NCBI RefSeq assembly: GCF_003346815.1
Contig: NZ_CP031217.1
Location: 372,001-436,000, forward strand
Origin: Halarcobacter bivalviorum
GTDB taxonomy: Bacteria; Campylobacterota; Campylobacteria; Campylobacterales; Arcobacteraceae
Length of the DNA stretch: 64,000 nucleotides
Reading direction: 5' to 3'
Below the pieces are notes generated by a model. It had not been told where the DNA came from. It did no database searches and saw only the letters and a program-made list of their open reading frames with translations. Positions within the stretch are counted from its first letter, which is position 1, and every line of letters starts with the position of its first letter. A program made the translations under genes and the position numbers. Shown here in pieces: positions 1-64,000 of this stretch.

Positions 1-5217
<5,217 letters not shown>

Positions 5218-5225
5218 AACCAAAA

Positions 5226-5239
5226 AGGGCTTCGGCCCT
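5226..5239 (+). terminator. Small UUCG hairpin after rpoC
   Basis: A 5-bp stem (agggc/gccct) closed by a TTCG tetraloop lies 9 bp after the rpoC stop. No T-tract follows on the + strand; an A-tract precedes it, so it would resemble an intrinsic terminator only when read on the minus strand. It may instead stabilise the 3' end of the rpoBC mRNA. Weak as a terminator call. Confidence 0.35.
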
Positions 5240-5253
5240 AATGGTGTATAAAG

Positions 5254-5643
5254 ATGGATATTCTTTCTCTTTTTTTCATTTTTGTAGCCATTGAACTCTT
5301 TGAAACAAACTGGCAAAAATCTGATACTTTACATGGTATATTAGCTAATAACTATAAAGTATATAGATACAATATCTTTTTATTTTTTTTATTAAATTTT
5401 AGTTTTATATATTCAATATTTTTAGTTATATATTTACAAAACAACTCTTTTTGGATGTTAAGTATTGTAGGTATTAAGTTTTTAGATATTGCCTTTAAAC
5501 TAAATATAATGTCAAAGATTGCAGCTAATACTGAACTTGATGAAATTATGCCAAATATTAAAATAGGACTACTTTTTAGATATGCAAATGTACTTATCTA
5601 TCCTATTACATTTCTAATAGCAACAAATTATTTTAATTTATAA
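5254..5643 (+). CDS. Small integral membrane protein, unknown function
   Basis: I do not recognise the family. The 129-residue product is strongly hydrophobic, with segments at roughly residues 3-14, 38-63 (rich in F, L and I), 67-85 and 108-125, consistent with three or four membrane helices. It contains no catalytic-looking motif. It starts 36 bp after rpoC and may be read through from that operon, as the hairpin between them is weak. A 7-bp inverted repeat (aatcact/agtgatt, 5651-5678) follows its stop. It is probably a real gene because it is long for an AT-rich intergenic stretch and codes a coherent membrane pattern. Confidence 0.6.
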   Translation: MDILSLFFIFVAIELFETNWQKSDTLHGILANNYKVYRYNIFLFFLLNFSFIYSIFLVIYLQNNSFWMLSIVGIKFLDIAFKLNIMSKIAANTELDEIMPNIKIGLLFRYANVLIYPITFLIATNYFNL

Positions 5644-5697
5644 AATTGATAATCACTATTAATAATATTTAAGTGATTTATTGCTATTATTTTGCTT

Positions 5698-6405
5698 ATG
5701 AACACACAAGAATTTAGATATTTAATTAAAAATGCAAAATACCAAACAAAATATGAGCCTATAATTAATTCAAAAAATGAATCAATATATGCTTATGAGG
5801 CACTTTCAAAATTTGAAATAGATCAAGAGATAATTAGTACAGAAGAAATATTTAGAAAACTTCATCATAATAATCTTCTTTTTTTTGAATTAGAAAGAAG
5901 AAATAAAGAGTTACAAATAGAATGTTTTGATGAAGATAAAAAATTATTTTTAAATTTTGATGCTGATATAGTAAATACAATTGAACAAAAAGAGTATTGG
6001 GAAGACTTTTTAAAACCACATAAAGAAAATATTGTTGTTGAAATAACAGAAAATGGAAGTGATGATGAAAAAAGTACTAAAATAATTCATCAGTTTAGTC
6101 AATGGCTTAAAAATAAAAATATCGATTCTGCTTTAGATGATTTTGGACAAGATGGTTCCATGTTCTCTTTTTTTCTTATGTCAAGAAGTAAATATATAAA
6201 GATTGATAAATCATTCTTAGCTCAAATAAGAGAAAATAAAAACTATACATTTTACTTAGAAGGTTTATTAAAAACAATAAAAATGAATAATCAAAAATCA
6301 ATTATTGAAGGAATAGAAACTAAAGAAGATTATGATTTGGCAGTAAACCTAGGATGTGACTATATGCAAGGCTATTTTTTTAATGATTTAGTAATTATAA
6401 AATGA
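5698..6405 (+). CDS. EAL-domain cyclic-di-GMP phosphodiesterase
   Basis: Single-domain EAL protein of 235 residues, predicted to hydrolyse cyclic di-GMP. The signature glutamate lies in YEALSKF (E34). Also visible are LNFDADI, VVEITENG, the DDFG metal-binding pair (D147, D148), IKIDKSF, IEGIET and the terminal MQGYFF. All catalytic positions I can align by eye are kept, so it is probably active; the loop after DDFG reads QDGSMF instead of the common GTGYSS, which could weaken metal binding or dimer control. There is no GGDEF, PAS or membrane segment, so it should be cytosolic. I chose the ATG at 5698; a TTG two codons upstream is also in frame. Confidence 0.88.
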   Translation: MNTQEFRYLIKNAKYQTKYEPIINSKNESIYAYEALSKFEIDQEIISTEEIFRKLHHNNLLFFELERRNKELQIECFDEDKKLFLNFDADIVNTIEQKEYWEDFLKPHKENIVVEITENGSDDEKSTKIIHQFSQWLKNKNIDSALDDFGQDGSMFSFFLMSRSKYIKIDKSFLAQIRENKNYTFYLEGLLKTIKMNNQKSIIEGIETKEDYDLAVNLGCDYMQGYFFNDLVIIK

Positions 6406-6432
6406 TATACTTTTAAAAAAGAAGGAGATAAG

Positions 6433-6720
6433 ATGCAGTACTTAGTAATCGCTTATGACAATGAAGGGGCCTTAGAAAAAAGACTTGCAGTTAGAGATGC
6501 TCATGTTGAGGGAGCAAAAAAATTAATGGCAGAAGGAAAGATTATCCAAGCAGGTGCTTTAATTGAAGAAGAACAAATGGTTGGTTCAACTTTATTTGTT
6601 GATTTTGAAGATGATGATGAAATCAATGAATGGTTATCAAATGAGCCATATGTACAAAATGGTGTTTGGAATATGGAAGAGTTCCAAATCGTTCCTGTTA
6701 AGTTACTTCCTAAAGATTAA
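6433..6720 (+). CDS. YciI-family protein, insertion site of the island
   Basis: Small (95-residue) cytosolic protein of the YciI/YCII superfamily, a dimeric ferredoxin-like fold with a conserved His/Asp pair. Visible are the start MQYLVIAYD and the RDAHVEGAKKLMAEG helix with the family histidine. A good Shine-Dalgarno (aaggaga) precedes the ATG. The substrate in this lineage is unknown. Its last 13 codons contain the left attachment site of the mobile island: the present end reads VKLLPKD, while the copy at the other end of the island encodes VKLLPKNS. So the current 3' end was supplied by the element, and the displaced native end lies near 21614. Confidence 0.85.
   Translation: MQYLVIAYDNEGALEKRLAVRDAHVEGAKKLMAEGKIIQAGALIEEEQMVGSTLFVDFEDDDEINEWLSNEPYVQNGVWNMEEFQIVPVKLLPKD
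6681..6714 (+). repeat. Left attachment site (attL) in the YciI-family gene
   Basis: Direct-repeat partner of 21581-21614. The first 18 bases (gttccaaatcgttcctgt) are identical in both copies, followed by three substitutions and then 11 identical bases (tacttcctaaa). The three differences fall at synonymous codon positions of the host gene (gtt/gta, aag/aaa, tta/cta). Strand exchange most likely occurs within the 18-bp identical core. Confidence 0.85.
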
Positions 6721-6733
6721 TAAATAATCACAA

Positions 6734-6765
6734 AAACCCTATAAAATCGATACTTTGTAGGGTTT
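6734..6765 (+). terminator. Hairpin after the YciI-family gene
   Basis: An 8-bp perfect stem (aaacccta/tagggttt) with a 16-nt loop lies 13 bases after the stop codon. It ends in a short T run within the stem's right arm. It lies inside the island, so it is carried by the element and may insulate the integrase from host transcription. Confidence 0.5.
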
Positions 6766-6821
6766 AAAACTGCAAAACAATAACAATCAATTACAAACTT
6801 TTTAGAATAATTACAGTATTT

Positions 6822-6872
6822 TTACGGTATTATTGACGGTACTGAGAAACTTTTAGAAAGTGAGTACCGTAA
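6822..6872 (+). promoter_or_regulatory. acggta repeats upstream of the integrase (candidate arm sites)
   Basis: Two direct copies of acggta lie 12 bp apart in 6822-6843, and an inverted copy (taccgt) lies at 6865-6870, immediately before the integrase ATG. The 22-bp unit at 6822-6843 recurs at the other end of the island (21502-21523) with 19 of 22 identities. Position just inside both ends suggests binding sites for the integrase N-terminal arm domain or for an AlpA-type directionality factor. No strong Shine-Dalgarno precedes the integrase start. Confidence 0.5.
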
Positions 6873-6876
6873 TAAA

Positions 6877-8097
6877 ATGGCAAGAACCGTTAAACCCCTT
6901 AATGATACGCAACTTAAAAATGCTAAAGCTAAAGAAAAAGATTACAAACTAAGTGATGGTGAAGGTCTTTATTTTGTAGTTAAAAAGAATGGAACAAAAT
7001 CATGGAGATATGACTTCACTTATGGTGGAAAAAGAAAATCTATGTCTTTTGGTATTTATCCTACTGTATCTTTAAAAGATGCAAGAACAAAAAAAGATGA
7101 AGCTAAGTACTCATTAGCTAATAATGTAAATCCTATATCAATTAAAAAAGCTAAAAAGACATCTGAAACAATAACTTTAAGTGATGTAATAGAAGATTGG
7201 TTAGAGTTAAGAAAAAAGAGTAAATCAGAAGCTACTATTATTCAAAATAAAAGAATACTAAAAAATATCACTATATGGTTAGGTAATATAGCAATAAAAG
7301 ATATTAGAAGAATAGATATTATAAATGCTTTACAAAAGTATCAAGAAAAAGGTGTAATAGAATCTGCTCATAGATTACTAGCTTTAGTAAATAAAATATA
7401 TATGTATGCAGTTACAAATGAATATGTAGAGCATAATATCATTGCTGATATAGATAAAAAATCAATTCTTGTACCAAATAAAAAAGATGCACACCTTCCA
7501 GCACTTATAGAACCAGAAGATATTAAACAGTTGCTTATTGATATAAATTCAATAAGTGAAAAATACAGAAGTGATATAAGTACTATATTTATCTTTAAAC
7601 TACTTCCTTATATATTTGTTAGAAGTGAGAATATAAGATTAATGAGATGGAATGAATTAAATTTAGAAGAGGGCTATTGGGCTATACCAAAAGAGAAGAT
7701 GAAAATGAATATAGAGTTTGTTTGTCCTTTGCCTCATCAAGCTATTAAGCTTATAAAAGAAATAGAGCCTTATTCAAGACATAGAAGTGAATTTGTATTT
7801 CCATCACCTCAAAAAAGTGATAGAGGTGTATCAGGTGCAACTCTAAGTGATACATTAGTAAGACTTGGATATCAAAATAGACATACAGTACATGGCTTTA
7901 GAAGTATGTTTTCAACAATTGCACATAATCTTTATAAAGAGCATGGTTTTCATTCTGATATTATAGAGGCTTGTTTAGCTCATAAAGAAAGAAATAGAGT
8001 TAAAGCATCATATAATAGAGAATCGAAATTTAAATACTTTGAAGAGAAGAGGGAGCTTATTCAATGGTATGCTAATTGGTTGGATAGGTTAAAATAA
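6877..8097 (+). CDS. int: P4-type tyrosine integrase
   Basis: Site-specific recombinase of 406 residues that should integrate and excise the island. The N-terminal DUF4102-like arm-binding domain is plain (LSDGEGLYFVVKKNGTKSWR followed by FGIYPTVSLKDAR), then a SAM-like core-binding domain around residues 90-190, then the catalytic domain. Catalytic residues can be placed by eye: R249 in FVRSENIR, H339 and R342 in HGFR, H369 in LAHKE and the nucleophile Y379 in SYNRE. Full length, with no sign of decay. It lies 157 bp after the YciI-family stop, beside attL, as is usual for integrases of this type. Many relatives use tRNA genes; this one sits in a protein gene. Confidence 0.96.
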   Translation: MARTVKPLNDTQLKNAKAKEKDYKLSDGEGLYFVVKKNGTKSWRYDFTYGGKRKSMSFGIYPTVSLKDARTKKDEAKYSLANNVNPISIKKAKKTSETITLSDVIEDWLELRKKSKSEATIIQNKRILKNITIWLGNIAIKDIRRIDIINALQKYQEKGVIESAHRLLALVNKIYMYAVTNEYVEHNIIADIDKKSILVPNKKDAHLPALIEPEDIKQLLIDINSISEKYRSDISTIFIFKLLPYIFVRSENIRLMRWNELNLEEGYWAIPKEKMKMNIEFVCPLPHQAIKLIKEIEPYSRHRSEFVFPSPQKSDRGVSGATLSDTLVRLGYQNRHTVHGFRSMFSTIAHNLYKEHGFHSDIIEACLAHKERNRVKASYNRESKFKYFEEKRELIQWYANWLDRLK

Positions 8098-8184
8098 AGA
8101 AGTGTTAAAAGTCTCATATCAATCTGATAAAATATTAAAGATTGACACAGAACTTGAACACTATGAATTTAAAATACTAATGTA

Positions 8185-9282
8185 TTATTTTTCTTTAAAA
8201 GTTAAATATTGCTTGATTTTTTTATACTTCATATTAATTATGTATTGTGCCATATAAACATAATCAGGTTCTTCTTTATCATTTATTGGTAAAAGTATTT
8301 TTTCTCTTGATATTCTTTTATCGTTAATTTCTCTATTAAAATTATACTTTTCGGATAACCTACTTGTTAATGTAGAAATGAATAAATATATATATTCATT
8401 AAAGTTTTCATTTTTTAAATGTGTAATATGATCACTTGCCACAAACTCGTAAGAATGATAAAAACTTGCACCTACACTACCACTATTTGCCAAACTTAGA
8501 CAATCACTAAATATTCTAACTTTCTCTTCATTCTCTATATAGTTATCAACTCCATTATTAGCTCTAGAAGAAGACACATAAGGCTTCTTACCTTGTATCT
8601 GATTTGCTTTTGTAAGTCTTTTACCTCTTTGTATTTCTGTGAATATATCTGTTAAAAAAAACTCTTTCCAATTTTTTTCTTGTAAATTATCAATTTTTTT
8701 ATAGTTTAACTTTTTGAATACTTTTTGAATATACTGCTTATATTGTTCTTGTTTTTCAATTAAAATATTTTTACCATAAGTTTCCATATAGTTCCAGTCA
8801 AGATTTCCTTTATTGGTTATTGGTAACATTATTTTAGTTCTAAATAATCGTCCCAAGGTAGCACCATTCCCACCCCAATTAAACTTTTCCATTTGAACTT
8901 CTATTAAAGGTATTAAAAATAAAGCATTAAACTTATTAATCTTTTTATGTCTCAATACTTGAATATTTTGCCCTGTATAAAAACTATGTGGTTGGTAAAA
9001 AACTGTTTGAGTATCAAGTCCAATAGTTATAACATTACCTTCATCTAAATTGTATTTATCTAATTGATTTATTGTGATGAATTGATTAATACCATTATCA
9101 ATATTTGATCTTGTTATATAGGGTATATTGCTATTTTTTTCTTCAATATTTAATTTGTTTTTATCTATTCCACTTGAACTAGAAGTGATATCAAATAAGC
9201 CATTCTCTCCACCAATAAAAAATTCCTTCCATTGAATCTCATTTAATTTTACTATACTATTTTTTGTTGTTTTCTTTGTCAT
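8185..9282 (-). CDS. Specificity subunit of a BcgI-like restriction system
   Basis: DNA target-recognition subunit, 365 residues. Two similar halves can be seen, each starting with a WKEFF motif (IQWKEFFIGGENGLFDI and NWKEFFLTDIFTEIQRGKR) and each containing a polar loop (YITRSNIDNGINQ, PYVSSSRANNGVDNY). This is the layout of two target-recognition domains, as in type I S and BcgI B subunits. It lies directly after the RM gene. I chose the ATG at 9282, which has an upstream GGAG and overlaps the RM gene by 26 bp; an ATG ten codons further upstream is in frame but lacks a good site. The length suits the roughly 340-residue BcgI B subunit. Confidence 0.87.
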   Translation of the reverse strand: MTKKTTKNSIVKLNEIQWKEFFIGGENGLFDITSSSSGIDKNKLNIEEKNSNIPYITRSNIDNGINQFITINQLDKYNLDEGNVITIGLDTQTVFYQPHSFYTGQNIQVLRHKKINKFNALFLIPLIEVQMEKFNWGGNGATLGRLFRTKIMLPITNKGNLDWNYMETYGKNILIEKQEQYKQYIQKVFKKLNYKKIDNLQEKNWKEFFLTDIFTEIQRGKRLTKANQIQGKKPYVSSSRANNGVDNYIENEEKVRIFSDCLSLANSGSVGASFYHSYEFVASDHITHLKNENFNEYIYLFISTLTSRLSEKYNFNREINDKRISREKILLPINDKEEPDYVYMAQYIINMKYKKIKQYLTFKEK

Positions 9283-11182
9283 CTTCAACTCCAAATAAAT
9301 AATCTCTTTCATTCATTATCATAGAAAACTCAAAAGATAAATAATTTCCTACTACTTTTTCAAAATCTTCATTTGTTGGTATTTCATCATTGAAATAATA
9401 AAAACTATGAAGCCACTCATCCTCAGCTTCAATAGTAGTATTTACACAAAACTTAGTTTCTGCTTCAATTCTATCAAACCAAACATCTAATAAGTGTTGT
9501 TTTCTATCTTTTGCCTGTTCTGTTTCAATTAGTCCAATATGAGGACTTACTTTAAAACCATCTTCTTTATAATCAATAAACTTACTTATTTTATCTTTTG
9601 GATGTGGTGTCCCAGTTGTAAATACTGCAATACAAGGCATAGTTCCAACGCCATAAAAGGTATCTTTATTAAGTGTGATAACTCCCTCTAATGTATGCTT
9701 TTTCAAAATGTTTTCTTTTATTGATTGTTCTTCTTTAGTTTTACCAGTCATTGAAGATTGAGGGATAATAACTATTGCTCTACCATCTTCAACTAAACTA
9801 TCTAATAAGTGTTCTGTAAATGATATTTCATATAAATCTGGGTTTTGTTTTGAACCTTGAGAATAAGGTGGATTCATCATTCCTACGGTTGCTTCTGTTG
9901 ATAATTGTAATTTACTAGGTTCTTGTTTTAAAAAGTTTTCATTAATTAGATTACTTTTTCCATCCCCTCTTAAAATCATATTTGTTGTAGCAATGGTAAA
10001 CATATCAGCTCTTTGTTCTATTCCATGAAGTTGTTTTTGTCTGATACTTTTCTTAACATTTTCATTATCTGTTTGGATTAACATATGGTGCATTGCTGCA
10101 ATTAAAAAACCTGCTGTTCCTGCACACGGGTCTAAAACTATATCTTCTGTTTTAATATCTACTAATTCACAAAATAAATCTGTAATATGTTTAGGAGTTA
10201 ATACAATACCTAATGTTTGACCATCTCCACCAGAATAAGACATAAATTCACCATAAAATCTACCTATGTAATCCTCTGATGATTTAGAGTATTTAATACT
10301 TTTATAAATTTTTTTATTTAAAAATTCTGTATAGTGCTTTAAAGGTGTTTTGTTCAATGTATCATTGATTTCATTAAGTACTTGTTCACTTTTAAACATT
10401 CCAAATTGACTCAGTATTTTATCTCTTTTAACTTCTGGAGAAACTTTTGATCTTCTTAGGTTTGACTCAATTGCATGATAGATTTTATCTCCATCAGTAT
10501 TTATTTCATCCCCTGTTAAGTCCTCAATAGAAAAGTTTTTAAATTCTGTTTCTCTTAATGCTAATAATATTCCTGATACTATAATGGGTTTATGAATATC
10601 CTTTAAATTACCATAGTTTCTTAAGTCCTCATGCAGGTCACTAGCATCTTTTAAAATTTCTGACAACTCTTTTTCTTTATCAGTTTCTTCTTGTAGAACC
10701 TCTCTTACATAGTATTCATCAATATTATCTTTATTAAATGAAATAAGACTCTCAACCTCTGGTAGCTCCCTATAAAATTTAGTTTCATCTATAAATAGTG
10801 GGCTTATTTTGTGTTTCTTTTCATCTCCAGATATACCGAATGCAATAACTTTATTATAAGTTGTATTTTCAACTAAATGTTTTCCATAAAATAAAGCTCC
10901 ATTAACTGCATAGTCTTTAATATCTTTTACATTATCACTAATAACTTTATCTTTTAACTTAATATGTTTATCAACTGATGCTTTATTTTCTATAACTAAT
11001 ATAAAATCTTTTACAACACCAACATACTCAGGAAATCCAACTTTGCCAGTTCCACCTTTTGAAGCTGTTTTTAATGCTTCATCAATCTCTTTTATTGAAC
11101 TACCTTGGGGATCTAAATCTATATTAACTTCTTTTAATAATTCATATACCCATAAATCTGTTTTAACTTCTTTTTTTGCCAT
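9257..11182 (-). CDS. BcgI-like fused restriction endonuclease/adenine methyltransferase
   Basis: 641-residue bifunctional enzyme. The N-terminal part carries a PD-(D/E)xK-type nuclease motif (VKDFILVIENKA: D59, E65, K67). A helical linker follows, then an N6-adenine methyltransferase of the HsdM type with the AdoMet-binding motif LDPCAGTAGFL near residue 350 and the catalytic NPPY at 437-440. With the separate S gene next door this matches type IIB systems such as BcgI, whose A subunit is of nearly the same length, and explains why no hsdR is present. It would methylate the element's own sites and cut unmodified DNA on both sides of its target. GGGAG lies upstream of the ATG. Confidence 0.88.
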   Translation of the reverse strand: MAKKEVKTDLWVYELLKEVNIDLDPQGSSIKEIDEALKTASKGGTGKVGFPEYVGVVKDFILVIENKASVDKHIKLKDKVISDNVKDIKDYAVNGALFYGKHLVENTTYNKVIAFGISGDEKKHKISPLFIDETKFYRELPEVESLISFNKDNIDEYYVREVLQEETDKEKELSEILKDASDLHEDLRNYGNLKDIHKPIIVSGILLALRETEFKNFSIEDLTGDEINTDGDKIYHAIESNLRRSKVSPEVKRDKILSQFGMFKSEQVLNEINDTLNKTPLKHYTEFLNKKIYKSIKYSKSSEDYIGRFYGEFMSYSGGDGQTLGIVLTPKHITDLFCELVDIKTEDIVLDPCAGTAGFLIAAMHHMLIQTDNENVKKSIRQKQLHGIEQRADMFTIATTNMILRGDGKSNLINENFLKQEPSKLQLSTEATVGMMNPPYSQGSKQNPDLYEISFTEHLLDSLVEDGRAIVIIPQSSMTGKTKEEQSIKENILKKHTLEGVITLNKDTFYGVGTMPCIAVFTTGTPHPKDKISKFIDYKEDGFKVSPHIGLIETEQAKDRKQHLLDVWFDRIEAETKFCVNTTIEAEDEWLHSFYYFNDEIPTNEDFEKVVGNYLSFEFSMIMNERDYLFGVEDDKENNKK

Positions 11183-11298
11183 AAGTCTTAATATCTCCCA
11201 ACAATAATAATACTAGTATTTTTATTGTGGGTATTGTATCTAACTTATTATTCTACATCGTTTATATAATGTAAATAAACTTGTTATAAAATATTATA

Positions 11299-11730
11299 TT
11301 AATTAGGTTTTGATCTTTTTTTATTATCATTCTTTAATTTCATTAATTCTAATTTCAATTCTTCTAATGATAAATTTAGTTTTATTATTTTTTCATTTTG
11401 TTTTTTCTCTTTTATCGCATCATCTATAACAAATTTACTTTGTGCCATATATAATGGAAGTGTAAAAAGTATTAAAAAAGCACTTACCAATAATTTAACC
11501 CAAAAATTACTTTTTTCAAAAAAAGTTTGAAGGACTGTATATCCTAATAGTATCCCTGAGAAGAGAATAGTTAGGTAAAAATTATGATTAATATCATAGT
11601 CTTTATTCCCTGGATAAATTATAGTCCAAGTATCACTAGAAAAATATTTAGGGAGTTCATCTTTTAATATAAGTAAAATTATACACATTATTATAACTGG
11701 CAATATATTTTCAATTAATTTAATTTTCAT
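11299..11730 (-). CDS. Small membrane protein with C-terminal coiled coil, unknown
   Basis: I do not recognise this 143-residue protein. It has hydrophobic segments at about residues 7-23 (NILPVIIMCIILLILK), 51-68 and 76-95, followed by a charged helix from about residue 105 (KEKKQNEKIIKLNLSLEELK) that should form a coiled coil in the cytosol. It stands alone between the restriction system and the next minus-strand gene, 116 bp upstream of the RM gene start. It could be a membrane partner in defence, but nothing in the sequence proves that. Confidence 0.6.
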   Translation of the reverse strand: MKIKLIENILPVIIMCIILLILKDELPKYFSSDTWTIIYPGNKDYDINHNFYLTILFSGILLGYTVLQTFFEKSNFWVKLLVSAFLILFTLPLYMAQSKFVIDDAIKEKKQNEKIIKLNLSLEELKLELMKLKNDNKKRSKPN

Positions 11731-11759
11731 TTTATTAGTCCTTTTTTATTTTATGATTA

Positions 11760-12161
11760 TTATTTATATAAATAGCTATCAACTTCCATTTCATAGCCTC
11801 TATCACTTTTTTCTGTTAAATCAGATTCTTCAACTTCAATCTCATATCCATACTTGTCTAAATAACTAGTTTGTTCCAAGTACTTATCTGAAAATGCAAA
11901 TAAAGTAGGATCTTTAATCATTCGTTCTGATTCAGCTAATAAATCAACAAGTAAGTCAACTTTTTGATTAGGTTCTAATCTAATTAGCTCTTTAATATCA
12001 TCAAACTCTTCCATTGCTTCATCAAGAAACATTGCTAACCTAAATGGACATTTATATTTTTTTATTTCATTAATAAAATACTCATTTTCAGTCTCATAAT
12101 AGAATGTTGCACAATCTCCAACTGGCTCTACTGGTTTTCCTAATTTTAATTCAATAAGCAT
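11760..12161 (-). CDS. Small acidic cytosolic protein, unknown
   Basis: An unrecognised 133-residue acidic protein (MLIELKLGKPVEPVGD at its start). It contains a helical stretch with AMFLDEAMEEFDDIKELIRLE and an acidic, tyrosine-rich tail (YEMEVDSYLYK). I chose the ATG at 12161 because aaggaaa lies just upstream; the longer open frame reaching 12320 begins with a low-complexity hydrophobic stretch and would overlap the divergent gene on the other strand. It is divergent from the ribbon-helix-helix gene, separated by about 100 bp that must contain both promoters. Confidence 0.55.
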   Translation of the reverse strand: MLIELKLGKPVEPVGDCATFYYETENEYFINEIKKYKCPFRLAMFLDEAMEEFDDIKELIRLEPNQKVDLLVDLLAESERMIKDPTLFAFSDKYLEQTSYLDKYGYEIEVEESDLTEKSDRGYEMEVDSYLYK

Positions 12162-12259
12162 AGTTTTTCCTTTTAAATTTGAATATAAAAACTTTACAAT
12201 TGTATTTATTAAGTAGTGATTATATATAATATTATAAATAATCATTATTTGGAGAAAAA

Positions 12260-12553
12260 ATGGAAGATTTATCAACACAAAATATTGACAAAATATCCTA
12301 TAATATAGCCTCTTTATCAAAAGATATGTATGAGATAAAAAAGACTATTTTATCTAAAGAAAAAGAGAAAGAAAAAATATCTAAAAAAGATAAAAAAAGA
12401 AGAGAAAGTCTTAAAAAGGCACAAGCTAAGTTTAAAAATGTATCTACTAATCTTAGTGCTGAAGATTATGAAAAGTTTGAAAAAAGATCTATTGAATTAG
12501 GTATGAGTAAATCTGCTTACTTAAAAAAATTGATTATGGATGATTTATCATAG
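12260..12553 (+). CDS. Ribbon-helix-helix-like DNA-binding protein
   Basis: 97-residue lysine-rich protein. The N-terminal half is a charged coiled coil (SKEKEKEKISKKDKKRRES). The C-terminal half has the look of a ribbon-helix-helix fold: a short beta strand (NVSTNLS), then AEDYEKFEKRSIELGMSKSAYLKKLI. Such proteins act as antitoxins, transcription repressors or relaxosome accessory factors (MobC-like). On an element with a MobV relaxase the last role is plausible, but the gene is 6 kb from the relaxase. ggag precedes the ATG. No toxin-like partner is adjacent. Confidence 0.6.
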   Translation: MEDLSTQNIDKISYNIASLSKDMYEIKKTILSKEKEKEKISKKDKKRRESLKKAQAKFKNVSTNLSAEDYEKFEKRSIELGMSKSAYLKKLIMDDLS

Positions 12554-12691
12554 TAGTGTATTATATATTTAACAAGTTAAATTATTTAAAGAACTTTGTA
12601 AAATCTAAGTCTAGCCATTTCTAGGAATTTTCAATTTATGGTCTTTGAATGCAGTTCCTATTCTTACTGTGTTGTGAGTTTATTTGATTGG

Positions 12692-13114
12692 TTAACCTAG
12701 TTTGATTCCAATAGCAACTACTATCATTACTGCTATTATTGGAAAAGCTATTTTATTTATTTTGTTTATACTTTTATCATGACTGTAATCGTGAACTCCA
12801 CCATCAACTGTTTCAAATTTTCTTCCAAACTTTTTAACTATCTTTGACATTAAATTACCAATTATTAAAATAGATGTTGAAAAAGCTATGATATATACTA
12901 AAACTAAGTTATTATCATTGATAAGGTTCATCTCTTCAAAGAAACCCCCTACACCAATAGCTATTACTATTGCTAAAAATACTCCTACAAAAGAACCACC
13001 TAGTTTTTCTAAAGAGTTTTTTAGACTATCTTCAAGATTTTCTCCACATTGTGGGCAAGTTTTAGCATTTGTAGATACTACATTTTCACATTCGGGACAT
13101 TTAATTAATGCCAT
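12692..13114 (-). CDS. Zinc-ribbon membrane protein, unknown
   Basis: 140-residue protein with an N-terminal zinc ribbon (CPECENVVSTNAKTCPQCGE, four cysteines at about residues 6-24) followed by two hydrophobic stretches near 40-56 and 68-87 and a third at the C-terminus (IAFPIIAVMIVVAIGIKLG). The order zinc ribbon then transmembrane helices is common in small uncharacterised bacterial proteins. It overlaps the end of the upstream gene by 14 bp, so the two are co-translated. The function is unknown. Confidence 0.6.
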   Translation of the reverse strand: MALIKCPECENVVSTNAKTCPQCGENLEDSLKNSLEKLGGSFVGVFLAIVIAIGVGGFFEEMNLINDNNLVLVYIIAFSTSILIIGNLMSKIVKKFGRKFETVDGGVHDYSHDKSINKINKIAFPIIAVMIVVAIGIKLG

Positions 13115-13370
13115 TATTTCTTTCCTTATAAAATTGTGTTAATACTTTAGATAGTTCTATCATTTCATCTTTATCATTTTGATCATCATTTATATAAAAG
13201 ACTTGTTTTAGTTCATAATGATCATCTATAAAGTTAAATTCAAATTGACCAAATTTTATATCTGCTGGGAGATCATCCTCTTGTAATTTGTCTTTGAATT
13301 TTTGATCTGTTATTTCCATATACTCTTTTAAAGCATTTTGAAATGATTTGATATCTATTTTTTCTTGCAT
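13101..13370 (-). CDS. Small acidic protein, unknown
   Basis: 89-residue acidic protein that I cannot assign. It reads as helix (FQNALKEYMEITDQKFKDKL), then beta strands (KFGQFEFNFIDDHYELKQVF), then helix (MIELSKVLTQFYKER). It is the first gene of a two-gene unit with the zinc-ribbon membrane protein, overlapping it by 14 bp, and is divergent from the XRE-type regulator, which may control it. Confidence 0.55.
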   Translation of the reverse strand: MQEKIDIKSFQNALKEYMEITDQKFKDKLQEDDLPADIKFGQFEFNFIDDHYELKQVFYINDDQNDKDEMIELSKVLTQFYKERNNGIN

Positions 13371-13467
13371 TTTATTACACTTTATTTGTTTTATTCATCT
13401 ATAGCTGAATGATTTAAATATTCTATATTGATAGACTTTAAAAAATAATTAACCATTAGGTGAATAA

Positions 13468-13704
13468 TTGAATAAACTCTATGAAGATGCAGAAGAATTT
13501 TATAAATTAGTATCAACAAATGTGAAAAAATATCGCCAAGAGAAAGGCGAATCACAATTAGAATTCTCACAAAATGTAGGATTTAATTCTGTGAGTTTTT
13601 ATTGTGATTGTGAGAATAATAAAAATGGAAAACATTTTAATTTATTACATGTAGTAAGAATTGTAGATTATTTAGATATTGATGTAAATAAATTAATATA
13701 TTAA
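13468..13704 (+). CDS. XRE-family helix-turn-helix regulator
   Basis: 78-residue protein with a Cro/CI-type helix-turn-helix: VKKYRQEKGESQLEFSQNVGFNSVSFYCDCEN. The pattern fits the XRE family although the recognition helix is unusual in having two cysteines. It starts with TTG preceded by aggtga. It ends only 3 bp before the 3' end of the Avs-like gene on the opposite strand and diverges from the two-gene unit at 12692-13370. It could repress itself and that unit, or keep the defence gene low through antisense transcription. Confidence 0.7.
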   Translation: MNKLYEDAEEFYKLVSTNVKKYRQEKGESQLEFSQNVGFNSVSFYCDCENNKNGKHFNLLHVVRIVDYLDIDVNKLIY

Positions 13705-13707
13705 AAT

Positions 13708-16700
13708 TTATATAACACTTTCTCTCAACATGTAACCTACTACTGAACCTTTTTCTATTAAAAAATTTAATACTATCAATACTTTACCCTTTAATATTTT
13801 GGTTGTTCTAATTCTGTCACGATTTCTATAAATATATCTTTTAATATAATGTTCAATGTAATATATAGTATTTGTTTCTAGTTTTTTATCAATATAATTT
13901 TTATTTGTATCTAAAATTGTAGATAGCCAATTTATTCCATCTTCTAAATAGGGAGTTCCTATGTCATTCAATAGTTTTGAGAATGAATATAAAGTAGATG
14001 GGCAATGACCAATGTTTTCAGAAATATCTCTAAAAAATCTTTTATTTTGTTCTTTAAATGAACGCCAGTCTTTAGCAGTTTCTTTCCATCTAATTTCAGC
14101 AAAGAGATAACTTTTTATTATTTTATCTACATAGCTGTATTCATCACCATCCTTACATATTTCAAATATTTTTTCTTTAAAACTATTCCAAATAAACCAA
14201 AAATTATCATATGTATTTAAATTATCTTCAGCATGAATAAATTCTTTTAATAAATCTGCTATATGTTCGGATTTATTGAATTTAACTATAAATGGGTCTA
14301 AGTATTTTTGTATCTCATTTTGAGGTAAATGTAATACAAAGTAAGCATATTTTTGCATGAAATCATGTTTGATAGTGTAGTCTATATTATCATCATTATT
14401 ACTTGAAAGTAAGGTATTTGCAAATTTTGAAACAATTGATAAAACTATTTCTTTATGATTTTTATCTTGTGTTTTACTTGGAATAAGCCTAAATACTGTT
14501 TTTAGGGAGAAGAAGTCTAATTTATTAAAGTCTAAGCTGTCAAACTCTATTTTATTTTCAATGATTTCTAGAAATATATCTTTATTTTCCTCATAGAGTC
14601 TTTCTAGACTATTACATTGATAGGAATAAACACCTTTATCATAATTTTCTTGCCTAATTTTTAGGATTAACTCATCATATAGAGGTTTTAGAAATATATA
14701 TCCAAATAATAAAGATTGAGCATCATCAAAATGTTTTTCCCATAAATCATTTATTGCTAACATTGGAAAAATATTAAAATTTTCATGTTCTAATATTCCA
14801 CCTACATGATCAGTTCTAAATAATCCTAGAAGTAAAATAAGTTTAATATCTTCTTTTTTATCAGCAAAACTATTAAATAAAATAGGCATTACTGAAAAAG
14901 CTTGTTGAACACCATCTGAGATTTGATATTGATAACTTGGATTAAGTGAAAAAGTCGCTATTTCTAGTATGATTTTTTTACAAAATTCTTTTGTATCCGT
15001 ATCTAAATCTTGAAAGTAATCTCTTATTAATACAGAACAAACAAAAATAGGAGTAGACCTATTAAATAATATAAAATTATTTTCATCATCATCTACATTT
15101 TTATTTAATTTATTAATTATTTTTTGTACATCTTTAATTGCATTTTCGGGGTTTTTATTATATTGAGTATATTTCTCTGCTTTTTTATCATTTTTGAATT
15201 TATATTCAGCCCAAAGTTTTAATGGAGTATATATTAATGACTCACTATTTTTACTAATTGATGCTTCACTAAATTCTTTTAAATCTGATTCTAATTCGGG
15301 ATTAAAATTTATAATGGTACCTTCTTCAGTTTTTTCTACTGTTGGTGTCATTTTTCTTTTATCCATTCTTGCTAAGTAAATTCGCCAAGTTTTATTAGAT
15401 TCACTTTGTGTTGTCTCTTCTGATAATTTAGCATAATAATTATCCAAGATAGACCATAAATTTTCTTGTCTTTTATTTACTTCTTCATCAGATACATCTT
15501 TACTTTTAAAAAATTGATAATTTAAAAAAAGATTTTCTAAAGTAGAATTGCGATGTTTGTCTTTGCAAGTACTTATTCTTTCTTCATCGAAAAAACTATT
15601 ATGGTTTGAACCCCAACTTTTACCAATTGAATATAATGATTCCGCACCTTGGTCTGAAATTAATCTTGCAGTATCTTGTATAAAAAATTCTCTTGTTTTA
15701 AATAATATTTGAGCAACATTAAATGTTTTATCAGGATAAGCTAAAACTATACTTGAAACTACAGAAGAAATTGAAGCTGATTTTGAATGTTTTAAAAGGT
15801 AAATTAACCAACTCTCAAGAGTTTCACTTTCAATATCTTTTCCAATTTCCAAAAAGTATTTTTCTAAAGCCATATGAATAGATTGAAGTAAATATGGACT
15901 TATAGGAGAACTTGTACCCCTATACATATTCCAAAGACAATGACTTATATATTGCTCTTGGTTAGTATTTTTATCTATTGATACATTAACTACCTTAACT
16001 GAGTGGTCAAACTTAGAAATAACATATTTTTCTATTGATTTATTAGTAAACTCTAAAATAAAATTAATAGTTTCTTTAGGATTAGATTGTAATAACCAGT
16101 AAATAGGTGTTTGATAAGCACTAGCAGGATGATAATCTGAATGATTGCTTTCTAATCCAAAGTGTTGCTCAACTTCTATCCTTGAACGATATAATCTATC
16201 GTCTTTTTTGGGAGTATATGTCCAAAATAAATTGGCTAATTCTAAAATATGTTTTGGCAGATTTTTAACAATCGGAATAGCTTCAATTTTTGTCAGAACA
16301 AACTTTATTAAATCATTATATGGTTCTCCATGATTCTTCCATTTATTTTCTAAAATTTCATTGAAAATATTTTCTAATTCATATTTTATTTCTGATGAAC
16401 CATTTATTATAGCTTGAAAAAGTTCTTTTTTTGAATCATCTCTAGACCAATAAACATCTTCTTCAATAGTCCACTGATAAAATTGTAAAGCAATTAAACT
16501 GGAACATTTTGTAGTTTCTCCATTATTATTTTTATTATTCCAGTCATGTATTACAGGCAGAATAAAATTTATATTTTTTATTCCTATTTCTTCTAAATTG
16601 TCAAAAACAAATTTAATAAGATAACTCCAACCTTCTCCTTTTGGTTTTGTTAGTACATATTTTAAAGAGAATATATTTAGACTTTTAATTCCCATTTGTA

Positions 16701-18414
16701 AAAATAAATCATTATCAAGTTCTTTGCATGTCATTCTTAATATAAAAGTAATACGTTTTAATAGTTTTTGTTCATTTTCTAATAATTCATCTTTGAAAAG
16801 TTCAAAGAAAACTTTTGAATAATCTGATAGTAAAACAGAAACCAATAATTCATCTTTCCAAAATTGTTCAATTTGCTTATTTGTAATAATTTCATCAATA
16901 AATGTTTTAATAGTCTCATCTTGAAGAAGTAATTTTTCAGATATCCAATTTCTAAAGCTTCTACGAATTGGTAGTGATTGTCCAATTTTTTTTAAAAAAT
17001 CCAATTCATTGGATCTTCTTATATATTCTACTTCAATTATTTCTTCAAGTGCCCATTCTTCATAAATATCATGAGTTATAAAATATCCAGCTTTCTCATA
17101 TCCTAATATACCATCTTCCACTAATTCATGTAAAATAGTTGATTCACAATCAGAAATAATAAAAAATTGCCCACTATTTGCTCTTTCATATGCGATATTG
17201 AAAAAACATCTTTCTCTTTCAGGTTTAGATTTTTTTATTATTTTATTCCATAGTTCATTTTTGAAATCATTATAATTTAACTTATTAGCTTCATTGTAAT
17301 ATTTTAAATATTTATTTAAATAAAATGGATTTTTTATTAGTGTTAATAGTTTCTCATCAGTGGGCAATGTAAAAGAATATTTTTCAGATAATTCATTTAA
17401 TTCTTTTTGTTTTAAAATATTAATATTAATATTTAAAGGTGCTATATTATAAATTTCAGATAAATCTGTATATAAATTTTCTAAATAATGATTTCTTGTA
17501 GTGAATATAATTTGCCATTTATTTCTTATTAATATTGCTAAGAATTCTTTAAAAGGGTCTGTGTTTTTTAAGTCTAAAAGTTTTTCAGCAGAGTCTATTA
17601 CAATAATTTTATTTTTTTGTTCTTTTGTCGCTTCAGAAAATTCATAAAAAGTAAAGTCTTTAAACAAATCATTTATATGTCTTAGTTCAAACTCCGTAGC
17701 CTTAAATACAAAAAAAGAAGATACTTCTTTAAAGTGTTCGTATAATTTTTTTATAATTACTGTTTTTCCCACTCCTCCAATACCTGTTAAAATTGAAACT
17801 TTTTGAGATAGTGCCTTTAATTTTTCTATACAATATTCTCTATTTATTTCAATATCTTGATTTTTAAAAGTAATTTTTGTATGGATTTCATTTAGAATAT
17901 TTTCAGTATGTTGTTTTTGTTCTTCTAATAAATTAAAGATACTTTTTTCCTGTACAAAAAAATGCTTTGCAAAAATTTGATTATTGCTTGATACAAATTC
18001 AGATTCAAAAAAACTAGCTGTTTTCCATTCTAATGTTATATTTAATTCTTTGGCTTTATTTTCAACTTCAATTAAACCTTTAGGCTTTTTACCTTTATTT
18101 TGTCCCCATTCTTGATTTGTATAAAAATATAATTTAGTAATATTTGAGTAATATTTTTTTGACTTTTCAATAGTAGATAATATTTCTTCTTTATGGTCAG
18201 ATAATGAAGTTTCATAAAATTTTGCTTGCCATCCTATTATCTCATCTTTAACATTTATAGGGTCAGTTTCTATAGCTGCTTGATTTATATAACGAAAAAT
18301 TCCAAACTCTCTGTTAAACTCTTTACAAAATAGTAAATAACAAAACCATTCAAAATTATATTGAGGGTTTTCACTAAACTTTGCTTTAAAAATATTCCAG
18401 TTTGGTTTAATCAT
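13708..18414 (-). CDS. Avs-like STAND NTPase with Mrr-like nuclease domain
   Basis: A 1568-residue candidate anti-phage sensor. Domain order: an N-terminal Mrr/Cap4-like PD-(D/E)xK nuclease, with E49, D51 and the QxK motif in GWQAKFY (Q63, K65); a STAND-type P-loop ATPase with Walker A GIGGVGKT (211-218), Walker B IIVIDSAE (D274) and the TTRNH arginine motif (305-309); a winged-helix region ending in the HDIYEEWALEE motif; then more than 1000 residues of helical, repeat-like sequence that in Avs proteins binds a phage protein. This layout and length match the Avs4 type, which recognises phage portal protein, but the target here is unknown. The start at 18414 (MIKPNWNIFKAKFSENPQ) is preferred; the frame is open to 18465. 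Confidence 0.82.
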   Translation of the reverse strand: MIKPNWNIFKAKFSENPQYNFEWFCYLLFCKEFNREFGIFRYINQAAIETDPINVKDEIIGWQAKFYETSLSDHKEEILSTIEKSKKYYSNITKLYFYTNQEWGQNKGKKPKGLIEVENKAKELNITLEWKTASFFESEFVSSNNQIFAKHFFVQEKSIFNLLEEQKQHTENILNEIHTKITFKNQDIEINREYCIEKLKALSQKVSILTGIGGVGKTVIIKKLYEHFKEVSSFFVFKATEFELRHINDLFKDFTFYEFSEATKEQKNKIIVIDSAEKLLDLKNTDPFKEFLAILIRNKWQIIFTTRNHYLENLYTDLSEIYNIAPLNININILKQKELNELSEKYSFTLPTDEKLLTLIKNPFYLNKYLKYYNEANKLNYNDFKNELWNKIIKKSKPERERCFFNIAYERANSGQFFIISDCESTILHELVEDGILGYEKAGYFITHDIYEEWALEEIIEVEYIRRSNELDFLKKIGQSLPIRRSFRNWISEKLLLQDETIKTFIDEIITNKQIEQFWKDELLVSVLLSDYSKVFFELFKDELLENEQKLLKRITFILRMTCKELDNDLFLQMGIKSLNIFSLKYVLTKPKGEGWSYLIKFVFDNLEEIGIKNINFILPVIHDWNNKNNNGETTKCSSLIALQFYQWTIEEDVYWSRDDSKKELFQAIINGSSEIKYELENIFNEILENKWKNHGEPYNDLIKFVLTKIEAIPIVKNLPKHILELANLFWTYTPKKDDRLYRSRIEVEQHFGLESNHSDYHPASAYQTPIYWLLQSNPKETINFILEFTNKSIEKYVISKFDHSVKVVNVSIDKNTNQEQYISHCLWNMYRGTSSPISPYLLQSIHMALEKYFLEIGKDIESETLESWLIYLLKHSKSASISSVVSSIVLAYPDKTFNVAQILFKTREFFIQDTARLISDQGAESLYSIGKSWGSNHNSFFDEERISTCKDKHRNSTLENLFLNYQFFKSKDVSDEEVNKRQENLWSILDNYYAKLSEETTQSESNKTWRIYLARMDKRKMTPTVEKTEEGTIINFNPELESDLKEFSEASISKNSESLIYTPLKLWAEYKFKNDKKAEKYTQYNKNPENAIKDVQKIINKLNKNVDDDENNFILFNRSTPIFVCSVLIRDYFQDLDTDTKEFCKKIILEIATFSLNPSYQYQISDGVQQAFSVMPILFNSFADKKEDIKLILLLGLFRTDHVGGILEHENFNIFPMLAINDLWEKHFDDAQSLLFGYIFLKPLYDELILKIRQENYDKGVYSYQCNSLERLYEENKDIFLEIIENKIEFDSLDFNKLDFFSLKTVFRLIPSKTQDKNHKEIVLSIVSKFANTLLSSNNDDNIDYTIKHDFMQKYAYFVLHLPQNEIQKYLDPFIVKFNKSEHIADLLKEFIHAEDNLNTYDNFWFIWNSFKEKIFEICKDGDEYSYVDKIIKSYLFAEIRWKETAKDWRSFKEQNKRFFRDISENIGHCPSTLYSFSKLLNDIGTPYLEDGINWLSTILDTNKNYIDKKLETNTIYYIEHYIKRYIYRNRDRIRTTKILKGKVLIVLNFLIEKGSVVGYMLRESVI

Positions 18415-18522
18415 ATTGTATCTCTTTATCAAAAAATTTGTTTCATTATTATATCTAACTAACATAAACTAGAAAATAATTATATCTACAAAAGGTCTAT
18501 ATATTTTAAGAATTAAGATAAA

Positions 18523-20004
18523 TCACTTTAATTTATTATGATTTATCTTTCTCCCTTTATCTTCACTTCCAGTATATTTAGCAACCTTAGAAACTATGAC
18601 ATCTAAATCATCTTCACATTTAAGATATTTACTTATTTGAGTAAATGCTTCATCCATTCTTTTGTGTTCTTCTTGCATAATATCAAGGTTATGCAGTTTT
18701 ATTTTAAGGTCATTTACTTCATCTTTTAATTTTTTATTTATACCAAAGTATGCTTTTGATTGTTCAACTTTTACATTAAGTTCTTTGGTTAAAGTTTGTT
18801 CTTCTTGCAGTTGTTCTTGTAAGCTTCTATTTTCACCTATAAGCTTGGTATATCTTCTTTTGGTTACATAGTATGTATTTATATTGTTTTGTTGTTTTAA
18901 AAGTGTTTTATTCTCTTCTATGAGCTTTTTATTTTCAAGTAGTAAGTCTTTTGGGTGATTTTGTCCATTAATTGCATTTGCAAACTCATTATACTTTTTT
19001 AGGTGCTTAGCATAGAAGTTAAGATACTGTTTTAATTTATTTTTATCTACTTTTGTAAAACCTAGCTTAGCGGTAATACATTCATCTAATATTTTATCTG
19101 TATTATAAACCTTAGTTGGTTTTATATCTATGGTTGGTTTATCTTCTTTTATGGTATTGATTGTAGTTTCAAGTTCTTCTTTTTCTTTTGTAATTGATTC
19201 TAAGGTTAAACTTTCATTCTTAAGCTCTAATCTTGCTTTTTTAACTAAACTGTCAATACTATCAAGTTCACTTTTTAATTCTTTCTTATCTTCTACAGTT
19301 TTCTTTAGGTTCTTCTTTTGAGATTGAAGTTGTTTGATATGGTCTTGTATATCTTTTTTAAGTTGTTTAATCTCTTCTTCATGCATCTGTCTAACAGACA
19401 GATGTTTTGCAGTAGACTTTCTAACACCTCTTTCAAGTCCTATATCTTTAAAAGTAGATGCAACAATATCTTGAAACTCTGATAGTCTTCCACTTTTTCT
19501 TAGGTTATACCATACAGCTTCACCATTTTTTGTATGGTTATTAAAAGCAAAGTGCATATGAGGTGTCTTCTCATCATAATGAATTACATAATGAGATAAC
19601 TTAATGCTATCATCACCTAAGATAGTATGTATCTTATCTTGGATTAGTGGTACTGAATCTGTAAAAGATTTTTCTAGTTGCTCTTTGGTTACTTTACCTT
19701 GTTCTAGCCATTCGTTTATAATAGGACTTAGGGTAATGACTCCCGTTAGATGATCTGATTGTTTACTCTTTTGTAAGTTTCTATGATGTTTCTTTTTATA
19801 TAATTGATTATATTCATCAAAGCTTTTTTTAGCTTGTTGTTTTAATTGTTTTGGATCATACCCAAAATAGATATTATCAAACTTGTTGTGGTACATATTA
19901 TGTCTTAAGTAATTGGGTTTAGCAATTCTAAAGTCATGGTTTATACTTTGGATAGTTTTACTAGTAGTTGCAAAACGAACTTGTACTTTCTTTGTTTGAT
20001 TCAA
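18523..20004 (-). CDS. mob: MobV/Pre-family relaxase
   Basis: 493-residue mobilization protein that should nick oriT and lead DNA transfer in trans to a conjugation system. The relaxase core occupies roughly the first 210 residues, with the metal-binding histidines in IHYDEKTPHMHF (H142, H149, H151), as in plasmid Mob/Pre proteins, and the following GVRKSTAKHLSVRQ segment. The C-terminal half is a long coiled coil (for example KEKEELETTINTIKEDK), also typical of MobV. The protein appears intact. It points away from a 325-bp intergenic region with inverted repeats, the expected oriT position. It ends about 110 bp before the Avs-like start. Confidence 0.9.
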   Translation of the reverse strand: MNQTKKVQVRFATTSKTIQSINHDFRIAKPNYLRHNMYHNKFDNIYFGYDPKQLKQQAKKSFDEYNQLYKKKHHRNLQKSKQSDHLTGVITLSPIINEWLEQGKVTKEQLEKSFTDSVPLIQDKIHTILGDDSIKLSHYVIHYDEKTPHMHFAFNNHTKNGEAVWYNLRKSGRLSEFQDIVASTFKDIGLERGVRKSTAKHLSVRQMHEEEIKQLKKDIQDHIKQLQSQKKNLKKTVEDKKELKSELDSIDSLVKKARLELKNESLTLESITKEKEELETTINTIKEDKPTIDIKPTKVYNTDKILDECITAKLGFTKVDKNKLKQYLNFYAKHLKKYNEFANAINGQNHPKDLLLENKKLIEENKTLLKQQNNINTYYVTKRRYTKLIGENRSLQEQLQEEQTLTKELNVKVEQSKAYFGINKKLKDEVNDLKIKLHNLDIMQEEHKRMDEAFTQISKYLKCEDDLDVIVSKVAKYTGSEDKGRKINHNKLK

Positions 20005-20329
20005 AATACTTCTCCTTTAAGTATAGAATAATGGGGATTTTTAAGGGTGGCGACTGTACCCCTTGAACTTACAACCTAACACAAAGTGAGAGGTTAGTAA
20101 GTTGTATTTATGGTTTACCTAAATACATGGTACATAGGCACACAGTGCATACGTACTTCTTATGTTTTTAAATTAAATAGTTTAAAATATATTTGTACGT
20201 AAAATCAATAATTTTTTTGGCTGGCACGATTTTTTTATCTTATTTAATTTATTAATGTTTATCCAAAAACTATTAGATAAAAAAATGTGTGTACTGCGTA
20301 TCTTTTAGTTGTTTATACTTTAAAATTAA
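20005..20329 (-). other. Intergenic region with inverted repeats, candidate oriT
   Basis: A 325-bp stretch without a gene, directly upstream of the relaxase. It holds an inverted repeat at 20069-20100 (9-bp stem with a one-base bulge: ttacaacct ... aggttagtaa) and a second at 20130-20156 (gtac ends around gcac-aca-gtgc). The run gggtggcgactgtacccc lies beside the first. In MobV elements the nick site lies in such inverted repeats just before mob. The rest (20160-20329) is plain AT-rich sequence in which I see nothing. Confidence 0.5.
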
Positions 20330-20908
20330 CTAAGCAGTATCATGAGCAGTTGATTTGGTTGTTCTTGGTTTCTGTGTGTAAGCTCTTGACTTTTTCTTTT
20401 TTTCTTTTTCTACTTCATACATACACATCAAAGCGTCCCAATTAGTATAATCTAAATCTGATTCTGTCTCTTTCTCTCTATCTGGTTCTATCTCTACTGG
20501 ACTTTTTGGGACTCTTGTTGGACAATGTCCACTTTGTTTATTCTTAGAACGTTGATTTCTTTTTATTTCTGCCCATTTTGTCTCAGAACCTACCATATTT
20601 TGGGTTTCTATCATAAATAGTGTGCCATCATCCCATCTTTCCATTAATTTAAGTTCTATAAATAAATTAACTGCAACTTTTACTGTATCAATTGATGTAT
20701 CTGTTATCGTTGCTAGCATATCAGGGGAATATGGAATTGTATTTCTAAAAAAAAGTTCTCCTTCATTTTCTACACTTTTAAGTAAAAGTTTCAAGTAAAA
20801 TATGATGTAGTCTTTCCCATTTTGTTGATTTTCAATTATTTTGATTTCTTCTCTATCAAAAAAATCATTCTTTAGTTTTAACCAAAAAAACTTTTTATTG
20901 GTATTCAT
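20330..20908 (-). CDS. Phage replisome-organiser-like protein
   Basis: 192-residue protein. The first 120 residues (FFWLKLKNDFFDREEIKIIE, then GKDYIIFYLKLLLKSVENEG and ETKWAEIKRNQRSKN) match my memory of the N-terminal domain of phage replisome organisers (Phage_rep_org_N), a winged-helix origin-binding domain. The C-terminal part is short, basic and low in complexity, so the usual helicase-loading domain is absent or replaced. On a mobilizable element it may start replication of the excised circle. It is not part of an obvious operon: 421 bp separate its stop from the relaxase start and 137 bp separate it from the AlpA-like gene. Confidence 0.7.
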   Translation of the reverse strand: MNTNKKFFWLKLKNDFFDREEIKIIENQQNGKDYIIFYLKLLLKSVENEGELFFRNTIPYSPDMLATITDTSIDTVKVAVNLFIELKLMERWDDGTLFMIETQNMVGSETKWAEIKRNQRSKNKQSGHCPTRVPKSPVEIEPDREKETESDLDYTNWDALMCMYEVEKEKKKKSRAYTQKPRTTKSTAHDTA

Positions 20909-21008
20909 TATTTACCTTTAATATATGATTTAAAGTTAAATAATCATGTGCAATTTATAATATGTTATAATGCAAATGATTAAAACCTATCTTGGGATTT
21001 AATTAACG

Positions 21009-21043
21009 CTCTCTCTTTCACTCGCCAAAGTCTTAAGAGAGAG
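21009..21043 (-). terminator. Hairpin after the AlpA-like gene
   Basis: A 9-bp perfect inverted repeat (ctctctctt/aagagagag) with a 17-base loop lies just after the AlpA-like stop on the minus strand. No long T-tract follows, so it may be a weak terminator. Confidence 0.4.
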
Positions 21044-21045
21044 TT

Positions 21046-21246
21046 TTAAGAAACTCTATTATTTTGCATTTGTAAATTAATCCACTCTCTAATTTCTTTT
21101 TGTGAATATAACTTTGTTTTAGTATTTGCTAATCTAAAACTTTGCGGAAAAGTTTTATCTGTTTTTATATCTTCATAAAATTTTCTTGTTGATACATTTA
21201 GTAGATTACATACTTCTTTTATTTTAAGTAATTTGTCATTTTCCAT
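21046..21246 (-). CDS. AlpA-like excisionase/regulator
   Basis: 66-residue winged-helix protein of the AlpA/excisionase type: LLKIKEVCNLLNVSTRKFYE forms the helix-turn-helix and FPQSFRLANTKTKLYSQKEI the wing, ending in a short helix REWINLQMQ. In P4-like elements AlpA controls the integrase and acts as a directionality factor. Its position inside attR, at the end opposite the integrase, and the acggta repeats at both ends make this role likely here. Confidence 0.82.
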   Translation of the reverse strand: MENDKLLKIKEVCNLLNVSTRKFYEDIKTDKTFPQSFRLANTKTKLYSQKEIREWINLQMQNNRVS

Positions 21247-21580
21247 TTGATTATTTTCCTTTCTTTTTTTATATGTTCTGAAAATTTTAGTTTATTTTTT
21301 GAGAATTGTCGATAAAAAGTAAAAGTCCCTATAAATGGGCTTTTTATTAAGAAAATATATTGTTTTTTAGCGTTATGTTTTTATATATTTAATATTAATT
21401 TATATATAATAAAACAAAAGATTGATAAAAGACCTAACTTAATATAAATTGTTAGTTTTAAAAATTAATTTAATATTAATGATAAAAATCGATATAAAAT
21501 ATTACGGTATTTTTTGCGGTACTATAAATATATTATTTTGGATAAAGTAAATATTTTAGGGCTTAGCTTAGTATAATTTA
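21247..21580. other. Right-end intergenic region of the island
   Basis: No gene is seen between the AlpA-like start and attR. The stretch is very AT-rich. It contains an imperfect hairpin at 21324-21346 (aagtccc/gggctt with T runs on both strands), which could act as a bidirectional terminator, and the acggta repeat at 21502-21523. The promoter of the AlpA-like gene must lie here. Confidence 0.5.
21502..21523 (+). repeat. Right-end copy of the acggta repeat unit
   Basis: 22-bp unit matching 6822-6843 at 19 of 22 positions, again with two acggta-like boxes (acggta and gcggta) 12 bp apart. Lying 58 bp inside attR, it mirrors the left-end copy beside the integrase and is a candidate arm site for integrase or its directionality factor. 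Confidence 0.5.
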
Positions 21581-21614
21581 GTTCCAAATCGTTCCTGTAA
21601 AACTACTTCCTAAA
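21581..21614 (+). repeat. Right attachment site (attR)
   Basis: Second copy of the 34-bp direct repeat (31 identities with 6681-6714). Read in the YciI frame it encodes FQIVPVKLLPK followed by NS and a stop at 21621-21623, so it carries the displaced native end of the host gene. Host sequence resumes after it. Confidence 0.85.
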
Positions 21615-21651
21615 AACTCTTAATTCATCTTCGGTCAAGTATAGTGTAGTA

Positions 21652-21670
21652 AGGTAGTTTAATACTACCT
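21652..21670 (+). terminator. Hairpin after the displaced YciI 3' end
   Basis: A 7-bp stem (aggtagt/actacct) with a 5-base loop lies about 30 bp after the displaced stop codon. It may be the original terminator of the YciI-family gene, left behind when the island inserted. No strong T-tract follows. Confidence 0.4.
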
Positions 21671-21769
21671 ATACTTTAATCTTAAAATATAAATTATTTA
21701 AAATTTTTAAAGTAAAATTATGTAATAATCATAAATATATTACATAATTATTATAAGAAGGAGTTAATT

Positions 21770-23179
21770 ATGTTATCTAACAAAATGAAAATGGCTTTAC
21801 CCATTTTAGTTGCAATATTTATTGCTATTCTTCCAACTCCCGAAGGTTTAACTACAAATGCACATTATTTCTTTGCAGTATTCATAGGTGTTATTGTTGG
21901 ATTAATTTTAGAACCTATTCCAGCAGCAATGATTGGATTAGTTGGTGTTGCATTTAGTGCATCTTTTGGATTAGTAAGTGATAGTGCAAAAGCTAGTAGA
22001 GATTGGGCATTAAGTGGCTTCTCTAATGGTGTTATTTGGTTAATTTTTGCAGCATTTATGTTTGCATTAGGTTATAAAAAAAGTGGTTTAGGAAAAAGAA
22101 TTGCTTTAATATTAGTTAAAAAACTGGGAAAAACTTCTTTAGGTTTAGGATATGCTGTTGCTTTTGCAGATGGTGTATTATCTCCTTTTATGCCTTCAAA
22201 TACGGCAAGAAGTGCAGGTACAATTTTCCCTATTGCAATTAATATTCCACAAATGTTTAATTCAACACCAGAAAATGAGCCTAGAAAATTAGGAGCTTAT
22301 ATTTCATGGGTTGCAATTGCATCAACTTGTGTAACGAGTTCAATGTTCTTAACAGCACTAGCTCCAAACCTTTTAGCAGTATCATTAGTTGAAAAAAATG
22401 CAAATATAGTAATTACTTGGGGACAATGGTTTTCAACGCTAGCAATAGTAATGATTCCTCTTTTCTTATTAGTACCATATTTAGCATATGTTATTTATCC
22501 ACCAGAACAAAAAAAATCTCCTGAAGCTCCAGCTTGGGCAACAGAAGAACTAAATAAAATGGGACCGATTACTAAAAAAGAATTAATCATGTTAGGTCTT
22601 GGTCTTTTAGCTTTAGTTTTATGGATTTTTGGAAAACAAATTGGAGTAGATAGTACAGTTGCTGCAATTTCAGTTTTATGTTTACTTGTTTTAACAAATG
22701 TAATTTCATGGGATGATGTAATTTCTAATAAAGCAGCAATTAATGTATTCATTTGGTTTGCTACTTTAGTTGCTATGGCAGGTGGATTAAAAAAAGTAGG
22801 TTACTTAGATTGGTCAGCAGGTTTAATTTCAACTTGGCTTGAAGGATTAAGTCCATCTATTGTGGTACTTACATTAGTTGTTTTATTCTTTTTATTCCAC
22901 TATTTATTTGCGAGTGTTACAGCTCATGTTGTAGCTTTATTACCGCTATTTATAGGAATTGCAGTAAATCTTATTCCAGCAGATATGGTTCACTCTTTAG
23001 CCTTATTATTAGTAGGTTCTTTAGGATTAATGGGCATTTTAACTCCTTATGCTACAGGACCATCTCCAATTTGGTATGGAGCAGGGTATATCTCTCAAGC
23101 AAAATGGTGGCTATTAGGTGCAATTTTTGGTGCTATTTATTTAGCAGCATTAGTACTTCTTGCCTTATTTATAGTTTAA
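21770..23179 (+). CDS. DASS-family anion (dicarboxylate-type) transporter
   Basis: 469-residue inner-membrane carrier of the divalent anion/sodium symporter (SLC13, CitT/2-oxoglutarate-malate translocator) family. It is hydrophobic throughout, with about 12 helices. The two family clamshell motifs are visible: PSNTARSAG near residue 142 (the SNT signature) and the repeat-related ATGPSPIWYGAGYIS near residue 427. The substrate is probably a di- or tricarboxylate such as malate, 2-oxoglutarate, tartrate or citrate, and cannot be set from sequence alone. aaggag precedes the ATG. It is a single gene closed by a strong hairpin terminator, and is the first intact host gene after the island. Confidence 0.9.
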   Translation: MLSNKMKMALPILVAIFIAILPTPEGLTTNAHYFFAVFIGVIVGLILEPIPAAMIGLVGVAFSASFGLVSDSAKASRDWALSGFSNGVIWLIFAAFMFALGYKKSGLGKRIALILVKKLGKTSLGLGYAVAFADGVLSPFMPSNTARSAGTIFPIAINIPQMFNSTPENEPRKLGAYISWVAIASTCVTSSMFLTALAPNLLAVSLVEKNANIVITWGQWFSTLAIVMIPLFLLVPYLAYVIYPPEQKKSPEAPAWATEELNKMGPITKKELIMLGLGLLALVLWIFGKQIGVDSTVAAISVLCLLVLTNVISWDDVISNKAAINVFIWFATLVAMAGGLKKVGYLDWSAGLISTWLEGLSPSIVVLTLVVLFFLFHYLFASVTAHVVALLPLFIGIAVNLIPADMVHSLALLLVGSLGLMGILTPYATGPSPIWYGAGYISQAKWWLLGAIFGAIYLAALVLLALFIV

Positions 23180-23207
23180 AAAATAGCACTTTTAAAGTGC
23201 TATTTTT
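23179..23207 (+). terminator. Intrinsic terminator after the anion transporter
   Basis: A 13-bp perfect inverted repeat (aaaaatagcactt/aagtgctattttt) with a 3-base loop and a T run, beginning at the stop codon of the transporter gene. It should work in both directions. Confidence 0.85.
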
Positions 23208-23220
23208 AATTTAAATTCTT

Positions 23221-23334
23221 ATGACAACTTTTCAAAAATTTAATAAATGGTTTGATAAAAACTCAAATAAAATTCTTTGGATTATACTAGGATTGCAAGC
23301 ATTAATAGTTGCAATAGCAAGTTATAATAATTAG
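23221..23334 (+). CDS. Possible 37-residue membrane peptide
   Basis: An open frame of 37 codons starting with ATG: MTTFQKFNKWFDKNSNKILW, then a hydrophobic helix (IILGLQALIVAIASY). Basic amphipathic start plus one membrane helix is the usual build of small membrane proteins. There is no clear Shine-Dalgarno and it directly follows a strong terminator, so the call is tentative. Confidence 0.35.
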   Translation: MTTFQKFNKWFDKNSNKILWIILGLQALIVAIASYNN

Positions 23335-23419
23335 TTCCTAAACTACATAAGAAAGCATAAAATTTATTTCCTTATAAAAGCCAAAGAATTATAATTTATA
23401 AAAAATTTGGAGGCATATC

Positions 23420-24148
23420 TTGAAAAAACTTATTTCATCACTAGCATTAATAGGTGCAACAATTGCAAATGCACACTTCTTAACATTTCTACCCTCAACA
23501 GATAATGTTAATTCAAAAGAGCAGTCAACTGTAAAGTTTGAGGCAATGTTTATTCACCCTTTTGAGCAAACTGGTATGACAATGGAAAAACCAGAAGGCA
23601 TTTATTTAGAAAATAAAAAAGAGAAGCTATCTTTAAAAGAAGTATCAAAGTTTGAACATAAAGCTTGGGAGACAACTTACAAAATAAAAAGACCTGGTGT
23701 TTATAAGTTTTTTGTACAGCCAGAGCCTTATTTTGAGCCAGCAGAAGAAAAATTTATCTCTCATGTTCCAAAATCAATTATCTCTGCATATGCAATGGAA
23801 GATGGTTGGGATGAAGCTATTGGATTAAAATATGAAATCATTCCTATGGTTAAACCTTTTTCTCTTTATGCTGGTAATATTTTCAGTGGTAAAGTTTTAC
23901 ATAATGGAAAAGCTGCAAGTAATGTTGAAGTAGAAGTAGAACTATATAATGAGTTTGGATTAAAAGCACCAAGTGATACACATATTACTCAAGTTGTGAA
24001 AACAGATGAAAATGGAAACTTCTCTTTTGTTATGAATCATAAAGGTTGGTGGGGATTTGCAGCACTGATTGAAGAAGGAGAAAAAGAGTATAAAGGTAAA
24101 ATGTATCCAATAGAAAATGGAGCATTAATCTGGATTAAGGCTTATTAA
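23420..24148 (+). CDS. nikK: NikK-like nickel-transport periplasmic protein (DUF4198)
   Basis: 242-residue DUF4198 protein with a signal peptide (MKKLISSLALIGATIANA, cleavage before HFLTF). The exported part has the family's histidine after the signal and two beta-sandwich-like regions; the second (KVLHNGKAASNVEVEVEL, TDENGNFSF) resembles carboxypeptidase-regulatory-like folds. In ECF-type nickel importers of the NikKMLQO kind this component is thought to bind or deliver nickel outside the membrane. It starts with TTG, supported by ggagg at 23408-23412. It is the first gene of a five-gene operon; the next start lies 2 bp after its stop. Confidence 0.82.
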   Translation: MKKLISSLALIGATIANAHFLTFLPSTDNVNSKEQSTVKFEAMFIHPFEQTGMTMEKPEGIYLENKKEKLSLKEVSKFEHKAWETTYKIKRPGVYKFFVQPEPYFEPAEEKFISHVPKSIISAYAMEDGWDEAIGLKYEIIPMVKPFSLYAGNIFSGKVLHNGKAASNVEVEVELYNEFGLKAPSDTHITQVVKTDENGNFSFVMNHKGWWGFAALIEEGEKEYKGKMYPIENGALIWIKAY

Positions 24149-24150
24149 AA

Positions 24151-24753
24151 ATGCATATATCTGATGGAATATTAACAAGTGAAGTAGCAATTGGATCAGC
24201 CATAATTGCTACTTCATTTTTACTTTACTCATTTAAAGATTTGAAAAATAAAAATATTGCCATTGTATCTTCTATGTCAGCACTATTTTTTATTGCTTCT
24301 TTTGTACATATTCCATTGGGTTTTGTACAAATACATTTAATTTTAATTGGTATTATTGGTATAATTTTAGGTGCACAAGTATTTTTAGCAATTTTTATTG
24401 CACTTTTATTACAAGCTACTCTTTTAGGATATGGAGGAATTAGTTCTTTAGGTGCAAACTTAATTATTATGTCTTTACCTGCATATTTAATATATTTAGC
24501 TTCAAAATATGGATTTTTAAACTTTTTTTCTGAAAAAATAAAATACTTTATGATAGGATTTCTTGCTGTATTACTATCAACTCTATTTTTAGCTTTAATA
24601 TTAGCCTTATCAAAAGAGGAGTATTTATATGCTTCTTATACAGTTTTTTTAGCTAATGTTCCTGCAATGTTTATAGAGGGTTTAGTAACACTATTTTTAA
24701 TAAATTATTTAAAGAAATCAATACCTGATTTGATAAGTGAGGCAAAACTTTGA
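24151..24753 (+). CDS. nikM: Nickel ECF importer substrate-binding membrane component (CbiM/NikM)
   Basis: 200-residue membrane protein beginning MHISDGIL, the hallmark of CbiM/NikM proteins, in which the N-terminal Met-His pair coordinates the metal. Six or so helices follow, with the conserved FVHIPLGFVQIHL and LLQATLLGYGGISSLGAN segments. It should form the S component that binds Ni2+ (or Co2+). Nickel is favoured because NikK and NikL homologues flank it and no cobalamin genes are near. Its stop overlaps the TTG start of the next gene. Confidence 0.92.
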   Translation: MHISDGILTSEVAIGSAIIATSFLLYSFKDLKNKNIAIVSSMSALFFIASFVHIPLGFVQIHLILIGIIGIILGAQVFLAIFIALLLQATLLGYGGISSLGANLIIMSLPAYLIYLASKYGFLNFFSEKIKYFMIGFLAVLLSTLFLALILALSKEEYLYASYTVFLANVPAMFIEGLVTLFLINYLKKSIPDLISEAKL

Positions 24754-25148
24754 GAATACTCTTTTTTCTTCTGTTTATTTCGGCAACATTGTTTGCACAT
24801 AAGTTAAACCTTTTTCTAGACTTTAAAGATGAAAAACTCTATATTTACTCTTATTTTAATTCAGGAGCCCCTTGTAAAAATTGCAAGGTAGAGTTACTTG
24901 ATAAAGATGATAAGTTAGTTAAAAGTTTACAAACAGATGAAAATGGAGAGTATTTATTAGCAGATTATAAAGATATTAGTTGTATTCGAGTCGAGGCTTT
25001 TGGTGGACATGCAACTAGAGGAAAAATTGATATTCAAAATAAAGAAGAGGAAACTCCTATTACAAAAGAAGACTCTTTTTTAGAATCAATTATTGCAATC
25101 ATTTTAATAATTTTGATTTTTTTAGGATTAAAAAGAGTTAAAAAGTGA
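24750..25148 (+). CDS. nikL: NikL-like small membrane component of the nickel importer
   Basis: 132-residue protein with an N-terminal signal/anchor (LFFLLFISATLFAHKLNLFL), an extracytoplasmic beta domain with CKNCKVELLD and TDENGEYLL, a histidine/glycine stretch (FGGHATRGK) and a C-terminal membrane helix. The topology fits NikL, which replaces NikN in NikKMLQO systems. The CxxC pair may bind metal. It starts with TTG overlapping the nikM stop by 4 bp and overlaps the next start by 4 bp. Confidence 0.78.
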   Translation: MRILFFLLFISATLFAHKLNLFLDFKDEKLYIYSYFNSGAPCKNCKVELLDKDDKLVKSLQTDENGEYLLADYKDISCIRVEAFGGHATRGKIDIQNKEEETPITKEDSFLESIIAIILIILIFLGLKRVKK

Positions 25149-25792
25149 TTTTTCTATCTCCTACTATAAGTTTTGTATCTGCAATATTTTATTCAATCTT
25201 TATTAGTTTTTCAAATGTAGAACTTTTATATTTATTACCAATACTTTATGTTCTTTTTTGTGAATATAAAAATATCTTCCAAATTTTTAAAAGATTGATT
25301 TTCTTAAATCTTTTTATTCTTATGATATTTATTGTTTTACTTCTTCAAACAACTTTTGAAGAGGCTTTTAATATCTATCTTCGTACAAATATGATAATCC
25401 TATTTAATCTTACAGTTTTCTATCGTTCAAGTGGTTATGACATAGTAAGAGCTTTAAATGATTTAAAATTTCCAAATAAAGTAGTAAGTTCAATCTATTT
25501 TACTCTAAAGATGATACAAATATTAAGTGATGAGTTAAAAAGTATTCGTATGACTTTAAGAGCAAGAGGTTTTAGGGCAAACTCCTCTTTATTTACTTAT
25601 GAGACTTATGGAAATCTATTTGGGCATATTTTTGTTAAATCAATCAAAAAAGCACAAGCTTTAGAGGAGTCTTTTAATCTAAGGGGTTTTCATGGTAGAA
25701 TATATTTAATAAACCAAATAAAAATCTCTTATTTTGATTTAATCTTACTGTTTTTAATTTCAATGTTATATGTTAAAGGTTTTGTAGTTTGA
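25145..25792 (+). CDS. nikQ: ECF transporter transmembrane (T) component
   Basis: 215-residue integral membrane protein of the CbiQ/EcfT family, the energy-coupling transmembrane subunit. The family motif with alanine-arginine-glycine that docks on the ATPase is visible as LRARGFRANSS around residue 140, and a second one as SFNLRGFHGR near residue 178. It begins with GTG overlapping the nikL stop by 4 bp and its own stop overlaps the next TTG start, so translation of the operon is coupled throughout. Confidence 0.88.
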   Translation: MIFLSPTISFVSAIFYSIFISFSNVELLYLLPILYVLFCEYKNIFQIFKRLIFLNLFILMIFIVLLLQTTFEEAFNIYLRTNMIILFNLTVFYRSSGYDIVRALNDLKFPNKVVSSIYFTLKMIQILSDELKSIRMTLRARGFRANSSLFTYETYGNLFGHIFVKSIKKAQALEESFNLRGFHGRIYLINQIKISYFDLILLFLISMLYVKGFVV

Positions 25793-26442
25793 GTTGTTCA
25801 ATAAATGTAAAAAATGTATCTTATGAAGTAAATGAAAAAACGATTTTTGAAAATATTACATTAAATGTATCCCATGAAGAGAAAATAGCAATTATAGGTT
25901 CTAATGGATCTGGAAAAAGCTCTTTTTTAAAAATTCTTGCTGGCTTAATAAAACCAAAAGAGGGAGAGGTATTTCTTTTTCACGATAAAATGAATAGTTT
26001 AAAAGAGTTTAAAAAATATAGGTCTGATATAGGTTATTTACCACAAGATGTAAGTGATTTTTTCCTTTGTCCCACAGTTATTGAAGATGTAATGTTTAAT
26101 TTAAGAGCAAAGGGTGTTAAAAAAGATGAAGCCTATGAAAAAGCTCTAAATACTTTAACTGAATTAGGAATTGAACATCTTGAAGAGAGAAATATTTATG
26201 ACTTAAGTGGAGGAGAGCAAAAAATTGTTGCACTTGCTGGAATCTTAATTACAAAACCCAAAATTTTACTTCTTGATGAGCCTACAAATGCTTTAGATGA
26301 AGATGCAGAAAAAAAGATTGTAGAGATTTTAAATAGTATTAAAAAATCTATGATAATAGTCTCTCATCATAAATCATTTATTGAGAGTTTAACCCCTACA
26401 ATTTATAAATTAGATAATAAAAGTTTACAAAAAGTTAATTAA
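25789..26442 (+). CDS. nikO: ECF transporter ATP-binding component
   Basis: 217-residue ABC ATPase that powers the nickel importer. Walker A GSNGSGKSS, Q-loop YLPQD, signature LSGGEQK, Walker B ILLLDEPT and the switch histidine in VSHHK are all present. It starts with TTG overlapping the T component. Only one ATPase gene is present, as in the CbiO/NikO type, where it acts as a homodimer. It is the last gene of the operon; no clear hairpin follows. Confidence 0.92.
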   Translation: MSCSINVKNVSYEVNEKTIFENITLNVSHEEKIAIIGSNGSGKSSFLKILAGLIKPKEGEVFLFHDKMNSLKEFKKYRSDIGYLPQDVSDFFLCPTVIEDVMFNLRAKGVKKDEAYEKALNTLTELGIEHLEERNIYDLSGGEQKIVALAGILITKPKILLLDEPTNALDEDAEKKIVEILNSIKKSMIIVSHHKSFIESLTPTIYKLDNKSLQKVN

Positions 26443-26508
26443 GTGTAAATTTCAATCTTTATCTTATGAAATAAATAATAAAATAGCCTAAATTAAATTA
26501 GGAATATT

Positions 26509-26988
26509 ATGGATTTTAAAAAATTAGATACTGAAACAAAAGAGAAGCTAAGTTCTCAGTTTAAAGAGTTCTCAGATATTTTAGGTGGGAAAAACTTTTT
26601 CTTAACAACTATTGAAGAGATAAGAGATATTAAACCTAATCCTTTATTAAATAAAACAGGTACTTTCCATACTAAAAAAGTGAAAATCTCATTAAGTAAA
26701 TCATTACTTAAAGATACTCTTACAACTCTATATGATTCTATTAGAAGAGAAGAGAAAGTAGGGGATATGCTAGATGGAATTAATCCAAAAGAGTATAAAT
26801 CAGTAATGAATATGATAAAAACTTTAAAACCTGCAACAGTAACTTTTGAATCTAAAGAGAGTGGACAATCTTTCTCTTTCAATATTTTAGATACAAGTGA
26901 AGAGAAAAAAACAAAGGTAACTTTTGCTTTTAAAGCAATATTCTTCTACCATTTAGATGAAGCAAAAAAAGCTTTAGCTTACGAATAG
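26509..26988 (+). CDS. Conserved-looking cytosolic protein, unknown
   Basis: 159-residue soluble protein that I do not recognise. It contains a helical N-terminus (KLDTETKEKLSSQFKEFSD), a lysine-rich middle and a beta-rich part (TVTFESKESGQSFSFNILD). No metal-binding or catalytic motif is evident. It is followed after 6 bp by the YwbE-family gene, so the two may be co-transcribed. A shadow frame on the other strand covers most of it. Confidence 0.6.
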   Translation: MDFKKLDTETKEKLSSQFKEFSDILGGKNFFLTTIEEIRDIKPNPLLNKTGTFHTKKVKISLSKSLLKDTLTTLYDSIRREEKVGDMLDGINPKEYKSVMNMIKTLKPATVTFESKESGQSFSFNILDTSEEKKTKVTFAFKAIFFYHLDEAKKALAYE

Positions 26989-26994
26989 ACCTCA

Positions 26995-27192
26995 ATGATT
27001 AGAAATCCAAAAGAAAGAGATGATATAGAAGTAGGGTTAAAAGTTAATATTGTTTTGAAGAAAGATCAAAGAACTAATAAACTTACACAAGGTATAGTAA
27101 AAAAACTTTTAACCAACTCTTCTTATCATCCCCATGGCATAAAAGTTCAGTTAGAAGATGGACAAGTAGGAAGAGTAAAAGAGATTTTATAA
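26995..27192 (+). CDS. YwbE-family protein
   Basis: 65-residue protein with the YwbE (DUF2196) pattern: VGLKVNIVLKKDQRTNKLTQ, then GIVKKLLTNSSYHPHGIKV and LEDGQVGRVKEI. The fold is expected to be a small beta barrel; the function is unknown in the whole family. The ATG lies 6 bp after the preceding stop and its stop shares one base with the next ATG. Confidence 0.88.
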   Translation: MIRNPKERDDIEVGLKVNIVLKKDQRTNKLTQGIVKKLLTNSSYHPHGIKVQLEDGQVGRVKEIL

Positions 27193-27635
27193 TGACTTTA
27201 TATGTAGATGGTGATGCTTTTCCAAATCTTTTAAAACCAATTCTTTTTAGAGCTATTGAAAGATTGTCTCTAAAAACTGTGGTAGTTTCAAATAAGAAAA
27301 TAAATATAGGACACTCTTCTTATATAGAATACTTAATTGTAGAACAAGGAGCTGATGAAGCTGATAATAAAATTGTTGAACTTTTACAAAAAGATGATTT
27401 TGTTATAACAGCTGATATCCCTCTTGCCAATAAAGTTATTGAAAAAGAGGCTCATGCTTTGGATCATAGAGGCTTACAATATACTCAAGATAATATTAAA
27501 GAGTGCCTTGCAGTAAGAAATTTAATGCAAGAAATACGTGATAGTGGAGAACTTACTAAAGGACCTTCTGCTTTTACACAAAAAGATGTCCAAAAATTTG
27601 CTAACTCTTTAAATGCTTTTTTACAAAAACTATAG
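27192..27635 (+). CDS. YaiI/YqxD-family protein (UPF0178)
   Basis: 147-residue protein of the DUF188/UPF0178 family: LYVDGDAFP at the N-terminus, GADEADNKIVELL and VITADIPLA with conserved acidic residues, and GPSAFTQKDVQKF near the end. The acidic pattern resembles PIN/NYN-type nucleases, so a nuclease role is often suggested, but no activity is established. It overlaps the YwbE-family stop by one base. Confidence 0.9.
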   Translation: MTLYVDGDAFPNLLKPILFRAIERLSLKTVVVSNKKINIGHSSYIEYLIVEQGADEADNKIVELLQKDDFVITADIPLANKVIEKEAHALDHRGLQYTQDNIKECLAVRNLMQEIRDSGELTKGPSAFTQKDVQKFANSLNAFLQKL

Positions 27636-27757
27636 ATAATACTCTCTTTAAATTTTAATCAAATAATCAAAACAATTCTTCATAAAAAACTATATTTTTT
27701 TACTTTTTAAATACATTTTATTTTATTTTTCCAAATAACTTCATCAATTATAAAAAA

Positions 27758-27799
27758 TTGATATATATCATTTTTTTAAGCTAAGTTTTAGACTAGAAT
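27758..27799 (+). promoter_or_regulatory. Crp/Fnr-type box and -10 element of the nor operon
   Basis: TTGATATATATCAT at 27758-27771 matches the FNR/DNR consensus TTGATNNNNATCAA at 9 of 10 positions. A -10 hexamer tagaat lies at 27794-27799, with 32 bp between box centre and hexamer centre, placing the box near -41.5 as in class II activation. It stands in front of the 27841 gene and norCB. The other cluster boxes have nearly the same spacing. Confidence 0.75.
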
Positions 27800-27840
27800 T
27801 TTTTAATGGTTCATATGTTTGCACAAAAAGGAGAAGAAAT

Positions 27841-28170
27841 ATGGAAGATGTTGTTTTAATAAGAAGACCCGAAATTGCATTGGAAGATTTTTTGCCAATA
27901 TTTTTGTCCTCTTCTTTTGTATTGATATTTGGGCTATTTTTTGTAGCTATTTATACGCTAGTAAAAATGGGAAAACTTAAAAATATGTATATGCCTTTTG
28001 CATATATATTTTGGGGTTTACAAACATATTGTATGTATTTTTTTGCTGCGAAAATACAGAGTAATCCTTTTACAATAAAAGTACTTATGGTAACAATGGT
28101 TTGTTATCTTATTCTTCCTCATTTGTATTATTACTTAAATTTTCGTTCTGAAGAAAGATACGAACAATAA
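27841..28170 (+). CDS. Small membrane protein leading the nor operon, unknown
   Basis: 109-residue protein with three predicted membrane helices (around residues 16-41, 50-67 and 79-98) and no metal-binding motif. It is the first gene after the Crp/Fnr box, 18 bp upstream of norC, so it is made with nitric oxide reductase. I do not recognise it; an assembly factor or accessory subunit of NorCB is a reasonable guess only. The Shine-Dalgarno aaggag is good. Confidence 0.75.
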   Translation: MEDVVLIRRPEIALEDFLPIFLSSSFVLIFGLFFVAIYTLVKMGKLKNMYMPFAYIFWGLQTYCMYFFAAKIQSNPFTIKVLMVTMVCYLILPHLYYYLNFRSEERYEQ

Positions 28171-28188
28171 ATCATTAGGAGGAACAAA

Positions 28189-28854
28189 GTGTCTAGAAAA
28201 GTTGTTTCAGTATGGACTAGTATTCCTTTCTGGAGAAGGTCTGCTGGTTGGGTAACTGGTTTTGCTGCAGTCTTATTAATTTGGCTTACATTTGATTCAA
28301 TGAGCCAGATTACTATGGGAACAGATGCTGACCTTAAAAATGGTATTACAAAAAGAGTACCAGCTCCAACAGTAATCAATTATAAGATTACTTATGAAAT
28401 GGATACTAGAAGAGGTCATGAGGTGCCAAAAATTGGTGAAAAAGAGAAGTTTTTTGGAAGAGATGATTGGTCTGAAGAAGAGGCTTCTGCTCTTTTAAGG
28501 TTAGGGAAATTAGCTTCTCAAGCTAAGAACTGTATGAATTGTCATACGCTATTAGGAAATGGTGCATATTATGCTCCTGACTTAACAAAAGCTTGGTTAG
28601 ACCCAGCATGGGAAAATTATATTCCAATGACAGGTTCAACAACAAAAGAAGAAGCAATGTCTAAATTCTTACAGAATCCTTCAATGTATCCATCGCATGA
28701 GAGAATGATGCCAAATCTTGGTATTACTGAAAGAGAAGCAATAGGTCTTGTAGCTTTCTTAAAACATATGTCATCTATTGATACAAATGGATTCCCAAGA
28801 AACTTTGGAAGAATGTCTATAGATGGTGTGACAGGAGCAATTCATGGTAAATAA
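28189..28854 (+). CDS. norC: Nitric oxide reductase cytochrome c subunit
   Basis: 221-residue membrane-anchored c-type cytochrome that passes electrons to NorB. One N-terminal helix (WVTGFAAVLLIWLTF) anchors it, and the heme site CMNCH lies at 115-119 followed by the family's LLGNGAYYAPDLTKAW. The distal methionine is probably in ERMMPNLGI. The GTG start at 28189 is set by aggagg 7 bases upstream. The 3' end overlaps norB by 11 bp. Together with NorB it reduces NO to N2O at the inner membrane, facing the periplasm. Confidence 0.95.
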   Translation: MSRKVVSVWTSIPFWRRSAGWVTGFAAVLLIWLTFDSMSQITMGTDADLKNGITKRVPAPTVINYKITYEMDTRRGHEVPKIGEKEKFFGRDDWSEEEASALLRLGKLASQAKNCMNCHTLLGNGAYYAPDLTKAWLDPAWENYIPMTGSTTKEEAMSKFLQNPSMYPSHERMMPNLGITEREAIGLVAFLKHMSSIDTNGFPRNFGRMSIDGVTGAIHGK

Positions 28855-30259
28855 TTTACAATTTGAATCTAAAAGATTAGCAATTAAGTATTTTATAGTT
28901 GCAGCTATTTTATTTGGTGCACAATTACTTATGGGACTTATTGCTGCAATTCAATTCTTAGTTCCAGGATTTCTTTTTGAAGTATTCGATTTTAATGTTG
29001 CAAGAATGGTTCATATTAATGCTTTAGTAGTCTGGATGCTTTATGCAATGATAGGTTCGGTTTATTACTTATTACCAGATGAAACTGAAATTGAAACTGT
29101 AGGAATTAAACTTGGAAATCTTGCCTTTTATATATTAACTGCTGCTGTTACAGTTGTTGTTTTAGTATATATTTTAGTTCAAGTAGGACCAGCAAGTGAG
29201 TTCACTATTTGGTTTATTAATGAAGGTAGAGAGTATATTGAAGCTCCAAGATGGGCAGATATAGGTATTGTAGTAGTAGTTTTAGTATTTGTTTTTAACC
29301 TTTTTGCAACAGCAATAAAAGGAAAACAAACAGGTATTGTAACAGTTCTTATGGCAGATGTATTAGCTCTTGCTGGTTTATATCTTGCTGGAATGTTCTT
29401 TACTGATAATATCTCAGTTGACCAATACTGGTGGTGGTGGGTAATCCACTTATGGGTTGAAGCTACTTGGGAAGTATTTGTTGGATGTTTAGCTGCCTAT
29501 GGTCTTATTAAGATAATTGGAGCTAGAAGAGAAATTGTAGAGATGTGGTTATGGATTGAAGTAACTATGCTTTTTGGTTCTGGTATTTTAGGATTAGGGC
29601 ATCACTATTTCTGGATTGGAACCCCTGAATATTGGTGGGAAATTGGAGCATTATTCTCTGCACTTGAACCTGTGCCTTTAGTTGCAATGTTTGTGCATGT
29701 AATTTATGACTGGGGTAAAGAGACTGGACTAAAAGAGGGTTCAGAAGAGAAAACTATGAACAATTCTCCAGCTTTTGCTTGGTTTGTTACAAATGCATTT
29801 GGTAACTTTTTAGGTGCCGGTGTTTGGGGATTTTTCCATACTTTACCACAAGTAAATATTTATACTCATGGTACACAATTTACTTCTGCTCATGGACACT
29901 TAGCCTTTTTTGGAGCATATGCAACTATTTTAATTGGAATGTTCTATTTAGGTGTACAAGGTAAAAATGGTATTAAAGTTTTAAAAGCAACTTTTGCTTC
30001 TAAAATGGCAATTTCATTAATTACTATTGGAGTATTAGGAATGACTGTGTCATTAACTATTGCTGGATATGGACAAGTATTAGTAGAAAGAGCTCAAATG
30101 GGAGCAACATGGCAAGCATACTTTGTTTCTCAAAGTTTACCTTGGTTTGTTCAAGGTCTTGGTTGGCGACTTGCTATGGGAGTTGTAACTTTTATTGGAT
30201 TTGTATTCTTAGTAAAAGATTTATTAACAACTTCAAAAAGTTTAAGACATATACATTAA
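28844..30259 (+). CDS. norB: Nitric oxide reductase catalytic subunit
   Basis: 471-residue heme-copper-oxidase-superfamily subunit with about 12 helices. Ligands visible by motif: MVHINALVVW (heme b histidine), WWVIHLWVEATWEVF (FeB histidine and the conserved glutamates), GHHYFWIG (two FeB histidines) and YTHGTQFTSAHGHLAFFGAY (heme b3/b histidines). The length and the separate cytochrome c subunit identify it as cNOR, not the fused quinol-dependent qNOR. ATG overlaps norC. The product N2O would need a NosZ, which is not in this window. Confidence 0.96.
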   Translation: MVNNLQFESKRLAIKYFIVAAILFGAQLLMGLIAAIQFLVPGFLFEVFDFNVARMVHINALVVWMLYAMIGSVYYLLPDETEIETVGIKLGNLAFYILTAAVTVVVLVYILVQVGPASEFTIWFINEGREYIEAPRWADIGIVVVVLVFVFNLFATAIKGKQTGIVTVLMADVLALAGLYLAGMFFTDNISVDQYWWWWVIHLWVEATWEVFVGCLAAYGLIKIIGARREIVEMWLWIEVTMLFGSGILGLGHHYFWIGTPEYWWEIGALFSALEPVPLVAMFVHVIYDWGKETGLKEGSEEKTMNNSPAFAWFVTNAFGNFLGAGVWGFFHTLPQVNIYTHGTQFTSAHGHLAFFGAYATILIGMFYLGVQGKNGIKVLKATFASKMAISLITIGVLGMTVSLTIAGYGQVLVERAQMGATWQAYFVSQSLPWFVQGLGWRLAMGVVTFIGFVFLVKDLLTTSKSLRHIH

Positions 30260-30271
30260 AAAGGAGAAAAA

Positions 30272-30424
30272 ATGATAGATCCATTTGTTGATGTAGTACC
30301 AAGTTTTTTTGCTACATTAAATCAAGGTCCATTAACTTTGACTCTATTTTTACATACCATAATTGTACTTCCAATGTTTTGGATTTACAAGTCAGAGAAA
30401 AAAAGATTAGAGGAAGAGGCTTGA
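30272..30424 (+). CDS. 50-residue membrane peptide between norB and nirS
   Basis: A short gene with a strong Shine-Dalgarno (aaggaga) 12 bp after norB. The peptide begins MIDPFVDVVPSFFATLNQGP, has one hydrophobic helix (LTLFLHTIIVLPMFWIYK) and ends in a charged tail (EKKRLEEEA). The build recalls the small one-helix subunits of heme-copper oxidases (CcoQ-like), and the position suggests an accessory subunit of NorCB. The family is not recognised. Confidence 0.7.
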   Translation: MIDPFVDVVPSFFATLNQGPLTLTLFLHTIIVLPMFWIYKSEKKRLEEEA

Positions 30425-30499
30425 TGTAGGGGATTTAAGGATAAGGCTTAACTAATAATAATTAGTTTTTATTTATTTCAAACGAAGGAGATAAATATT

Positions 30500-32149
30500 A
30501 TGAAGATTAGAAATGTATTAGGTATGGTAACTATTGCTTGTTTAGGATTAACATCAGTAGTTGGTGCAGAAGAGATTAAGTTGTCAAAAGAAGAGATGAA
30601 AAAAGCAACACAAGTATATTTTGATAGATGTGCTGGATGTCATGGTATGCTAAGAAAAGGGGCTTTAGGACCTAGCTTAGAAGCAGATGTTTCAAAAGCA
30701 ATAGGAACAGAATCTTTAAAGTATATAATCAATAATGGAACACCAGGGGGAATGCCTGGTTGGGGGAAAACAGGTGAATTAACAAAAGAAGAGACAGAGT
30801 TAATGGCTAAATATATCCAAATTAAAGCTCCTCTTCCACCTGAAAAATCTATGGCAGATATGAAGAAATCACATAAGATTCTTATACCTGTAAAAGATAG
30901 ACCAAAAGCTCCTGAAGCTAAAAACTGGAAAGACTACTTTGCAGTTATTTTAAGGGATGTAGGAGAAATTGCTATTATTGATGGAGTTACAAAGAAAATA
31001 GTTTCAGTTGTACCATCAGGTTTTGCAACACATATTACTAGAACAGGTGCTTCTGGAAGATATATGTATGTAATTGGAAGAGATGGAAAGGCTTCTATGA
31101 TTGATTTATGGATGAAGGTTCCTAAAAATGTAGCTGAAATTAGAACTTGTAATGATGCAAGAGCTATTGATACATCTAAACATCCAGATTTTAAAGATAA
31201 ATATGCGATTGTTGGATGTTATTGGCCACCTTCAATTGTGACACTTGAAGCAGACACTCTTGAACCTTTAAAAATTGTTTCAACAGCAAGTTATACTTAT
31301 GATACAAATGAGTATACAAGAGAAGCAAGAGTTGCTGCAATTATTGCTTCACATGAAAAACCAGAATGGGTTGTAAATATTAAAGAGACAGGTCAAGTGT
31401 GGTTATATGACTACTCAAATGTTAAAAACCCTAAAGTTACAATGGTTGAAGCTGAAAGATATTTACACGATGGTGGTTGGGATTTATCAAAAAGATATTT
31501 TATGACAGCTGCAAATGCTAAAAATATTATCTCTGTAATTGATACAAAAGAAGGGAAATTAGTTGCTAATATTCCATCTCAAGGAATTAAACCTCACCCA
31601 GGAAGAGGTGTAAATATTAATTCTAAAAAATATGGTCCAATTTGGGGTTCAGGGCATATAGGTTCAAATGATATTATTTTCATTGGAACAGATCCTGTAA
31701 ACTATCCTCAGTATGCTTGGAAAGTTGTTAAGAAAACTTCTCTTCCTGGTGAAGGTGGAGGAAATTTATTTATAAAAGGACATCCAAACTCACCATATAT
31801 TTTTGCTGATAGACCAGTTAATCCAGATAGAAAACTTCAAACACAAATCTATGTATTAGATAAAGAGAGTTTAGAGGTAGTTAAAACTATACCTATTCCT
31901 AAAAAATATTTAACTCCTGCAAAAACTGAAGATGGTAAAGAGGTTGCTTCAAGAGGACCTGTTCATTTTGAGTTCAATGCAGATGGTTCAGAAGTTTGGA
32001 CATCAATTTGGGGTAATAAATTAAAAGCAAGCCCTATTTTAATCTATGATTCAAAAACTTTAGAACTAAAATCAGTAATTGATGATAAAAGATTAATTAC
32101 ACCAACAGGTAAATTTAATGTAACAAACACAATGACAGATACATATTAA
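30500..32149 (+). CDS. nirS: Cytochrome cd1 nitrite reductase
   Basis: 549-residue periplasmic enzyme that reduces nitrite to NO. It has a signal peptide (residues 1-23, ending VVGAEE), a cytochrome c domain with CAGCH at 44-48, and then an eight-bladed d1-heme propeller containing the family's GFATHITRTGASGRY and the active-site histidine regions SQGIKPHPGRG and GSGHIGSN. The length is typical of NirS. It follows norB by about 240 bp and no separate Crp/Fnr box is visible in front of it, so it is probably read from the nor promoter or from an unseen one. gaaggag lies upstream of the ATG. Confidence 0.96.
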   Translation: MKIRNVLGMVTIACLGLTSVVGAEEIKLSKEEMKKATQVYFDRCAGCHGMLRKGALGPSLEADVSKAIGTESLKYIINNGTPGGMPGWGKTGELTKEETELMAKYIQIKAPLPPEKSMADMKKSHKILIPVKDRPKAPEAKNWKDYFAVILRDVGEIAIIDGVTKKIVSVVPSGFATHITRTGASGRYMYVIGRDGKASMIDLWMKVPKNVAEIRTCNDARAIDTSKHPDFKDKYAIVGCYWPPSIVTLEADTLEPLKIVSTASYTYDTNEYTREARVAAIIASHEKPEWVVNIKETGQVWLYDYSNVKNPKVTMVEAERYLHDGGWDLSKRYFMTAANAKNIISVIDTKEGKLVANIPSQGIKPHPGRGVNINSKKYGPIWGSGHIGSNDIIFIGTDPVNYPQYAWKVVKKTSLPGEGGGNLFIKGHPNSPYIFADRPVNPDRKLQTQIYVLDKESLEVVKTIPIPKKYLTPAKTEDGKEVASRGPVHFEFNADGSEVWTSIWGNKLKASPILIYDSKTLELKSVIDDKRLITPTGKFNVTNTMTDTY

Positions 32150-32159
32150 TTTATCTCTT

Positions 32160-32184
32160 AGTATCAAGCCTTAGGCTTGGTACT
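32160..32184 (+). other. Hairpin between nirS and the nirN-like gene
   Basis: An 11-bp stem with one G-U pair (agtatcaagcc/ggcttggtact) and a 3-base loop lies 11 bp after nirS. No T-tract follows on the + strand. It may be an mRNA-stabilising or processing element that sets a high nirS to low nirN ratio rather than a full terminator. Confidence 0.55.
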
Positions 32185-32211
32185 AAAATAATTTATTGAA
32201 AGGCTTATATT

Positions 32212-33801
32212 ATGAAATCTACAAGGAAAGTCTTTTTTTTGCTAACTATTTTTTTAAGTAATGTCTTTGCTTCAGATAATGCAGCATTAGTTCATACTCT
32301 TGAAGCATTACCTAAAAAAGAAGTTGGTAAAGAGTTATATAATAAATATTGTGCAACTTGCCACCATAAAAAAAGAATAGGTTTAGATGGACCTCCTTTA
32401 TTACCTAAATTCTTAAGAAAATTTACAGAAAAAGAGTTATCTTCAAAGATAAAAGATGGTTTTCCTCAAACTTTAATGCCAAAATATGATTTTTTAAATC
32501 CTTATGAATTATTATCAATAGCAAGATATATTAAATCACCAATTAAAGAGAAAATACAATGGAGTAAAGAGGATATCTATAACTCAATTACTTCTTTTGA
32601 TGATCCTTTAAACCCCTTAAAAATAAAAGATATAGAACAAGTACTTCCTGTTGTTGAACGGGATGGTTCTAAAGTTTGGGTTATGGAAGATACAAGAGTT
32701 TTAAGTAAATTTCCTTTAGCCAATGTACATGGGGGTATAAAATATAGTAGTGATGCAAAAAATATCTATGTTCCCACAAGAGATGGTTGGGTACAAAACT
32801 ACTCTTTAAAAACAGGTCAAAGATTCAACAAAGTAAGAGCCTGTATTAATTTAAGAAATATCTCTTTAAGTAATGATGGAAAAAATCTTTTTGCAACCTG
32901 TTTACTTCCTGAGCAAGTTGTAATAATTGATACCAAAAGTATGATTCCTTTAGAGGTAAAAAAACTTGAAGGTAAAGTTTCTGCTTTATATGAATTATAT
33001 TCACAAGATAAAGCAATTTTCACTTTTAGAAATAAACCTTTACTGGCAACTCTTGATACAAATAGTTTTAAAATCAATTATACAAATATAGATGACCCAA
33101 TTGAGGATTTTTTTATAGACCCTTTTGAAGATTATTTAATAGGAACAGCAAGAAAAGGTAAACTCTTACGAGTATTTGATTTAAAAACTTTAAAAATGGT
33201 TTTTGAATATAAAATGGAAGGAATGCCCCATCTTTTCTCTGCTACATATTGGTATAAAAATGGAAACTTCTATTTTGCAACACCACATATAAAAAAGCCA
33301 TATGTAACAATTTGGAAGATGTATGACTGGCAATTTATTAAACAAGTTAATATAAAAGGCGATGGTTTTTTTGTTAAAACTCATCCTAATACACCTTATC
33401 TTTGGACAGATAATGGCAGTGATAAACTTGTATTAATAGATAAAGAAGATTACTCCCTTAAAACTTTAACTCCTAGAAAAAATAAACAATATATTCATAC
33501 TGAATATAGTGGAGATGGGAAATATACTTATTTAAGTATTTATGAAAAAGATGGAGAAATTATAGTTTTAGATACAAATAGTTTTAAACAGCTTGCTTCA
33601 TATAAAGCAAATATACCTGTTGGTAAATATAACTATATAAATAAAAGTAGAAAGTTTTATCCAAGACTTTTTGGCTGGGATATTTTTAAGCAAAAGTGTA
33701 AAAATACTCTTCCTTGTGAAAATTTAAAGTTAAATACTTATGAAAAAAGAAGCTTAGAAGCTTTTCTTCAAAGTATAAAGAGAAAGAGTATTTATAAATA
33801 A
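32212..33801 (+). CDS. nirN: NirN-like cytochrome c / d1-propeller protein
   Basis: 529-residue NirS paralogue with a signal peptide, a cytochrome c domain (CATCH at 47-51) and a propeller. In other denitrifiers NirN is a periplasmic dehydrogenase that converts dihydro-heme d1 to heme d1 and aids its insertion in NirS. The propeller is much more divergent than NirS, and a C-terminal extension carries a cysteine pair and a helix (KQKCKNTLPCENLKLNTYEK). A second possibility is a fused NirC/NirF-type maturation protein, since a separate NirF is also present. The gene lies 27 bp after the nirS hairpin. Its 3' end overlaps by 10 bp the small minus-strand gene at 33792. Confidence 0.8.
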   Translation: MKSTRKVFFLLTIFLSNVFASDNAALVHTLEALPKKEVGKELYNKYCATCHHKKRIGLDGPPLLPKFLRKFTEKELSSKIKDGFPQTLMPKYDFLNPYELLSIARYIKSPIKEKIQWSKEDIYNSITSFDDPLNPLKIKDIEQVLPVVERDGSKVWVMEDTRVLSKFPLANVHGGIKYSSDAKNIYVPTRDGWVQNYSLKTGQRFNKVRACINLRNISLSNDGKNLFATCLLPEQVVIIDTKSMIPLEVKKLEGKVSALYELYSQDKAIFTFRNKPLLATLDTNSFKINYTNIDDPIEDFFIDPFEDYLIGTARKGKLLRVFDLKTLKMVFEYKMEGMPHLFSATYWYKNGNFYFATPHIKKPYVTIWKMYDWQFIKQVNIKGDGFFVKTHPNTPYLWTDNGSDKLVLIDKEDYSLKTLTPRKNKQYIHTEYSGDGKYTYLSIYEKDGEIIVLDTNSFKQLASYKANIPVGKYNYINKSRKFYPRLFGWDIFKQKCKNTLPCENLKLNTYEKRSLEAFLQSIKRKSIYK

Positions 33802-33977
33802 TATAGTCCTAATCCAACTATTAAAGATAGAAAAATTGTGATTAGAACGGTTAATAAATCATAGGTTTTGTTACTTATTTTTATATATTTTTCTAGGTAT
33901 TCAACTATTTTTATAGCGGGATATATCATAAAAATAAGTAGAACAATAGAAAAAACAAATATCATTATAATTTGCAT
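33792..33977 (-). CDS. 61-residue two-helix membrane protein
   Basis: Small minus-strand gene coding two hydrophobic helices (IIMIFVFSIVLLIFMIYPAI and LLTVLITIFLSLIVGLGLYY) around a charged loop. aaggat precedes the ATG. It is divergent from the small cytochrome c gene, and the shared Crp/Fnr box at 34032-34045 has a taaaat hexamer (34009-34004 on the minus strand) at the same 32-bp spacing, so it may be induced with the nir genes. The function is unknown. Confidence 0.5.
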   Translation of the reverse strand: MQIIMIFVFSIVLLIFMIYPAIKIVEYLEKYIKISNKTYDLLTVLITIFLSLIVGLGLYYL

Positions 33978-34003
33978 GGTAAATCCTTAAAATTTATTTA
34001 GAT

Positions 34004-34074
34004 ATTTTAGCTGATTTTGTTTTTTTATTTATTGATAGATATCAAGTACAAGCCCCTTGGTATTATGTTAAGAT
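34004..34074. promoter_or_regulatory. Crp/Fnr-type box upstream of the small cytochrome gene
   Basis: TTGATAGATATCAA at 34032-34045 is a perfect match to TTGATNNNNATCAA. On the + strand a -10 hexamer taagat lies at 34069-34074, 33 bp from the box centre, for the cytochrome-nirJFE operon. On the minus strand taaaat (34009-34004) is 32 bp away, facing the 61-residue gene, so the site may serve both directions. Confidence 0.78.
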
Positions 34075-34104
34075 GATTATAGTCTTAAAGCAAAAGGAGA
34101 AAAA

Positions 34105-34422
34105 ATGTGCTTCATAATTAGAGTTTCTCTTGTAATAATTCTTTATGCAACAGCTTCTGCAAATAGTGTAGATAATAAGGTTTTTAAAGAGTATTGTTGG
34201 GGATGTCATCATGAAACTTCTCTTGCTTTTGGTCCTTCTTTTCAAGAGATTGCAAATAAAAGAACAGTTGGTGAAATAAAAGGACATATAATTGCCCCAA
34301 AATCTACATATAAACAACTTGGATATAAAAGAAGTGTTATGCCAAGTTTTAAAGATAAATTAACCCTCCAAGAATTAGATGAGGTTACAAACTTTATCCT
34401 ATCATTTAAAAAAGAAGATTAA
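34105..34422 (+). CDS. Small periplasmic cytochrome c of the nir cluster
   Basis: 105-residue monoheme cytochrome c with a signal peptide (residues 1 to about 19, ending ATASAN), heme site CWGCH at 31-35 and a likely distal methionine in RSVMPSF near residue 79. It is similar in size and place to NirC or NirM, which donate electrons to NirS or take electrons from NirN during heme d1 maturation. It is first in the operon with nirJ, nirF and nirE and sits directly behind a perfect Crp/Fnr box. Which of the two roles it has cannot be decided from sequence. Confidence 0.85.
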   Translation: MCFIIRVSLVIILYATASANSVDNKVFKEYCWGCHHETSLAFGPSFQEIANKRTVGEIKGHIIAPKSTYKQLGYKRSVMPSFKDKLTLQELDEVTNFILSFKKED

Positions 34423-34423
34423 T

Positions 34424-35545
34424 ATGTTACGTTTATCCAATCTAATAAAATCAACTCTTGAAGAGACAAAGGCCAGAACTTTAAATGGTTCTATTTTAAT
34501 TTGGAATTTTACTAATCGCTGTAATTTACTATGTCATCACTGTTATAGTAAAGCTGATATGTATGAAAAAGATACTCTTACTTTAGAGCAGATAAAAAAG
34601 ACTATTGATGAATTAAAAGAAGCAAATATCAATTTTGTAATTTTTTCAGGAGGAGAACCTCTTTTAAGAAAAGATATCTTTGAAATAGCTTCATATATGA
34701 AAGAGAAAAAAATCTTTACATATCTCTCTACAAATGGGTTTTTTATAAATGAAAATAATGTAGAAAAAATCATAGATACTTTTAATTATATAGGTATTTC
34801 TATTGATGGAATAGAAGAAGTACATGATAGATTTAGAGGGCATAAAGGCTCTTATAAGAAAGCTATTGAAGCTATAAATCTAATCTCAAAATATGGTGGG
34901 AATGCGGGGCTTAGATTTACTCTTACAAAAGAGACTCAAAGCAGTTTCTTTAAGATGTTTGAATTAGTTGAAAAATTAAATATAAAAAAATTTTATATCT
35001 CTCATTTAGTATATTCAGGAAGAGGAGAAGAAAACCTAAATATTGATATTTCAAAAGAGAAAAGAAGAGAGTATGTGGAATATATTATAGATAAAGCTTT
35101 TGAGTATTACAAAGAAAAAAAAGAGATAGATATTGTAACTGGAAATATGGAGATGGATGCTATCTTACTTTTAAATAGGTTTAAAGAAGTCTATCCCGAA
35201 AAAGTTCTAAGTTTAGAAGAGAAACTATTAAGGTGGAAAGGAAATTCTTGTGGAAATAGATTAGGGAATATAAATTGGGAAGGAGTTGTAAAACCAGACC
35301 CTTTCTTTCCTTGTTCAATAGGTAACTATTTACAAACACCTTTTAATGAGATTTGGAATGATACTTCAAATGAGATTTTAAACAAGCTAAGGGAATTTCC
35401 AAGAAAAATAAAAGGTAAATGTGAAGAGTGTAAATATATTTCTATTTGTAATGGTGGTTCGAGGGCAAGAGCCTTTGCTCTTAGTGGTGATTTATGGCAA
35501 GAAGACCCTTCTTGTTATCTAACTTTAGAAGAGATTAGGAGCTAA
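34424..35545 (+). CDS. nirJ: Heme d1 biosynthesis radical SAM protein
   Basis: 373-residue radical S-adenosylmethionine enzyme needed for the propionate-to-oxo conversion in heme d1 synthesis. The [4Fe-4S] motif CNLLCHHC has cysteines at 33, 37 and 40, followed by GGEPLLRKDIF, and a C-terminal cysteine set (CEECKYISICNGG, then a later Cys) can bind a second cluster, as in SPASM-type proteins. I chose the ATG at 34424, one base after the cytochrome stop; the longer frame from 34379 would overlap that gene. It lies in an operon with nirF and nirE. Confidence 0.93.
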   Translation: MLRLSNLIKSTLEETKARTLNGSILIWNFTNRCNLLCHHCYSKADMYEKDTLTLEQIKKTIDELKEANINFVIFSGGEPLLRKDIFEIASYMKEKKIFTYLSTNGFFINENNVEKIIDTFNYIGISIDGIEEVHDRFRGHKGSYKKAIEAINLISKYGGNAGLRFTLTKETQSSFFKMFELVEKLNIKKFYISHLVYSGRGEENLNIDISKEKRREYVEYIIDKAFEYYKEKKEIDIVTGNMEMDAILLLNRFKEVYPEKVLSLEEKLLRWKGNSCGNRLGNINWEGVVKPDPFFPCSIGNYLQTPFNEIWNDTSNEILNKLREFPRKIKGKCEECKYISICNGGSRARAFALSGDLWQEDPSCYLTLEEIRS

Positions 35546-35546
35546 G

Positions 35547-36641
35547 ATGAGATTTTTAAAATGGTGTTTATTAATACTTGTAATAGTTGATTTTTTACAA
35601 GCAGGTGAGAAAATTTTTGTTGTGGAGAGAGAAGACTCCTCTCTTGCTGTTATTTCTAAAGATTCTAAAACAAATAGAATAGAAAATATGAGAAATATGA
35701 ATCATGGGGTTGTAAAGTTTAGAGACAAAGATGCTTATGTGATTTCAAGGGATGGTTATGTAATAAAGTTTGATCCTCTCTCAGAAAAGATAATTAGTGA
35801 ATATAAAACTTCAAAATCTGCAATTGGCTTTGTAATTGGAGAGTATTATGTTGCAGTTGCTAATTATGATGATAAAAGTGTAGATATTTTAACAAGAGAT
35901 TTACAACCTATTAAAAAAATCTTTACGGGCTCTAAAAATGTAGGTATAAAAATCTATAAAAACTATCTAATCTTTTCACAAATGGATAATGATATTATCT
36001 CTGTATATAAGGATTTAAATCAAGGTTTAAAAAAGCCTGACTTTAAACTTTTTAAAGAGTTTAAAGATATTGGAGAACTACCCTTTGATGCCATGATAAA
36101 AGATGAAAAGTATATTGTGGGCTTTTTTACTTCTAAACACTTTGGGGTAGTAGACTTAAATACAATGCAGTTTAAAAAAGTAAAAATCTTTTTAGATGAA
36201 AATAGGCAAATGGTTTTAAAAGTTCCACACTTTGGATTTTGGTCTATAGGTGGGGATAAGGTATTTGTTCCTGCTGTTGGAGATAAAAAAGTATTAGTTT
36301 ATGGTAATGATTTTGAATTTATAAAAAATATTAAAACAAAAGGTTTACCTGTTTTTACAAGTTTAAGCCCTAAAAAAGATTTCCTAGCAGTGACTTATTC
36401 AGGAAAAGATTTTCCAACGATTGAGATTATTGATACAAAAAGTTTAGAAATTATAAAGAGCTTTACTTTTGATGGAAAGGTTTTACATCTTAGATGGTCT
36501 AATGAAAAACCAAATCTTTATGTTTCTGTAAATGATACAAATAAAGTTGTACTAATTAATACTAAAAACTGGACAATTGAAAAAGAGATTTTAGATATTA
36601 AAAAGCCTTCTGGAATATTTATTTATAAAAGGAGTGAATAA
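35547..36641 (+). CDS. nirF: Heme d1 biosynthesis protein NirF
   Basis: 364-residue beta-propeller protein related to the d1 domain of NirS but without a cytochrome c domain. It has a signal peptide (FLKWCLLILVIVDFLQAGEK), so it acts in the periplasm, where NirF takes part in a late step of heme d1 formation. Repeated blade sequences end in TKSLEIIKSFTFDGKVL and similar. The ATG lies one base after the nirJ stop, and its stop shares a base with the nirE ATG, so the three are translationally coupled. A cysteine at residue 7 lies inside the signal and could be a lipobox, though the context LILVIVDF is not typical. Confidence 0.88.
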   Translation: MRFLKWCLLILVIVDFLQAGEKIFVVEREDSSLAVISKDSKTNRIENMRNMNHGVVKFRDKDAYVISRDGYVIKFDPLSEKIISEYKTSKSAIGFVIGEYYVAVANYDDKSVDILTRDLQPIKKIFTGSKNVGIKIYKNYLIFSQMDNDIISVYKDLNQGLKKPDFKLFKEFKDIGELPFDAMIKDEKYIVGFFTSKHFGVVDLNTMQFKKVKIFLDENRQMVLKVPHFGFWSIGGDKVFVPAVGDKKVLVYGNDFEFIKNIKTKGLPVFTSLSPKKDFLAVTYSGKDFPTIEIIDTKSLEIIKSFTFDGKVLHLRWSNEKPNLYVSVNDTNKVVLINTKNWTIEKEILDIKKPSGIFIYKRSE

Positions 36642-37369
36642 TGGCAAAGGTATATTTAACAGGAGCTGGTCCTGGTGATATGGAACTATTAACTTTAAAA
36701 GCAGTAAGAGTAGTTGAGCAAGCAGATATTATTATTTATGATAGGTTAGCAAATCCAGAGATTTTAAAGTTAGCAAAAAAAAGTTGTGAAAAGGTATATG
36801 TAGGGAAAAAGGATGGGGAACATTGTGTTCCTCAAGATGAGATAAATGAGATAATCTATCAAGCTGCTTTAAAATATGAAAAAGTAGTTAGATTAAAAGG
36901 GGGAGATCCTTTTGTTTTTGGAAGAGGAGGGGAAGAAGCAATTTATCTTTATGATAGAGATATTGAGTTTGAAATTATTCCAGGTATCACTTCATGTATA
37001 AGTGTTCCTGCTTATGCAGGTATTCCTGTAACACATAGAGGAATTACTACTTCTTTTAGAGTTGTAACGGGACATGAAACTCCAAATAAAAAGATTTCAC
37101 AAATAGAGTGGGAAAGTTTTTTAAATGATGAAACTATTGTTTTTTTAATGGGATTTCATAATATAAAACTTATTACTACAAAACTTCTTAGCTTAGGTAA
37201 AAGTAAAGACTATCCCTGTGCTGTAATCTCTCAAGGTACAACAAGTAATCAAAAAGTAGTCGTTTCAACTTTAGAAAATATAGTAGAGGCTTCAAAAAAT
37301 ATGCCAACTCCTGCAATTATAGTTATTGGAGAAGTTGTAAAGTTAAGAGAAAAAATAAAGTGGTTTTAA
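36641..37369 (+). CDS. nirE: Uroporphyrinogen-III C-methyltransferase (NirE/CobA type)
   Basis: 242-residue SAM-dependent methyltransferase that converts uroporphyrinogen III to precorrin-2, the first committed step to siroheme and heme d1. Motifs: VYLTGAGPGDMELLTLKA at the N-terminus, RLKGGDPFVFGRGGEEA, PGITSCISVPAYAGIPVTHR and SFRVVTGHE. It is a stand-alone methyltransferase lacking the CysG fusion; the dehydrogenase is encoded separately at 38407-38982. It is last in the operon and its stop lies in a hairpin shared with the convergent Crp/Fnr gene. Confidence 0.93.
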   Translation: MAKVYLTGAGPGDMELLTLKAVRVVEQADIIIYDRLANPEILKLAKKSCEKVYVGKKDGEHCVPQDEINEIIYQAALKYEKVVRLKGGDPFVFGRGGEEAIYLYDRDIEFEIIPGITSCISVPAYAGIPVTHRGITTSFRVVTGHETPNKKISQIEWESFLNDETIVFLMGFHNIKLITTKLLSLGKSKDYPCAVISQGTTSNQKVVVSTLENIVEASKNMPTPAIIVIGEVVKLREKIKWF

Positions 37370-37377
37370 CAACCACT
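37359..37377. terminator. Bidirectional terminator between nirE and the Crp/Fnr gene
   Basis: A 7-bp stem (agtggtt/aaccact) with a 5-base loop spans the nirE stop; ctattttt follows on the + strand and an A/T run lies on the other side. It separates two convergent operons whose coding regions are only 9 bp apart. Confidence 0.65.
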
Positions 37378-37378
37378 T

Positions 37379-38023
37379 CTATTTTTCTAATCTAAAAATC
37401 TCTTCAAGTTTTTCTCTATTTACAGTTCTATTTTTTGTATCAACTAACCCTTCATCTTTAAAATATTTTAACATTCTTGACAAGGTTTCAGGAGAGATAT
37501 TTAAAATCTCTGCAATAAGTATATTTTTTGTATTAAAAAAATGTTCAGGTTGCTCATAGATATATTTAGCAATTCTCTCTTTTGAATCTAGAACAATATG
37601 TAAAGAAACTAGTTTTTCTAGATTTCTTATTTTTTTTATCAAAGAAGTTTGAATTATAAAAGCAAGTTTAGGATTATTATAAATAATCTCTTTTAATTTA
37701 AGAAAATCAATTTTTAAGACTTCTGAATCAATAAAACATTGAGCTGTAGCAGGGTAGGCAATATTTTCAAAATTTGCAACTTCTGCAATAAATTCATTAG
37801 CATGAAAATATTTCAAAATAATCTCTTTATCATTGGATGAGGTTTTATATACTTTGATAATTCCTTTTGTAAGAAGATATAAAAATTTAGATTTTTCTCC
37901 TTCATAAAATAAGATATTATCTTTTGATAATTTTATAACAGAAGTAATCTTTGAAATCTCTTCTAAAGTATCATCATCTAAATCTCTAAATAGATAAATC
38001 TCTTTTAATTGATCCTTCATCAT
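37379..38023 (-). CDS. Crp/Fnr-family regulator of the denitrification cluster
   Basis: 214-residue transcription factor with an N-terminal cyclic-nucleotide-like beta barrel (KGIIKVYKTSSNDKEIIL), a dimer helix and a C-terminal helix-turn-helix (NILIAEILNISPETLSRMLK). Only one cysteine (AQCFID) is present and none of the FNR iron-sulfur cysteines, so direct oxygen sensing by a cluster is unlikely. DNR-type NO sensing through heme, or another signal, fits better. It is third in the minus-strand operon behind the box at 39041-39054, so it may activate its own expression. The boxes in this cluster are its likely targets. Start: the first of two adjacent ATGs. Confidence 0.88.
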   Translation of the reverse strand: MMKDQLKEIYLFRDLDDDTLEEISKITSVIKLSKDNILFYEGEKSKFLYLLTKGIIKVYKTSSNDKEIILKYFHANEFIAEVANFENIAYPATAQCFIDSEVLKIDFLKLKEIIYNNPKLAFIIQTSLIKKIRNLEKLVSLHIVLDSKERIAKYIYEQPEHFFNTKNILIAEILNISPETLSRMLKYFKDEGLVDTKNRTVNREKLEEIFRLEK

Positions 38024-38036
38024 AAGAGCCCCTTTT

Positions 38037-38417
38037 TTATTTTATTTGAAAATACTCTTTTACCCAATTTAATTCATCATTTGTTTCTAAGGTTATTCTT
38101 TTAATCTCTTTTTTCTCTTTGTTATAAATAATCAATATATTCTTATCTAATTTTAAAAACTCTTTAGCCCATAGTTTTTCTAGTTGTTCCAATCTTAAAA
38201 AGACTTGTTTTGCCGGTGGTTTCTCTTTTATTCCAGTTGTTTTATCAACAATAGATAAACCTCCTGCTCTTTTTTCAATAATATAAGGTATATAGTTCTC
38301 TAAGATTGAATAGACTCTTTCATTTCTAGCAGAAGGCATTGACTCCTTTAACGCAGTAATACTTAAGAAGATAAAAATTATAAAAAAAGCAATAATTAAT
38401 AAAGGTTTAGATTTCAT
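38037..38417 (-). CDS. Membrane-anchored protein of the nir cluster, unknown
   Basis: 126-residue protein with a single N-terminal membrane helix (PLLIIAFFIIFIFLSITAL) and a soluble domain beyond the membrane that contains charged strands (ILIIYNKEKKEIKRITLE). No cysteine pair or heme site is present. It lies between the Met8-like gene, which it overlaps by 11 bp, and the Crp/Fnr gene 13 bp downstream, so it is made together with heme d1 genes. The role is unknown. Confidence 0.68.
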   Translation of the reverse strand: MKSKPLLIIAFFIIFIFLSITALKESMPSARNERVYSILENYIPYIIEKRAGGLSIVDKTTGIKEKPPAKQVFLRLEQLEKLWAKEFLKLDKNILIIYNKEKKEIKRITLETNDELNWVKEYFQIK

Positions 38418-38982
38418 TTTTTCTCCATTTTGATATATATTCTTTAGCTTTTTTATCTAAGAATTGCATTCTTTCTTCCCCTTTTGGTAGAGTATCTCTA
38501 TACTCTTTCATATTTTTTAAAAAGCCACTTACAGAGTTTGGTATTATTTTTTCTAAATATATTCTAAGCTGTTTAGCAAAAGCGGGAGAAGTTCCTGCCG
38601 TAGAGATAGCAACTGTTAAATCTCCTTTTTTTAAATAAGCAGGAAAAATAAAATCACAACAATTTGGCAAATCTACACAATTACATAGGCAATTATGACT
38701 TCTCGATTCTATATATATTTTTTCTTGCAAAGAGATATCATCTATGGCTGCAATAATAATATCAAAGCCTTTTATATCTGTATGCGCATACTCTTTTTGT
38801 ATATAGTTTAAAGAAGTAACAGCAATTAAGTTAGAAATATCTCTTGAATACTCTTTTGATAAAAGAGTGATATCACTAGTAAATTCAAGTAAATGCATTA
38901 ATTTTTCATAGGCAATAGTACCACCTCCAATAATTAATACTTTTTTATCTTTAAGTTTTATGAATGCTGGGAAATATGCCAT
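38407..38982 (-). CDS. Precorrin-2 dehydrogenase (Met8/CysG N-terminal type)
   Basis: 191-residue protein with an NAD-binding Rossmann motif (VLIIGGGTIAYEKLMHLLE) and the CysG-N features NCVDLPNCCDFIFPAYLKKG and ISTAGTSPAFAKQLR. It should oxidise precorrin-2 to sirohydrochlorin, the next step after NirE; whether it also inserts iron (ferrochelatase) is open. In this cluster the sirohydrochlorin would go to siroheme and then, by decarboxylation, to heme d1. It is the first gene of the minus-strand operon behind the divergent promoter region at 39013-39099. Confidence 0.9.
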   Translation of the reverse strand: MAYFPAFIKLKDKKVLIIGGGTIAYEKLMHLLEFTSDITLLSKEYSRDISNLIAVTSLNYIQKEYAHTDIKGFDIIIAAIDDISLQEKIYIESRSHNCLCNCVDLPNCCDFIFPAYLKKGDLTVAISTAGTSPAFAKQLRIYLEKIIPNSVSGFLKNMKEYRDTLPKGEERMQFLDKKAKEYISKWRKNEI

Positions 38983-39012
38983 TTATACTCTTTTTACTTA
39001 TTTTATTTTCTA

Positions 39013-39099
39013 AGTATATTTAAATATATAGATAAAAACATTAACATATATCAATTATTGTTTTATATCAATGTAAAAAATATAGATTGTTGTTATACT
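39013..39099. promoter_or_regulatory. Divergent promoter with two Crp/Fnr-type boxes
   Basis: Two boxes lie side by side: TTAACATATATCAA (39041-39054, 8 of 10 consensus bases) and TTGTTTTATATCAA (39058-39071, 9 of 10). Each has tatact at exactly 32 bp centre to centre in one direction: 39094-39099 on the + strand for the NirDL-type gene, and 39018-39013 on the minus strand for the Met8-like operon. This mirror layout is strong support that both are real class II promoters. Confidence 0.8.
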
Positions 39100-39125
39100 T
39101 GAAAAATTTGACTTGGGATAGAACA

Positions 39126-40121
39126 ATGAAAAATGAGATTTTATATAGAATACAAAAAAGTTTTCCCCTAGTGAGAAGACCTTTTTTCAGGATTGCACAA
39201 GAGTTAAAAATAAGTGAAGAGGAAGTACTTCAAACTCTTCAATTACAAAAAAGTAATAATATAATAAGGCAAACATCAGCCATATTAGATACAAAAAAAT
39301 TGGGTTTTAAATCCTCTTTAGTTGCTTTTGAAGTAAAAAAAGAGAATATAGATAAAGCTGTAGAAATTTTAAATTCTCACCCTGGTATTTCCCATAATTA
39401 TGAAAGAAACCATAGTTATAATATTTGGTTTACTCTTGCAATTGCTCCAAATTCTAAAAGTACTTTAGAAGAGACAGTCAAACAATTATCAATTTTATGT
39501 GATGCTTTAGATTATATAATTTTACCTACTTTAAAACTTTTTAAAATTTCTGTTAAATTAGATACTACAAATAAACAAAATAAAAAAGAGAGAGTTGAAA
39601 ATAAAGAGTTCAAAACTATGAAACTAGAAGAAAAACATTTTAATCTTATTAAAGAGATACAAAATGATATTGAGTTTGTACAAGAACCTTTTAAAAAGAT
39701 AGTTGAGAAGTTAAATCTAAGTTATGATGATTTTTTTACTACCTTAAAAGAGTTTCAAGAGTGTGGAATTATGAGAAGATTTGCTTCTATTTTAAATCAT
39801 AGACAAGCAGGATTTAATGCAAATGCAATGGTTGTTTGGGATATTGATGAAAAAGAAGCAGACACCATAGGTAAAATTGCTGCTAGTTTCTCAAATGTTT
39901 CTCATTGCTACTTAAGACCTAAGTATCAAAACTGGAATTATAATTTATTTACAATGATTCATGGAAAAACAAAAGAAGAAACAAATGAGGTTATCAAAAA
40001 TATAGAAAAAGAGATTGAATATAAATCAAACTTACCTTTATATTCTTCAAGAGAATTTAAAAAAGTAAGAATTAAATATTTTAGTGATGATTTTAAAAAT
40101 TGGGAAGATAATTATTTATAA
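39126..40121 (+). CDS. Fused NirDL-type siroheme decarboxylase
   Basis: 331-residue protein made of two tandem Lrp/AsnC-like units, each with a winged helix followed by a ferredoxin-like domain: first FPLVRRPFFRIAQELKISEE, second VQEPFKKIVEKLNLSYDDF. Each half contains the NYERNHSYNIWFT or RPKYQNWNYNLFTM strand typical of siroheme decarboxylases (NirD/L/G/H, AhbA/B). It should convert siroheme to 12,18-didecarboxysiroheme. In Pseudomonas the job is split among four small proteins; here a single fused gene is present. I chose the ATG at 39126 with gggatag upstream; the frame is open to 39087. Confidence 0.88.
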   Translation: MKNEILYRIQKSFPLVRRPFFRIAQELKISEEEVLQTLQLQKSNNIIRQTSAILDTKKLGFKSSLVAFEVKKENIDKAVEILNSHPGISHNYERNHSYNIWFTLAIAPNSKSTLEETVKQLSILCDALDYIILPTLKLFKISVKLDTTNKQNKKERVENKEFKTMKLEEKHFNLIKEIQNDIEFVQEPFKKIVEKLNLSYDDFFTTLKEFQECGIMRRFASILNHRQAGFNANAMVVWDIDEKEADTIGKIAASFSNVSHCYLRPKYQNWNYNLFTMIHGKTKEETNEVIKNIEKEIEYKSNLPLYSSREFKKVRIKYFSDDFKNWEDNYL

Positions 40122-40132
40122 AGGATTTTAAA

Positions 40133-40516
40133 ATGGAACTATTTTTTAAACTTGAAGCAGGCTATTTAGCAATAGCACTTTTTATTTTAGTAATTACTCT
40201 TTTTGTAACTACAAGAAAATTTATGCCTAAAGGTGCTTTAAAAAAAGGTTTTTTTATTGTAAGTATCACACTTTCAATACTTATTGGTACACATTATTTA
40301 GTAACTACTAATAGAATAGATAAAGTGGAAACGGCTTTTAATGAGGGTAAAAAGATTATTTGTGAAAGCAAAACTTTACGAAAAGTTGCTCAAAGTATTA
40401 TTATTGAAAAATCAAATGAGTGGAAACTAGAAAATCATTTTTTTACTTCGCCAAATTATTCAAGAGGTTTTTTTAGTGCAAGGTGCATTGAATATACTTC
40501 TGTTGAGTTAAAGTAA
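40133..40516 (+). CDS. Two-helix membrane protein, unknown
   Basis: 127-residue protein with two N-terminal hydrophobic segments (YLAIALFILVITLFVTT and FFIVSITLSILIGTHYLV) and a soluble C-terminal domain with two cysteines (IICESKT and ARCIEYT). It starts 11 bp after the NirDL-type gene and so is probably co-transcribed and NO/nitrite-regulated. The family is not recognised. Confidence 0.65.
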   Translation: MELFFKLEAGYLAIALFILVITLFVTTRKFMPKGALKKGFFIVSITLSILIGTHYLVTTNRIDKVETAFNEGKKIICESKTLRKVAQSIIIEKSNEWKLENHFFTSPNYSRGFFSARCIEYTSVELK

Positions 40517-40572
40517 AATTGCAAACTGTAATACTTTAATTTAGATATAAAATTTTTTGCTACTATTCTTTT

Positions 40573-42372
40573 ATGAATTTAACAAGTGAACAAAAAGATA
40601 TAGTAAAAGCTGTAAAAAAATATAAAAATATAAAGATAAATGCCTTTGCGGGAACAGGGAAAACAACAACTTTAAAATTAATAGCAAATGAATATAAAGA
40701 GAAAAAGATTTTATATCTTGCTTTTAATAGTGCAATAAAAAATGAAGCTAATTCTCTTTTCCCTAATAATACAAATGTAAAAACAACACATGGTTTAGCA
40801 TACTCTGCTGTAAAAAAATATACTCAAGTTGATTTAAACTCTTTAGTAAATTATCGAGCAATTGATATTTCAAAAGAGTTTGAAATCCCATATACACAAG
40901 CAATAGGTGCTTTAAAAATCTTTGAAAACTTTTGTAATAATACTCAAGATGAGATTACAAAAGATGATTTAGAACATAAAACTGCAAAAAAGATGTTTGA
41001 CTATATGCTAATTGGAATGTTAAAACCAAGTCATAGCTTCTATTTAAAATACTATTATCTTCTTCTTTCTAAAGAGCAAATTCCCCAATTTGAATATGAT
41101 ATTGTAATGTTAGATGAAGCCCAAGATACAAATGAAGTTACTTTGGGTATTTTTGAAGCTTTAAATTCAAAAGTAAAAGTTTATGTGGGAGATAAACATC
41201 AGCAAATTTACTCTTTTAGAGGAAGTAAAAATGCTTTAGAAAAAATCTCTTGTGATAAGGAACTATATCTATCTACAAGTTTTAGATTTAATGAAACAAT
41301 AGCAAATTATGCAAATATCTTATTGGAAAATTTTAAAAATGAAAAAGTAAAAATCAAAGCAGTAGAAAAAGAGAAAGAGCTAAATACTAATGGTTATGTT
41401 TCAAGAACAAATGCCCAACTTATTTCTGTTATTTCCAAAAGAATTGAACATAGAAAACCTTTTGTAACAGTAAGAAATCCAGAAGAGATATTCTCTTTGA
41501 GTATAGAAGTTTTTTATTTGTTAAATAATGAAAGAGAACAAATAAGAAAAAATATATTTTTAAAAGATTTTAAAGATGAAGATGAATTAAGTTCTTATGC
41601 CAAAGAAGTAGATGATTTTGAACTAAAAACAGCATTAAAAGTTGTACGAGAGTATAAAGAGAAGATCTTTGAGTTTAAAGAAGTAGCTATAAAATTTTAT
41701 AAGGCTTGGCAAAATAGAGCTTTGAATAATTTTGATAAAAGAGTTAATGAAATTCTATTTTTAACTACAGCACATACAGCAAAAGGTTTAGAGTGGGATA
41801 GTGTAGTTATTGCAGATGATTTTCCAAATTTTGCAGATTTGATTTTTGATTTAGGTTATGATAGTTTAAAGCAGTTTCAAAGTGAACTACTTAAAATCTC
41901 TAATCAAGAATTAATAGATGAATTTAATCTTTTTTATGTGGCTTTAACAAGAGCAAAAGAGGTTTTAGTAAAAGATAGTGAAAACTTCCATTATCTTATG
42001 AGTTCTAAAATTGATAAATTAATCAATAGAAAAATAGCAGAAGATAAAGAGAGTTTTGAAAAAGATGAAGATAAAGTAAATCTTTCAAAAATGCAATATG
42101 ATGAACTCCAATTACTAAAAGAGAAAAAGAATTTAGAGCAAGGTAAAGCTAAAAAAAGTGGATTAAAATGGAGTTTAGAAGAAAAAATCAAATTAAAAAG
42201 CCTTTATAAAAAAGATACTACAATTTTATTAATTGCTTCAAAACTTGAAAGAACACCAAGTGCTATTTTAGGAGAACTTTTAAAAAGTGAAATTATAAAT
42301 AAACAAGAGCAAATATTTTTAGGTAATCTAATTAAAGATAGAAAAAAAGCTTCAAAAAGCTCTCTTTCTTAA
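40573..42372 (+). CDS. UvrD-like superfamily 1 helicase with C-terminal extension
   Basis: 599-residue ATP-dependent DNA helicase. Motif I is NAFAGTGKTTTLK, motif II VMLDEAQD, motif III VYVGDKHQQIYSFRGS, motif V TTAHTAKGLEWDSV and motif VI FYVALTRAKE. It is shorter than UvrD/Rep and lacks much of the 2B insertion, like the FBH1/stand-alone UvrD_C group. After a coiled coil from residue 495 the C-terminus carries a SANT/Myb-like or helix-turn-helix unit (WSLEEKIKLKSLYKKDTTIL, then IASKLERTPSAILGELL). A role in DNA repair is likely. tataaaa lies about 30 bp upstream. It converges with the next gene with a 4-bp overlap. Confidence 0.85.
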   Translation: MNLTSEQKDIVKAVKKYKNIKINAFAGTGKTTTLKLIANEYKEKKILYLAFNSAIKNEANSLFPNNTNVKTTHGLAYSAVKKYTQVDLNSLVNYRAIDISKEFEIPYTQAIGALKIFENFCNNTQDEITKDDLEHKTAKKMFDYMLIGMLKPSHSFYLKYYYLLLSKEQIPQFEYDIVMLDEAQDTNEVTLGIFEALNSKVKVYVGDKHQQIYSFRGSKNALEKISCDKELYLSTSFRFNETIANYANILLENFKNEKVKIKAVEKEKELNTNGYVSRTNAQLISVISKRIEHRKPFVTVRNPEEIFSLSIEVFYLLNNEREQIRKNIFLKDFKDEDELSSYAKEVDDFELKTALKVVREYKEKIFEFKEVAIKFYKAWQNRALNNFDKRVNEILFLTTAHTAKGLEWDSVVIADDFPNFADLIFDLGYDSLKQFQSELLKISNQELIDEFNLFYVALTRAKEVLVKDSENFHYLMSSKIDKLINRKIAEDKESFEKDEDKVNLSKMQYDELQLLKEKKNLEQGKAKKSGLKWSLEEKIKLKSLYKKDTTILLIASKLERTPSAILGELLKSEIINKQEQIFLGNLIKDRKKASKSSLS

Positions 42373-43370
42373 TCTTTTAATAAAAGCTCACATACAACAG
42401 GAGCATGGTCACTTTTATTTAGACTTCCATCACGATTTTCTTGTAAATGTTTGTCAAATACTTCATAAGAGTTTATTTTTCCAAGATGATTTTTATATCT
42501 TTTATCAAACTCTTTTGAAACAAAAATATAATCAATTACATTTCCATAAGATTGATAATAACTTGTGGGAGTTCTTTTTATCTCTTTTTGTTCAGGATGT
42601 GGATTATAAACTTTTTTGTCATATAAATAATAAGCATCATGTAAGAGATTGAAATTTTTATCTAACTCTTCATGATAGGCTCTATTTGTAAGTGCATCTA
42701 TACTTAAAGAGTACTCTTTATCATTTAAATCACATAAACAAATTATTGGAGTTTTTGTTCTTTTAAAGTCATAATATAAAGAAGAAGTCTCACAAAGCCT
42801 CTGTTTTAGTGCAGGGGAATAATCCTTTTCTAAAGCATCTTTTACCTTCTCTTTTTTTATTTTAAGAGTATCTTTTTCTGTAAAGATATACTCAAATTCA
42901 TTTAACCTATTTGATTTAAAGTGATTTACATAAACTGTTATTTCTAAATTATTAGGAAACTCAATTAAAGCTTTAATCGGAACTCTTGAAAATCTAAAGG
43001 TGCCTTTGAAATTATATTTTTTTAGACTGTAGCCATTTGCTTTTACTTGAGAAACTTTTTTAATAGGATATTTTGAAGCAAGAGCTAATGTTGTAGTAGT
43101 ATAGATATTTGGATGAGTTTTACTAATTTTTGCATCATCTACAGTAATAAAGTATTTAAAACCAAGTTCTTTAACTAACTCTTCAAGAACCTCTTTTGAA
43201 AAGACTTCTTGAAAACCTATAACATCGCAGTTTAGCTCTTCTATTTGGTTTTTTATCCATAAGATTTTTTCATTCCACTCTTTATTTGAAAACTTCTCTT
43301 TTTTTGTATAGTATGAATAAGGTGGTGCACAAAATTGAAAAAGATTAAAAGTTGCAAATCGTAAAGTCAT
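42369..43370 (-). CDS. Endonuclease/exonuclease/phosphatase-family protein
   Basis: 333-residue metal-dependent phosphoesterase fold. N-terminal RFATFNLFQF (Asn ligand), DVIGFQEVF (Glu ligand), the VYVNHFKSNR histidine region, ICLCDLNDKEY (Asp-x-Asn pair) and the final NKSDHAPVV (Asp-His) are all in place, so it should be catalytically competent. The substrate may be DNA, a phospholipid or a phosphorylated sugar. No signal peptide is evident, which favours a cytosolic role. It follows the ClC gene with no gap, so both are in one minus-strand operon. Confidence 0.85.
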   Translation of the reverse strand: MTLRFATFNLFQFCAPPYSYYTKKEKFSNKEWNEKILWIKNQIEELNCDVIGFQEVFSKEVLEELVKELGFKYFITVDDAKISKTHPNIYTTTTLALASKYPIKKVSQVKANGYSLKKYNFKGTFRFSRVPIKALIEFPNNLEITVYVNHFKSNRLNEFEYIFTEKDTLKIKKEKVKDALEKDYSPALKQRLCETSSLYYDFKRTKTPIICLCDLNDKEYSLSIDALTNRAYHEELDKNFNLLHDAYYLYDKKVYNPHPEQKEIKRTPTSYYQSYGNVIDYIFVSKEFDKRYKNHLGKINSYEVFDKHLQENRDGSLNKSDHAPVVCELLLKD

Positions 43371-44726
43371 CTATCTCTTTGCACTCCATTTAAATCTTTT
43401 TTTAAAGTCTTCAACTTTTGTCCTACTCTTTATGCTTAAATCTATTTTACTCTCTTCTATATTATTTCCAAAATCAATATTTAACATATCAGATTTTGAG
43501 AATTTTAATATTTGAGAAGGAAAAACACTTCTATGTCCTGTTATTAAAAAAGTAATTACAGCACTTATTGCTGCATAGTGAGCGATATCAATACCAAAAA
43601 GCTCAACTGCCATAATGGTTGCTGCAATTGGAGCATTTGTTGCTCCTGCTAATACACTTGTAAATCCTAATGCTGCAAATAAAGCTAAATGTTCTCCTAC
43701 TAAACTTCCAAAGAAGTGTCCACTTGTAGCACCTACATAAAAAAGAGGAGTAATAACTCCACCACTTCCTCCAGCTCCTAAAGTAATAGAGGTATAAAAA
43801 GTTTTTGCAATAAAAGAGTACCAAGGAATATCTTCAATCAACTCAGGATTTGAAAAAAATAGTTTTGCAATAGTATCAAGTCCTAAACCAAAAAATTGGT
43901 CTCCAATAAAAAAAGAGAGAACAACTAAAAATATACCTGCAATAAAAGCTTTTAAATAAGGATTTAGTTTAATTGCTTTAATTTTTAATTCTGTTTGTTT
44001 TAAAACAGTTATAAACATATAAGATACAAGACCAAAAAATAGACCAGCTAAAGCAACTTTTAGAATAAGAGTAATTTCAAAAGGTAAAAACTCCATATAA
44101 TAATAAGTATAATGAACTCCCAGTAGTTTAGCAGTTGTAAAGGCTGCAAAACCTGCTATAAAAGAGGGTAATAATACATCATACATAATAATACCTACAA
44201 TTAATACTTCTATTCCAAAAATTGCACCAGAAATAGGTGTTCCAAAGACAGAAGCAAAACCAGCACTAATACCACAAATTACTAATTTTTTTCTATCTCT
44301 TGCAGAAAATTTTGCAAGTTTTGAGATAAAAGAAGCAGCACCTGCTCCAATTTGTGCCCCAGGTCCTTCTTTTCCTACTGAGCCACCAGTAAAGATAGTA
44401 ATAACAGTAGCAACAAGTTTTATAGGGATAACTGCAAAATCTATTTTCCCTTCATTTTTATGTACTGCTTCAATAATCTTTTCAGTTCCATGCCCTGAAG
44501 CACTAGGTGCATAAGTCTTTATTAAATATACAGTAATAACCAAGCCAAAAGGCAAAAGAAAATATGAAGGAAAAGGTAAAAACTCTTTTAAGTTCTCTGA
44601 TTGATGAATAGTATTTAAAAAGAAGGTTACAATAGCACCAATAATAGCTCCTACAGTAGAAGATAGAAGCACCCATTTCAATACACTAAAAAATATAACT
44701 GATTGTTCAAGGAGATGTTTTTTCAT
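43371..44726 (-). CDS. ClC-family chloride channel or H+/Cl- antiporter
   Basis: 451-residue membrane protein with ClC motifs: GSVGKEGPGAQIGAG (the GKEGP filter, with the gating glutamate position), AGGSGGVITPLFYVGA (GxFxP-like) and GATNAPIAATIM. SGHGTEKIIEA near the N-terminus is also typical. A C-terminal tail of about 40 residues follows the last helix, with no CBS domains. ClC antiporters act in acid resistance or anion balance. Channel or exchanger activity cannot be told apart by eye. Confidence 0.92.
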   Translation of the reverse strand: MKKHLLEQSVIFFSVLKWVLLSSTVGAIIGAIVTFFLNTIHQSENLKEFLPFPSYFLLPFGLVITVYLIKTYAPSASGHGTEKIIEAVHKNEGKIDFAVIPIKLVATVITIFTGGSVGKEGPGAQIGAGAASFISKLAKFSARDRKKLVICGISAGFASVFGTPISGAIFGIEVLIVGIIMYDVLLPSFIAGFAAFTTAKLLGVHYTYYYMEFLPFEITLILKVALAGLFFGLVSYMFITVLKQTELKIKAIKLNPYLKAFIAGIFLVVLSFFIGDQFFGLGLDTIAKLFFSNPELIEDIPWYSFIAKTFYTSITLGAGGSGGVITPLFYVGATSGHFFGSLVGEHLALFAALGFTSVLAGATNAPIAATIMAVELFGIDIAHYAAISAVITFLITGHRSVFPSQILKFSKSDMLNIDFGNNIEESKIDLSIKSRTKVEDFKKRFKWSAKR

Positions 44727-44788
44727 GAGAATACTTTATAAATAAATATCTTTCATAATTTTAGCAAAATAATATGTCATTTATCTGA

Positions 44789-44794
44789 TATAAT
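44789..44794 (+). promoter_or_regulatory. Probable -10 element of the DUF234 gene
   Basis: Perfect tataat hexamer in a tgatataat context between the divergent ClC and DUF234 genes. It puts the transcript start near 44801, upstream of the Shine-Dalgarno at 44815-44821 and so in agreement with the extended, non-ATG start. Confidence 0.55.
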
Positions 44795-44828
44795 AGCGTA
44801 AATAAAAAAATTTAAAAAAGGCTTTATA

Positions 44829-45707
44829 ATTATTCTAACAAATAAAACACTAATTGAACAGTTTCAAGATTTTTGTGAAACAAATAAACCTAAAGATATG
44901 CAAACAGCAGTAAATTATTTTGCAATATTTGGTGGATTAGATATTAAACTTGATTTATCAAAACCCTTAAGAACTCTAATAATAAGACACATCTTAGATG
45001 AGTTTTATGAAATTCATGACTATATTGAAAAAAAGACAAAAAATTCATCACTTTATCATAAGATATTAACAGGTGCTTCATTAGGAGATAGAAGAATTAA
45101 TAGTGCTTTTAAAAGAGCAGATTTAGAGTATGAAGAGGCGATTGAATCTATTGAAAAACTAGAAGAGTTAGAGTTTATTACACAAGAGACTTCAATGGAT
45201 TTCTTAACAAATCAATTTGAAGAGAATGAAACAGCAGATAAACTTCTTTTCACAACTCCATTTTTAAGATTTTGGTTTGCTTTTGTTTCTCCTTTATATA
45301 AAGGAATTGCAAGGGAAGATTATGATGAGTGCTTTAAAAAGTTTGATAATTATCAAGCTGAATTTATGGATTTAGTTTTTGAACAATTATGCCATGAATA
45401 TATTAAAGTAATTTTTGAAGATGATGAGATAGAAGAGATAGGTAGATATTGGGATGATGAAAAAAGAGAAATAAATATTTTAGCACAAACTAGAAGTGGA
45501 AAAGTTATAGTAGGAAGCTCTAAATATTCAAACTCAAAAATGAAAAATAGTGAAATTGGAAAATTAAAAGAACTTTGTGAAAAGCTTGAAATAGTGCCTG
45601 ATTATGTTGTTTTATTTTCAAAAAATGGTTTCACAAATGAATTGAAATCTCAAAAAAATGAGAGTCTTAAACTTTATACAGTAAAGAGTTTAAAAGGGCT
45701 TTTATAA
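44829..45707 (+). CDS. DUF234-domain protein with probable non-canonical start
   Basis: A soluble protein whose C-terminal part (FWFAFVSPLYKGIA, then FEQLCHEYIKVIFE, GRYWDDEKREINILA) is the DUF234 domain found at the end of archaeal-type DEXX-box ATPases; no P-loop is present, so it is a stand-alone form. The first ATG is at 44898, but the reading frame continues upstream with protein-like sequence (TLIEQFQDFCETNKPKD) back to a Shine-Dalgarno (aaaaagg, 44815-44821) followed by ATT codons at 44829 and 44832, behind a tataat at 44789-44794. No ATG, GTG or TTG exists in that frame. I used ATT at 44829; a conservative start is 44898. Confidence 0.72.
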   Translation: MILTNKTLIEQFQDFCETNKPKDMQTAVNYFAIFGGLDIKLDLSKPLRTLIIRHILDEFYEIHDYIEKKTKNSSLYHKILTGASLGDRRINSAFKRADLEYEEAIESIEKLEELEFITQETSMDFLTNQFEENETADKLLFTTPFLRFWFAFVSPLYKGIAREDYDECFKKFDNYQAEFMDLVFEQLCHEYIKVIFEDDEIEEIGRYWDDEKREINILAQTRSGKVIVGSSKYSNSKMKNSEIGKLKELCEKLEIVPDYVVLFSKNGFTNELKSQKNESLKLYTVKSLKGLL

Positions 45708-45708
45708 A

Positions 45709-46503
45709 ATGTCTATAAAAAAGTTTGCTTATGAATCTAATCATTTTTTAGAGTATAGTGATTATAATAGCTCTTGCTCTAAAACTCTAGTAATGCTCTA
45801 TGGAACTTTTGGCACAATAAAGCAAGATGAGTTAGCAAACTTTTTAAAAGAAAAAAATATAAGATTACTTGTGATAAGTAGAGTAGGTTATGGAAACTCT
45901 ACTTATAAAGAGTTAGCAAACTATTTAGATTACTCAAAACTTTTAATAAAACTACTTGACTCTTTACAAATAGAAAACTTCTCTTTATTTGGAATATCAG
46001 CAGGTGCTTTACACTCTTATTGTCTAGAGACAATGATAAAACACAGAGTTGATAATATTTTTGTTTATGGTGGTATGGCAGCAATTAATGAAGAAGAAGT
46101 TATTAAGTGTTATGGTAATTATGAGCAGATAAAAAGATTTTATGAATTCTTTGCAAAGCAAAGTGCAGAAGCAAATGGAGAGTTTATGTTTAGCTTTTAT
46201 AGTGAAATCTTTAGTGAAGAGCTTAAAAACTCTTCTCGCTTTAAAGATTCTCTTGCAAATGAAAAAAAAGGCTTAGGGCAAGAGGTCAAACTTCAAAGTA
46301 AAACATGGGGTTTTACTATTAAAGATGTTGAGGCTAAAGTCTATATGTATCATGCAAAAGATGATATGGAAGTTCCTTATCAAGGAGCTGTAGAAACAGC
46401 AAAACTACTAAAAAACTCAAAGCTAAACTTAGTAGAAGAGGGTGGACACTTTAATAAAAGTTCTTTCTTTGAATTTAGTGAATTTATTTCAACTAAAATC
46501 TAA
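45709..46503 (+). CDS. Alpha/beta hydrolase
   Basis: 264-residue hydrolase-fold protein: an oxyanion strand TLVMLYGTFGT, the nucleophile elbow GISAG, an acidic residue in HAKDDMEVP and the catalytic histidine in EEGGHFN. No signal peptide, so cytosolic. The substrate is unknown. It starts one base after the DUF234 stop, so the two are co-transcribed. It converges on another hydrolase of similar fold with a 4-bp overlap; the two are not close in sequence. Confidence 0.82.
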   Translation: MSIKKFAYESNHFLEYSDYNSSCSKTLVMLYGTFGTIKQDELANFLKEKNIRLLVISRVGYGNSTYKELANYLDYSKLLIKLLDSLQIENFSLFGISAGALHSYCLETMIKHRVDNIFVYGGMAAINEEEVIKCYGNYEQIKRFYEFFAKQSAEANGEFMFSFYSEIFSEELKNSSRFKDSLANEKKGLGQEVKLQSKTWGFTIKDVEAKVYMYHAKDDMEVPYQGAVETAKLLKNSKLNLVEEGGHFNKSSFFEFSEFISTKI

Positions 46504-47267
46504 ACTTCTATTTTATTTATAAACTCTTCTACTTTTGTAGCAAAATATACAGGACACTCTATCATAGGATAGTGACCCGCTTCCATGCACTCTATTATCT
46601 CAAAATCATTGTAATACTCATCAAATTGTTTTTTTACATTGTTTTTATGAAATGCAGGTAAATCATGGTGTCCTACTATTATTTTTATAGGAATTTTTAT
46701 ATCTTTTACCTCTTCTATAAAATCAGTTGTAAGATACATAGTCATATATCCAGTTCTAGCCTCTAAGGTTGAAGCTTCATATCCCATCTTAATTCTGTAG
46801 TTTTTCCAAGGTTGGCTGTATCTTTTGCTTGCACTTTCAACTACATGTTCGATTAGGTTTTCATTTTTTTTCATACTTTCAAGTAGTTTTGCTTGTGCAT
46901 CTGGTTTCATTTTTATACCAGCTGCTGAAATAGGAGTGATAAGAATTAGTTGTTTTACTCTATCGTCTATTAAAGCAAGTTTTTGTGCAATCATTGTTGA
47001 CATAGAGTGAGCAATAATATCTACAGAACTAAGATTTAAATGAGTGATGAGGTTTTTTACATCATTAGAAGCTTCATTGCATGAGTACTCACCTTTGTAA
47101 TCTTTTGATAAACCATATCCTCTAAGGTCTGTAAAATAGTAGGTAAATTTTGTAGTATCTAGATATGGAAATATTGCTTCATAGTTTGCACAAGAACCCA
47201 TAAGTTCATGTAAAACTATAATAGAAGTATCACCAGTACCTATTTTTTTATAATTTAATATAGTCAT
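46500..47267 (-). CDS. Alpha/beta hydrolase
   Basis: 255-residue hydrolase: HELMGSC oxyanion region, nucleophile serine in AHSMST, GHHDLPAF acidic region and histidine in MEAGHYP. The FTDLRGYGLSKDY segment is typical of esterases/lactonases of the RutD/BioH-like kind. I chose the ATG at 47267, which has aaagaag upstream; an ATG eleven codons further up has no ribosome site. The substrate is unknown. Confidence 0.82.
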   Translation of the reverse strand: MTILNYKKIGTGDTSIIVLHELMGSCANYEAIFPYLDTTKFTYYFTDLRGYGLSKDYKGEYSCNEASNDVKNLITHLNLSSVDIIAHSMSTMIAQKLALIDDRVKQLILITPISAAGIKMKPDAQAKLLESMKKNENLIEHVVESASKRYSQPWKNYRIKMGYEASTLEARTGYMTMYLTTDFIEEVKDIKIPIKIIVGHHDLPAFHKNNVKKQFDEYYNDFEIIECMEAGHYPMIECPVYFATKVEEFINKIEV

Positions 47268-47300
47268 GAAATCTTCTTTAGTTTTTTGAAATATTAACAT

Positions 47301-47627
47301 TTTTATATGTAATTTATATGAAAAATAGAACTTTGTAACCTAATTGAAATCATTATTTTTTATAATTTCATCGACGCTAAAAAGCGCCAAGGATTATTTT
47401 GACTCTCAACAATCTAATCCCTCTCAAAAAGACTTATACATCTCGTCCCAAAAATTATGTATAAGTCTCATTTAAGTTTAACTTAAGTATAATCCATGAC
47501 TTTTTTAGAAAACTCAACGTTTCCTAGAATGGTAGTATCGTTTTGATTATGTAACTTAAACATATGTCAAAGTATGCGAGAAGCATGAGCCGCTTTAAAG
47601 CTCAAACCAAATTTTATAAGGAAAGAA
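47301..47627 (+). promoter_or_regulatory. str operon promoter and leader region
   Basis: A stretch of more than 300 bp without a gene. It has a 12-bp perfect inverted repeat at 47430-47468 (agacttatacat/atgtataagtct), read on the minus strand a hairpin followed by five T's, so possibly a terminator facing left. Next comes a -10 tataat at 47488-47493, then about 125 bp of leader before rpsL containing a small stem (gagc/gctc near 47590-47606). The leader could be the place of ribosomal-protein feedback control. A small cgct/agcg hairpin lies near 47375-47386. Confidence 0.55.
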
Positions 47628-48002
47628 ATGCCTACTATCAATCAACTTGTTAGAAAAGAGCGAAAAAAGGTGATTAAAAAATCTAAATCGCCAGCTTTAG
47701 ACAAATGTCCACAAAGAAGAGGAGTATGTACAAGAGTATATACAACTACACCAAAGAAACCTAACTCGGCTTTAAGAAAAGTTGCAAAAGTTAGATTAAC
47801 AACTGGATTTGAGGTTATCTCATATATCGGTGGTGAGGGTCACAACTTACAAGAGCACTCTATCGTATTAGTTAGAGGGGGAAGAGTTAAGGATTTACCT
47901 GGTGTTAAGTATCACATCGTAAGAGGTGCTTTAGATACTGCTGGTGTTGCAAATAGAACTGTTGCAAGATCTAAATATGGTACTAAAAGACCTAAGAAAT
48001 AA
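47628..48002 (+). CDS. rpsL: Ribosomal protein S12
   Basis: 124-residue small-subunit protein of the decoding centre. The [10 protein letters not shown] loop has the wild-type lysines (K43 and K44 counting Met) where streptomycin-resistance changes occur, and [13 protein letters not shown] is intact, so the sequence predicts streptomycin sensitivity at this gene. aaggaaag precedes the ATG. It is first in the rpsL-rpsG-fusA operon. Confidence 0.99.
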
Positions 48003-48006
48003 GTAG

Positions 48007-48486
<480 letters not shown>

Positions 48487-48501
48487 TAGGGAACAATTAA
48501 A

Positions 48502-50610
48502 ATGGCTAGAAAAACACCACTTTCAAAAGTTAGAAACATTGGTATTGCTGCTCACATTGATGCAGGAAAAACAACAACAACAGAAAGAATTTTATTCTAT
48601 ACTGGTGTATCTCACAAAATTGGTGAGGTTCACGAGGGTGCTGCAACTATGGACTGGATGGAGCAAGAGCAAGAAAGAGGTATTACAATTACTTCTGCTG
48701 CTACAACTTGTTTCTGGAATCACCCAAAAACAAATGAACAACTACAAGTAAACATCATTGACACTCCAGGTCACGTTGACTTCACAATTGAAGTTGAGAG
48801 ATCTATGAGAGTTCTTGATGGTGCTGTAGCTGTATTTTGTTCAGTAGGTGGAGTTCAACCTCAATCTGAAACAGTTTGGAGACAAGCAAATAAATATGGT
48901 GTACCAAGAATTATCTATGTAAACAAAATGGATAGAACTGGTGCAAACTTTTTTAATGTTGAAAAACAAGTTTCTGAAAGATTAAAAGCTAATCCTGTTC
49001 CAATTCAAATTCCTATCGGTGCTGAAGATGAGTTCAAGGGTGTAATTGATTTAGTTAAAATGAAAGCTATCGTATGGGATGACGATGCTGCTATGGGTTC
49101 TGCATACTCTGAAGAAGAAATTCCAGCTGAATTATTAGAGCAAGCTGAAGAATATAGAGAAAAAATGGTAGAAGCTGCTGCTGAATCAGATGAAGCTTTA
49201 ATGGAAAAATACTTTGAAGATGGTGATTTATCTGAAGATGAAATCATTGCAGGTATTAAAAAACAAACTTTAGCTATGGCTATTACTCCAATGGTTTGTG
49301 GTACATCTTTTAAAAATAAAGGTGTTCAAACTTTACTTGATGCTGTTGCTTTATATTTACCAGCACCAACTGAAGTTGCTGACATTAAGGGTGAAACTCA
49401 AGATGGTGATGCTGTAATCGTTCCTTCAACTGATGAAGGTGAAGTTGCTGCATTAGCATTCAAAATTATGACTGACCCATTTGTTGGACAATTAACATTT
49501 ACAAGAGTTTATAGAGGTGTTTTAGAATCTGGAACATATGTAATGAACTCTACAAAAATGAAAAAAGAAAGAATCGGAAGATTACTTAAAATGCACGCAA
49601 ATAATAGAGAAGAAATTACTCAATTATTCGCAGGTGAAATCGGTGCAGTTGTTGGTTTAAAAACAACTATTACTGGTGATACATTAGCTTCTGAAAAAGA
49701 TCCTGTAATTTTAGAAAGAATGGATTTCCCGGATCCAGTTATTTCTGTTGCAGTTGAGCCAAAAACTAAAGCTGACCAAGAAAAAATGGGTATTGCTTTA
49801 GGTAAATTAGCTGAAGAAGATCCATCATTCAGAGTAAATACTGATGAAGAGTCTGGACAAACTATTATTTCAGGAATGGGTGAGTTACACTTAGAAATCC
49901 TTGTAGATAGAATGAAAAGAGAATTCAAAGTTGAAGCTGAAGTAGGTGCTCCACAAGTTGCATATAGAGAAACTATCAAAAATGCAGTTAAACAAGAGTA
50001 CAAATATGCTAAGCAATCTGGTGGTAAAGGTCAATATGGTCACGTATTCTTAGATATTAAACCATTACCTGCTGGATCTGAAGATAACTATAAATTCAAC
50101 AACGAAATTAAAGGTGGGGTTGTACCAAAAGAGTATATTCCTGCAGTTCAAAAAGGTTGTGAAGAAGCTATGGCAGGTGGTGTACTTGCTGGTTATCCAA
50201 TGGTTGATATTGAAGTTACATTATTTGATGGTTCTTACCACGACGTTGACTCATCTGAAATGGCGTTTAAATTAGCTGCTTCTATGGGATTCAAACAAGC
50301 TTGTAGATCTGCAGCAGCTGGTGCAGTAATCTTAGAGCCAATGATGAAAGTTGAAATCGAAACTCCTGAAGAGTATATGGGAGATGTTATCGGTGACGTT
50401 AACAAAAGAAGAGGACAAGTTCAATCTATGGATGAAAGAGCTGGTGTTAAACTAGTTACTGCTTTAATTCCATTATCTGAAATGTTCGGATACTCTACTG
50501 ACTTAAGATCTATGTCTCAAGGTAGAGCAACTTATGCAATGTTATTTGATTCATATGCAGAAGTTCCAAAGAATGTTTCTGAAGAAATTATTGCTAAGAG
50601 AAACGGTTAA
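48502..50610 (+). CDS. fusA: Translation elongation factor G
   Basis: 702-residue translocase GTPase. G1 [15 protein letters not shown], switch [15 protein letters not shown]3 DTPGHVDF and G4 NKMDRTGA are present, followed by the domain IV stretch ([16 protein letters not shown]). The length is normal for EF-G1. It ends the str operon, and a stop-overlapping hairpin follows. Confidence 0.99.
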
Positions 50611-50741
50611 TCACGTTAATAAGAAGTGAATTTCTTCACTTCTTTAGTGATTAACGAGCTTTTCTATATGTAATAAAAATTTTAATTTCGTAATTACATA
50701 GAAAAGGTCTGAACTAAGCACATACATAATTGTGCGTAGTT
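50607..50741 (+). other. Three consecutive hairpins after fusA
   Basis: Hairpin 1 (50607-50654) has an outer 8-bp stem (ttaatcac/gtgattaa) overlapping the fusA stop and an inner 10-bp stem (aagaagtgaa/ttcacttctt). Hairpin 2 (50659-50706) pairs cttttctat with atagaaaag plus a 5-bp extension. Hairpin 3 (50712-50741) is an 11-bp stem with one mismatch (aactaagcaca/tgtgcgtagtt). They precede a strong terminator. This could be a structured mRNA 3' end or a small RNA; no coding frame is seen. Confidence 0.5.
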
Positions 50742-50750
50742 TTACTTCAA

Positions 50751-50778
50751 AGCTCAAGCTTCGGCTTGGGCTTTTTTT
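50751..50778 (+). terminator. Strong intrinsic terminator of the str operon
   Basis: A 9-bp stem (agctcaagc/gcttgggct) with a UUCG tetraloop followed by a run of T's (through 50778). Textbook rho-independent terminator. Confidence 0.93.
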
Positions 50779-50848
50779 ATACCCACTACTTTTTAACTTT
50801 TAATTAGATAAAATCTCTACAAATTATATAATCAAATAGGAAATATAT

Positions 50849-51718
50849 TTGAAACTTACAAGAAGTGCAAAAAAACTCGAAAAAAAGAGTAAAGCAGGGA
50901 TTATATTAAAACCTGATTCTCCAGAAATTGAAAAAGAGTATTATGAAATAGTTGACTATTTTAAAGCTCATAATATAGAGACATTTGTAGAAGAAAGAAG
51001 TTCTAAGATGTTGAATATTAGTGGGGGTTTAAAATTAGAAGAACTATGTAAAAAAGTGGACTTTTTAGTATCAGTTGGAGGAGATGGAACACTATTATCA
51101 GTAGTTCGTAACTCATTTGAATTTAATATTCCTATACTTGGTATTCATTTAGGAACATTAGGTTTTCTTACGGATATTGTTTATGAAGAACTTCCAAAAT
51201 TTTTAATTGATTTTATGAATAATAACTATAGAATTGATAATAGAATGTTAGTAGAGTGTCAAGTAAATAATAAATCTTTTGTAGCTTTTAATGATATTGT
51301 AATTTCAAGAAAAACTGTATCTTCTATGATTAAAATTAAAGCAAAAATAAATGGCTCATCTTTTAATAACTATTATGGAGATGGAGTTATTATTTCAACA
51401 CCAACTGGTTCAACTGCTTATAACTTATCTGTTGGTGGTCCAGTTGTTTATCCTTTAACTGAAGCTTTTATTATTACTCCTGTTGCACCACATAGCCTTA
51501 CTCAAAGACCTCTTGTAATGCCAGCAGATATAGAAATAGAATTTAAAATAAAAGATGAACAAGGTGCTATCTTACTTATTGATGGACAAGATACTTATGA
51601 AGTAGATAATGAAGCAGTTATTAAAGTAACTATTGCAAAACAAAAAGCAAAGTTAATTCATAGAACAAAAAGAAACTTCTTTGAAGTTTTAAATGATAAA
51701 TTACAGTGGGGTAATTAA
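50849..51718 (+). CDS. nadK: NAD kinase
   Basis: 289-residue enzyme that phosphorylates NAD to NADP. The GGDG motif (SVGGDGTLLSVV), GIHLGTLGFLTD, ISTPTGSTAYNLSVGGPVV and the C-terminal LLIDGQD are all present. It starts with TTG behind aggaaa, and lies in an operon with recN 4 bp downstream, an arrangement I recall from related genomes. Confidence 0.95.
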   Translation: MKLTRSAKKLEKKSKAGIILKPDSPEIEKEYYEIVDYFKAHNIETFVEERSSKMLNISGGLKLEELCKKVDFLVSVGGDGTLLSVVRNSFEFNIPILGIHLGTLGFLTDIVYEELPKFLIDFMNNNYRIDNRMLVECQVNNKSFVAFNDIVISRKTVSSMIKIKAKINGSSFNNYYGDGVIISTPTGSTAYNLSVGGPVVYPLTEAFIITPVAPHSLTQRPLVMPADIEIEFKIKDEQGAILLIDGQDTYEVDNEAVIKVTIAKQKAKLIHRTKRNFFEVLNDKLQWGN

Positions 51719-51722
51719 TTTT

Positions 51723-53267
51723 ATGATTGAAAGAATTTATTTAAAAGATTTTTTATCATTTGATGAAGTAGAGATGGAACTTGATAAAGGTTTAGTCATT
51801 TTTACAGGACCTAGTGGAGCTGGAAAATCAGTTTTAATGCAATCAATTTTATCTCTATTTGCTATTACTGAGAGTAAAGCAAGTTTGGGAGAAGTTTCAT
51901 TAATAAATAGCAATATAGAAGATGAAGTATATGATATTTCAAAAGATGATGAGATTATAATTAAACAGATAAAAAAAGATAAAGTAAGATATTTTTTAAA
52001 TGCTCAAACTATCTCAAAAAAGAATTTAAATGGCTTTTCAAAGAAGTTAATTAAACATCTTCATTTAAAAGATACAAGTGATTTTGATAGTAAAAAATTA
52101 ATCTCTTTTCTTGATTCTTTATGTGCAAAAAAAAATAAAGAGTATTCAAAATTAAAAGAACAATTTGATATAGAGTATAAAGAGTTAGAAAGAACAAGAA
52201 AAGAGCTAAAAAAAATAATTGAGGATGAATCAAAACTTGAAGATTTAAAAGAGTTTGCAAAGTTTGAAATTGAAAAAATAGAAAGTATTAATCCTAAAGT
52301 AGATGAGTTTGAAGAGCTAGATTCTATAAAAAAGAAGTTATCAAGAAAAGAGAAAATAGAAGAAGCGATTAAATTAGCAAGTCCAATCTTTGATTATACA
52401 ACTCATGTAAATAAAGCTTTAGAACTTTTAGATGAAGATTCAACATTTTTTGATGAGAGTTTAAATGAGTTAAATAATATCTTTGAAAAGTTCAATGACT
52501 CTTTATATGAGTTAGAAGAGTTAGATATTGAGACAGTATTAGATAGATTAGAAAAACTAGCTGGACTACAAAAAAGATTTGGTTCTATAGAAGAAGCAAT
52601 TGCATATAAAGAAGAGAAGCAAAAAGAGTTAGACTCTTATGAGAATATCTCTTTTGAAAAATCTCAATTAGAAAAAAATCTTAAAAAATTAGAAGAGAGT
52701 ATTTTTAAATTAGTAGAAGAAATTTCACTTTTTAGAAAAGAGTCTGTAAAGATTTTAGAAGAGAAAATAAATCATTATTTAAAATATTTATATCTTTCAA
52801 ATGCAAATATAAAATTAAATAAAAAAGAGTTAGATTCAACAGGTATTGATGAAGTAGAATTTGAACTAAATGGAGTTAATCTTGAAACAATCAGTAGTGG
52901 AGAATTTAATAGGTTAAGACTTGCTCTTTTAACTTCAATTAGTGAGTTTGAGATAGTAAATAATGGAATACTATTTTTAGATGAAATTGATGCAAACTTA
53001 AGTGGAAAAGAGAGTTCAGCAATTGCAACTGTTTTAGAAAAACTTTCACAAAATTATCAAATCTTTGCTATTTCTCATCAACCACAATTAACATCAACTG
53101 CTGATATTCATTTCTTAGTTGATAAAAAAGATGGTGTTTCTAGTGTAAAAAAACTTGATGATAAAGCAAGAGTAGATGAGATTGCAAGAATGATAAGTGG
53201 GGCAGATATAACTGAAGATGCTTATACCTTTGCTAAGAATTTATTAGAAAAAAGAGTTAGTCTATAA
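51723..53267 (+). CDS. recN: DNA repair ATPase RecN (short form)
   Basis: 514-residue SMC-like ATPase that acts in double-strand break repair. Walker A GPSGAGKS near residue 30, coiled-coil arms in the middle, then signature SSGEFNRLRLAL, Walker B LFLDEIDANLSG and the H-loop AISHQPQL. It is about 40 residues shorter than E. coli RecN, which is usual in this phylum. The start at 51723 (MIERIYLKDF) leaves a 4-bp gap after nadK; the frame extends back into nadK. It overlaps the convergent ankyrin gene by 11 bp. Confidence 0.93.
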   Translation: MIERIYLKDFLSFDEVEMELDKGLVIFTGPSGAGKSVLMQSILSLFAITESKASLGEVSLINSNIEDEVYDISKDDEIIIKQIKKDKVRYFLNAQTISKKNLNGFSKKLIKHLHLKDTSDFDSKKLISFLDSLCAKKNKEYSKLKEQFDIEYKELERTRKELKKIIEDESKLEDLKEFAKFEIEKIESINPKVDEFEELDSIKKKLSRKEKIEEAIKLASPIFDYTTHVNKALELLDEDSTFFDESLNELNNIFEKFNDSLYELEELDIETVLDRLEKLAGLQKRFGSIEEAIAYKEEKQKELDSYENISFEKSQLEKNLKKLEESIFKLVEEISLFRKESVKILEEKINHYLKYLYLSNANIKLNKKELDSTGIDEVEFELNGVNLETISSGEFNRLRLALLTSISEFEIVNNGILFLDEIDANLSGKESSAIATVLEKLSQNYQIFAISHQPQLTSTADIHFLVDKKDGVSSVKKLDDKARVDEIARMISGADITEDAYTFAKNLLEKRVSL

Positions 53268-55170
53268 CCTCAAACTCTTTTTTCATATTTTCTATTAATT
53301 TAGTTACTTTCTCTTTTTTTAATCTATCTTTTGTCTCTTCTAATAATTTTGGTAAATTATCATGAAACTTTTTTAAGAAAGTTAAGATGTATTTTGTCTT
53401 TTTATGAGGATTATTTATATGTGCTTCAAGTTGAATCATCTCTGATACAATTTTTGAATATCCAAGAAAAGCTGCATAGTTAATTGGTAATACTCCAAAC
53501 TTATCTGGTTTATTTAATTGCTCTTGACAATGAGCATAGATATATTTAAACATCTTTAAATCATTTTTCCAAACTGAGTTATGAAGCATATGTCTACCTT
53601 TATTATCAACTGCTTTTAGATTTGCTCCATTTTTCATAAGAATTCTAACTACATTGATATCAAGATTTAAAATTGCTTTATGAAGAACAACTCCACCAAA
53701 TGAGTCAGTTGCATTTACATTTGCTCCAAGAAGTAAAATAGTACCAAGATTTTCATAGTACTTTTTCTTTTTTATTTCATTCTCTTCTTTTAAACCCTCT
53801 TCCATATATTTATAAAGAATATGAATTCCTTCCATATCTGTTTGGTTTACATCTGCTCCATGCTTAATAAGAAGTTTTATTAAATCAAAATTTCCATATC
53901 TTAAGGCTTCAAAAAAGTAGGGTTCTCTTTTAGAATTAAGCATTGTAAGATTTGCATTTGTATTTTGTAAAACAGCTTCAAGTAATGTTATATAATCAGT
54001 ATCTGAACTAATTTCTGAAAATCTAGGTTTTTTATCACTTTTGACTGTTAGGATAGCTTCAATTAATTTTTCAATAGCTGTAACATTTTCTTTATCTTTA
54101 ATATTAGGATCCGCTCCAAAATCTATTAGAACATGATTTATTTCCATATAACTTGAATCTCTAATAATAGATTGACTAAGTGCTGTTTGTCTATCCCTAT
54201 TTTTTATATTAATATCTATTTCACAATCTAATAAAAGATTTAAAACTCTTATTGATTTATATCTTACGGGTAAAGAAATAGCAGTTTCATTTGCATAGTT
54301 GCAAGTTTCAAAATTAATTCCACTATTTGCAACAAGAGGTATCATTTGAATTAAATTTTCTAACTCTTCTTGTGCCTCATTAAAATCTTCAACTAAATCA
54401 TTTTGAATATTTTTCTCTTTTTCTAAAACTATAGAAAGAAGATGTAATAAGATATTATTTCCTTTTTCATCAACATGGTCTATATCAACAATTTGTGTAA
54501 AAGGAGCAAATAACTTTTTACTTTTTACTCCATTTTCAACAATATAAAAAAGTGCATTTCTTTGATGTTCATCTACTGTACTAAATTTGTCAAACCTAGG
54601 AATTAATAGTTTGAAAATCTCTTCATCTAAAAAAGTCTCATTATAAAAAAGTATTTGATGTTTATTCTCTAAATTTGGATTATCTAATAAATCTTCTACT
54701 ATCTCAATTGATTTATTTTTAATAGCAACTTGAAGTAGGGTTAATCCTTGATGATTTTTTTTATTTACATCAGTTACCTTATGTTTAATTTTCTTATAAA
54801 TATCTACTAAGTTATTTTCAATAATATACTCTATAGCAGAAGTTCTATCATAATCTACTCTATTAACATCAACATCATATTTGATTAACTCTTCAATACA
54901 TTCAATATAATTATATTTTGAAGCAATCAATAAAGCAGTTTGACCTTCTCCATCAACTTCTCTTACATTTATTTTATTTTTAAGTAACCACTTTACAGCT
55001 TTAGGTTTATTTTCTAAAGTTGCAATATGTAAAAAGTTTTGTAAGTTTTGATTTGTATGATTAATATTTATATGTTCTAAAATTGAATCTGCTTTTGATT
55101 CGTTAAAATTTTTACTTTTTATCTCTTCAATTAAATCATCCGCAGTTTTTTTAAATAGTTTTCCTATCAT
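53257..55170 (-). CDS. Ankyrin-repeat protein
   Basis: 637-residue protein built almost wholly of ankyrin repeats: GEGQTALLIASKYNYIECIE, NHQGLTLLQVAIKNKSIEIV, MEGIHILYKYMEEG, FGGVVLHKAILNLDINVVRI and FGVLPINYAAFLGYSKIV. I count about twelve to fifteen units. No signal peptide or membrane helix, so it should be cytosolic, and the C-terminus is a charged helix (LLEETKDRLKKEKVTKLIEN). Large ankyrin proteins are uncommon in free-living Campylobacterota; the partner is unknown. Confidence 0.85.
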   Translation of the reverse strand: MIGKLFKKTADDLIEEIKSKNFNESKADSILEHININHTNQNLQNFLHIATLENKPKAVKWLLKNKINVREVDGEGQTALLIASKYNYIECIEELIKYDVDVNRVDYDRTSAIEYIIENNLVDIYKKIKHKVTDVNKKNHQGLTLLQVAIKNKSIEIVEDLLDNPNLENKHQILFYNETFLDEEIFKLLIPRFDKFSTVDEHQRNALFYIVENGVKSKKLFAPFTQIVDIDHVDEKGNNILLHLLSIVLEKEKNIQNDLVEDFNEAQEELENLIQMIPLVANSGINFETCNYANETAISLPVRYKSIRVLNLLLDCEIDINIKNRDRQTALSQSIIRDSSYMEINHVLIDFGADPNIKDKENVTAIEKLIEAILTVKSDKKPRFSEISSDTDYITLLEAVLQNTNANLTMLNSKREPYFFEALRYGNFDLIKLLIKHGADVNQTDMEGIHILYKYMEEGLKEENEIKKKKYYENLGTILLLGANVNATDSFGGVVLHKAILNLDINVVRILMKNGANLKAVDNKGRHMLHNSVWKNDLKMFKYIYAHCQEQLNKPDKFGVLPINYAAFLGYSKIVSEMIQLEAHINNPHKKTKYILTFLKKFHDNLPKLLEETKDRLKKEKVTKLIENMKKEFEVID

Positions 55171-55246
55171 AAATTACTCCAATAAAATTGGATTTTAACA
55201 TAATAAAAGAAAAATAAAAATAATTTTTACAAATTAAGTAATTAAC

Positions 55247-55276
55247 TTGACAAATTTTGTTTTATAAAGATAGAAT
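55247..55276 (+). promoter_or_regulatory. Sigma-70-type promoter of the chemoreceptor gene
   Basis: ttgaca at 55247-55252 and tagaat at 55271-55276 with an 18-bp spacer, 30 bp before the chemoreceptor ATG. A perfect -35 is unusual for this phylum, where -35 elements are usually poor, so expression is probably strong. Confidence 0.75.
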
Positions 55277-55305
55277 AAGTCAAAATAATAAAAAGGGATA
55301 CTAAT

Positions 55306-58203
55306 ATGGGCGCATTATCTATTAAAGGGAAACTATTGATAATCTCGTTAATAGCAATTGTATTAGTTACAGTGATAACTGCAGTACAATCTATTTACTC
55401 AATCAAAGAGTTATCTAAGAAGGACGTTGAAAATTTTAGAAAGGAATCTTACTTAAAAAAAGAGAAAGAGTTACAAAACTATGTCTCTTTAGCAATGAAA
55501 ACAGTTAATTCATATTATGAAAGAACTGCCATTGACAAAGTAAAAGTTGAAGTTCAAGAAGATTTAAAAGAACAAACAGGTTTTCTTTTTTCAATCTTAG
55601 AAGCTGAATATAAAAGATTAAATGGAAAAGTATCTCAAGAAGAGCTGAAGACAAGACTTAAAAGTATTGTTGAAGGTACAAGATATGGGGAGTCGGGGTA
55701 TTTTTGGATAAATGATACTGATGCTGTAATGGTAATGCATCCAATTAAACCATCATTAAATAATAAAGATTTAGCTGAATTTAAAGATAAAGGTGGAAAG
55801 AAAATCTTTACAGTTTTTGCAGAAGTTGCAAAAAAAGATAAAGAGGGTTTTGTTGATTATGTTTGGCCAAAACCTGGATTTGAAAAACCACAACCAAAAG
55901 TATCTTTTGTAAAACTATTTGAACCTTTTAACTGGGTTGTTGGAACAGGGGAATATGTATCTGATGTTTCGGCACATCTTAAAAAAGAGGCTTTAAATGC
56001 TATTAAGAATATGGGTTATGGAAAAAATGGATATTTCTGGATAAATGATTCTCATCCAAAAATGGTAATGCATCCAATTAAACCTGCTCTTGATGGAAAA
56101 GACTTATCTGCTTCAAAAGATACATCAGGGAAACTTTTATTTAATGAAATGTCAAAAGTTGCCAATGATAAAGCTGAAGGTGGACTTGTAAAATATATGT
56201 GGGAAAAACCAGGGAAAGATGTTCCTCAGCAAAAATTCTCTTTTGTACAAAGATTTGCTCCTTGGGATTGGATTATTGGAACTGGTGAATATGTAGATGA
56301 TATTGAAGATAGTATCTTGGCTATGGAGCAAAGAACTAATGATGAAATTAACTCTATCATTACTTATATTTTAATTTTTATTTTAATCTCAGTGGTAATT
56401 ATTTATGCAGTATATAGCTATTTAGTAAAAAAAGTAATTGGAGACCCATTAGAAGATTTAAAAGAAGCAATCACTTTATTATCAAATAACTCAGAAACTA
56501 CAAGTGAAATTAAAAAAACAAATAATGATGAAGTAGGTGAAGTTGTAGATGCCTTTAATGCTTATATCAAATCTTTAAAAGATGGATATGAAGAGGATGC
56601 AAAAGTTATAGATGAAGTTAAAGATGTAATTCAAAAAGTTAATAATGGATTCTATGTTTACAAGGTACAAAAAACTTCAAATAATCCACAAATTCAAGAG
56701 TTAAGAACTTCTATTAACTCTATGATAGAAGGAACAAATAGTAAGTTAGAAGAGATTAATAATATTTTAATTGAATATGGAAACTCTAATTTTGATTATA
56801 AAACAAGTGTAAGTAGTTCTGCTTCAAATGGTATTATAGGTTCAATTTTTACAAGTGCAAAACAACTTGGAGGAACAGTATCTGAATTCTTATCTATGAT
56901 TACAACAACAGGAGAGAAGTTAAATGGAGATACAGATGTTTTATCAGCATCATCATCTTCTTTATCAACTTCAGCAAATGAACAAGCTGCTTCTTTAGAA
57001 CAAACAGCAGCAGCTGTTGAACAGATTACTTCTATTATTAAATCAAGTAATGAAAAAGTAAATAGAATGTCTAGTTTAGCAAATGAATTAAATAAATCAG
57101 CAAAAGATGGACAAGAACTAGCTTCTAAAACAACAAGTGCAATGGAAGATATTGATGTTCAGGTAAGTTCAATTAACGAAGCTATTACAGTAATTGATCA
57201 AATTGCTTTCCAAACAAATATTCTTTCATTAAATGCCGCAGTAGAAGCAGCAACAGCAGGTGAAGCTGGAAAAGGTTTTGCAGTTGTTGCACAAGAAGTA
57301 AGAAACCTTGCAAATAGGTCAGCTGATGCAGCTAAAGAGATTAAAGCTTTAGTTGAAAATGCAACTTCAAAAGCAAATGAAGGTAAACAAATTGCTGATA
57401 ATATGATTGGTGGATATAGTGAATTAAGTTCAAAAGTAAATGAAACAATTGAACTTATTGCAGATGTAAATGGCGCAAGTAAAGAGCAAGAAACTGGAAT
57501 AGTTCAAATCAATGATGTTGTAAACTCTCTTGACCAAGCAACTCAAAGAAATGCAGCTTCTGCTACACAAATTAGTTCTTTAGCAAATGAAGTTGCAACT
57601 TTATCAACAAATATGCTTGATATTGCAGATAGAGCTAAATTTAATGAGAATAAGAAAAAAGAGATTTGTGATATTAATTTAGTGTTTGAAATTTCAAAAT
57701 TAAAAAATGACCATATTGTATTTAAAAATAGTAACTTCTCAAAACTAGGAGAAACAACTTCTTCATGGAAAGTTATAACTTGCCAAGAGTGTGATTTTGG
57801 TAAGTGGATTACAAAACAAGAGAGTAAAGGATTAGACTTTACAAGAACGTCAAATTGGACTGCACTAAAAGAACATCATACAAAGGTTCATAATGCAGTT
57901 CAAGAATATATTACAGAAAATGCAAACTCAGCATCTAACTCAACATTAGAGATGATTTCTAAAAAACTAGAAGATGAAACTGATGCTTTATTTGCTGCAA
58001 TGGATAATATTAAAGTTGACCATTGTAAAAACTATATTGTAAGTAGTGAAAAAAGAGAAGTGCCTAAGTCTAAACCTAAAACTGAAGTGACAAAAAAATC
58101 TCAAGAGACAACTTCTGTTAAAAAAGTTGATACACCTACAAAAAGTAATAGTACAATAATAACTGCAAATAACAATGATGACGATGAATGGGAAAGCTTT
58201 TAA
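55306..58203 (+). CDS. Methyl-accepting chemotaxis protein with two Cache domains and a C-terminal CZB domain
   Basis: 965-residue chemoreceptor. TM1 is at residues 8-29. The periplasmic part has two tandem single-Cache units, each with GYFWIND and VMHPIKP and ending [11 protein letters not shown] or [13 protein letters not shown]2 lies at about 350-372, then a HAMP-like region, and the signalling hairpin with [20 protein letters not shown] near 643. After it, a chemoreceptor zinc-binding (CZB) domain from about 800 shows the CDFGKW motif and [12 protein letters not shown] receptors can sense zinc or oxidants such as HOCl. The tail (residues 920-965) is low-complexity and ends DDDEWESF. Confidence 0.92.
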
Positions 58204-58282
58204 AGCCTTCTCTTCATCTTAAGCATAATCTTATAAAAATCAACTAATTTTTTTTAAATTTTTAAACTATAAAAACTTTTGA

Positions 58283-58288
58283 TATAAT
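58283..58288 (+). promoter_or_regulatory. Probable -10 element of the U32 peptidase gene
   Basis: tataat in a tgatataat context 43 bp upstream of the U32 ATG; no strong -35 is needed in this phylum. Confidence 0.5.
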
Positions 58289-58330
58289 TTCGCTTTTAAA
58301 AACAGTGTCTTGGAAACACAAAGGAATATA

Positions 58331-59641
58331 ATGAACAAAAATAATAAAGTAGAATTACTTTCTCCTGCTGGTAACTTGGAGAAATTAAAGATTGCTTTTG
58401 CCTATGGAGCAGATGCAGTTTATGGTGGAGTAAGCCACTTTAGTTTAAGAATTAGAAGTGGAAAAGAGTTTACCTTTGAAACATTTAAAGAGGGAATAGA
58501 TTATGCACATGCAAGAGGTAAACAAGTATATGCAACAATAAATGGTTTTCCATTTAATTCACAAATAGATTTATTAAAAAAACATATTATTAAAATGGCT
58601 GAATTAGAACCAGATGCATTTATTGTAGCAGCTCCAGGAGTTGTAAAACTTTGTAGAGAGTTAGCTCCTCAAATACCAATTCATTTATCAACACAAGCAA
58701 ATGTATTAAATTATTTAGATGCACAAGTATTTTGGGATATGGGTGTAAGAAGAATTATTGCTGCAAGAGAAATATCTTTAAAAGATGTTCAAGAGATTAA
58801 AAAACATTTACCAGAGATGGAAATAGAGATTTTTGTACATGGTTCTATGTGTTTTGCTTATTCTGGAAGATGTTTAGTATCAGCAGTACAAATGGGAAGA
58901 GTACCAAATAGAGGTTCTTGTGCAAATGATTGCAGATTTGAGTATACATTATATGCTGCAAATGAAGATCATAGTACTCTATTTAGACTAGAAGAAGAAC
59001 CAGGTGTTGGAACATATATTTTTAATGCAAAAGATATGAATTTAGCATCACATGTAAATGAAATTTTAGAATCAGGAGCAGTTGATTCTATTAAGATTGA
59101 AGGAAGAACAAAATCTCCATATTATGCAGCAGTTACAGCTTATGCTTATAGATCAGCAATTGATGATTATGAGGCTGGTAACTTTGATGCTAATAAATAT
59201 CAAGAAGAACTTGCAACAACAAAAAATAGAGGTTTTACAGATGCTTATTTAGTACACAAACCTTTTGATAGAAATGATACACAAAACCATGAATATGCTT
59301 TAAGTAAAGGTTCTTATGAAGTAAGTGGTCTTGTTACAGAAGATGAAGAACATTTCCTTTGTAAATATAAAACTTATCCAAATGAAGAGACAGAGATTTT
59401 TGCTCCTTTAAACTCAGAAATTGCAGAAGTTGATAATGAAATAGGAAAAATTTATAAAAAAGAGGATGGAAAATATTATCTATCTTTTAAAAAGATTTTA
59501 ACTGAAACAAATAAAGAGTTAGAGTCAGTACATAGTGGAAATACAAATAAGATAAAACTTCCTGGAAAATTACCATATCTTACTATGCTAAGAGTAAAAA
59601 ATGAGGAAGAAAATTGTTGTGAAGGTTCTTGCAATAATTAA
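58331..59641 (+). CDS. U32-family peptidase/tRNA hydroxylation protein
   Basis: 436-residue member of peptidase family U32 (YegQ/TrhP/RlhA type): VELLSPAGNLEKLKIAF at the start, VYATINGFPFNS, and the cysteine cluster FVHGSMCFAYSGRCLVSAV with NRGSCANDCRF, which binds iron-sulfur in the RNA-modification members. The C-terminus has a cysteine-rich tail (ENCCEGSCNN). In E. coli relatives act in RNA hydroxylation, so that activity is more likely than proteolysis. Start at the ATG with aagga; a TTG seven codons upstream is in frame. It is first in a run that continues to the end of the window. Confidence 0.88.
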   Translation: MNKNNKVELLSPAGNLEKLKIAFAYGADAVYGGVSHFSLRIRSGKEFTFETFKEGIDYAHARGKQVYATINGFPFNSQIDLLKKHIIKMAELEPDAFIVAAPGVVKLCRELAPQIPIHLSTQANVLNYLDAQVFWDMGVRRIIAAREISLKDVQEIKKHLPEMEIEIFVHGSMCFAYSGRCLVSAVQMGRVPNRGSCANDCRFEYTLYAANEDHSTLFRLEEEPGVGTYIFNAKDMNLASHVNEILESGAVDSIKIEGRTKSPYYAAVTAYAYRSAIDDYEAGNFDANKYQEELATTKNRGFTDAYLVHKPFDRNDTQNHEYALSKGSYEVSGLVTEDEEHFLCKYKTYPNEETEIFAPLNSEIAEVDNEIGKIYKKEDGKYYLSFKKILTETNKELESVHSGNTNKIKLPGKLPYLTMLRVKNEEENCCEGSCNN

Positions 59642-59643
59642 GA

Positions 59644-60948
59644 ATGGTAGTATTTAGAGTAACTGATAATATTAATATAAAAACTACAGATGGTACTTTA
59701 ATTAAGTATGAAAAAGTTAAAGGACCATCTAACTTACTAAATGAAACAATCTATATCTCGACATTAGAAGATTTTAATGATTTAAAAAGAGTTCTTGCTA
59801 GTGTTGGAAATAAATATAAAGCAAAGATAATAGATGAATCAAAGGTTAGGTATTTAAGTCAATTTCCTAGAGAATTAGGAATTACAAATATCAATGAGTA
59901 TAATATTACAAATAATCTAAATTATAAATATAAAAATACAAATATATTAACTAAAAATAGTAACTCAGTACTAGAGTCATTATACCTAAATGAAGAAAAA
60001 GCAGATTTGCAGAAGCAAGTAGAAGGGGTACTAAAAAGAGATATAAGTATTGTAATACTTGGAAATTTAGGTTTTAGTATCTCTGAAATGATTTGTGCTT
60101 CTACAGCTTTAAGAATCTTTTATGAAAAGTTAATGAAAGTATTTAAAAGTGTAAAAATAGATATCTATTTAAATGCTTCAGAAAATAGATTCTATACCAG
60201 AGATAAGACAATTTTCTCAAATCAAACTTTTATAAATAAAGTAAGTGCTTTATCTATTGATGTAAAAGAGTTTTGTCAATATGATTTTTTCATAGATGCA
60301 AGTTCCGTTTCAAAAAGAAGTTTTTATGAAACTTTAAATCACACAGATGCTTGGTTATATAAATTAGGAATTGATTATCAAACAATACCTAATGAGATGA
60401 AATATAATCAAATAAATATAGCTGCATATAGACCTAAAAAAGAGCTAGAAGATAAAATAAAAACTATTAAAAAAAGAGGAAAGGTTTTATTATATCATCC
60501 ATATTCAGCAAATGCTCAAAAATCTATTCCAAAAGAAATAGCAGTAAGGTTTTTAAAGAAGCTTATTGAAAAAATGCCTGAGTATACTTTTATCTCTGCT
60601 TTGAAACTTGATTCAAAATTTTCCCATGAAAGGTATTTTGATTTAAATAATGATTCTTCAAGTTTTTTAGATTTTTGTTATATCGTATCAAATGCAACTA
60701 AGATCTTAACTGTAGATACAGCAACTTATTATATTGCTGATGCTTTTTTTATTCCAACAGTTGTAATATATACAAATAGAAAAAAACAGACAATGGAATA
60801 TAATTTATCAAAAGCTATTTTTGTAAAAGATGAATCTAAAAATTTTAGTCAATTTATTTTTAGAGATGAGTCGTTACTTTTATACAGGTTTGATGGTTGG
60901 CAAAAGCTTAAAGCTTCAAAAGTAATTAAGTTATTAGAAAAACTTTGA
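59644..60948 (+). CDS. Glycosyltransferase family 9-like protein
   Basis: 434-residue protein. The C-terminal half resembles GT-B heptosyltransferases (family 9): VLLYHPYSANAQKSIPKEIA as the nucleotide-sugar region and ILTVDTATYYIADAFFIPTVVIYT as the end motif that in WaaC/WaaF binds ADP-heptose. The N-terminal half is not recognisable and diverges more. The typical GG and DTG motifs are altered, so the donor or activity may differ. It lies 2 bp after the U32 gene. Confidence 0.65.
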   Translation: MVVFRVTDNINIKTTDGTLIKYEKVKGPSNLLNETIYISTLEDFNDLKRVLASVGNKYKAKIIDESKVRYLSQFPRELGITNINEYNITNNLNYKYKNTNILTKNSNSVLESLYLNEEKADLQKQVEGVLKRDISIVILGNLGFSISEMICASTALRIFYEKLMKVFKSVKIDIYLNASENRFYTRDKTIFSNQTFINKVSALSIDVKEFCQYDFFIDASSVSKRSFYETLNHTDAWLYKLGIDYQTIPNEMKYNQINIAAYRPKKELEDKIKTIKKRGKVLLYHPYSANAQKSIPKEIAVRFLKKLIEKMPEYTFISALKLDSKFSHERYFDLNNDSSSFLDFCYIVSNATKILTVDTATYYIADAFFIPTVVIYTNRKKQTMEYNLSKAIFVKDESKNFSQFIFRDESLLLYRFDGWQKLKASKVIKLLEKL

Positions 60949-60984
60949 TAAAATTCACGGGTTTAAAAAATCACAGGTGAGAAA

Positions 60985-61470
60985 ATGAAGTTTGTATCTG
61001 TTATTCTAGGTAATAAATCTGACTATGAAACAATGAAGTATAGTGTTGAAACTTTTGATAAGTTTGATGTAAAATATGAGATTATTGTTTCTTCCGCCCT
61101 AAAGTCTCCGAAGAGAACTGAACAGTATGTATTAGATGCAGAAAAAAAAGGAGCAGTTATTTTTATAACAGCCTCTAAAGTTGTTTCTCATTTAGCTGGA
61201 ATGGTAAGTGCTTTAACTACGAAACCAGTTATTTCTCATCAAACAAAAGATAGTAATGCCGATGAATCTTTTTCTTCAGTGTGTACACCAGCAGGGATTC
61301 CTGTATGTAATACAACACTTGGTGAAACTGGGGCAATAAATGCTGCATATTTTGCTATGCAAATTTTAGCAATTACTGATAAAGAGTTAGCTGTAAAATT
61401 AAAAGAAGATAGAATTATTCAATCAAAAAAAATTGAGACTGATTCTAAAAGTATTGAAGTAATTTTATAG
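60985..61470 (+). CDS. PurE-like protein with altered active site
   Basis: 161-residue protein with the full PurE fold: VILGNKSDYETM, ISHQTKDSN and AGIPVCNTTLGETGAINAA align end to end with N5-carboxyaminoimidazole ribonucleotide mutase. But the catalytic SAHRTP is SALKSP at 37-42 (His45 of E. coli replaced by Leu39, Arg by Lys), the GAGGAAHLPG loop reads ASKVVSHLAG, and PVLGVP is PVISHQ. The carboxylate-shuttling histidine is lost, so PurE activity is unlikely; substrate binding might survive. It sits where I recall purE in Campylobacter. Whether a true purE exists elsewhere cannot be seen. Confidence 0.82.
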   Translation: MKFVSVILGNKSDYETMKYSVETFDKFDVKYEIIVSSALKSPKRTEQYVLDAEKKGAVIFITASKVVSHLAGMVSALTTKPVISHQTKDSNADESFSSVCTPAGIPVCNTTLGETGAINAAYFAMQILAITDKELAVKLKEDRIIQSKKIETDSKSIEVIL

Positions 61471-61478
61471 TATTACAA

Positions 61479-61712
61479 ATGAAACCTGTAGCATTATTTG
61501 TACTACCAAAATGTAGCCATTGTGATAGTGCTAAGGCTTACTTTAAATCAAAAAAGATTAGATATAATCTTATTGATGTAACAAAAAATAAACAAGCATT
61601 AAAAGATTGTCAAAAACATGGATGCAAAGGTGCTCCTGTGATATTAATTGGAAACACATGGATATGTGGTTTTGATAAACAAAAAATAAATAAAGAGTTA
61701 GGAATAAAATAG
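61479..61712 (+). CDS. Glutaredoxin-like protein
   Basis: 77-residue thioredoxin-fold protein with the redox motif CSHC near residue 12 (FVLPKCSHCDSAKAYF) and the cis-proline strand GAPVILIGN. Two further cysteines are CQKHGC. The C-terminal CGFD may also be redox-active. It should reduce disulfides in the cytosol. The glyQ ATG directly follows its stop. Confidence 0.88.
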   Translation: MKPVALFVLPKCSHCDSAKAYFKSKKIRYNLIDVTKNKQALKDCQKHGCKGAPVILIGNTWICGFDKQKINKELGIK

Positions 61713-62651
61713 ATGGTAACATTTTCAGAAATTCTATTAAAACTTCAAGAGTTCTGGGCAAAACAAGGATGTAATATTGTACAACCTTATGATGTTCCTG
61801 CTGGTGCTGGAACTTTCCACCCTGCAACATTACTTAGAAGTTTAGATTCAACTCCTTGGAGTACAGCTTATGTTGCACCAAGTAGAAGACCAACTGATGG
61901 AAGATATGGTGAAAACCCAAATAGATTAGGGGCTTACTATCAGTTCCAAACTTTAATAAAACCTAGTCCAGATAATATTCAAGATTTATATTTACAATCA
62001 TTAGAGTATTTAGGATTAGACCTTTCAAAACATGATATTAGATTTGTAGAAGATAACTGGGAATCTCCAACTTTAGGAGCATGGGGACTTGGTTGGGAAG
62101 TATGGCTTGATGGAATGGAAGTAACACAATTTACATATTTCCAACAAGTTGGAGGTCTAGCTTGTGACCCAGTAGCTGTTGAGATTACTTATGGTACAGA
62201 AAGATTAGCAATGTATCTACAAGGTGTTGATTCTGTATTTGATATTGTATGGAATAAAAATGACTTTGGAACTACAACTTATGCAGATGTACATAAAGAA
62301 GGAGAGTATGAGTTCTCTAAATATAACTTTGAAGTAGCAAATACACAAATGCTATTTAGACACTTTGAAGATGCTTTTAATGAGTGCAAATCTTGTTTAG
62401 AAGCAGGGCTTCCTCTTCCAGCTTATGATCAATGTATGATTGCTTCTCATGCTTTTAATACACTAGATGCAAGAAAAGCTATCTCTGTAACAGAGAGACA
62501 AAACTATATACTTAAAGTTAGAGAGTTAGCACAAGGTTGTGCTGTACTTTATAAAGAACAAGAAGTTCAAAGACTAGAAAAAGTAGGAAGTGAGTCTGCT
62601 AAACAAGCTTTAGCAAATTTAAAAGAGAAAAACCCAGAATTATTTGTTTAG
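61713..62651 (+). CDS. glyQ: Glycyl-tRNA synthetase alpha subunit
   Basis: 312-residue class II synthetase alpha chain: [41 protein letters not shown]-type motif region YQFQTLIKP and [12 protein letters not shown]. The beta subunit (glyS) is not in the window. ATG follows the glutaredoxin stop without a gap. Confidence 0.98.
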
Positions 62652-62660
62652 GAATAAATT

Positions 62661-63416
62661 TTGAAAATAAAAGATATATATAATTTTTTAAATGAGCTTT
62701 CACCTTTTGAGCTACAAGAGAAGTGGGATAACTCAGGTCTTTTAATTGGTAACTTTGAAGATGAGGTTAATAAAGTATATATCTCAATAGATTTAGATGA
62801 AGAGATAGTTGATACTATGGAGGAAAACTCACTAGTTATCACTCATCATCCTCTAATCTTTTCAGCACTTAGAACAATAAATTATGATACTTATAGTTCT
62901 AAGTTAGTAAAAAAATTAATTCAAAAAAATATTGCATTAATTTCAATGCATACAAATATTGATAAAACTCATTTAAATAAATATGTTGCAAAAGAAATTT
63001 TAGGTCTTGATGTAATTGATAGTGAAGAGTTTATCTGTTATGTAATAGTAGATGATAGTTTTGAAAACTTTGCAAAAAGGATTTCAAAAAGTTTAGGATT
63101 AGAATATTTAAAATATGTTAAATGCAATGAAAAAGTAAAAAAAGTTGCTTTAGTAACTGGTGCAGGTATGTCATTAATAAATGAAGTAAAAGCTGATCTG
63201 TTTTTAACAGGAGATATAAAATATCATGATGCTATGGAAGCAAAAGCAAGAGGGATTTCTCTAATTGATATTAGGCATTACGAAAGTGAAAAATACTTCA
63301 GCCCTTTATTAGAGGGACTTATTAGTGAATATTTGAAAAAAAATCAATTAAAAGCTATAATAACAGCTTCAAAAAACCCATTTAAGTTTTGTACACAAGG
63401 AGACACGGTTGAATAA
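62661..63416 (+). CDS. NIF3/GTP cyclohydrolase I type 2-family protein
   Basis: 251-residue DUF34/NIF3 metal-binding protein. The di-metal site residues are visible: VITHHPLIF (two His), SMHTNIDKT (His, Asp) and IRHYESEKYF near the end (His, Glu). Starts with TTG. The function of the family is uncertain; a nucleotide or metal-handling role has been proposed. Usual neighbour of glyQ in this phylum, as I recall. Confidence 0.9.
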   Translation: MKIKDIYNFLNELSPFELQEKWDNSGLLIGNFEDEVNKVYISIDLDEEIVDTMEENSLVITHHPLIFSALRTINYDTYSSKLVKKLIQKNIALISMHTNIDKTHLNKYVAKEILGLDVIDSEEFICYVIVDDSFENFAKRISKSLGLEYLKYVKCNEKVKKVALVTGAGMSLINEVKADLFLTGDIKYHDAMEAKARGISLIDIRHYESEKYFSPLLEGLISEYLKKNQLKAIITASKNPFKFCTQGDTVE

Positions 63417-64000
63417 GTATTTACAAGATTTAGTAAAACTATCTAAATATGATAGTTCTATTAGTATGTTTGAACCAAAAATAGAGAATGAAAAAGCAAA
63501 GTTATCTACATTTATTGAAGTAGCAGAAGCTATTAAAACTTCAATTAATGATACATATGCACATATTGATGATGTAAAATCAAAAAGAACAAAAAACAAC
63601 ATTCATTTAGCTGAATTAAAAACAAAATTAGATGATATTTCTAGAAAGCACAATGAAGTTACAAATGAAAAAGAAGTAAAAGCTTTACAATTAGAAGAAG
63701 AGATTGCTAAAGAGCAAATTACTTTTGCAAATGAAGAGATTGAAAGATTAGATGAGATTGCAGCTGCTAAAGAAGAAGAGTTAAAAGAGTTACAAGCTAA
63801 ATTAACAGAAGAAGAAGAATCAATCAAAGAGATTCAAATTGCAGTTGATAATGCTATTGATGAAATTAATCAAGAAAGAAATGTAGTTTATCAACAAAGA
63901 AGTGAATTATTAGAAAAATTTGATAATAAAATTTTAACATTCTATGAAAAAATTAGAAGATGGGCTAAAGATTCAGCAGTGGTTCCTGTTGTAGATCAAG
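63409..64000 (+). CDS. Coiled-coil (probably zinc-ribbon) protein, cut by window end
   Basis: Open frame running off the end of the window, starting with TTG behind aagga, 8 bp inside the NIF3 gene. The first 197 residues are a long coiled coil rich in E, K and A (for example KAKLSTFIEVAEAIKTSIND, EEEIAKEQITFANEEIERLD). In Campylobacterota the gene after NIF3 codes a coiled-coil protein ending in a C4 zinc ribbon (CT398-like); that C-terminal part would lie beyond 64000. Confidence 0.75.
   Translation, partial: MNKYLQDLVKLSKYDSSISMFEPKIENEKAKLSTFIEVAEAIKTSINDTYAHIDDVKSKRTKNNIHLAELKTKLDDISRKHNEVTNEKEVKALQLEEEIAKEQITFANEEIERLDEIAAAKEEELKELQAKLTEEEESIKEIQIAVDNAIDEINQERNVVYQQRSELLEKFDNKILTFYEKIRRWAKDSAVVPVVDQ

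What the first reader, a model, noticed from the sequence alone, without database searches (positions are those of the whole stretch)
6681..21614. Mobilizable defence island inserted in a YciI-family gene
A 15-kb element is bracketed by a 34-bp imperfect direct repeat that is the 3' end of a protein-coding gene, not a tRNA. The insertion rebuilds a full reading frame with a new stop. The element combines a P4-type integrase, an AlpA-like factor, a MobV relaxase, a replisome-organiser-like protein and two defence systems, so it is a rare architecture joining phage-like and plasmid-like parts.
Basis: partly seen in the sequence, partly recalled or inferred. Interest (0 to 1): 0.75.

Follow-up and report, generated by a model that had tools for sequence, protein, structure and literature searches.

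The report
Mobilizable defence element in YciI gene
A 15-kb mobile DNA element carrying two anti-phage systems has inserted at the end of an ordinary bacterial gene and supplied that gene with a new ending; it belongs to a wider group of islands that use the same spot, and it is a good but not revolutionary example of a known kind of mobile element.

Summary
A 35-nt direct repeat (32/35 identical) at 6680-6714 and 21580-21614 brackets a 14.9-kb element. The left copy is the 3' end of a YciI-family gene; the right copy is the displaced native end. A congener (G006) shows the empty site. In 104 family genomes, 19 integrases (this one included) are 62-100% identical; all 19 sit 143-165 nt behind the same gene and form one clade (100/99). 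None of 35 more distant integrases lies at that gene; most examined lie beside tmRNA. The element is best read as an integrative and mobilizable element (IME): P4-type integrase, AlpA, phage-type replisome organiser, MobV relaxase and a candidate oriT found here upstream of mobV. Three elements share the backbone but differ in cargo in two slots; here the cargo is a type IIG restriction system and Avs4. 'Rare architecture' is not supported: IMEs with MobV, replisome organisers and restriction systems are published. The YciI site and its integrase clade were not found in the literature searches made. Excision and transfer are untested, and no VirD4-type coupling protein was found in this genome, so a helper must come from outside.

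The parts
6433..6720 (+). YciI-family host gene, 3' end supplied by the element (target gene)
   Evidence: PF03795 E 3.3e-17; relatives in 73 of 104 family genomes
6680..6714 (.). left attachment-site copy (attL)
   Evidence: direct repeat D1; 32/35 identical to right copy
6877..8097 (+). P4-type tyrosine integrase
   Evidence: PF13356 E 6.9e-23, PF00589 E 3.2e-15
8098..11759 (.). cargo slot 1, between the convergent 3' ends of int and the 186-aa gene
   Evidence: content between these two genes differs in G090 and G107 and is partly shared with G001
8185..9312 (-). specificity subunit of the restriction system
   Evidence: PF01420 E 4.2e-33; PADLOC Specificity_II E 1.2e-38
9257..11182 (-). 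type IIG restriction enzyme-methyltransferase
   Evidence: PADLOC REase_MTase_IIG E 8e-166; N6_Mtase
11299..11730 (-). 143-aa protein that travels with the restriction system; hydrophobic stretches visible in the sequence
   Evidence: 98% identical copy in sister element G001 beside the same system; no family over cut-off
11760..12320 (-). 186-aa backbone protein of unknown function (start codon uncertain; an internal start is likely)
   Evidence: 91-92% identical in G001, G090, G107
12260..12553 (+). 97-aa backbone protein, weak VirD1/NikA-like match (possible relaxosome accessory factor)
   Evidence: PF07328 E 0.0019 and PF21983 E 0.008, both below cut-off; 88-93% identical in G001, G090, G107
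12692..13114 (-). zinc-ribbon protein
   Evidence: PF13248 26.4 bits, just under its cut-off of 27
13101..13370 (-). 89-aa backbone protein, unknown
   Evidence: 91% and 62% identical in G001 and G090
13468..13704 (+). small HTH regulator
   Evidence: weak repressor-family match, phrog_3 E 0.0084; 92% and 86% identical in G001, G090
13713..18521 (.). cargo slot 2, between the convergent 3' ends of the HTH gene and mobV
   Evidence: backbone alignment stops at 13712 and resumes at 18523 (G001) and 18522 (G090)
13708..18465 (-). Avs4 anti-phage STAND ATPase
   Evidence: PADLOC Avs4 2322 bits; solved Avs4 8dgf, 1739 bits over residues 18-1584
18523..20004 (-). MobV relaxase
   Evidence: PF01076 39.6 bits, cut-off 25.5; HxDExTPHxH stretch aligned with MobM 4lvi, E 0.04
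20022..20110 (-). candidate origin of transfer: inverted repeat followed by a second short hairpin, just upstream of mobV
   Evidence: 98-99% conserved in two sister elements and found near MobV genes in four further genomes; hairpin z -3.76
20330..20908 (-). phage-type replisome organiser
   Evidence: PF09681 E 1.1e-27; phrog_5968 E 4.1e-51
21046..21246 (-). AlpA-like regulator / excisionase candidate
   Evidence: PF05930 22.6 bits, cut-off 21; phrog_66 E 5e-7
21580..21614 (.). right attachment-site copy (attR), the displaced native 3' end of the YciI gene (its stop codon ends at 21623)
21770..23179 (+). next host gene (sodium:sulfate-type symporter), directly after YciI in the empty site of G006
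   Evidence: PF00939

Best explanation
This is an integrative and mobilizable element (IME). Shown by comparison: it integrates at one chromosomal site, the 3' end of the YciI-family gene behind rpoC. It carries a copy of that gene end, so the host gene keeps its reading frame (new end ...PKD, old end ...PKNS), and the native end is left at the far side as attR. Inferred: the integrase recombines attP with attB; the AlpA-like protein acts as excisionase and/or activator of the leftward alpA-repO-mob genes; the replisome organiser loads the host replisome on the excised circle so that it is not lost; MobV nicks the oriT upstream of its gene, and one strand leaves through the conjugation pore of a helper element that was not found in this genome. 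Two intergenic slots between convergent backbone genes take up cargo; in this copy a type IIG restriction-modification system and Avs4, which would protect the host, and so the element, against phages.
For: Repeat and frame. 19 of 19 integrases of 62-100% identity, the window's included, lie 143-165 nt behind the YciI gene; they form one clade, 100/99, 1 change on the tree. A second copy of the gene tail at 26/32 or better in 14 of those 19 loci, and in 0 of 31 YciI loci without an integrase or remnant, the latter searched over shorter stretches. Empty site in G006. Integrase DNA 93-96% identical between hosts whose YciI and rpoC DNA is 77-86% and 87-88% identical: horizontal transfer. Shared backbone with different cargo in G000, G001, G090. 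MobV over its cut-off, with the residues expected of the catalytic motifs invariant in 4 of 4 aligned MobV proteins. oriT candidate: conserved with mobV in G090 although the neighbouring replication gene is replaced there, and present near 7 of the 8 MobV genes in the family that are more than terminal fragments, one of them (G010) broken; the six distinct sequences fold better than 296 or more of 300 shuffles each. Precedent for each part in IMEs (IMESag-rpsI).
Against: No excised circle, empty-site reads or transfer could be tested. No VirD4-type coupling protein (PF02534) was found in this genome, so no resident helper is visible. The MobV structure prediction failed (mean pLDDT 48.5) and the sequence match to solved MobM is weak (E 0.04). 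The oriT nick position is unknown; covariation in the hairpins is slight (1 pair with a change on both sides; 78 of 500 shuffles do as well), and the second hairpin alone does not stand out (z -0.31). Only 3 of 19 YciI-site genomes have MobV over the cut-off in the island, so mobilization by MobV is not a property of the whole site family.
Confidence: 0.87

Rival explanations
1. It is a phage satellite (PICI, P4 or PICMI-like): integrase, AlpA and a replication protein excise and amplify it when a helper phage infects, and it is packaged in the helper's particles; MobV is a passenger.
For: Integrase + AlpA + replication protein + defence cargo is also the make-up of PICMIs (passages of PMC10803314). 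The replisome organiser's relatives are mostly phage proteins: 328 phage records against 14 plasmid records.
Against: No Pfam hit at E 0.01 to terminase, capsid, packaging or primase families among the 13 main proteins of the element (small ORFs overlapping these were not scanned). The PICMI primase/fis definition is not met. mobV and its upstream segment are conserved together. The pattern scans of viral contigs, which find close relatives only, gave no relative of Int or MobV.
Confidence: 0.08
2. It is a decayed relic: once mobile, now fixed, with its genes kept only for defence.
For: The att copies differ at 3 of 35 positions, and no coupling protein of a helper was found. Some sister sites hold only remnants (G013, G015, G110).
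Against: Integrase, AlpA, RepO, MobV and both defence genes are uninterrupted open frames. Int, MobV, RepO, AlpA and the restriction enzyme have 86-97% identical counterparts in G001 or G090; the specificity subunit has only a 59% one and Avs4 none there. The att copies of sister islands also differ, 26-32 of 32, as expected when the attB sequence varies between hosts.
Confidence: 0.15
3. The repeat is a chance or duplicated gene end and the region is an ordinary stretch of accessory genes.
For: None beyond the low G+C of the region, which gives many weak repeats.
Against: 19 of 19 integrases at the same place, matching right-hand copies, empty site.
Confidence: 0.01

Closest known systems
IMESag-rpsI of Streptococcus agalactiae (PMC5090054, abstract and passages)
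   Same: Single chromosomal site at the 3' end of a protein gene (rpsI), MOBV relaxase with its oriT just upstream, own replication protein; excised circle detected there.
   Different: Different host phylum, about 9 kb, Rep_trans protein instead of a replisome organiser, toxin-antitoxin genes instead of restriction plus Avs4; here excision and transfer are untested.
Streptococcal IMEs and Tn6104 with replisome organisers (PMC5704250, passages)
   Same: IMEs that encode a phage-type replisome organiser.
   Different: Only the review's statement was seen; their sequences were not compared.
dusA-associated integrases and their islands (PMC4482086, abstract and passages)
   Same: A tyrosine-integrase family with one preferred protein-gene target and varied islands behind it.
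   Different: 5' end of dusA rather than 3' end of a YciI gene; different hosts.
Arcobacter butzleri islands ABGI1-3 (PMC2147049, passages)
   Same: Integrase-ended islands with short direct repeats; ABGI2 carries HsdS/HsdM-like genes and is not in a tRNA. Genome G062 has an island at the published ABGI1 coordinates beside tRNA-Leu, with a 51% identical integrase.
   Different: 'ycii' occurs 0 times in the main text; in the passages seen no mobilization module is described.
PICMI phage satellites (PMC10803314, abstract and passages)
   Same: Integrase, AlpA, replication protein, defence genes in a hot spot.
   Different: PICMIs have a defining primase and insertion beside fis; here there is MobV, an oriT candidate and no primase hit.

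Membership tests
Integrative and mobilizable element (IME) | integrated at an attachment site flanked by att copies | tested here: met
Integrative and mobilizable element (IME) | own recombinase | tested here: met
   full-length tyrosine integrase 6877-8097
Integrative and mobilizable element (IME) | own relaxase and/or oriT | tested here: met
   Mob_Pre over cut-off; the oriT is a candidate only
Integrative and mobilizable element (IME) | no complete conjugation (T4SS) machinery of its own | tested here: met
   no T4SS family among the 13 main proteins; no PF02534 in the genome
Integrative and mobilizable element (IME) | excises as a circle and is transferred with a helper | not testable with these tools
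   needs reads or a mating experiment
PICMI / PICI / P4-type phage satellite | integrase plus AlpA | tested here: met
PICMI / PICI / P4-type phage satellite | satellite primase or packaging/capsid-redirecting genes | tested here: not met
   no such Pfam family in the 13 main proteins, nor in the 10 scanned against PHROGs
MOBV relaxase | Mob_Pre domain with HxDExTPHxH metal-binding motif and an upstream catalytic residue | tested here: met
   HYDEKTPHxH and NHDFR invariant in 4 of 4 aligned proteins; the role of these residues is recalled knowledge
Avs4 | full-length match to the Avs4 family | tested here: met
   activity not tested
Type IIG restriction-modification | fused nuclease-methylase with specificity subunit | tested here: met
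   model matches; activity not tested

The most novel reading that the evidence does not exclude
A family of Arcobacteraceae islands whose integrase clade changed its target once, from the 3' ends of RNA genes (tmRNA/tRNA) to the 3' end of one protein gene, and which then diversified, among others, into mobilizable hybrids: a phage-type AlpA-RepO module that amplifies the excised circle feeds a MobV/oriT module of a so far undescribed oriT type, with two fixed slots in which defence and other cargo is exchanged like cassettes. The same element might also be packaged by phages, using two routes of spread.
Probability: 0.2. Interest if true: 0.6.

Novelty: new member of a known kind. Interest (0 to 1): 0.42.

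Why it matters
It defines a reusable attachment site and its dedicated integrase clade in the Arcobacteraceae, so that islands can be delimited to the base and their cargo compared. The shared backbone with different cargo gives a direct way to look for defence systems in these bacteria. The candidate oriT makes mobilization testable, and could be used to find elements that lack a relaxase. The clade pattern is a clean case for studying how an integrase changes from an RNA-gene target to a protein-gene target.

Tried and rejected
T-arm mimicry: I asked whether the YciI gene end resembles the tmRNA/tRNA ends used by related integrases, which would explain the change of target. It does not: in 9 of 9 comparisons 299 or more of 500 shuffles scored as high.

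Structure of MobV: AlphaFold with 4 sequences gave mean pLDDT 48.5; not used, no fold search made.

First pair map of the oriT hairpin was off by one column; the corrected map is, and its covariation signal is weak.

Link to plasmids: MobV found only 2 distant plasmid records; the region upstream of mobV found none; 850 plasmid records hold integrase relatives, all below 60% identity, the 8 listed at most 36.5%. No plasmid source identified.

Viral contigs: no relative of MobV or Int by the pattern scan, which finds close relatives only.

Promoter and terminator scans were at chance level (108 found against 112.9 expected; 4 against 2.7) and are not used.

IS involvement in cargo exchange: G001 slot 1 and G004 carry IS256-type transposase-like genes (my reading of the sequence, no family search) with similar left ends; a search for clear terminal inverted repeats in G001 failed, best 15/24. 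Kept only as a lead.

One tree label was too generous: I counted L030 as 'tmRNA', but the tmRNA of L030 lies 6.5 kb upstream of the integrase in question, next to another integrase. The YciI clade and its support do not depend on that label.
Full report
1. What is there. The window lies at 372001-436000 of a 2,684,688-base single-contig genome. Two genus-mates have contigs with the same lengths as public records titled Arcobacter sp. BM102 (G001) and Halarcobacter sp. (G013), so the host is an Arcobacteraceae bacterium, probably of the genus GTDB calls Halarcobacter (inference). A 35-nt direct repeat, 32/35 identical, lies at 6680-6714 and 21580-21614. The left copy is the end of a YciI-family gene. 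An 81-nt query from the left end finds only these two places in the whole genome. No tRNA or tmRNA was found in the window.

2. Which end is native. In G006, a congener, the YciI gene is followed directly by the symporter and the gene after it. In the window those two genes lie behind the right-hand copy. The right-hand copy therefore is the displaced native end, and the left-hand end came with the element. In G004 the right copy and the sequence behind it resemble the G006 empty site (alignment). Window, G001 and G107, with 97% identical integrases, share the sequence behind the left copy although their YciI genes differ.

3. The site is a dedicated hot spot. Among 104 family genomes searched at E 1e-60 there are 55 integrase matches. 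Nineteen are 62-100% identical and intact (the window's own included); all 19 lie 143-165 nt behind the YciI gene. A twentieth, a decayed 73% copy in G060, lies behind a second tail repeat of the same site. The other 35 are at 51% identity or less; by position none of them is at its genome's YciI gene. I examined the surroundings of 15 of the 35. In the 11 loci L085-L095, 9 have a tmRNA and 1 a tRNA-Leu just upstream and 1 has no RNA gene in the stretch held. In one search, G004 contig 5 and G065 are beside tmRNA, while the stretches of G033 and G069 showed no RNA gene. Of the named loci, L031, L032 and L033 have a tmRNA just upstream (L031 and L032 carry the same integrase sequences as L092 and L093), L034 and L035 have tRNA genes upstream, and L030 has its tmRNA 6.5 kb upstream, next to another integrase. 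On a tree of 40 integrases the 19 YciI-site enzymes are one clade with support 100/99, one change of label; the neighbouring clade of four targets tmRNA (3) and tRNA-Leu (1). The 19 genomes belong to five genera.

4. The second repeat as a test. Using each locus's own 32-nt gene tail, a second copy at 26/32 or better lies downstream in 14 of 19 integrase loci, the nearest such copy at 12.8-28.4 kb (G060 has two). G027 has one with a one-base deletion, G082 a partial one (22/32); G107 and G067 end at a contig end after about 18 kb, and G109 has none in 59.9 kb. As control I took 35 other YciI loci (so 54 of the 73 YciI genomes in all). Four of the 35 hold integrase remnants (G013, G015, G063, G110; G110 has a 26/32 repeat). 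Of the 31 without an integrase none reached 23/32; G074 had two matches at 22/32 that do not look like the gene tail. The control stretches were at most 20 kb, five of them under 14 kb, whereas the integrase loci were followed to as much as 60 kb; within 20 kb the integrase count is 5 of 19 (plus G027). Background matches in the integrase loci did not exceed 22/32.

5. Horizontal transfer. Integrase DNA is 93-96% identical between the window and G001, G107, G004 and G090, whereas the YciI gene (element-borne end left out) is 77-86% and rpoC (full length, or the 279 and 543 nt held for G004 and G090) 87-88% identical.

6. Backbone and slots. G000 (window), G001 and G090 share int - [slot 1] - 186-aa gene / 97-aa gene - zinc-ribbon / 89-aa / HTH - [slot 2] - mobV - replication gene - alpA. 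G107 has a truncated version with only the last part of mobV. Slot 1 lies between the 3' ends of int and the 186-aa gene, slot 2 between the 3' ends of the HTH gene and mobV; both pairs are convergent, so cargo entering there breaks no backbone gene. Slot 2 holds Avs4 in the window, a membrane transporter (PF03547) with a gene that looks LysR-like by eye in G001, and 5.9 kb of other genes in G090, among them an amidohydrolase and a DUF1826 protein; the backbone alignment breaks at 13712 and resumes at 18522/18523 in both. Slot 1 holds the restriction system in the window, a transposase-like gene, an ArsP permease (PF03773) and the same restriction system in G001, a 286-aa ORF in G090 and a 983-aa ORF in G107. 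PADLOC found nothing for the G090 286-aa protein and the three G107 proteins scanned, but found SoFic, type II methylase and a weak type IV match in G027 and IetA in G014, which carry other islands at this site. In G090 the replisome organiser is replaced by a Lin1244_N protein. In G027 a window-type remnant stands in tandem behind another island.

7. Defence genes. Avs4 matches the family model over its length and solved Avs4 8dgf (1739 bits). Avs4 occurs in 8 of 104 family genomes (E 1e-50). No other copy is seen at a YciI gene, although in the fragmented genomes G075 and G079 the YciI contig ends within 4 kb. The restriction enzyme is PADLOC type IIG. Motifs read directly from the sequence (recalled meanings): NPPY and a D...ExK stretch in the restriction enzyme, a P-loop and a GWQAKF stretch in Avs4, HGFR and a late tyrosine in the integrase.

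8. Mobilization. MobV passes its Pfam cut-off in the islands of the window, G001 and G090 (3 of 19 YciI-site genomes; G004 has a sub-threshold match on another contig). In the family, 10 of 104 genomes have a MobV relative at E 1e-10 or better, two of them only as terminal fragments (G107, G027) and one broken (G010). The segment upstream of mobV (20022-20110) is 98-99% conserved in G001 and G090, although G090 has another replication gene behind it. It is found again beside MobV in G091 (85%; MobV 52% identical) and within about 400 nt of MobV genes in G004, G010 and G062, so near 7 of the 8 MobV genes that are more than terminal fragments; G093 lacks it. Two further short matches (G001 contig 3, G023) are not near a MobV gene. 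It can form an inverted-repeat hairpin followed by a short second hairpin. The six distinct sequences folded better than 296-300 of 300 shuffles; the first hairpin scored z -3.76, the second alone z -0.31. The pair count gives 94% paired cells against at most 66% for slid versions, but hardly any covariation. In pMV158 the MobM origin likewise is a set of inverted repeats upstream of mobM with a G/T nick (passages of PMC5863519). No nick site is claimed here.

9. Helper. PF02534 coupling proteins were found in 6 of 19 genomes (5 over the cut-off), not in this one. Other T4SS families were not searched. Transfer would need an incoming conjugative element; this is normal for an IME but also means that present-day mobility is unproven.

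10. Replication and regulation. PF09681 replisome organisers lie behind the YciI gene, inside the island, in 6 of 19 genomes (G000, G001, G027, G067, G071, G089); two further genomes have one elsewhere (against the places). The protein's relatives are mostly phage proteins (328 phage records; 14 plasmid records). alpA, repO and mobV all point leftward, so a common control by AlpA is plausible but not shown.

11. Literature. IMEs with MobV, replisome organisers, restriction systems and 3'-end protein-gene sites are described (passages), as is IMESag-rpsI. A single-target protein-gene integrase family is known for dusA. For the YciI site, the searches listed no paper with 'ycii' (0 occurrences in 15 of 15 and in 12 listed of 333; papers with all terms would be listed first). 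The library holds open-licence papers only.

12. Verdict. The element is a well-supported, possibly live IME with defence cargo. Its parts are of known kinds; the site, its integrase clade, the slot layout and the oriT candidate are what seems new.

Noticed in passing
L053 (G027), positions 12444-15930 read in the direction of YciI: Tandem array at the YciI site: behind an island with a 73% identical integrase stands the remnant of a window-type element (left end 94% identical, relative of the G107 983-aa ORF, last part of MobV, most of the integrase gone).
   Followed up: partly
G060:C1 around 2472000-2504800 (L098, L114): Two tail repeats at 27.0 and 32.6 kb and a decayed second integrase with 3 stops: a second tandem integration at the YciI site.
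   Followed up: partly
window 8787-9292 against G001 (L058): The restriction enzyme is 97% identical in G001 but its specificity subunit only 59%, with no DNA alignment over 8787-9292: a recognition domain appears to have been exchanged.
   Followed up: partly
L151 (G062), MobV at 16620-17027 about 2.5 kb behind YciI; oriT-like sequence at 16294-16310: A genome whose tRNA-Leu island coincides with the published ABGI1 coordinates of A. butzleri RM4018 has a distant MobV gene and an oriT-like sequence close to its YciI gene, beside a tRNA cluster; no integrase of this clade was found there.
   Followed up: partly
L171 (G091) 9247-11546: RepO-like gene, oriT-like sequence and MobV in the same order in another place without a match to this integrase in the 19.9 kb taken: the module seems to move as a unit.
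   Followed up: partly
window 8097-8133, L058 2040-2110, L046 9770-9850 (the last read in the direction of YciI): Similar short sequences (AGTGTTA...TCTGATAAAAT) stand at the slot-1 edge of the window and beside IS256-type transposase-like genes in G001 and G004; IS elements may help cargo to enter.
   Followed up: no
G004:C2 and G010:C1 (L170, L172): In these two genomes the oriT-like sequence lies behind the 3' end of a MobV gene and on the other strand, with a tRNA-Glu gene a few kb away.
   Followed up: no
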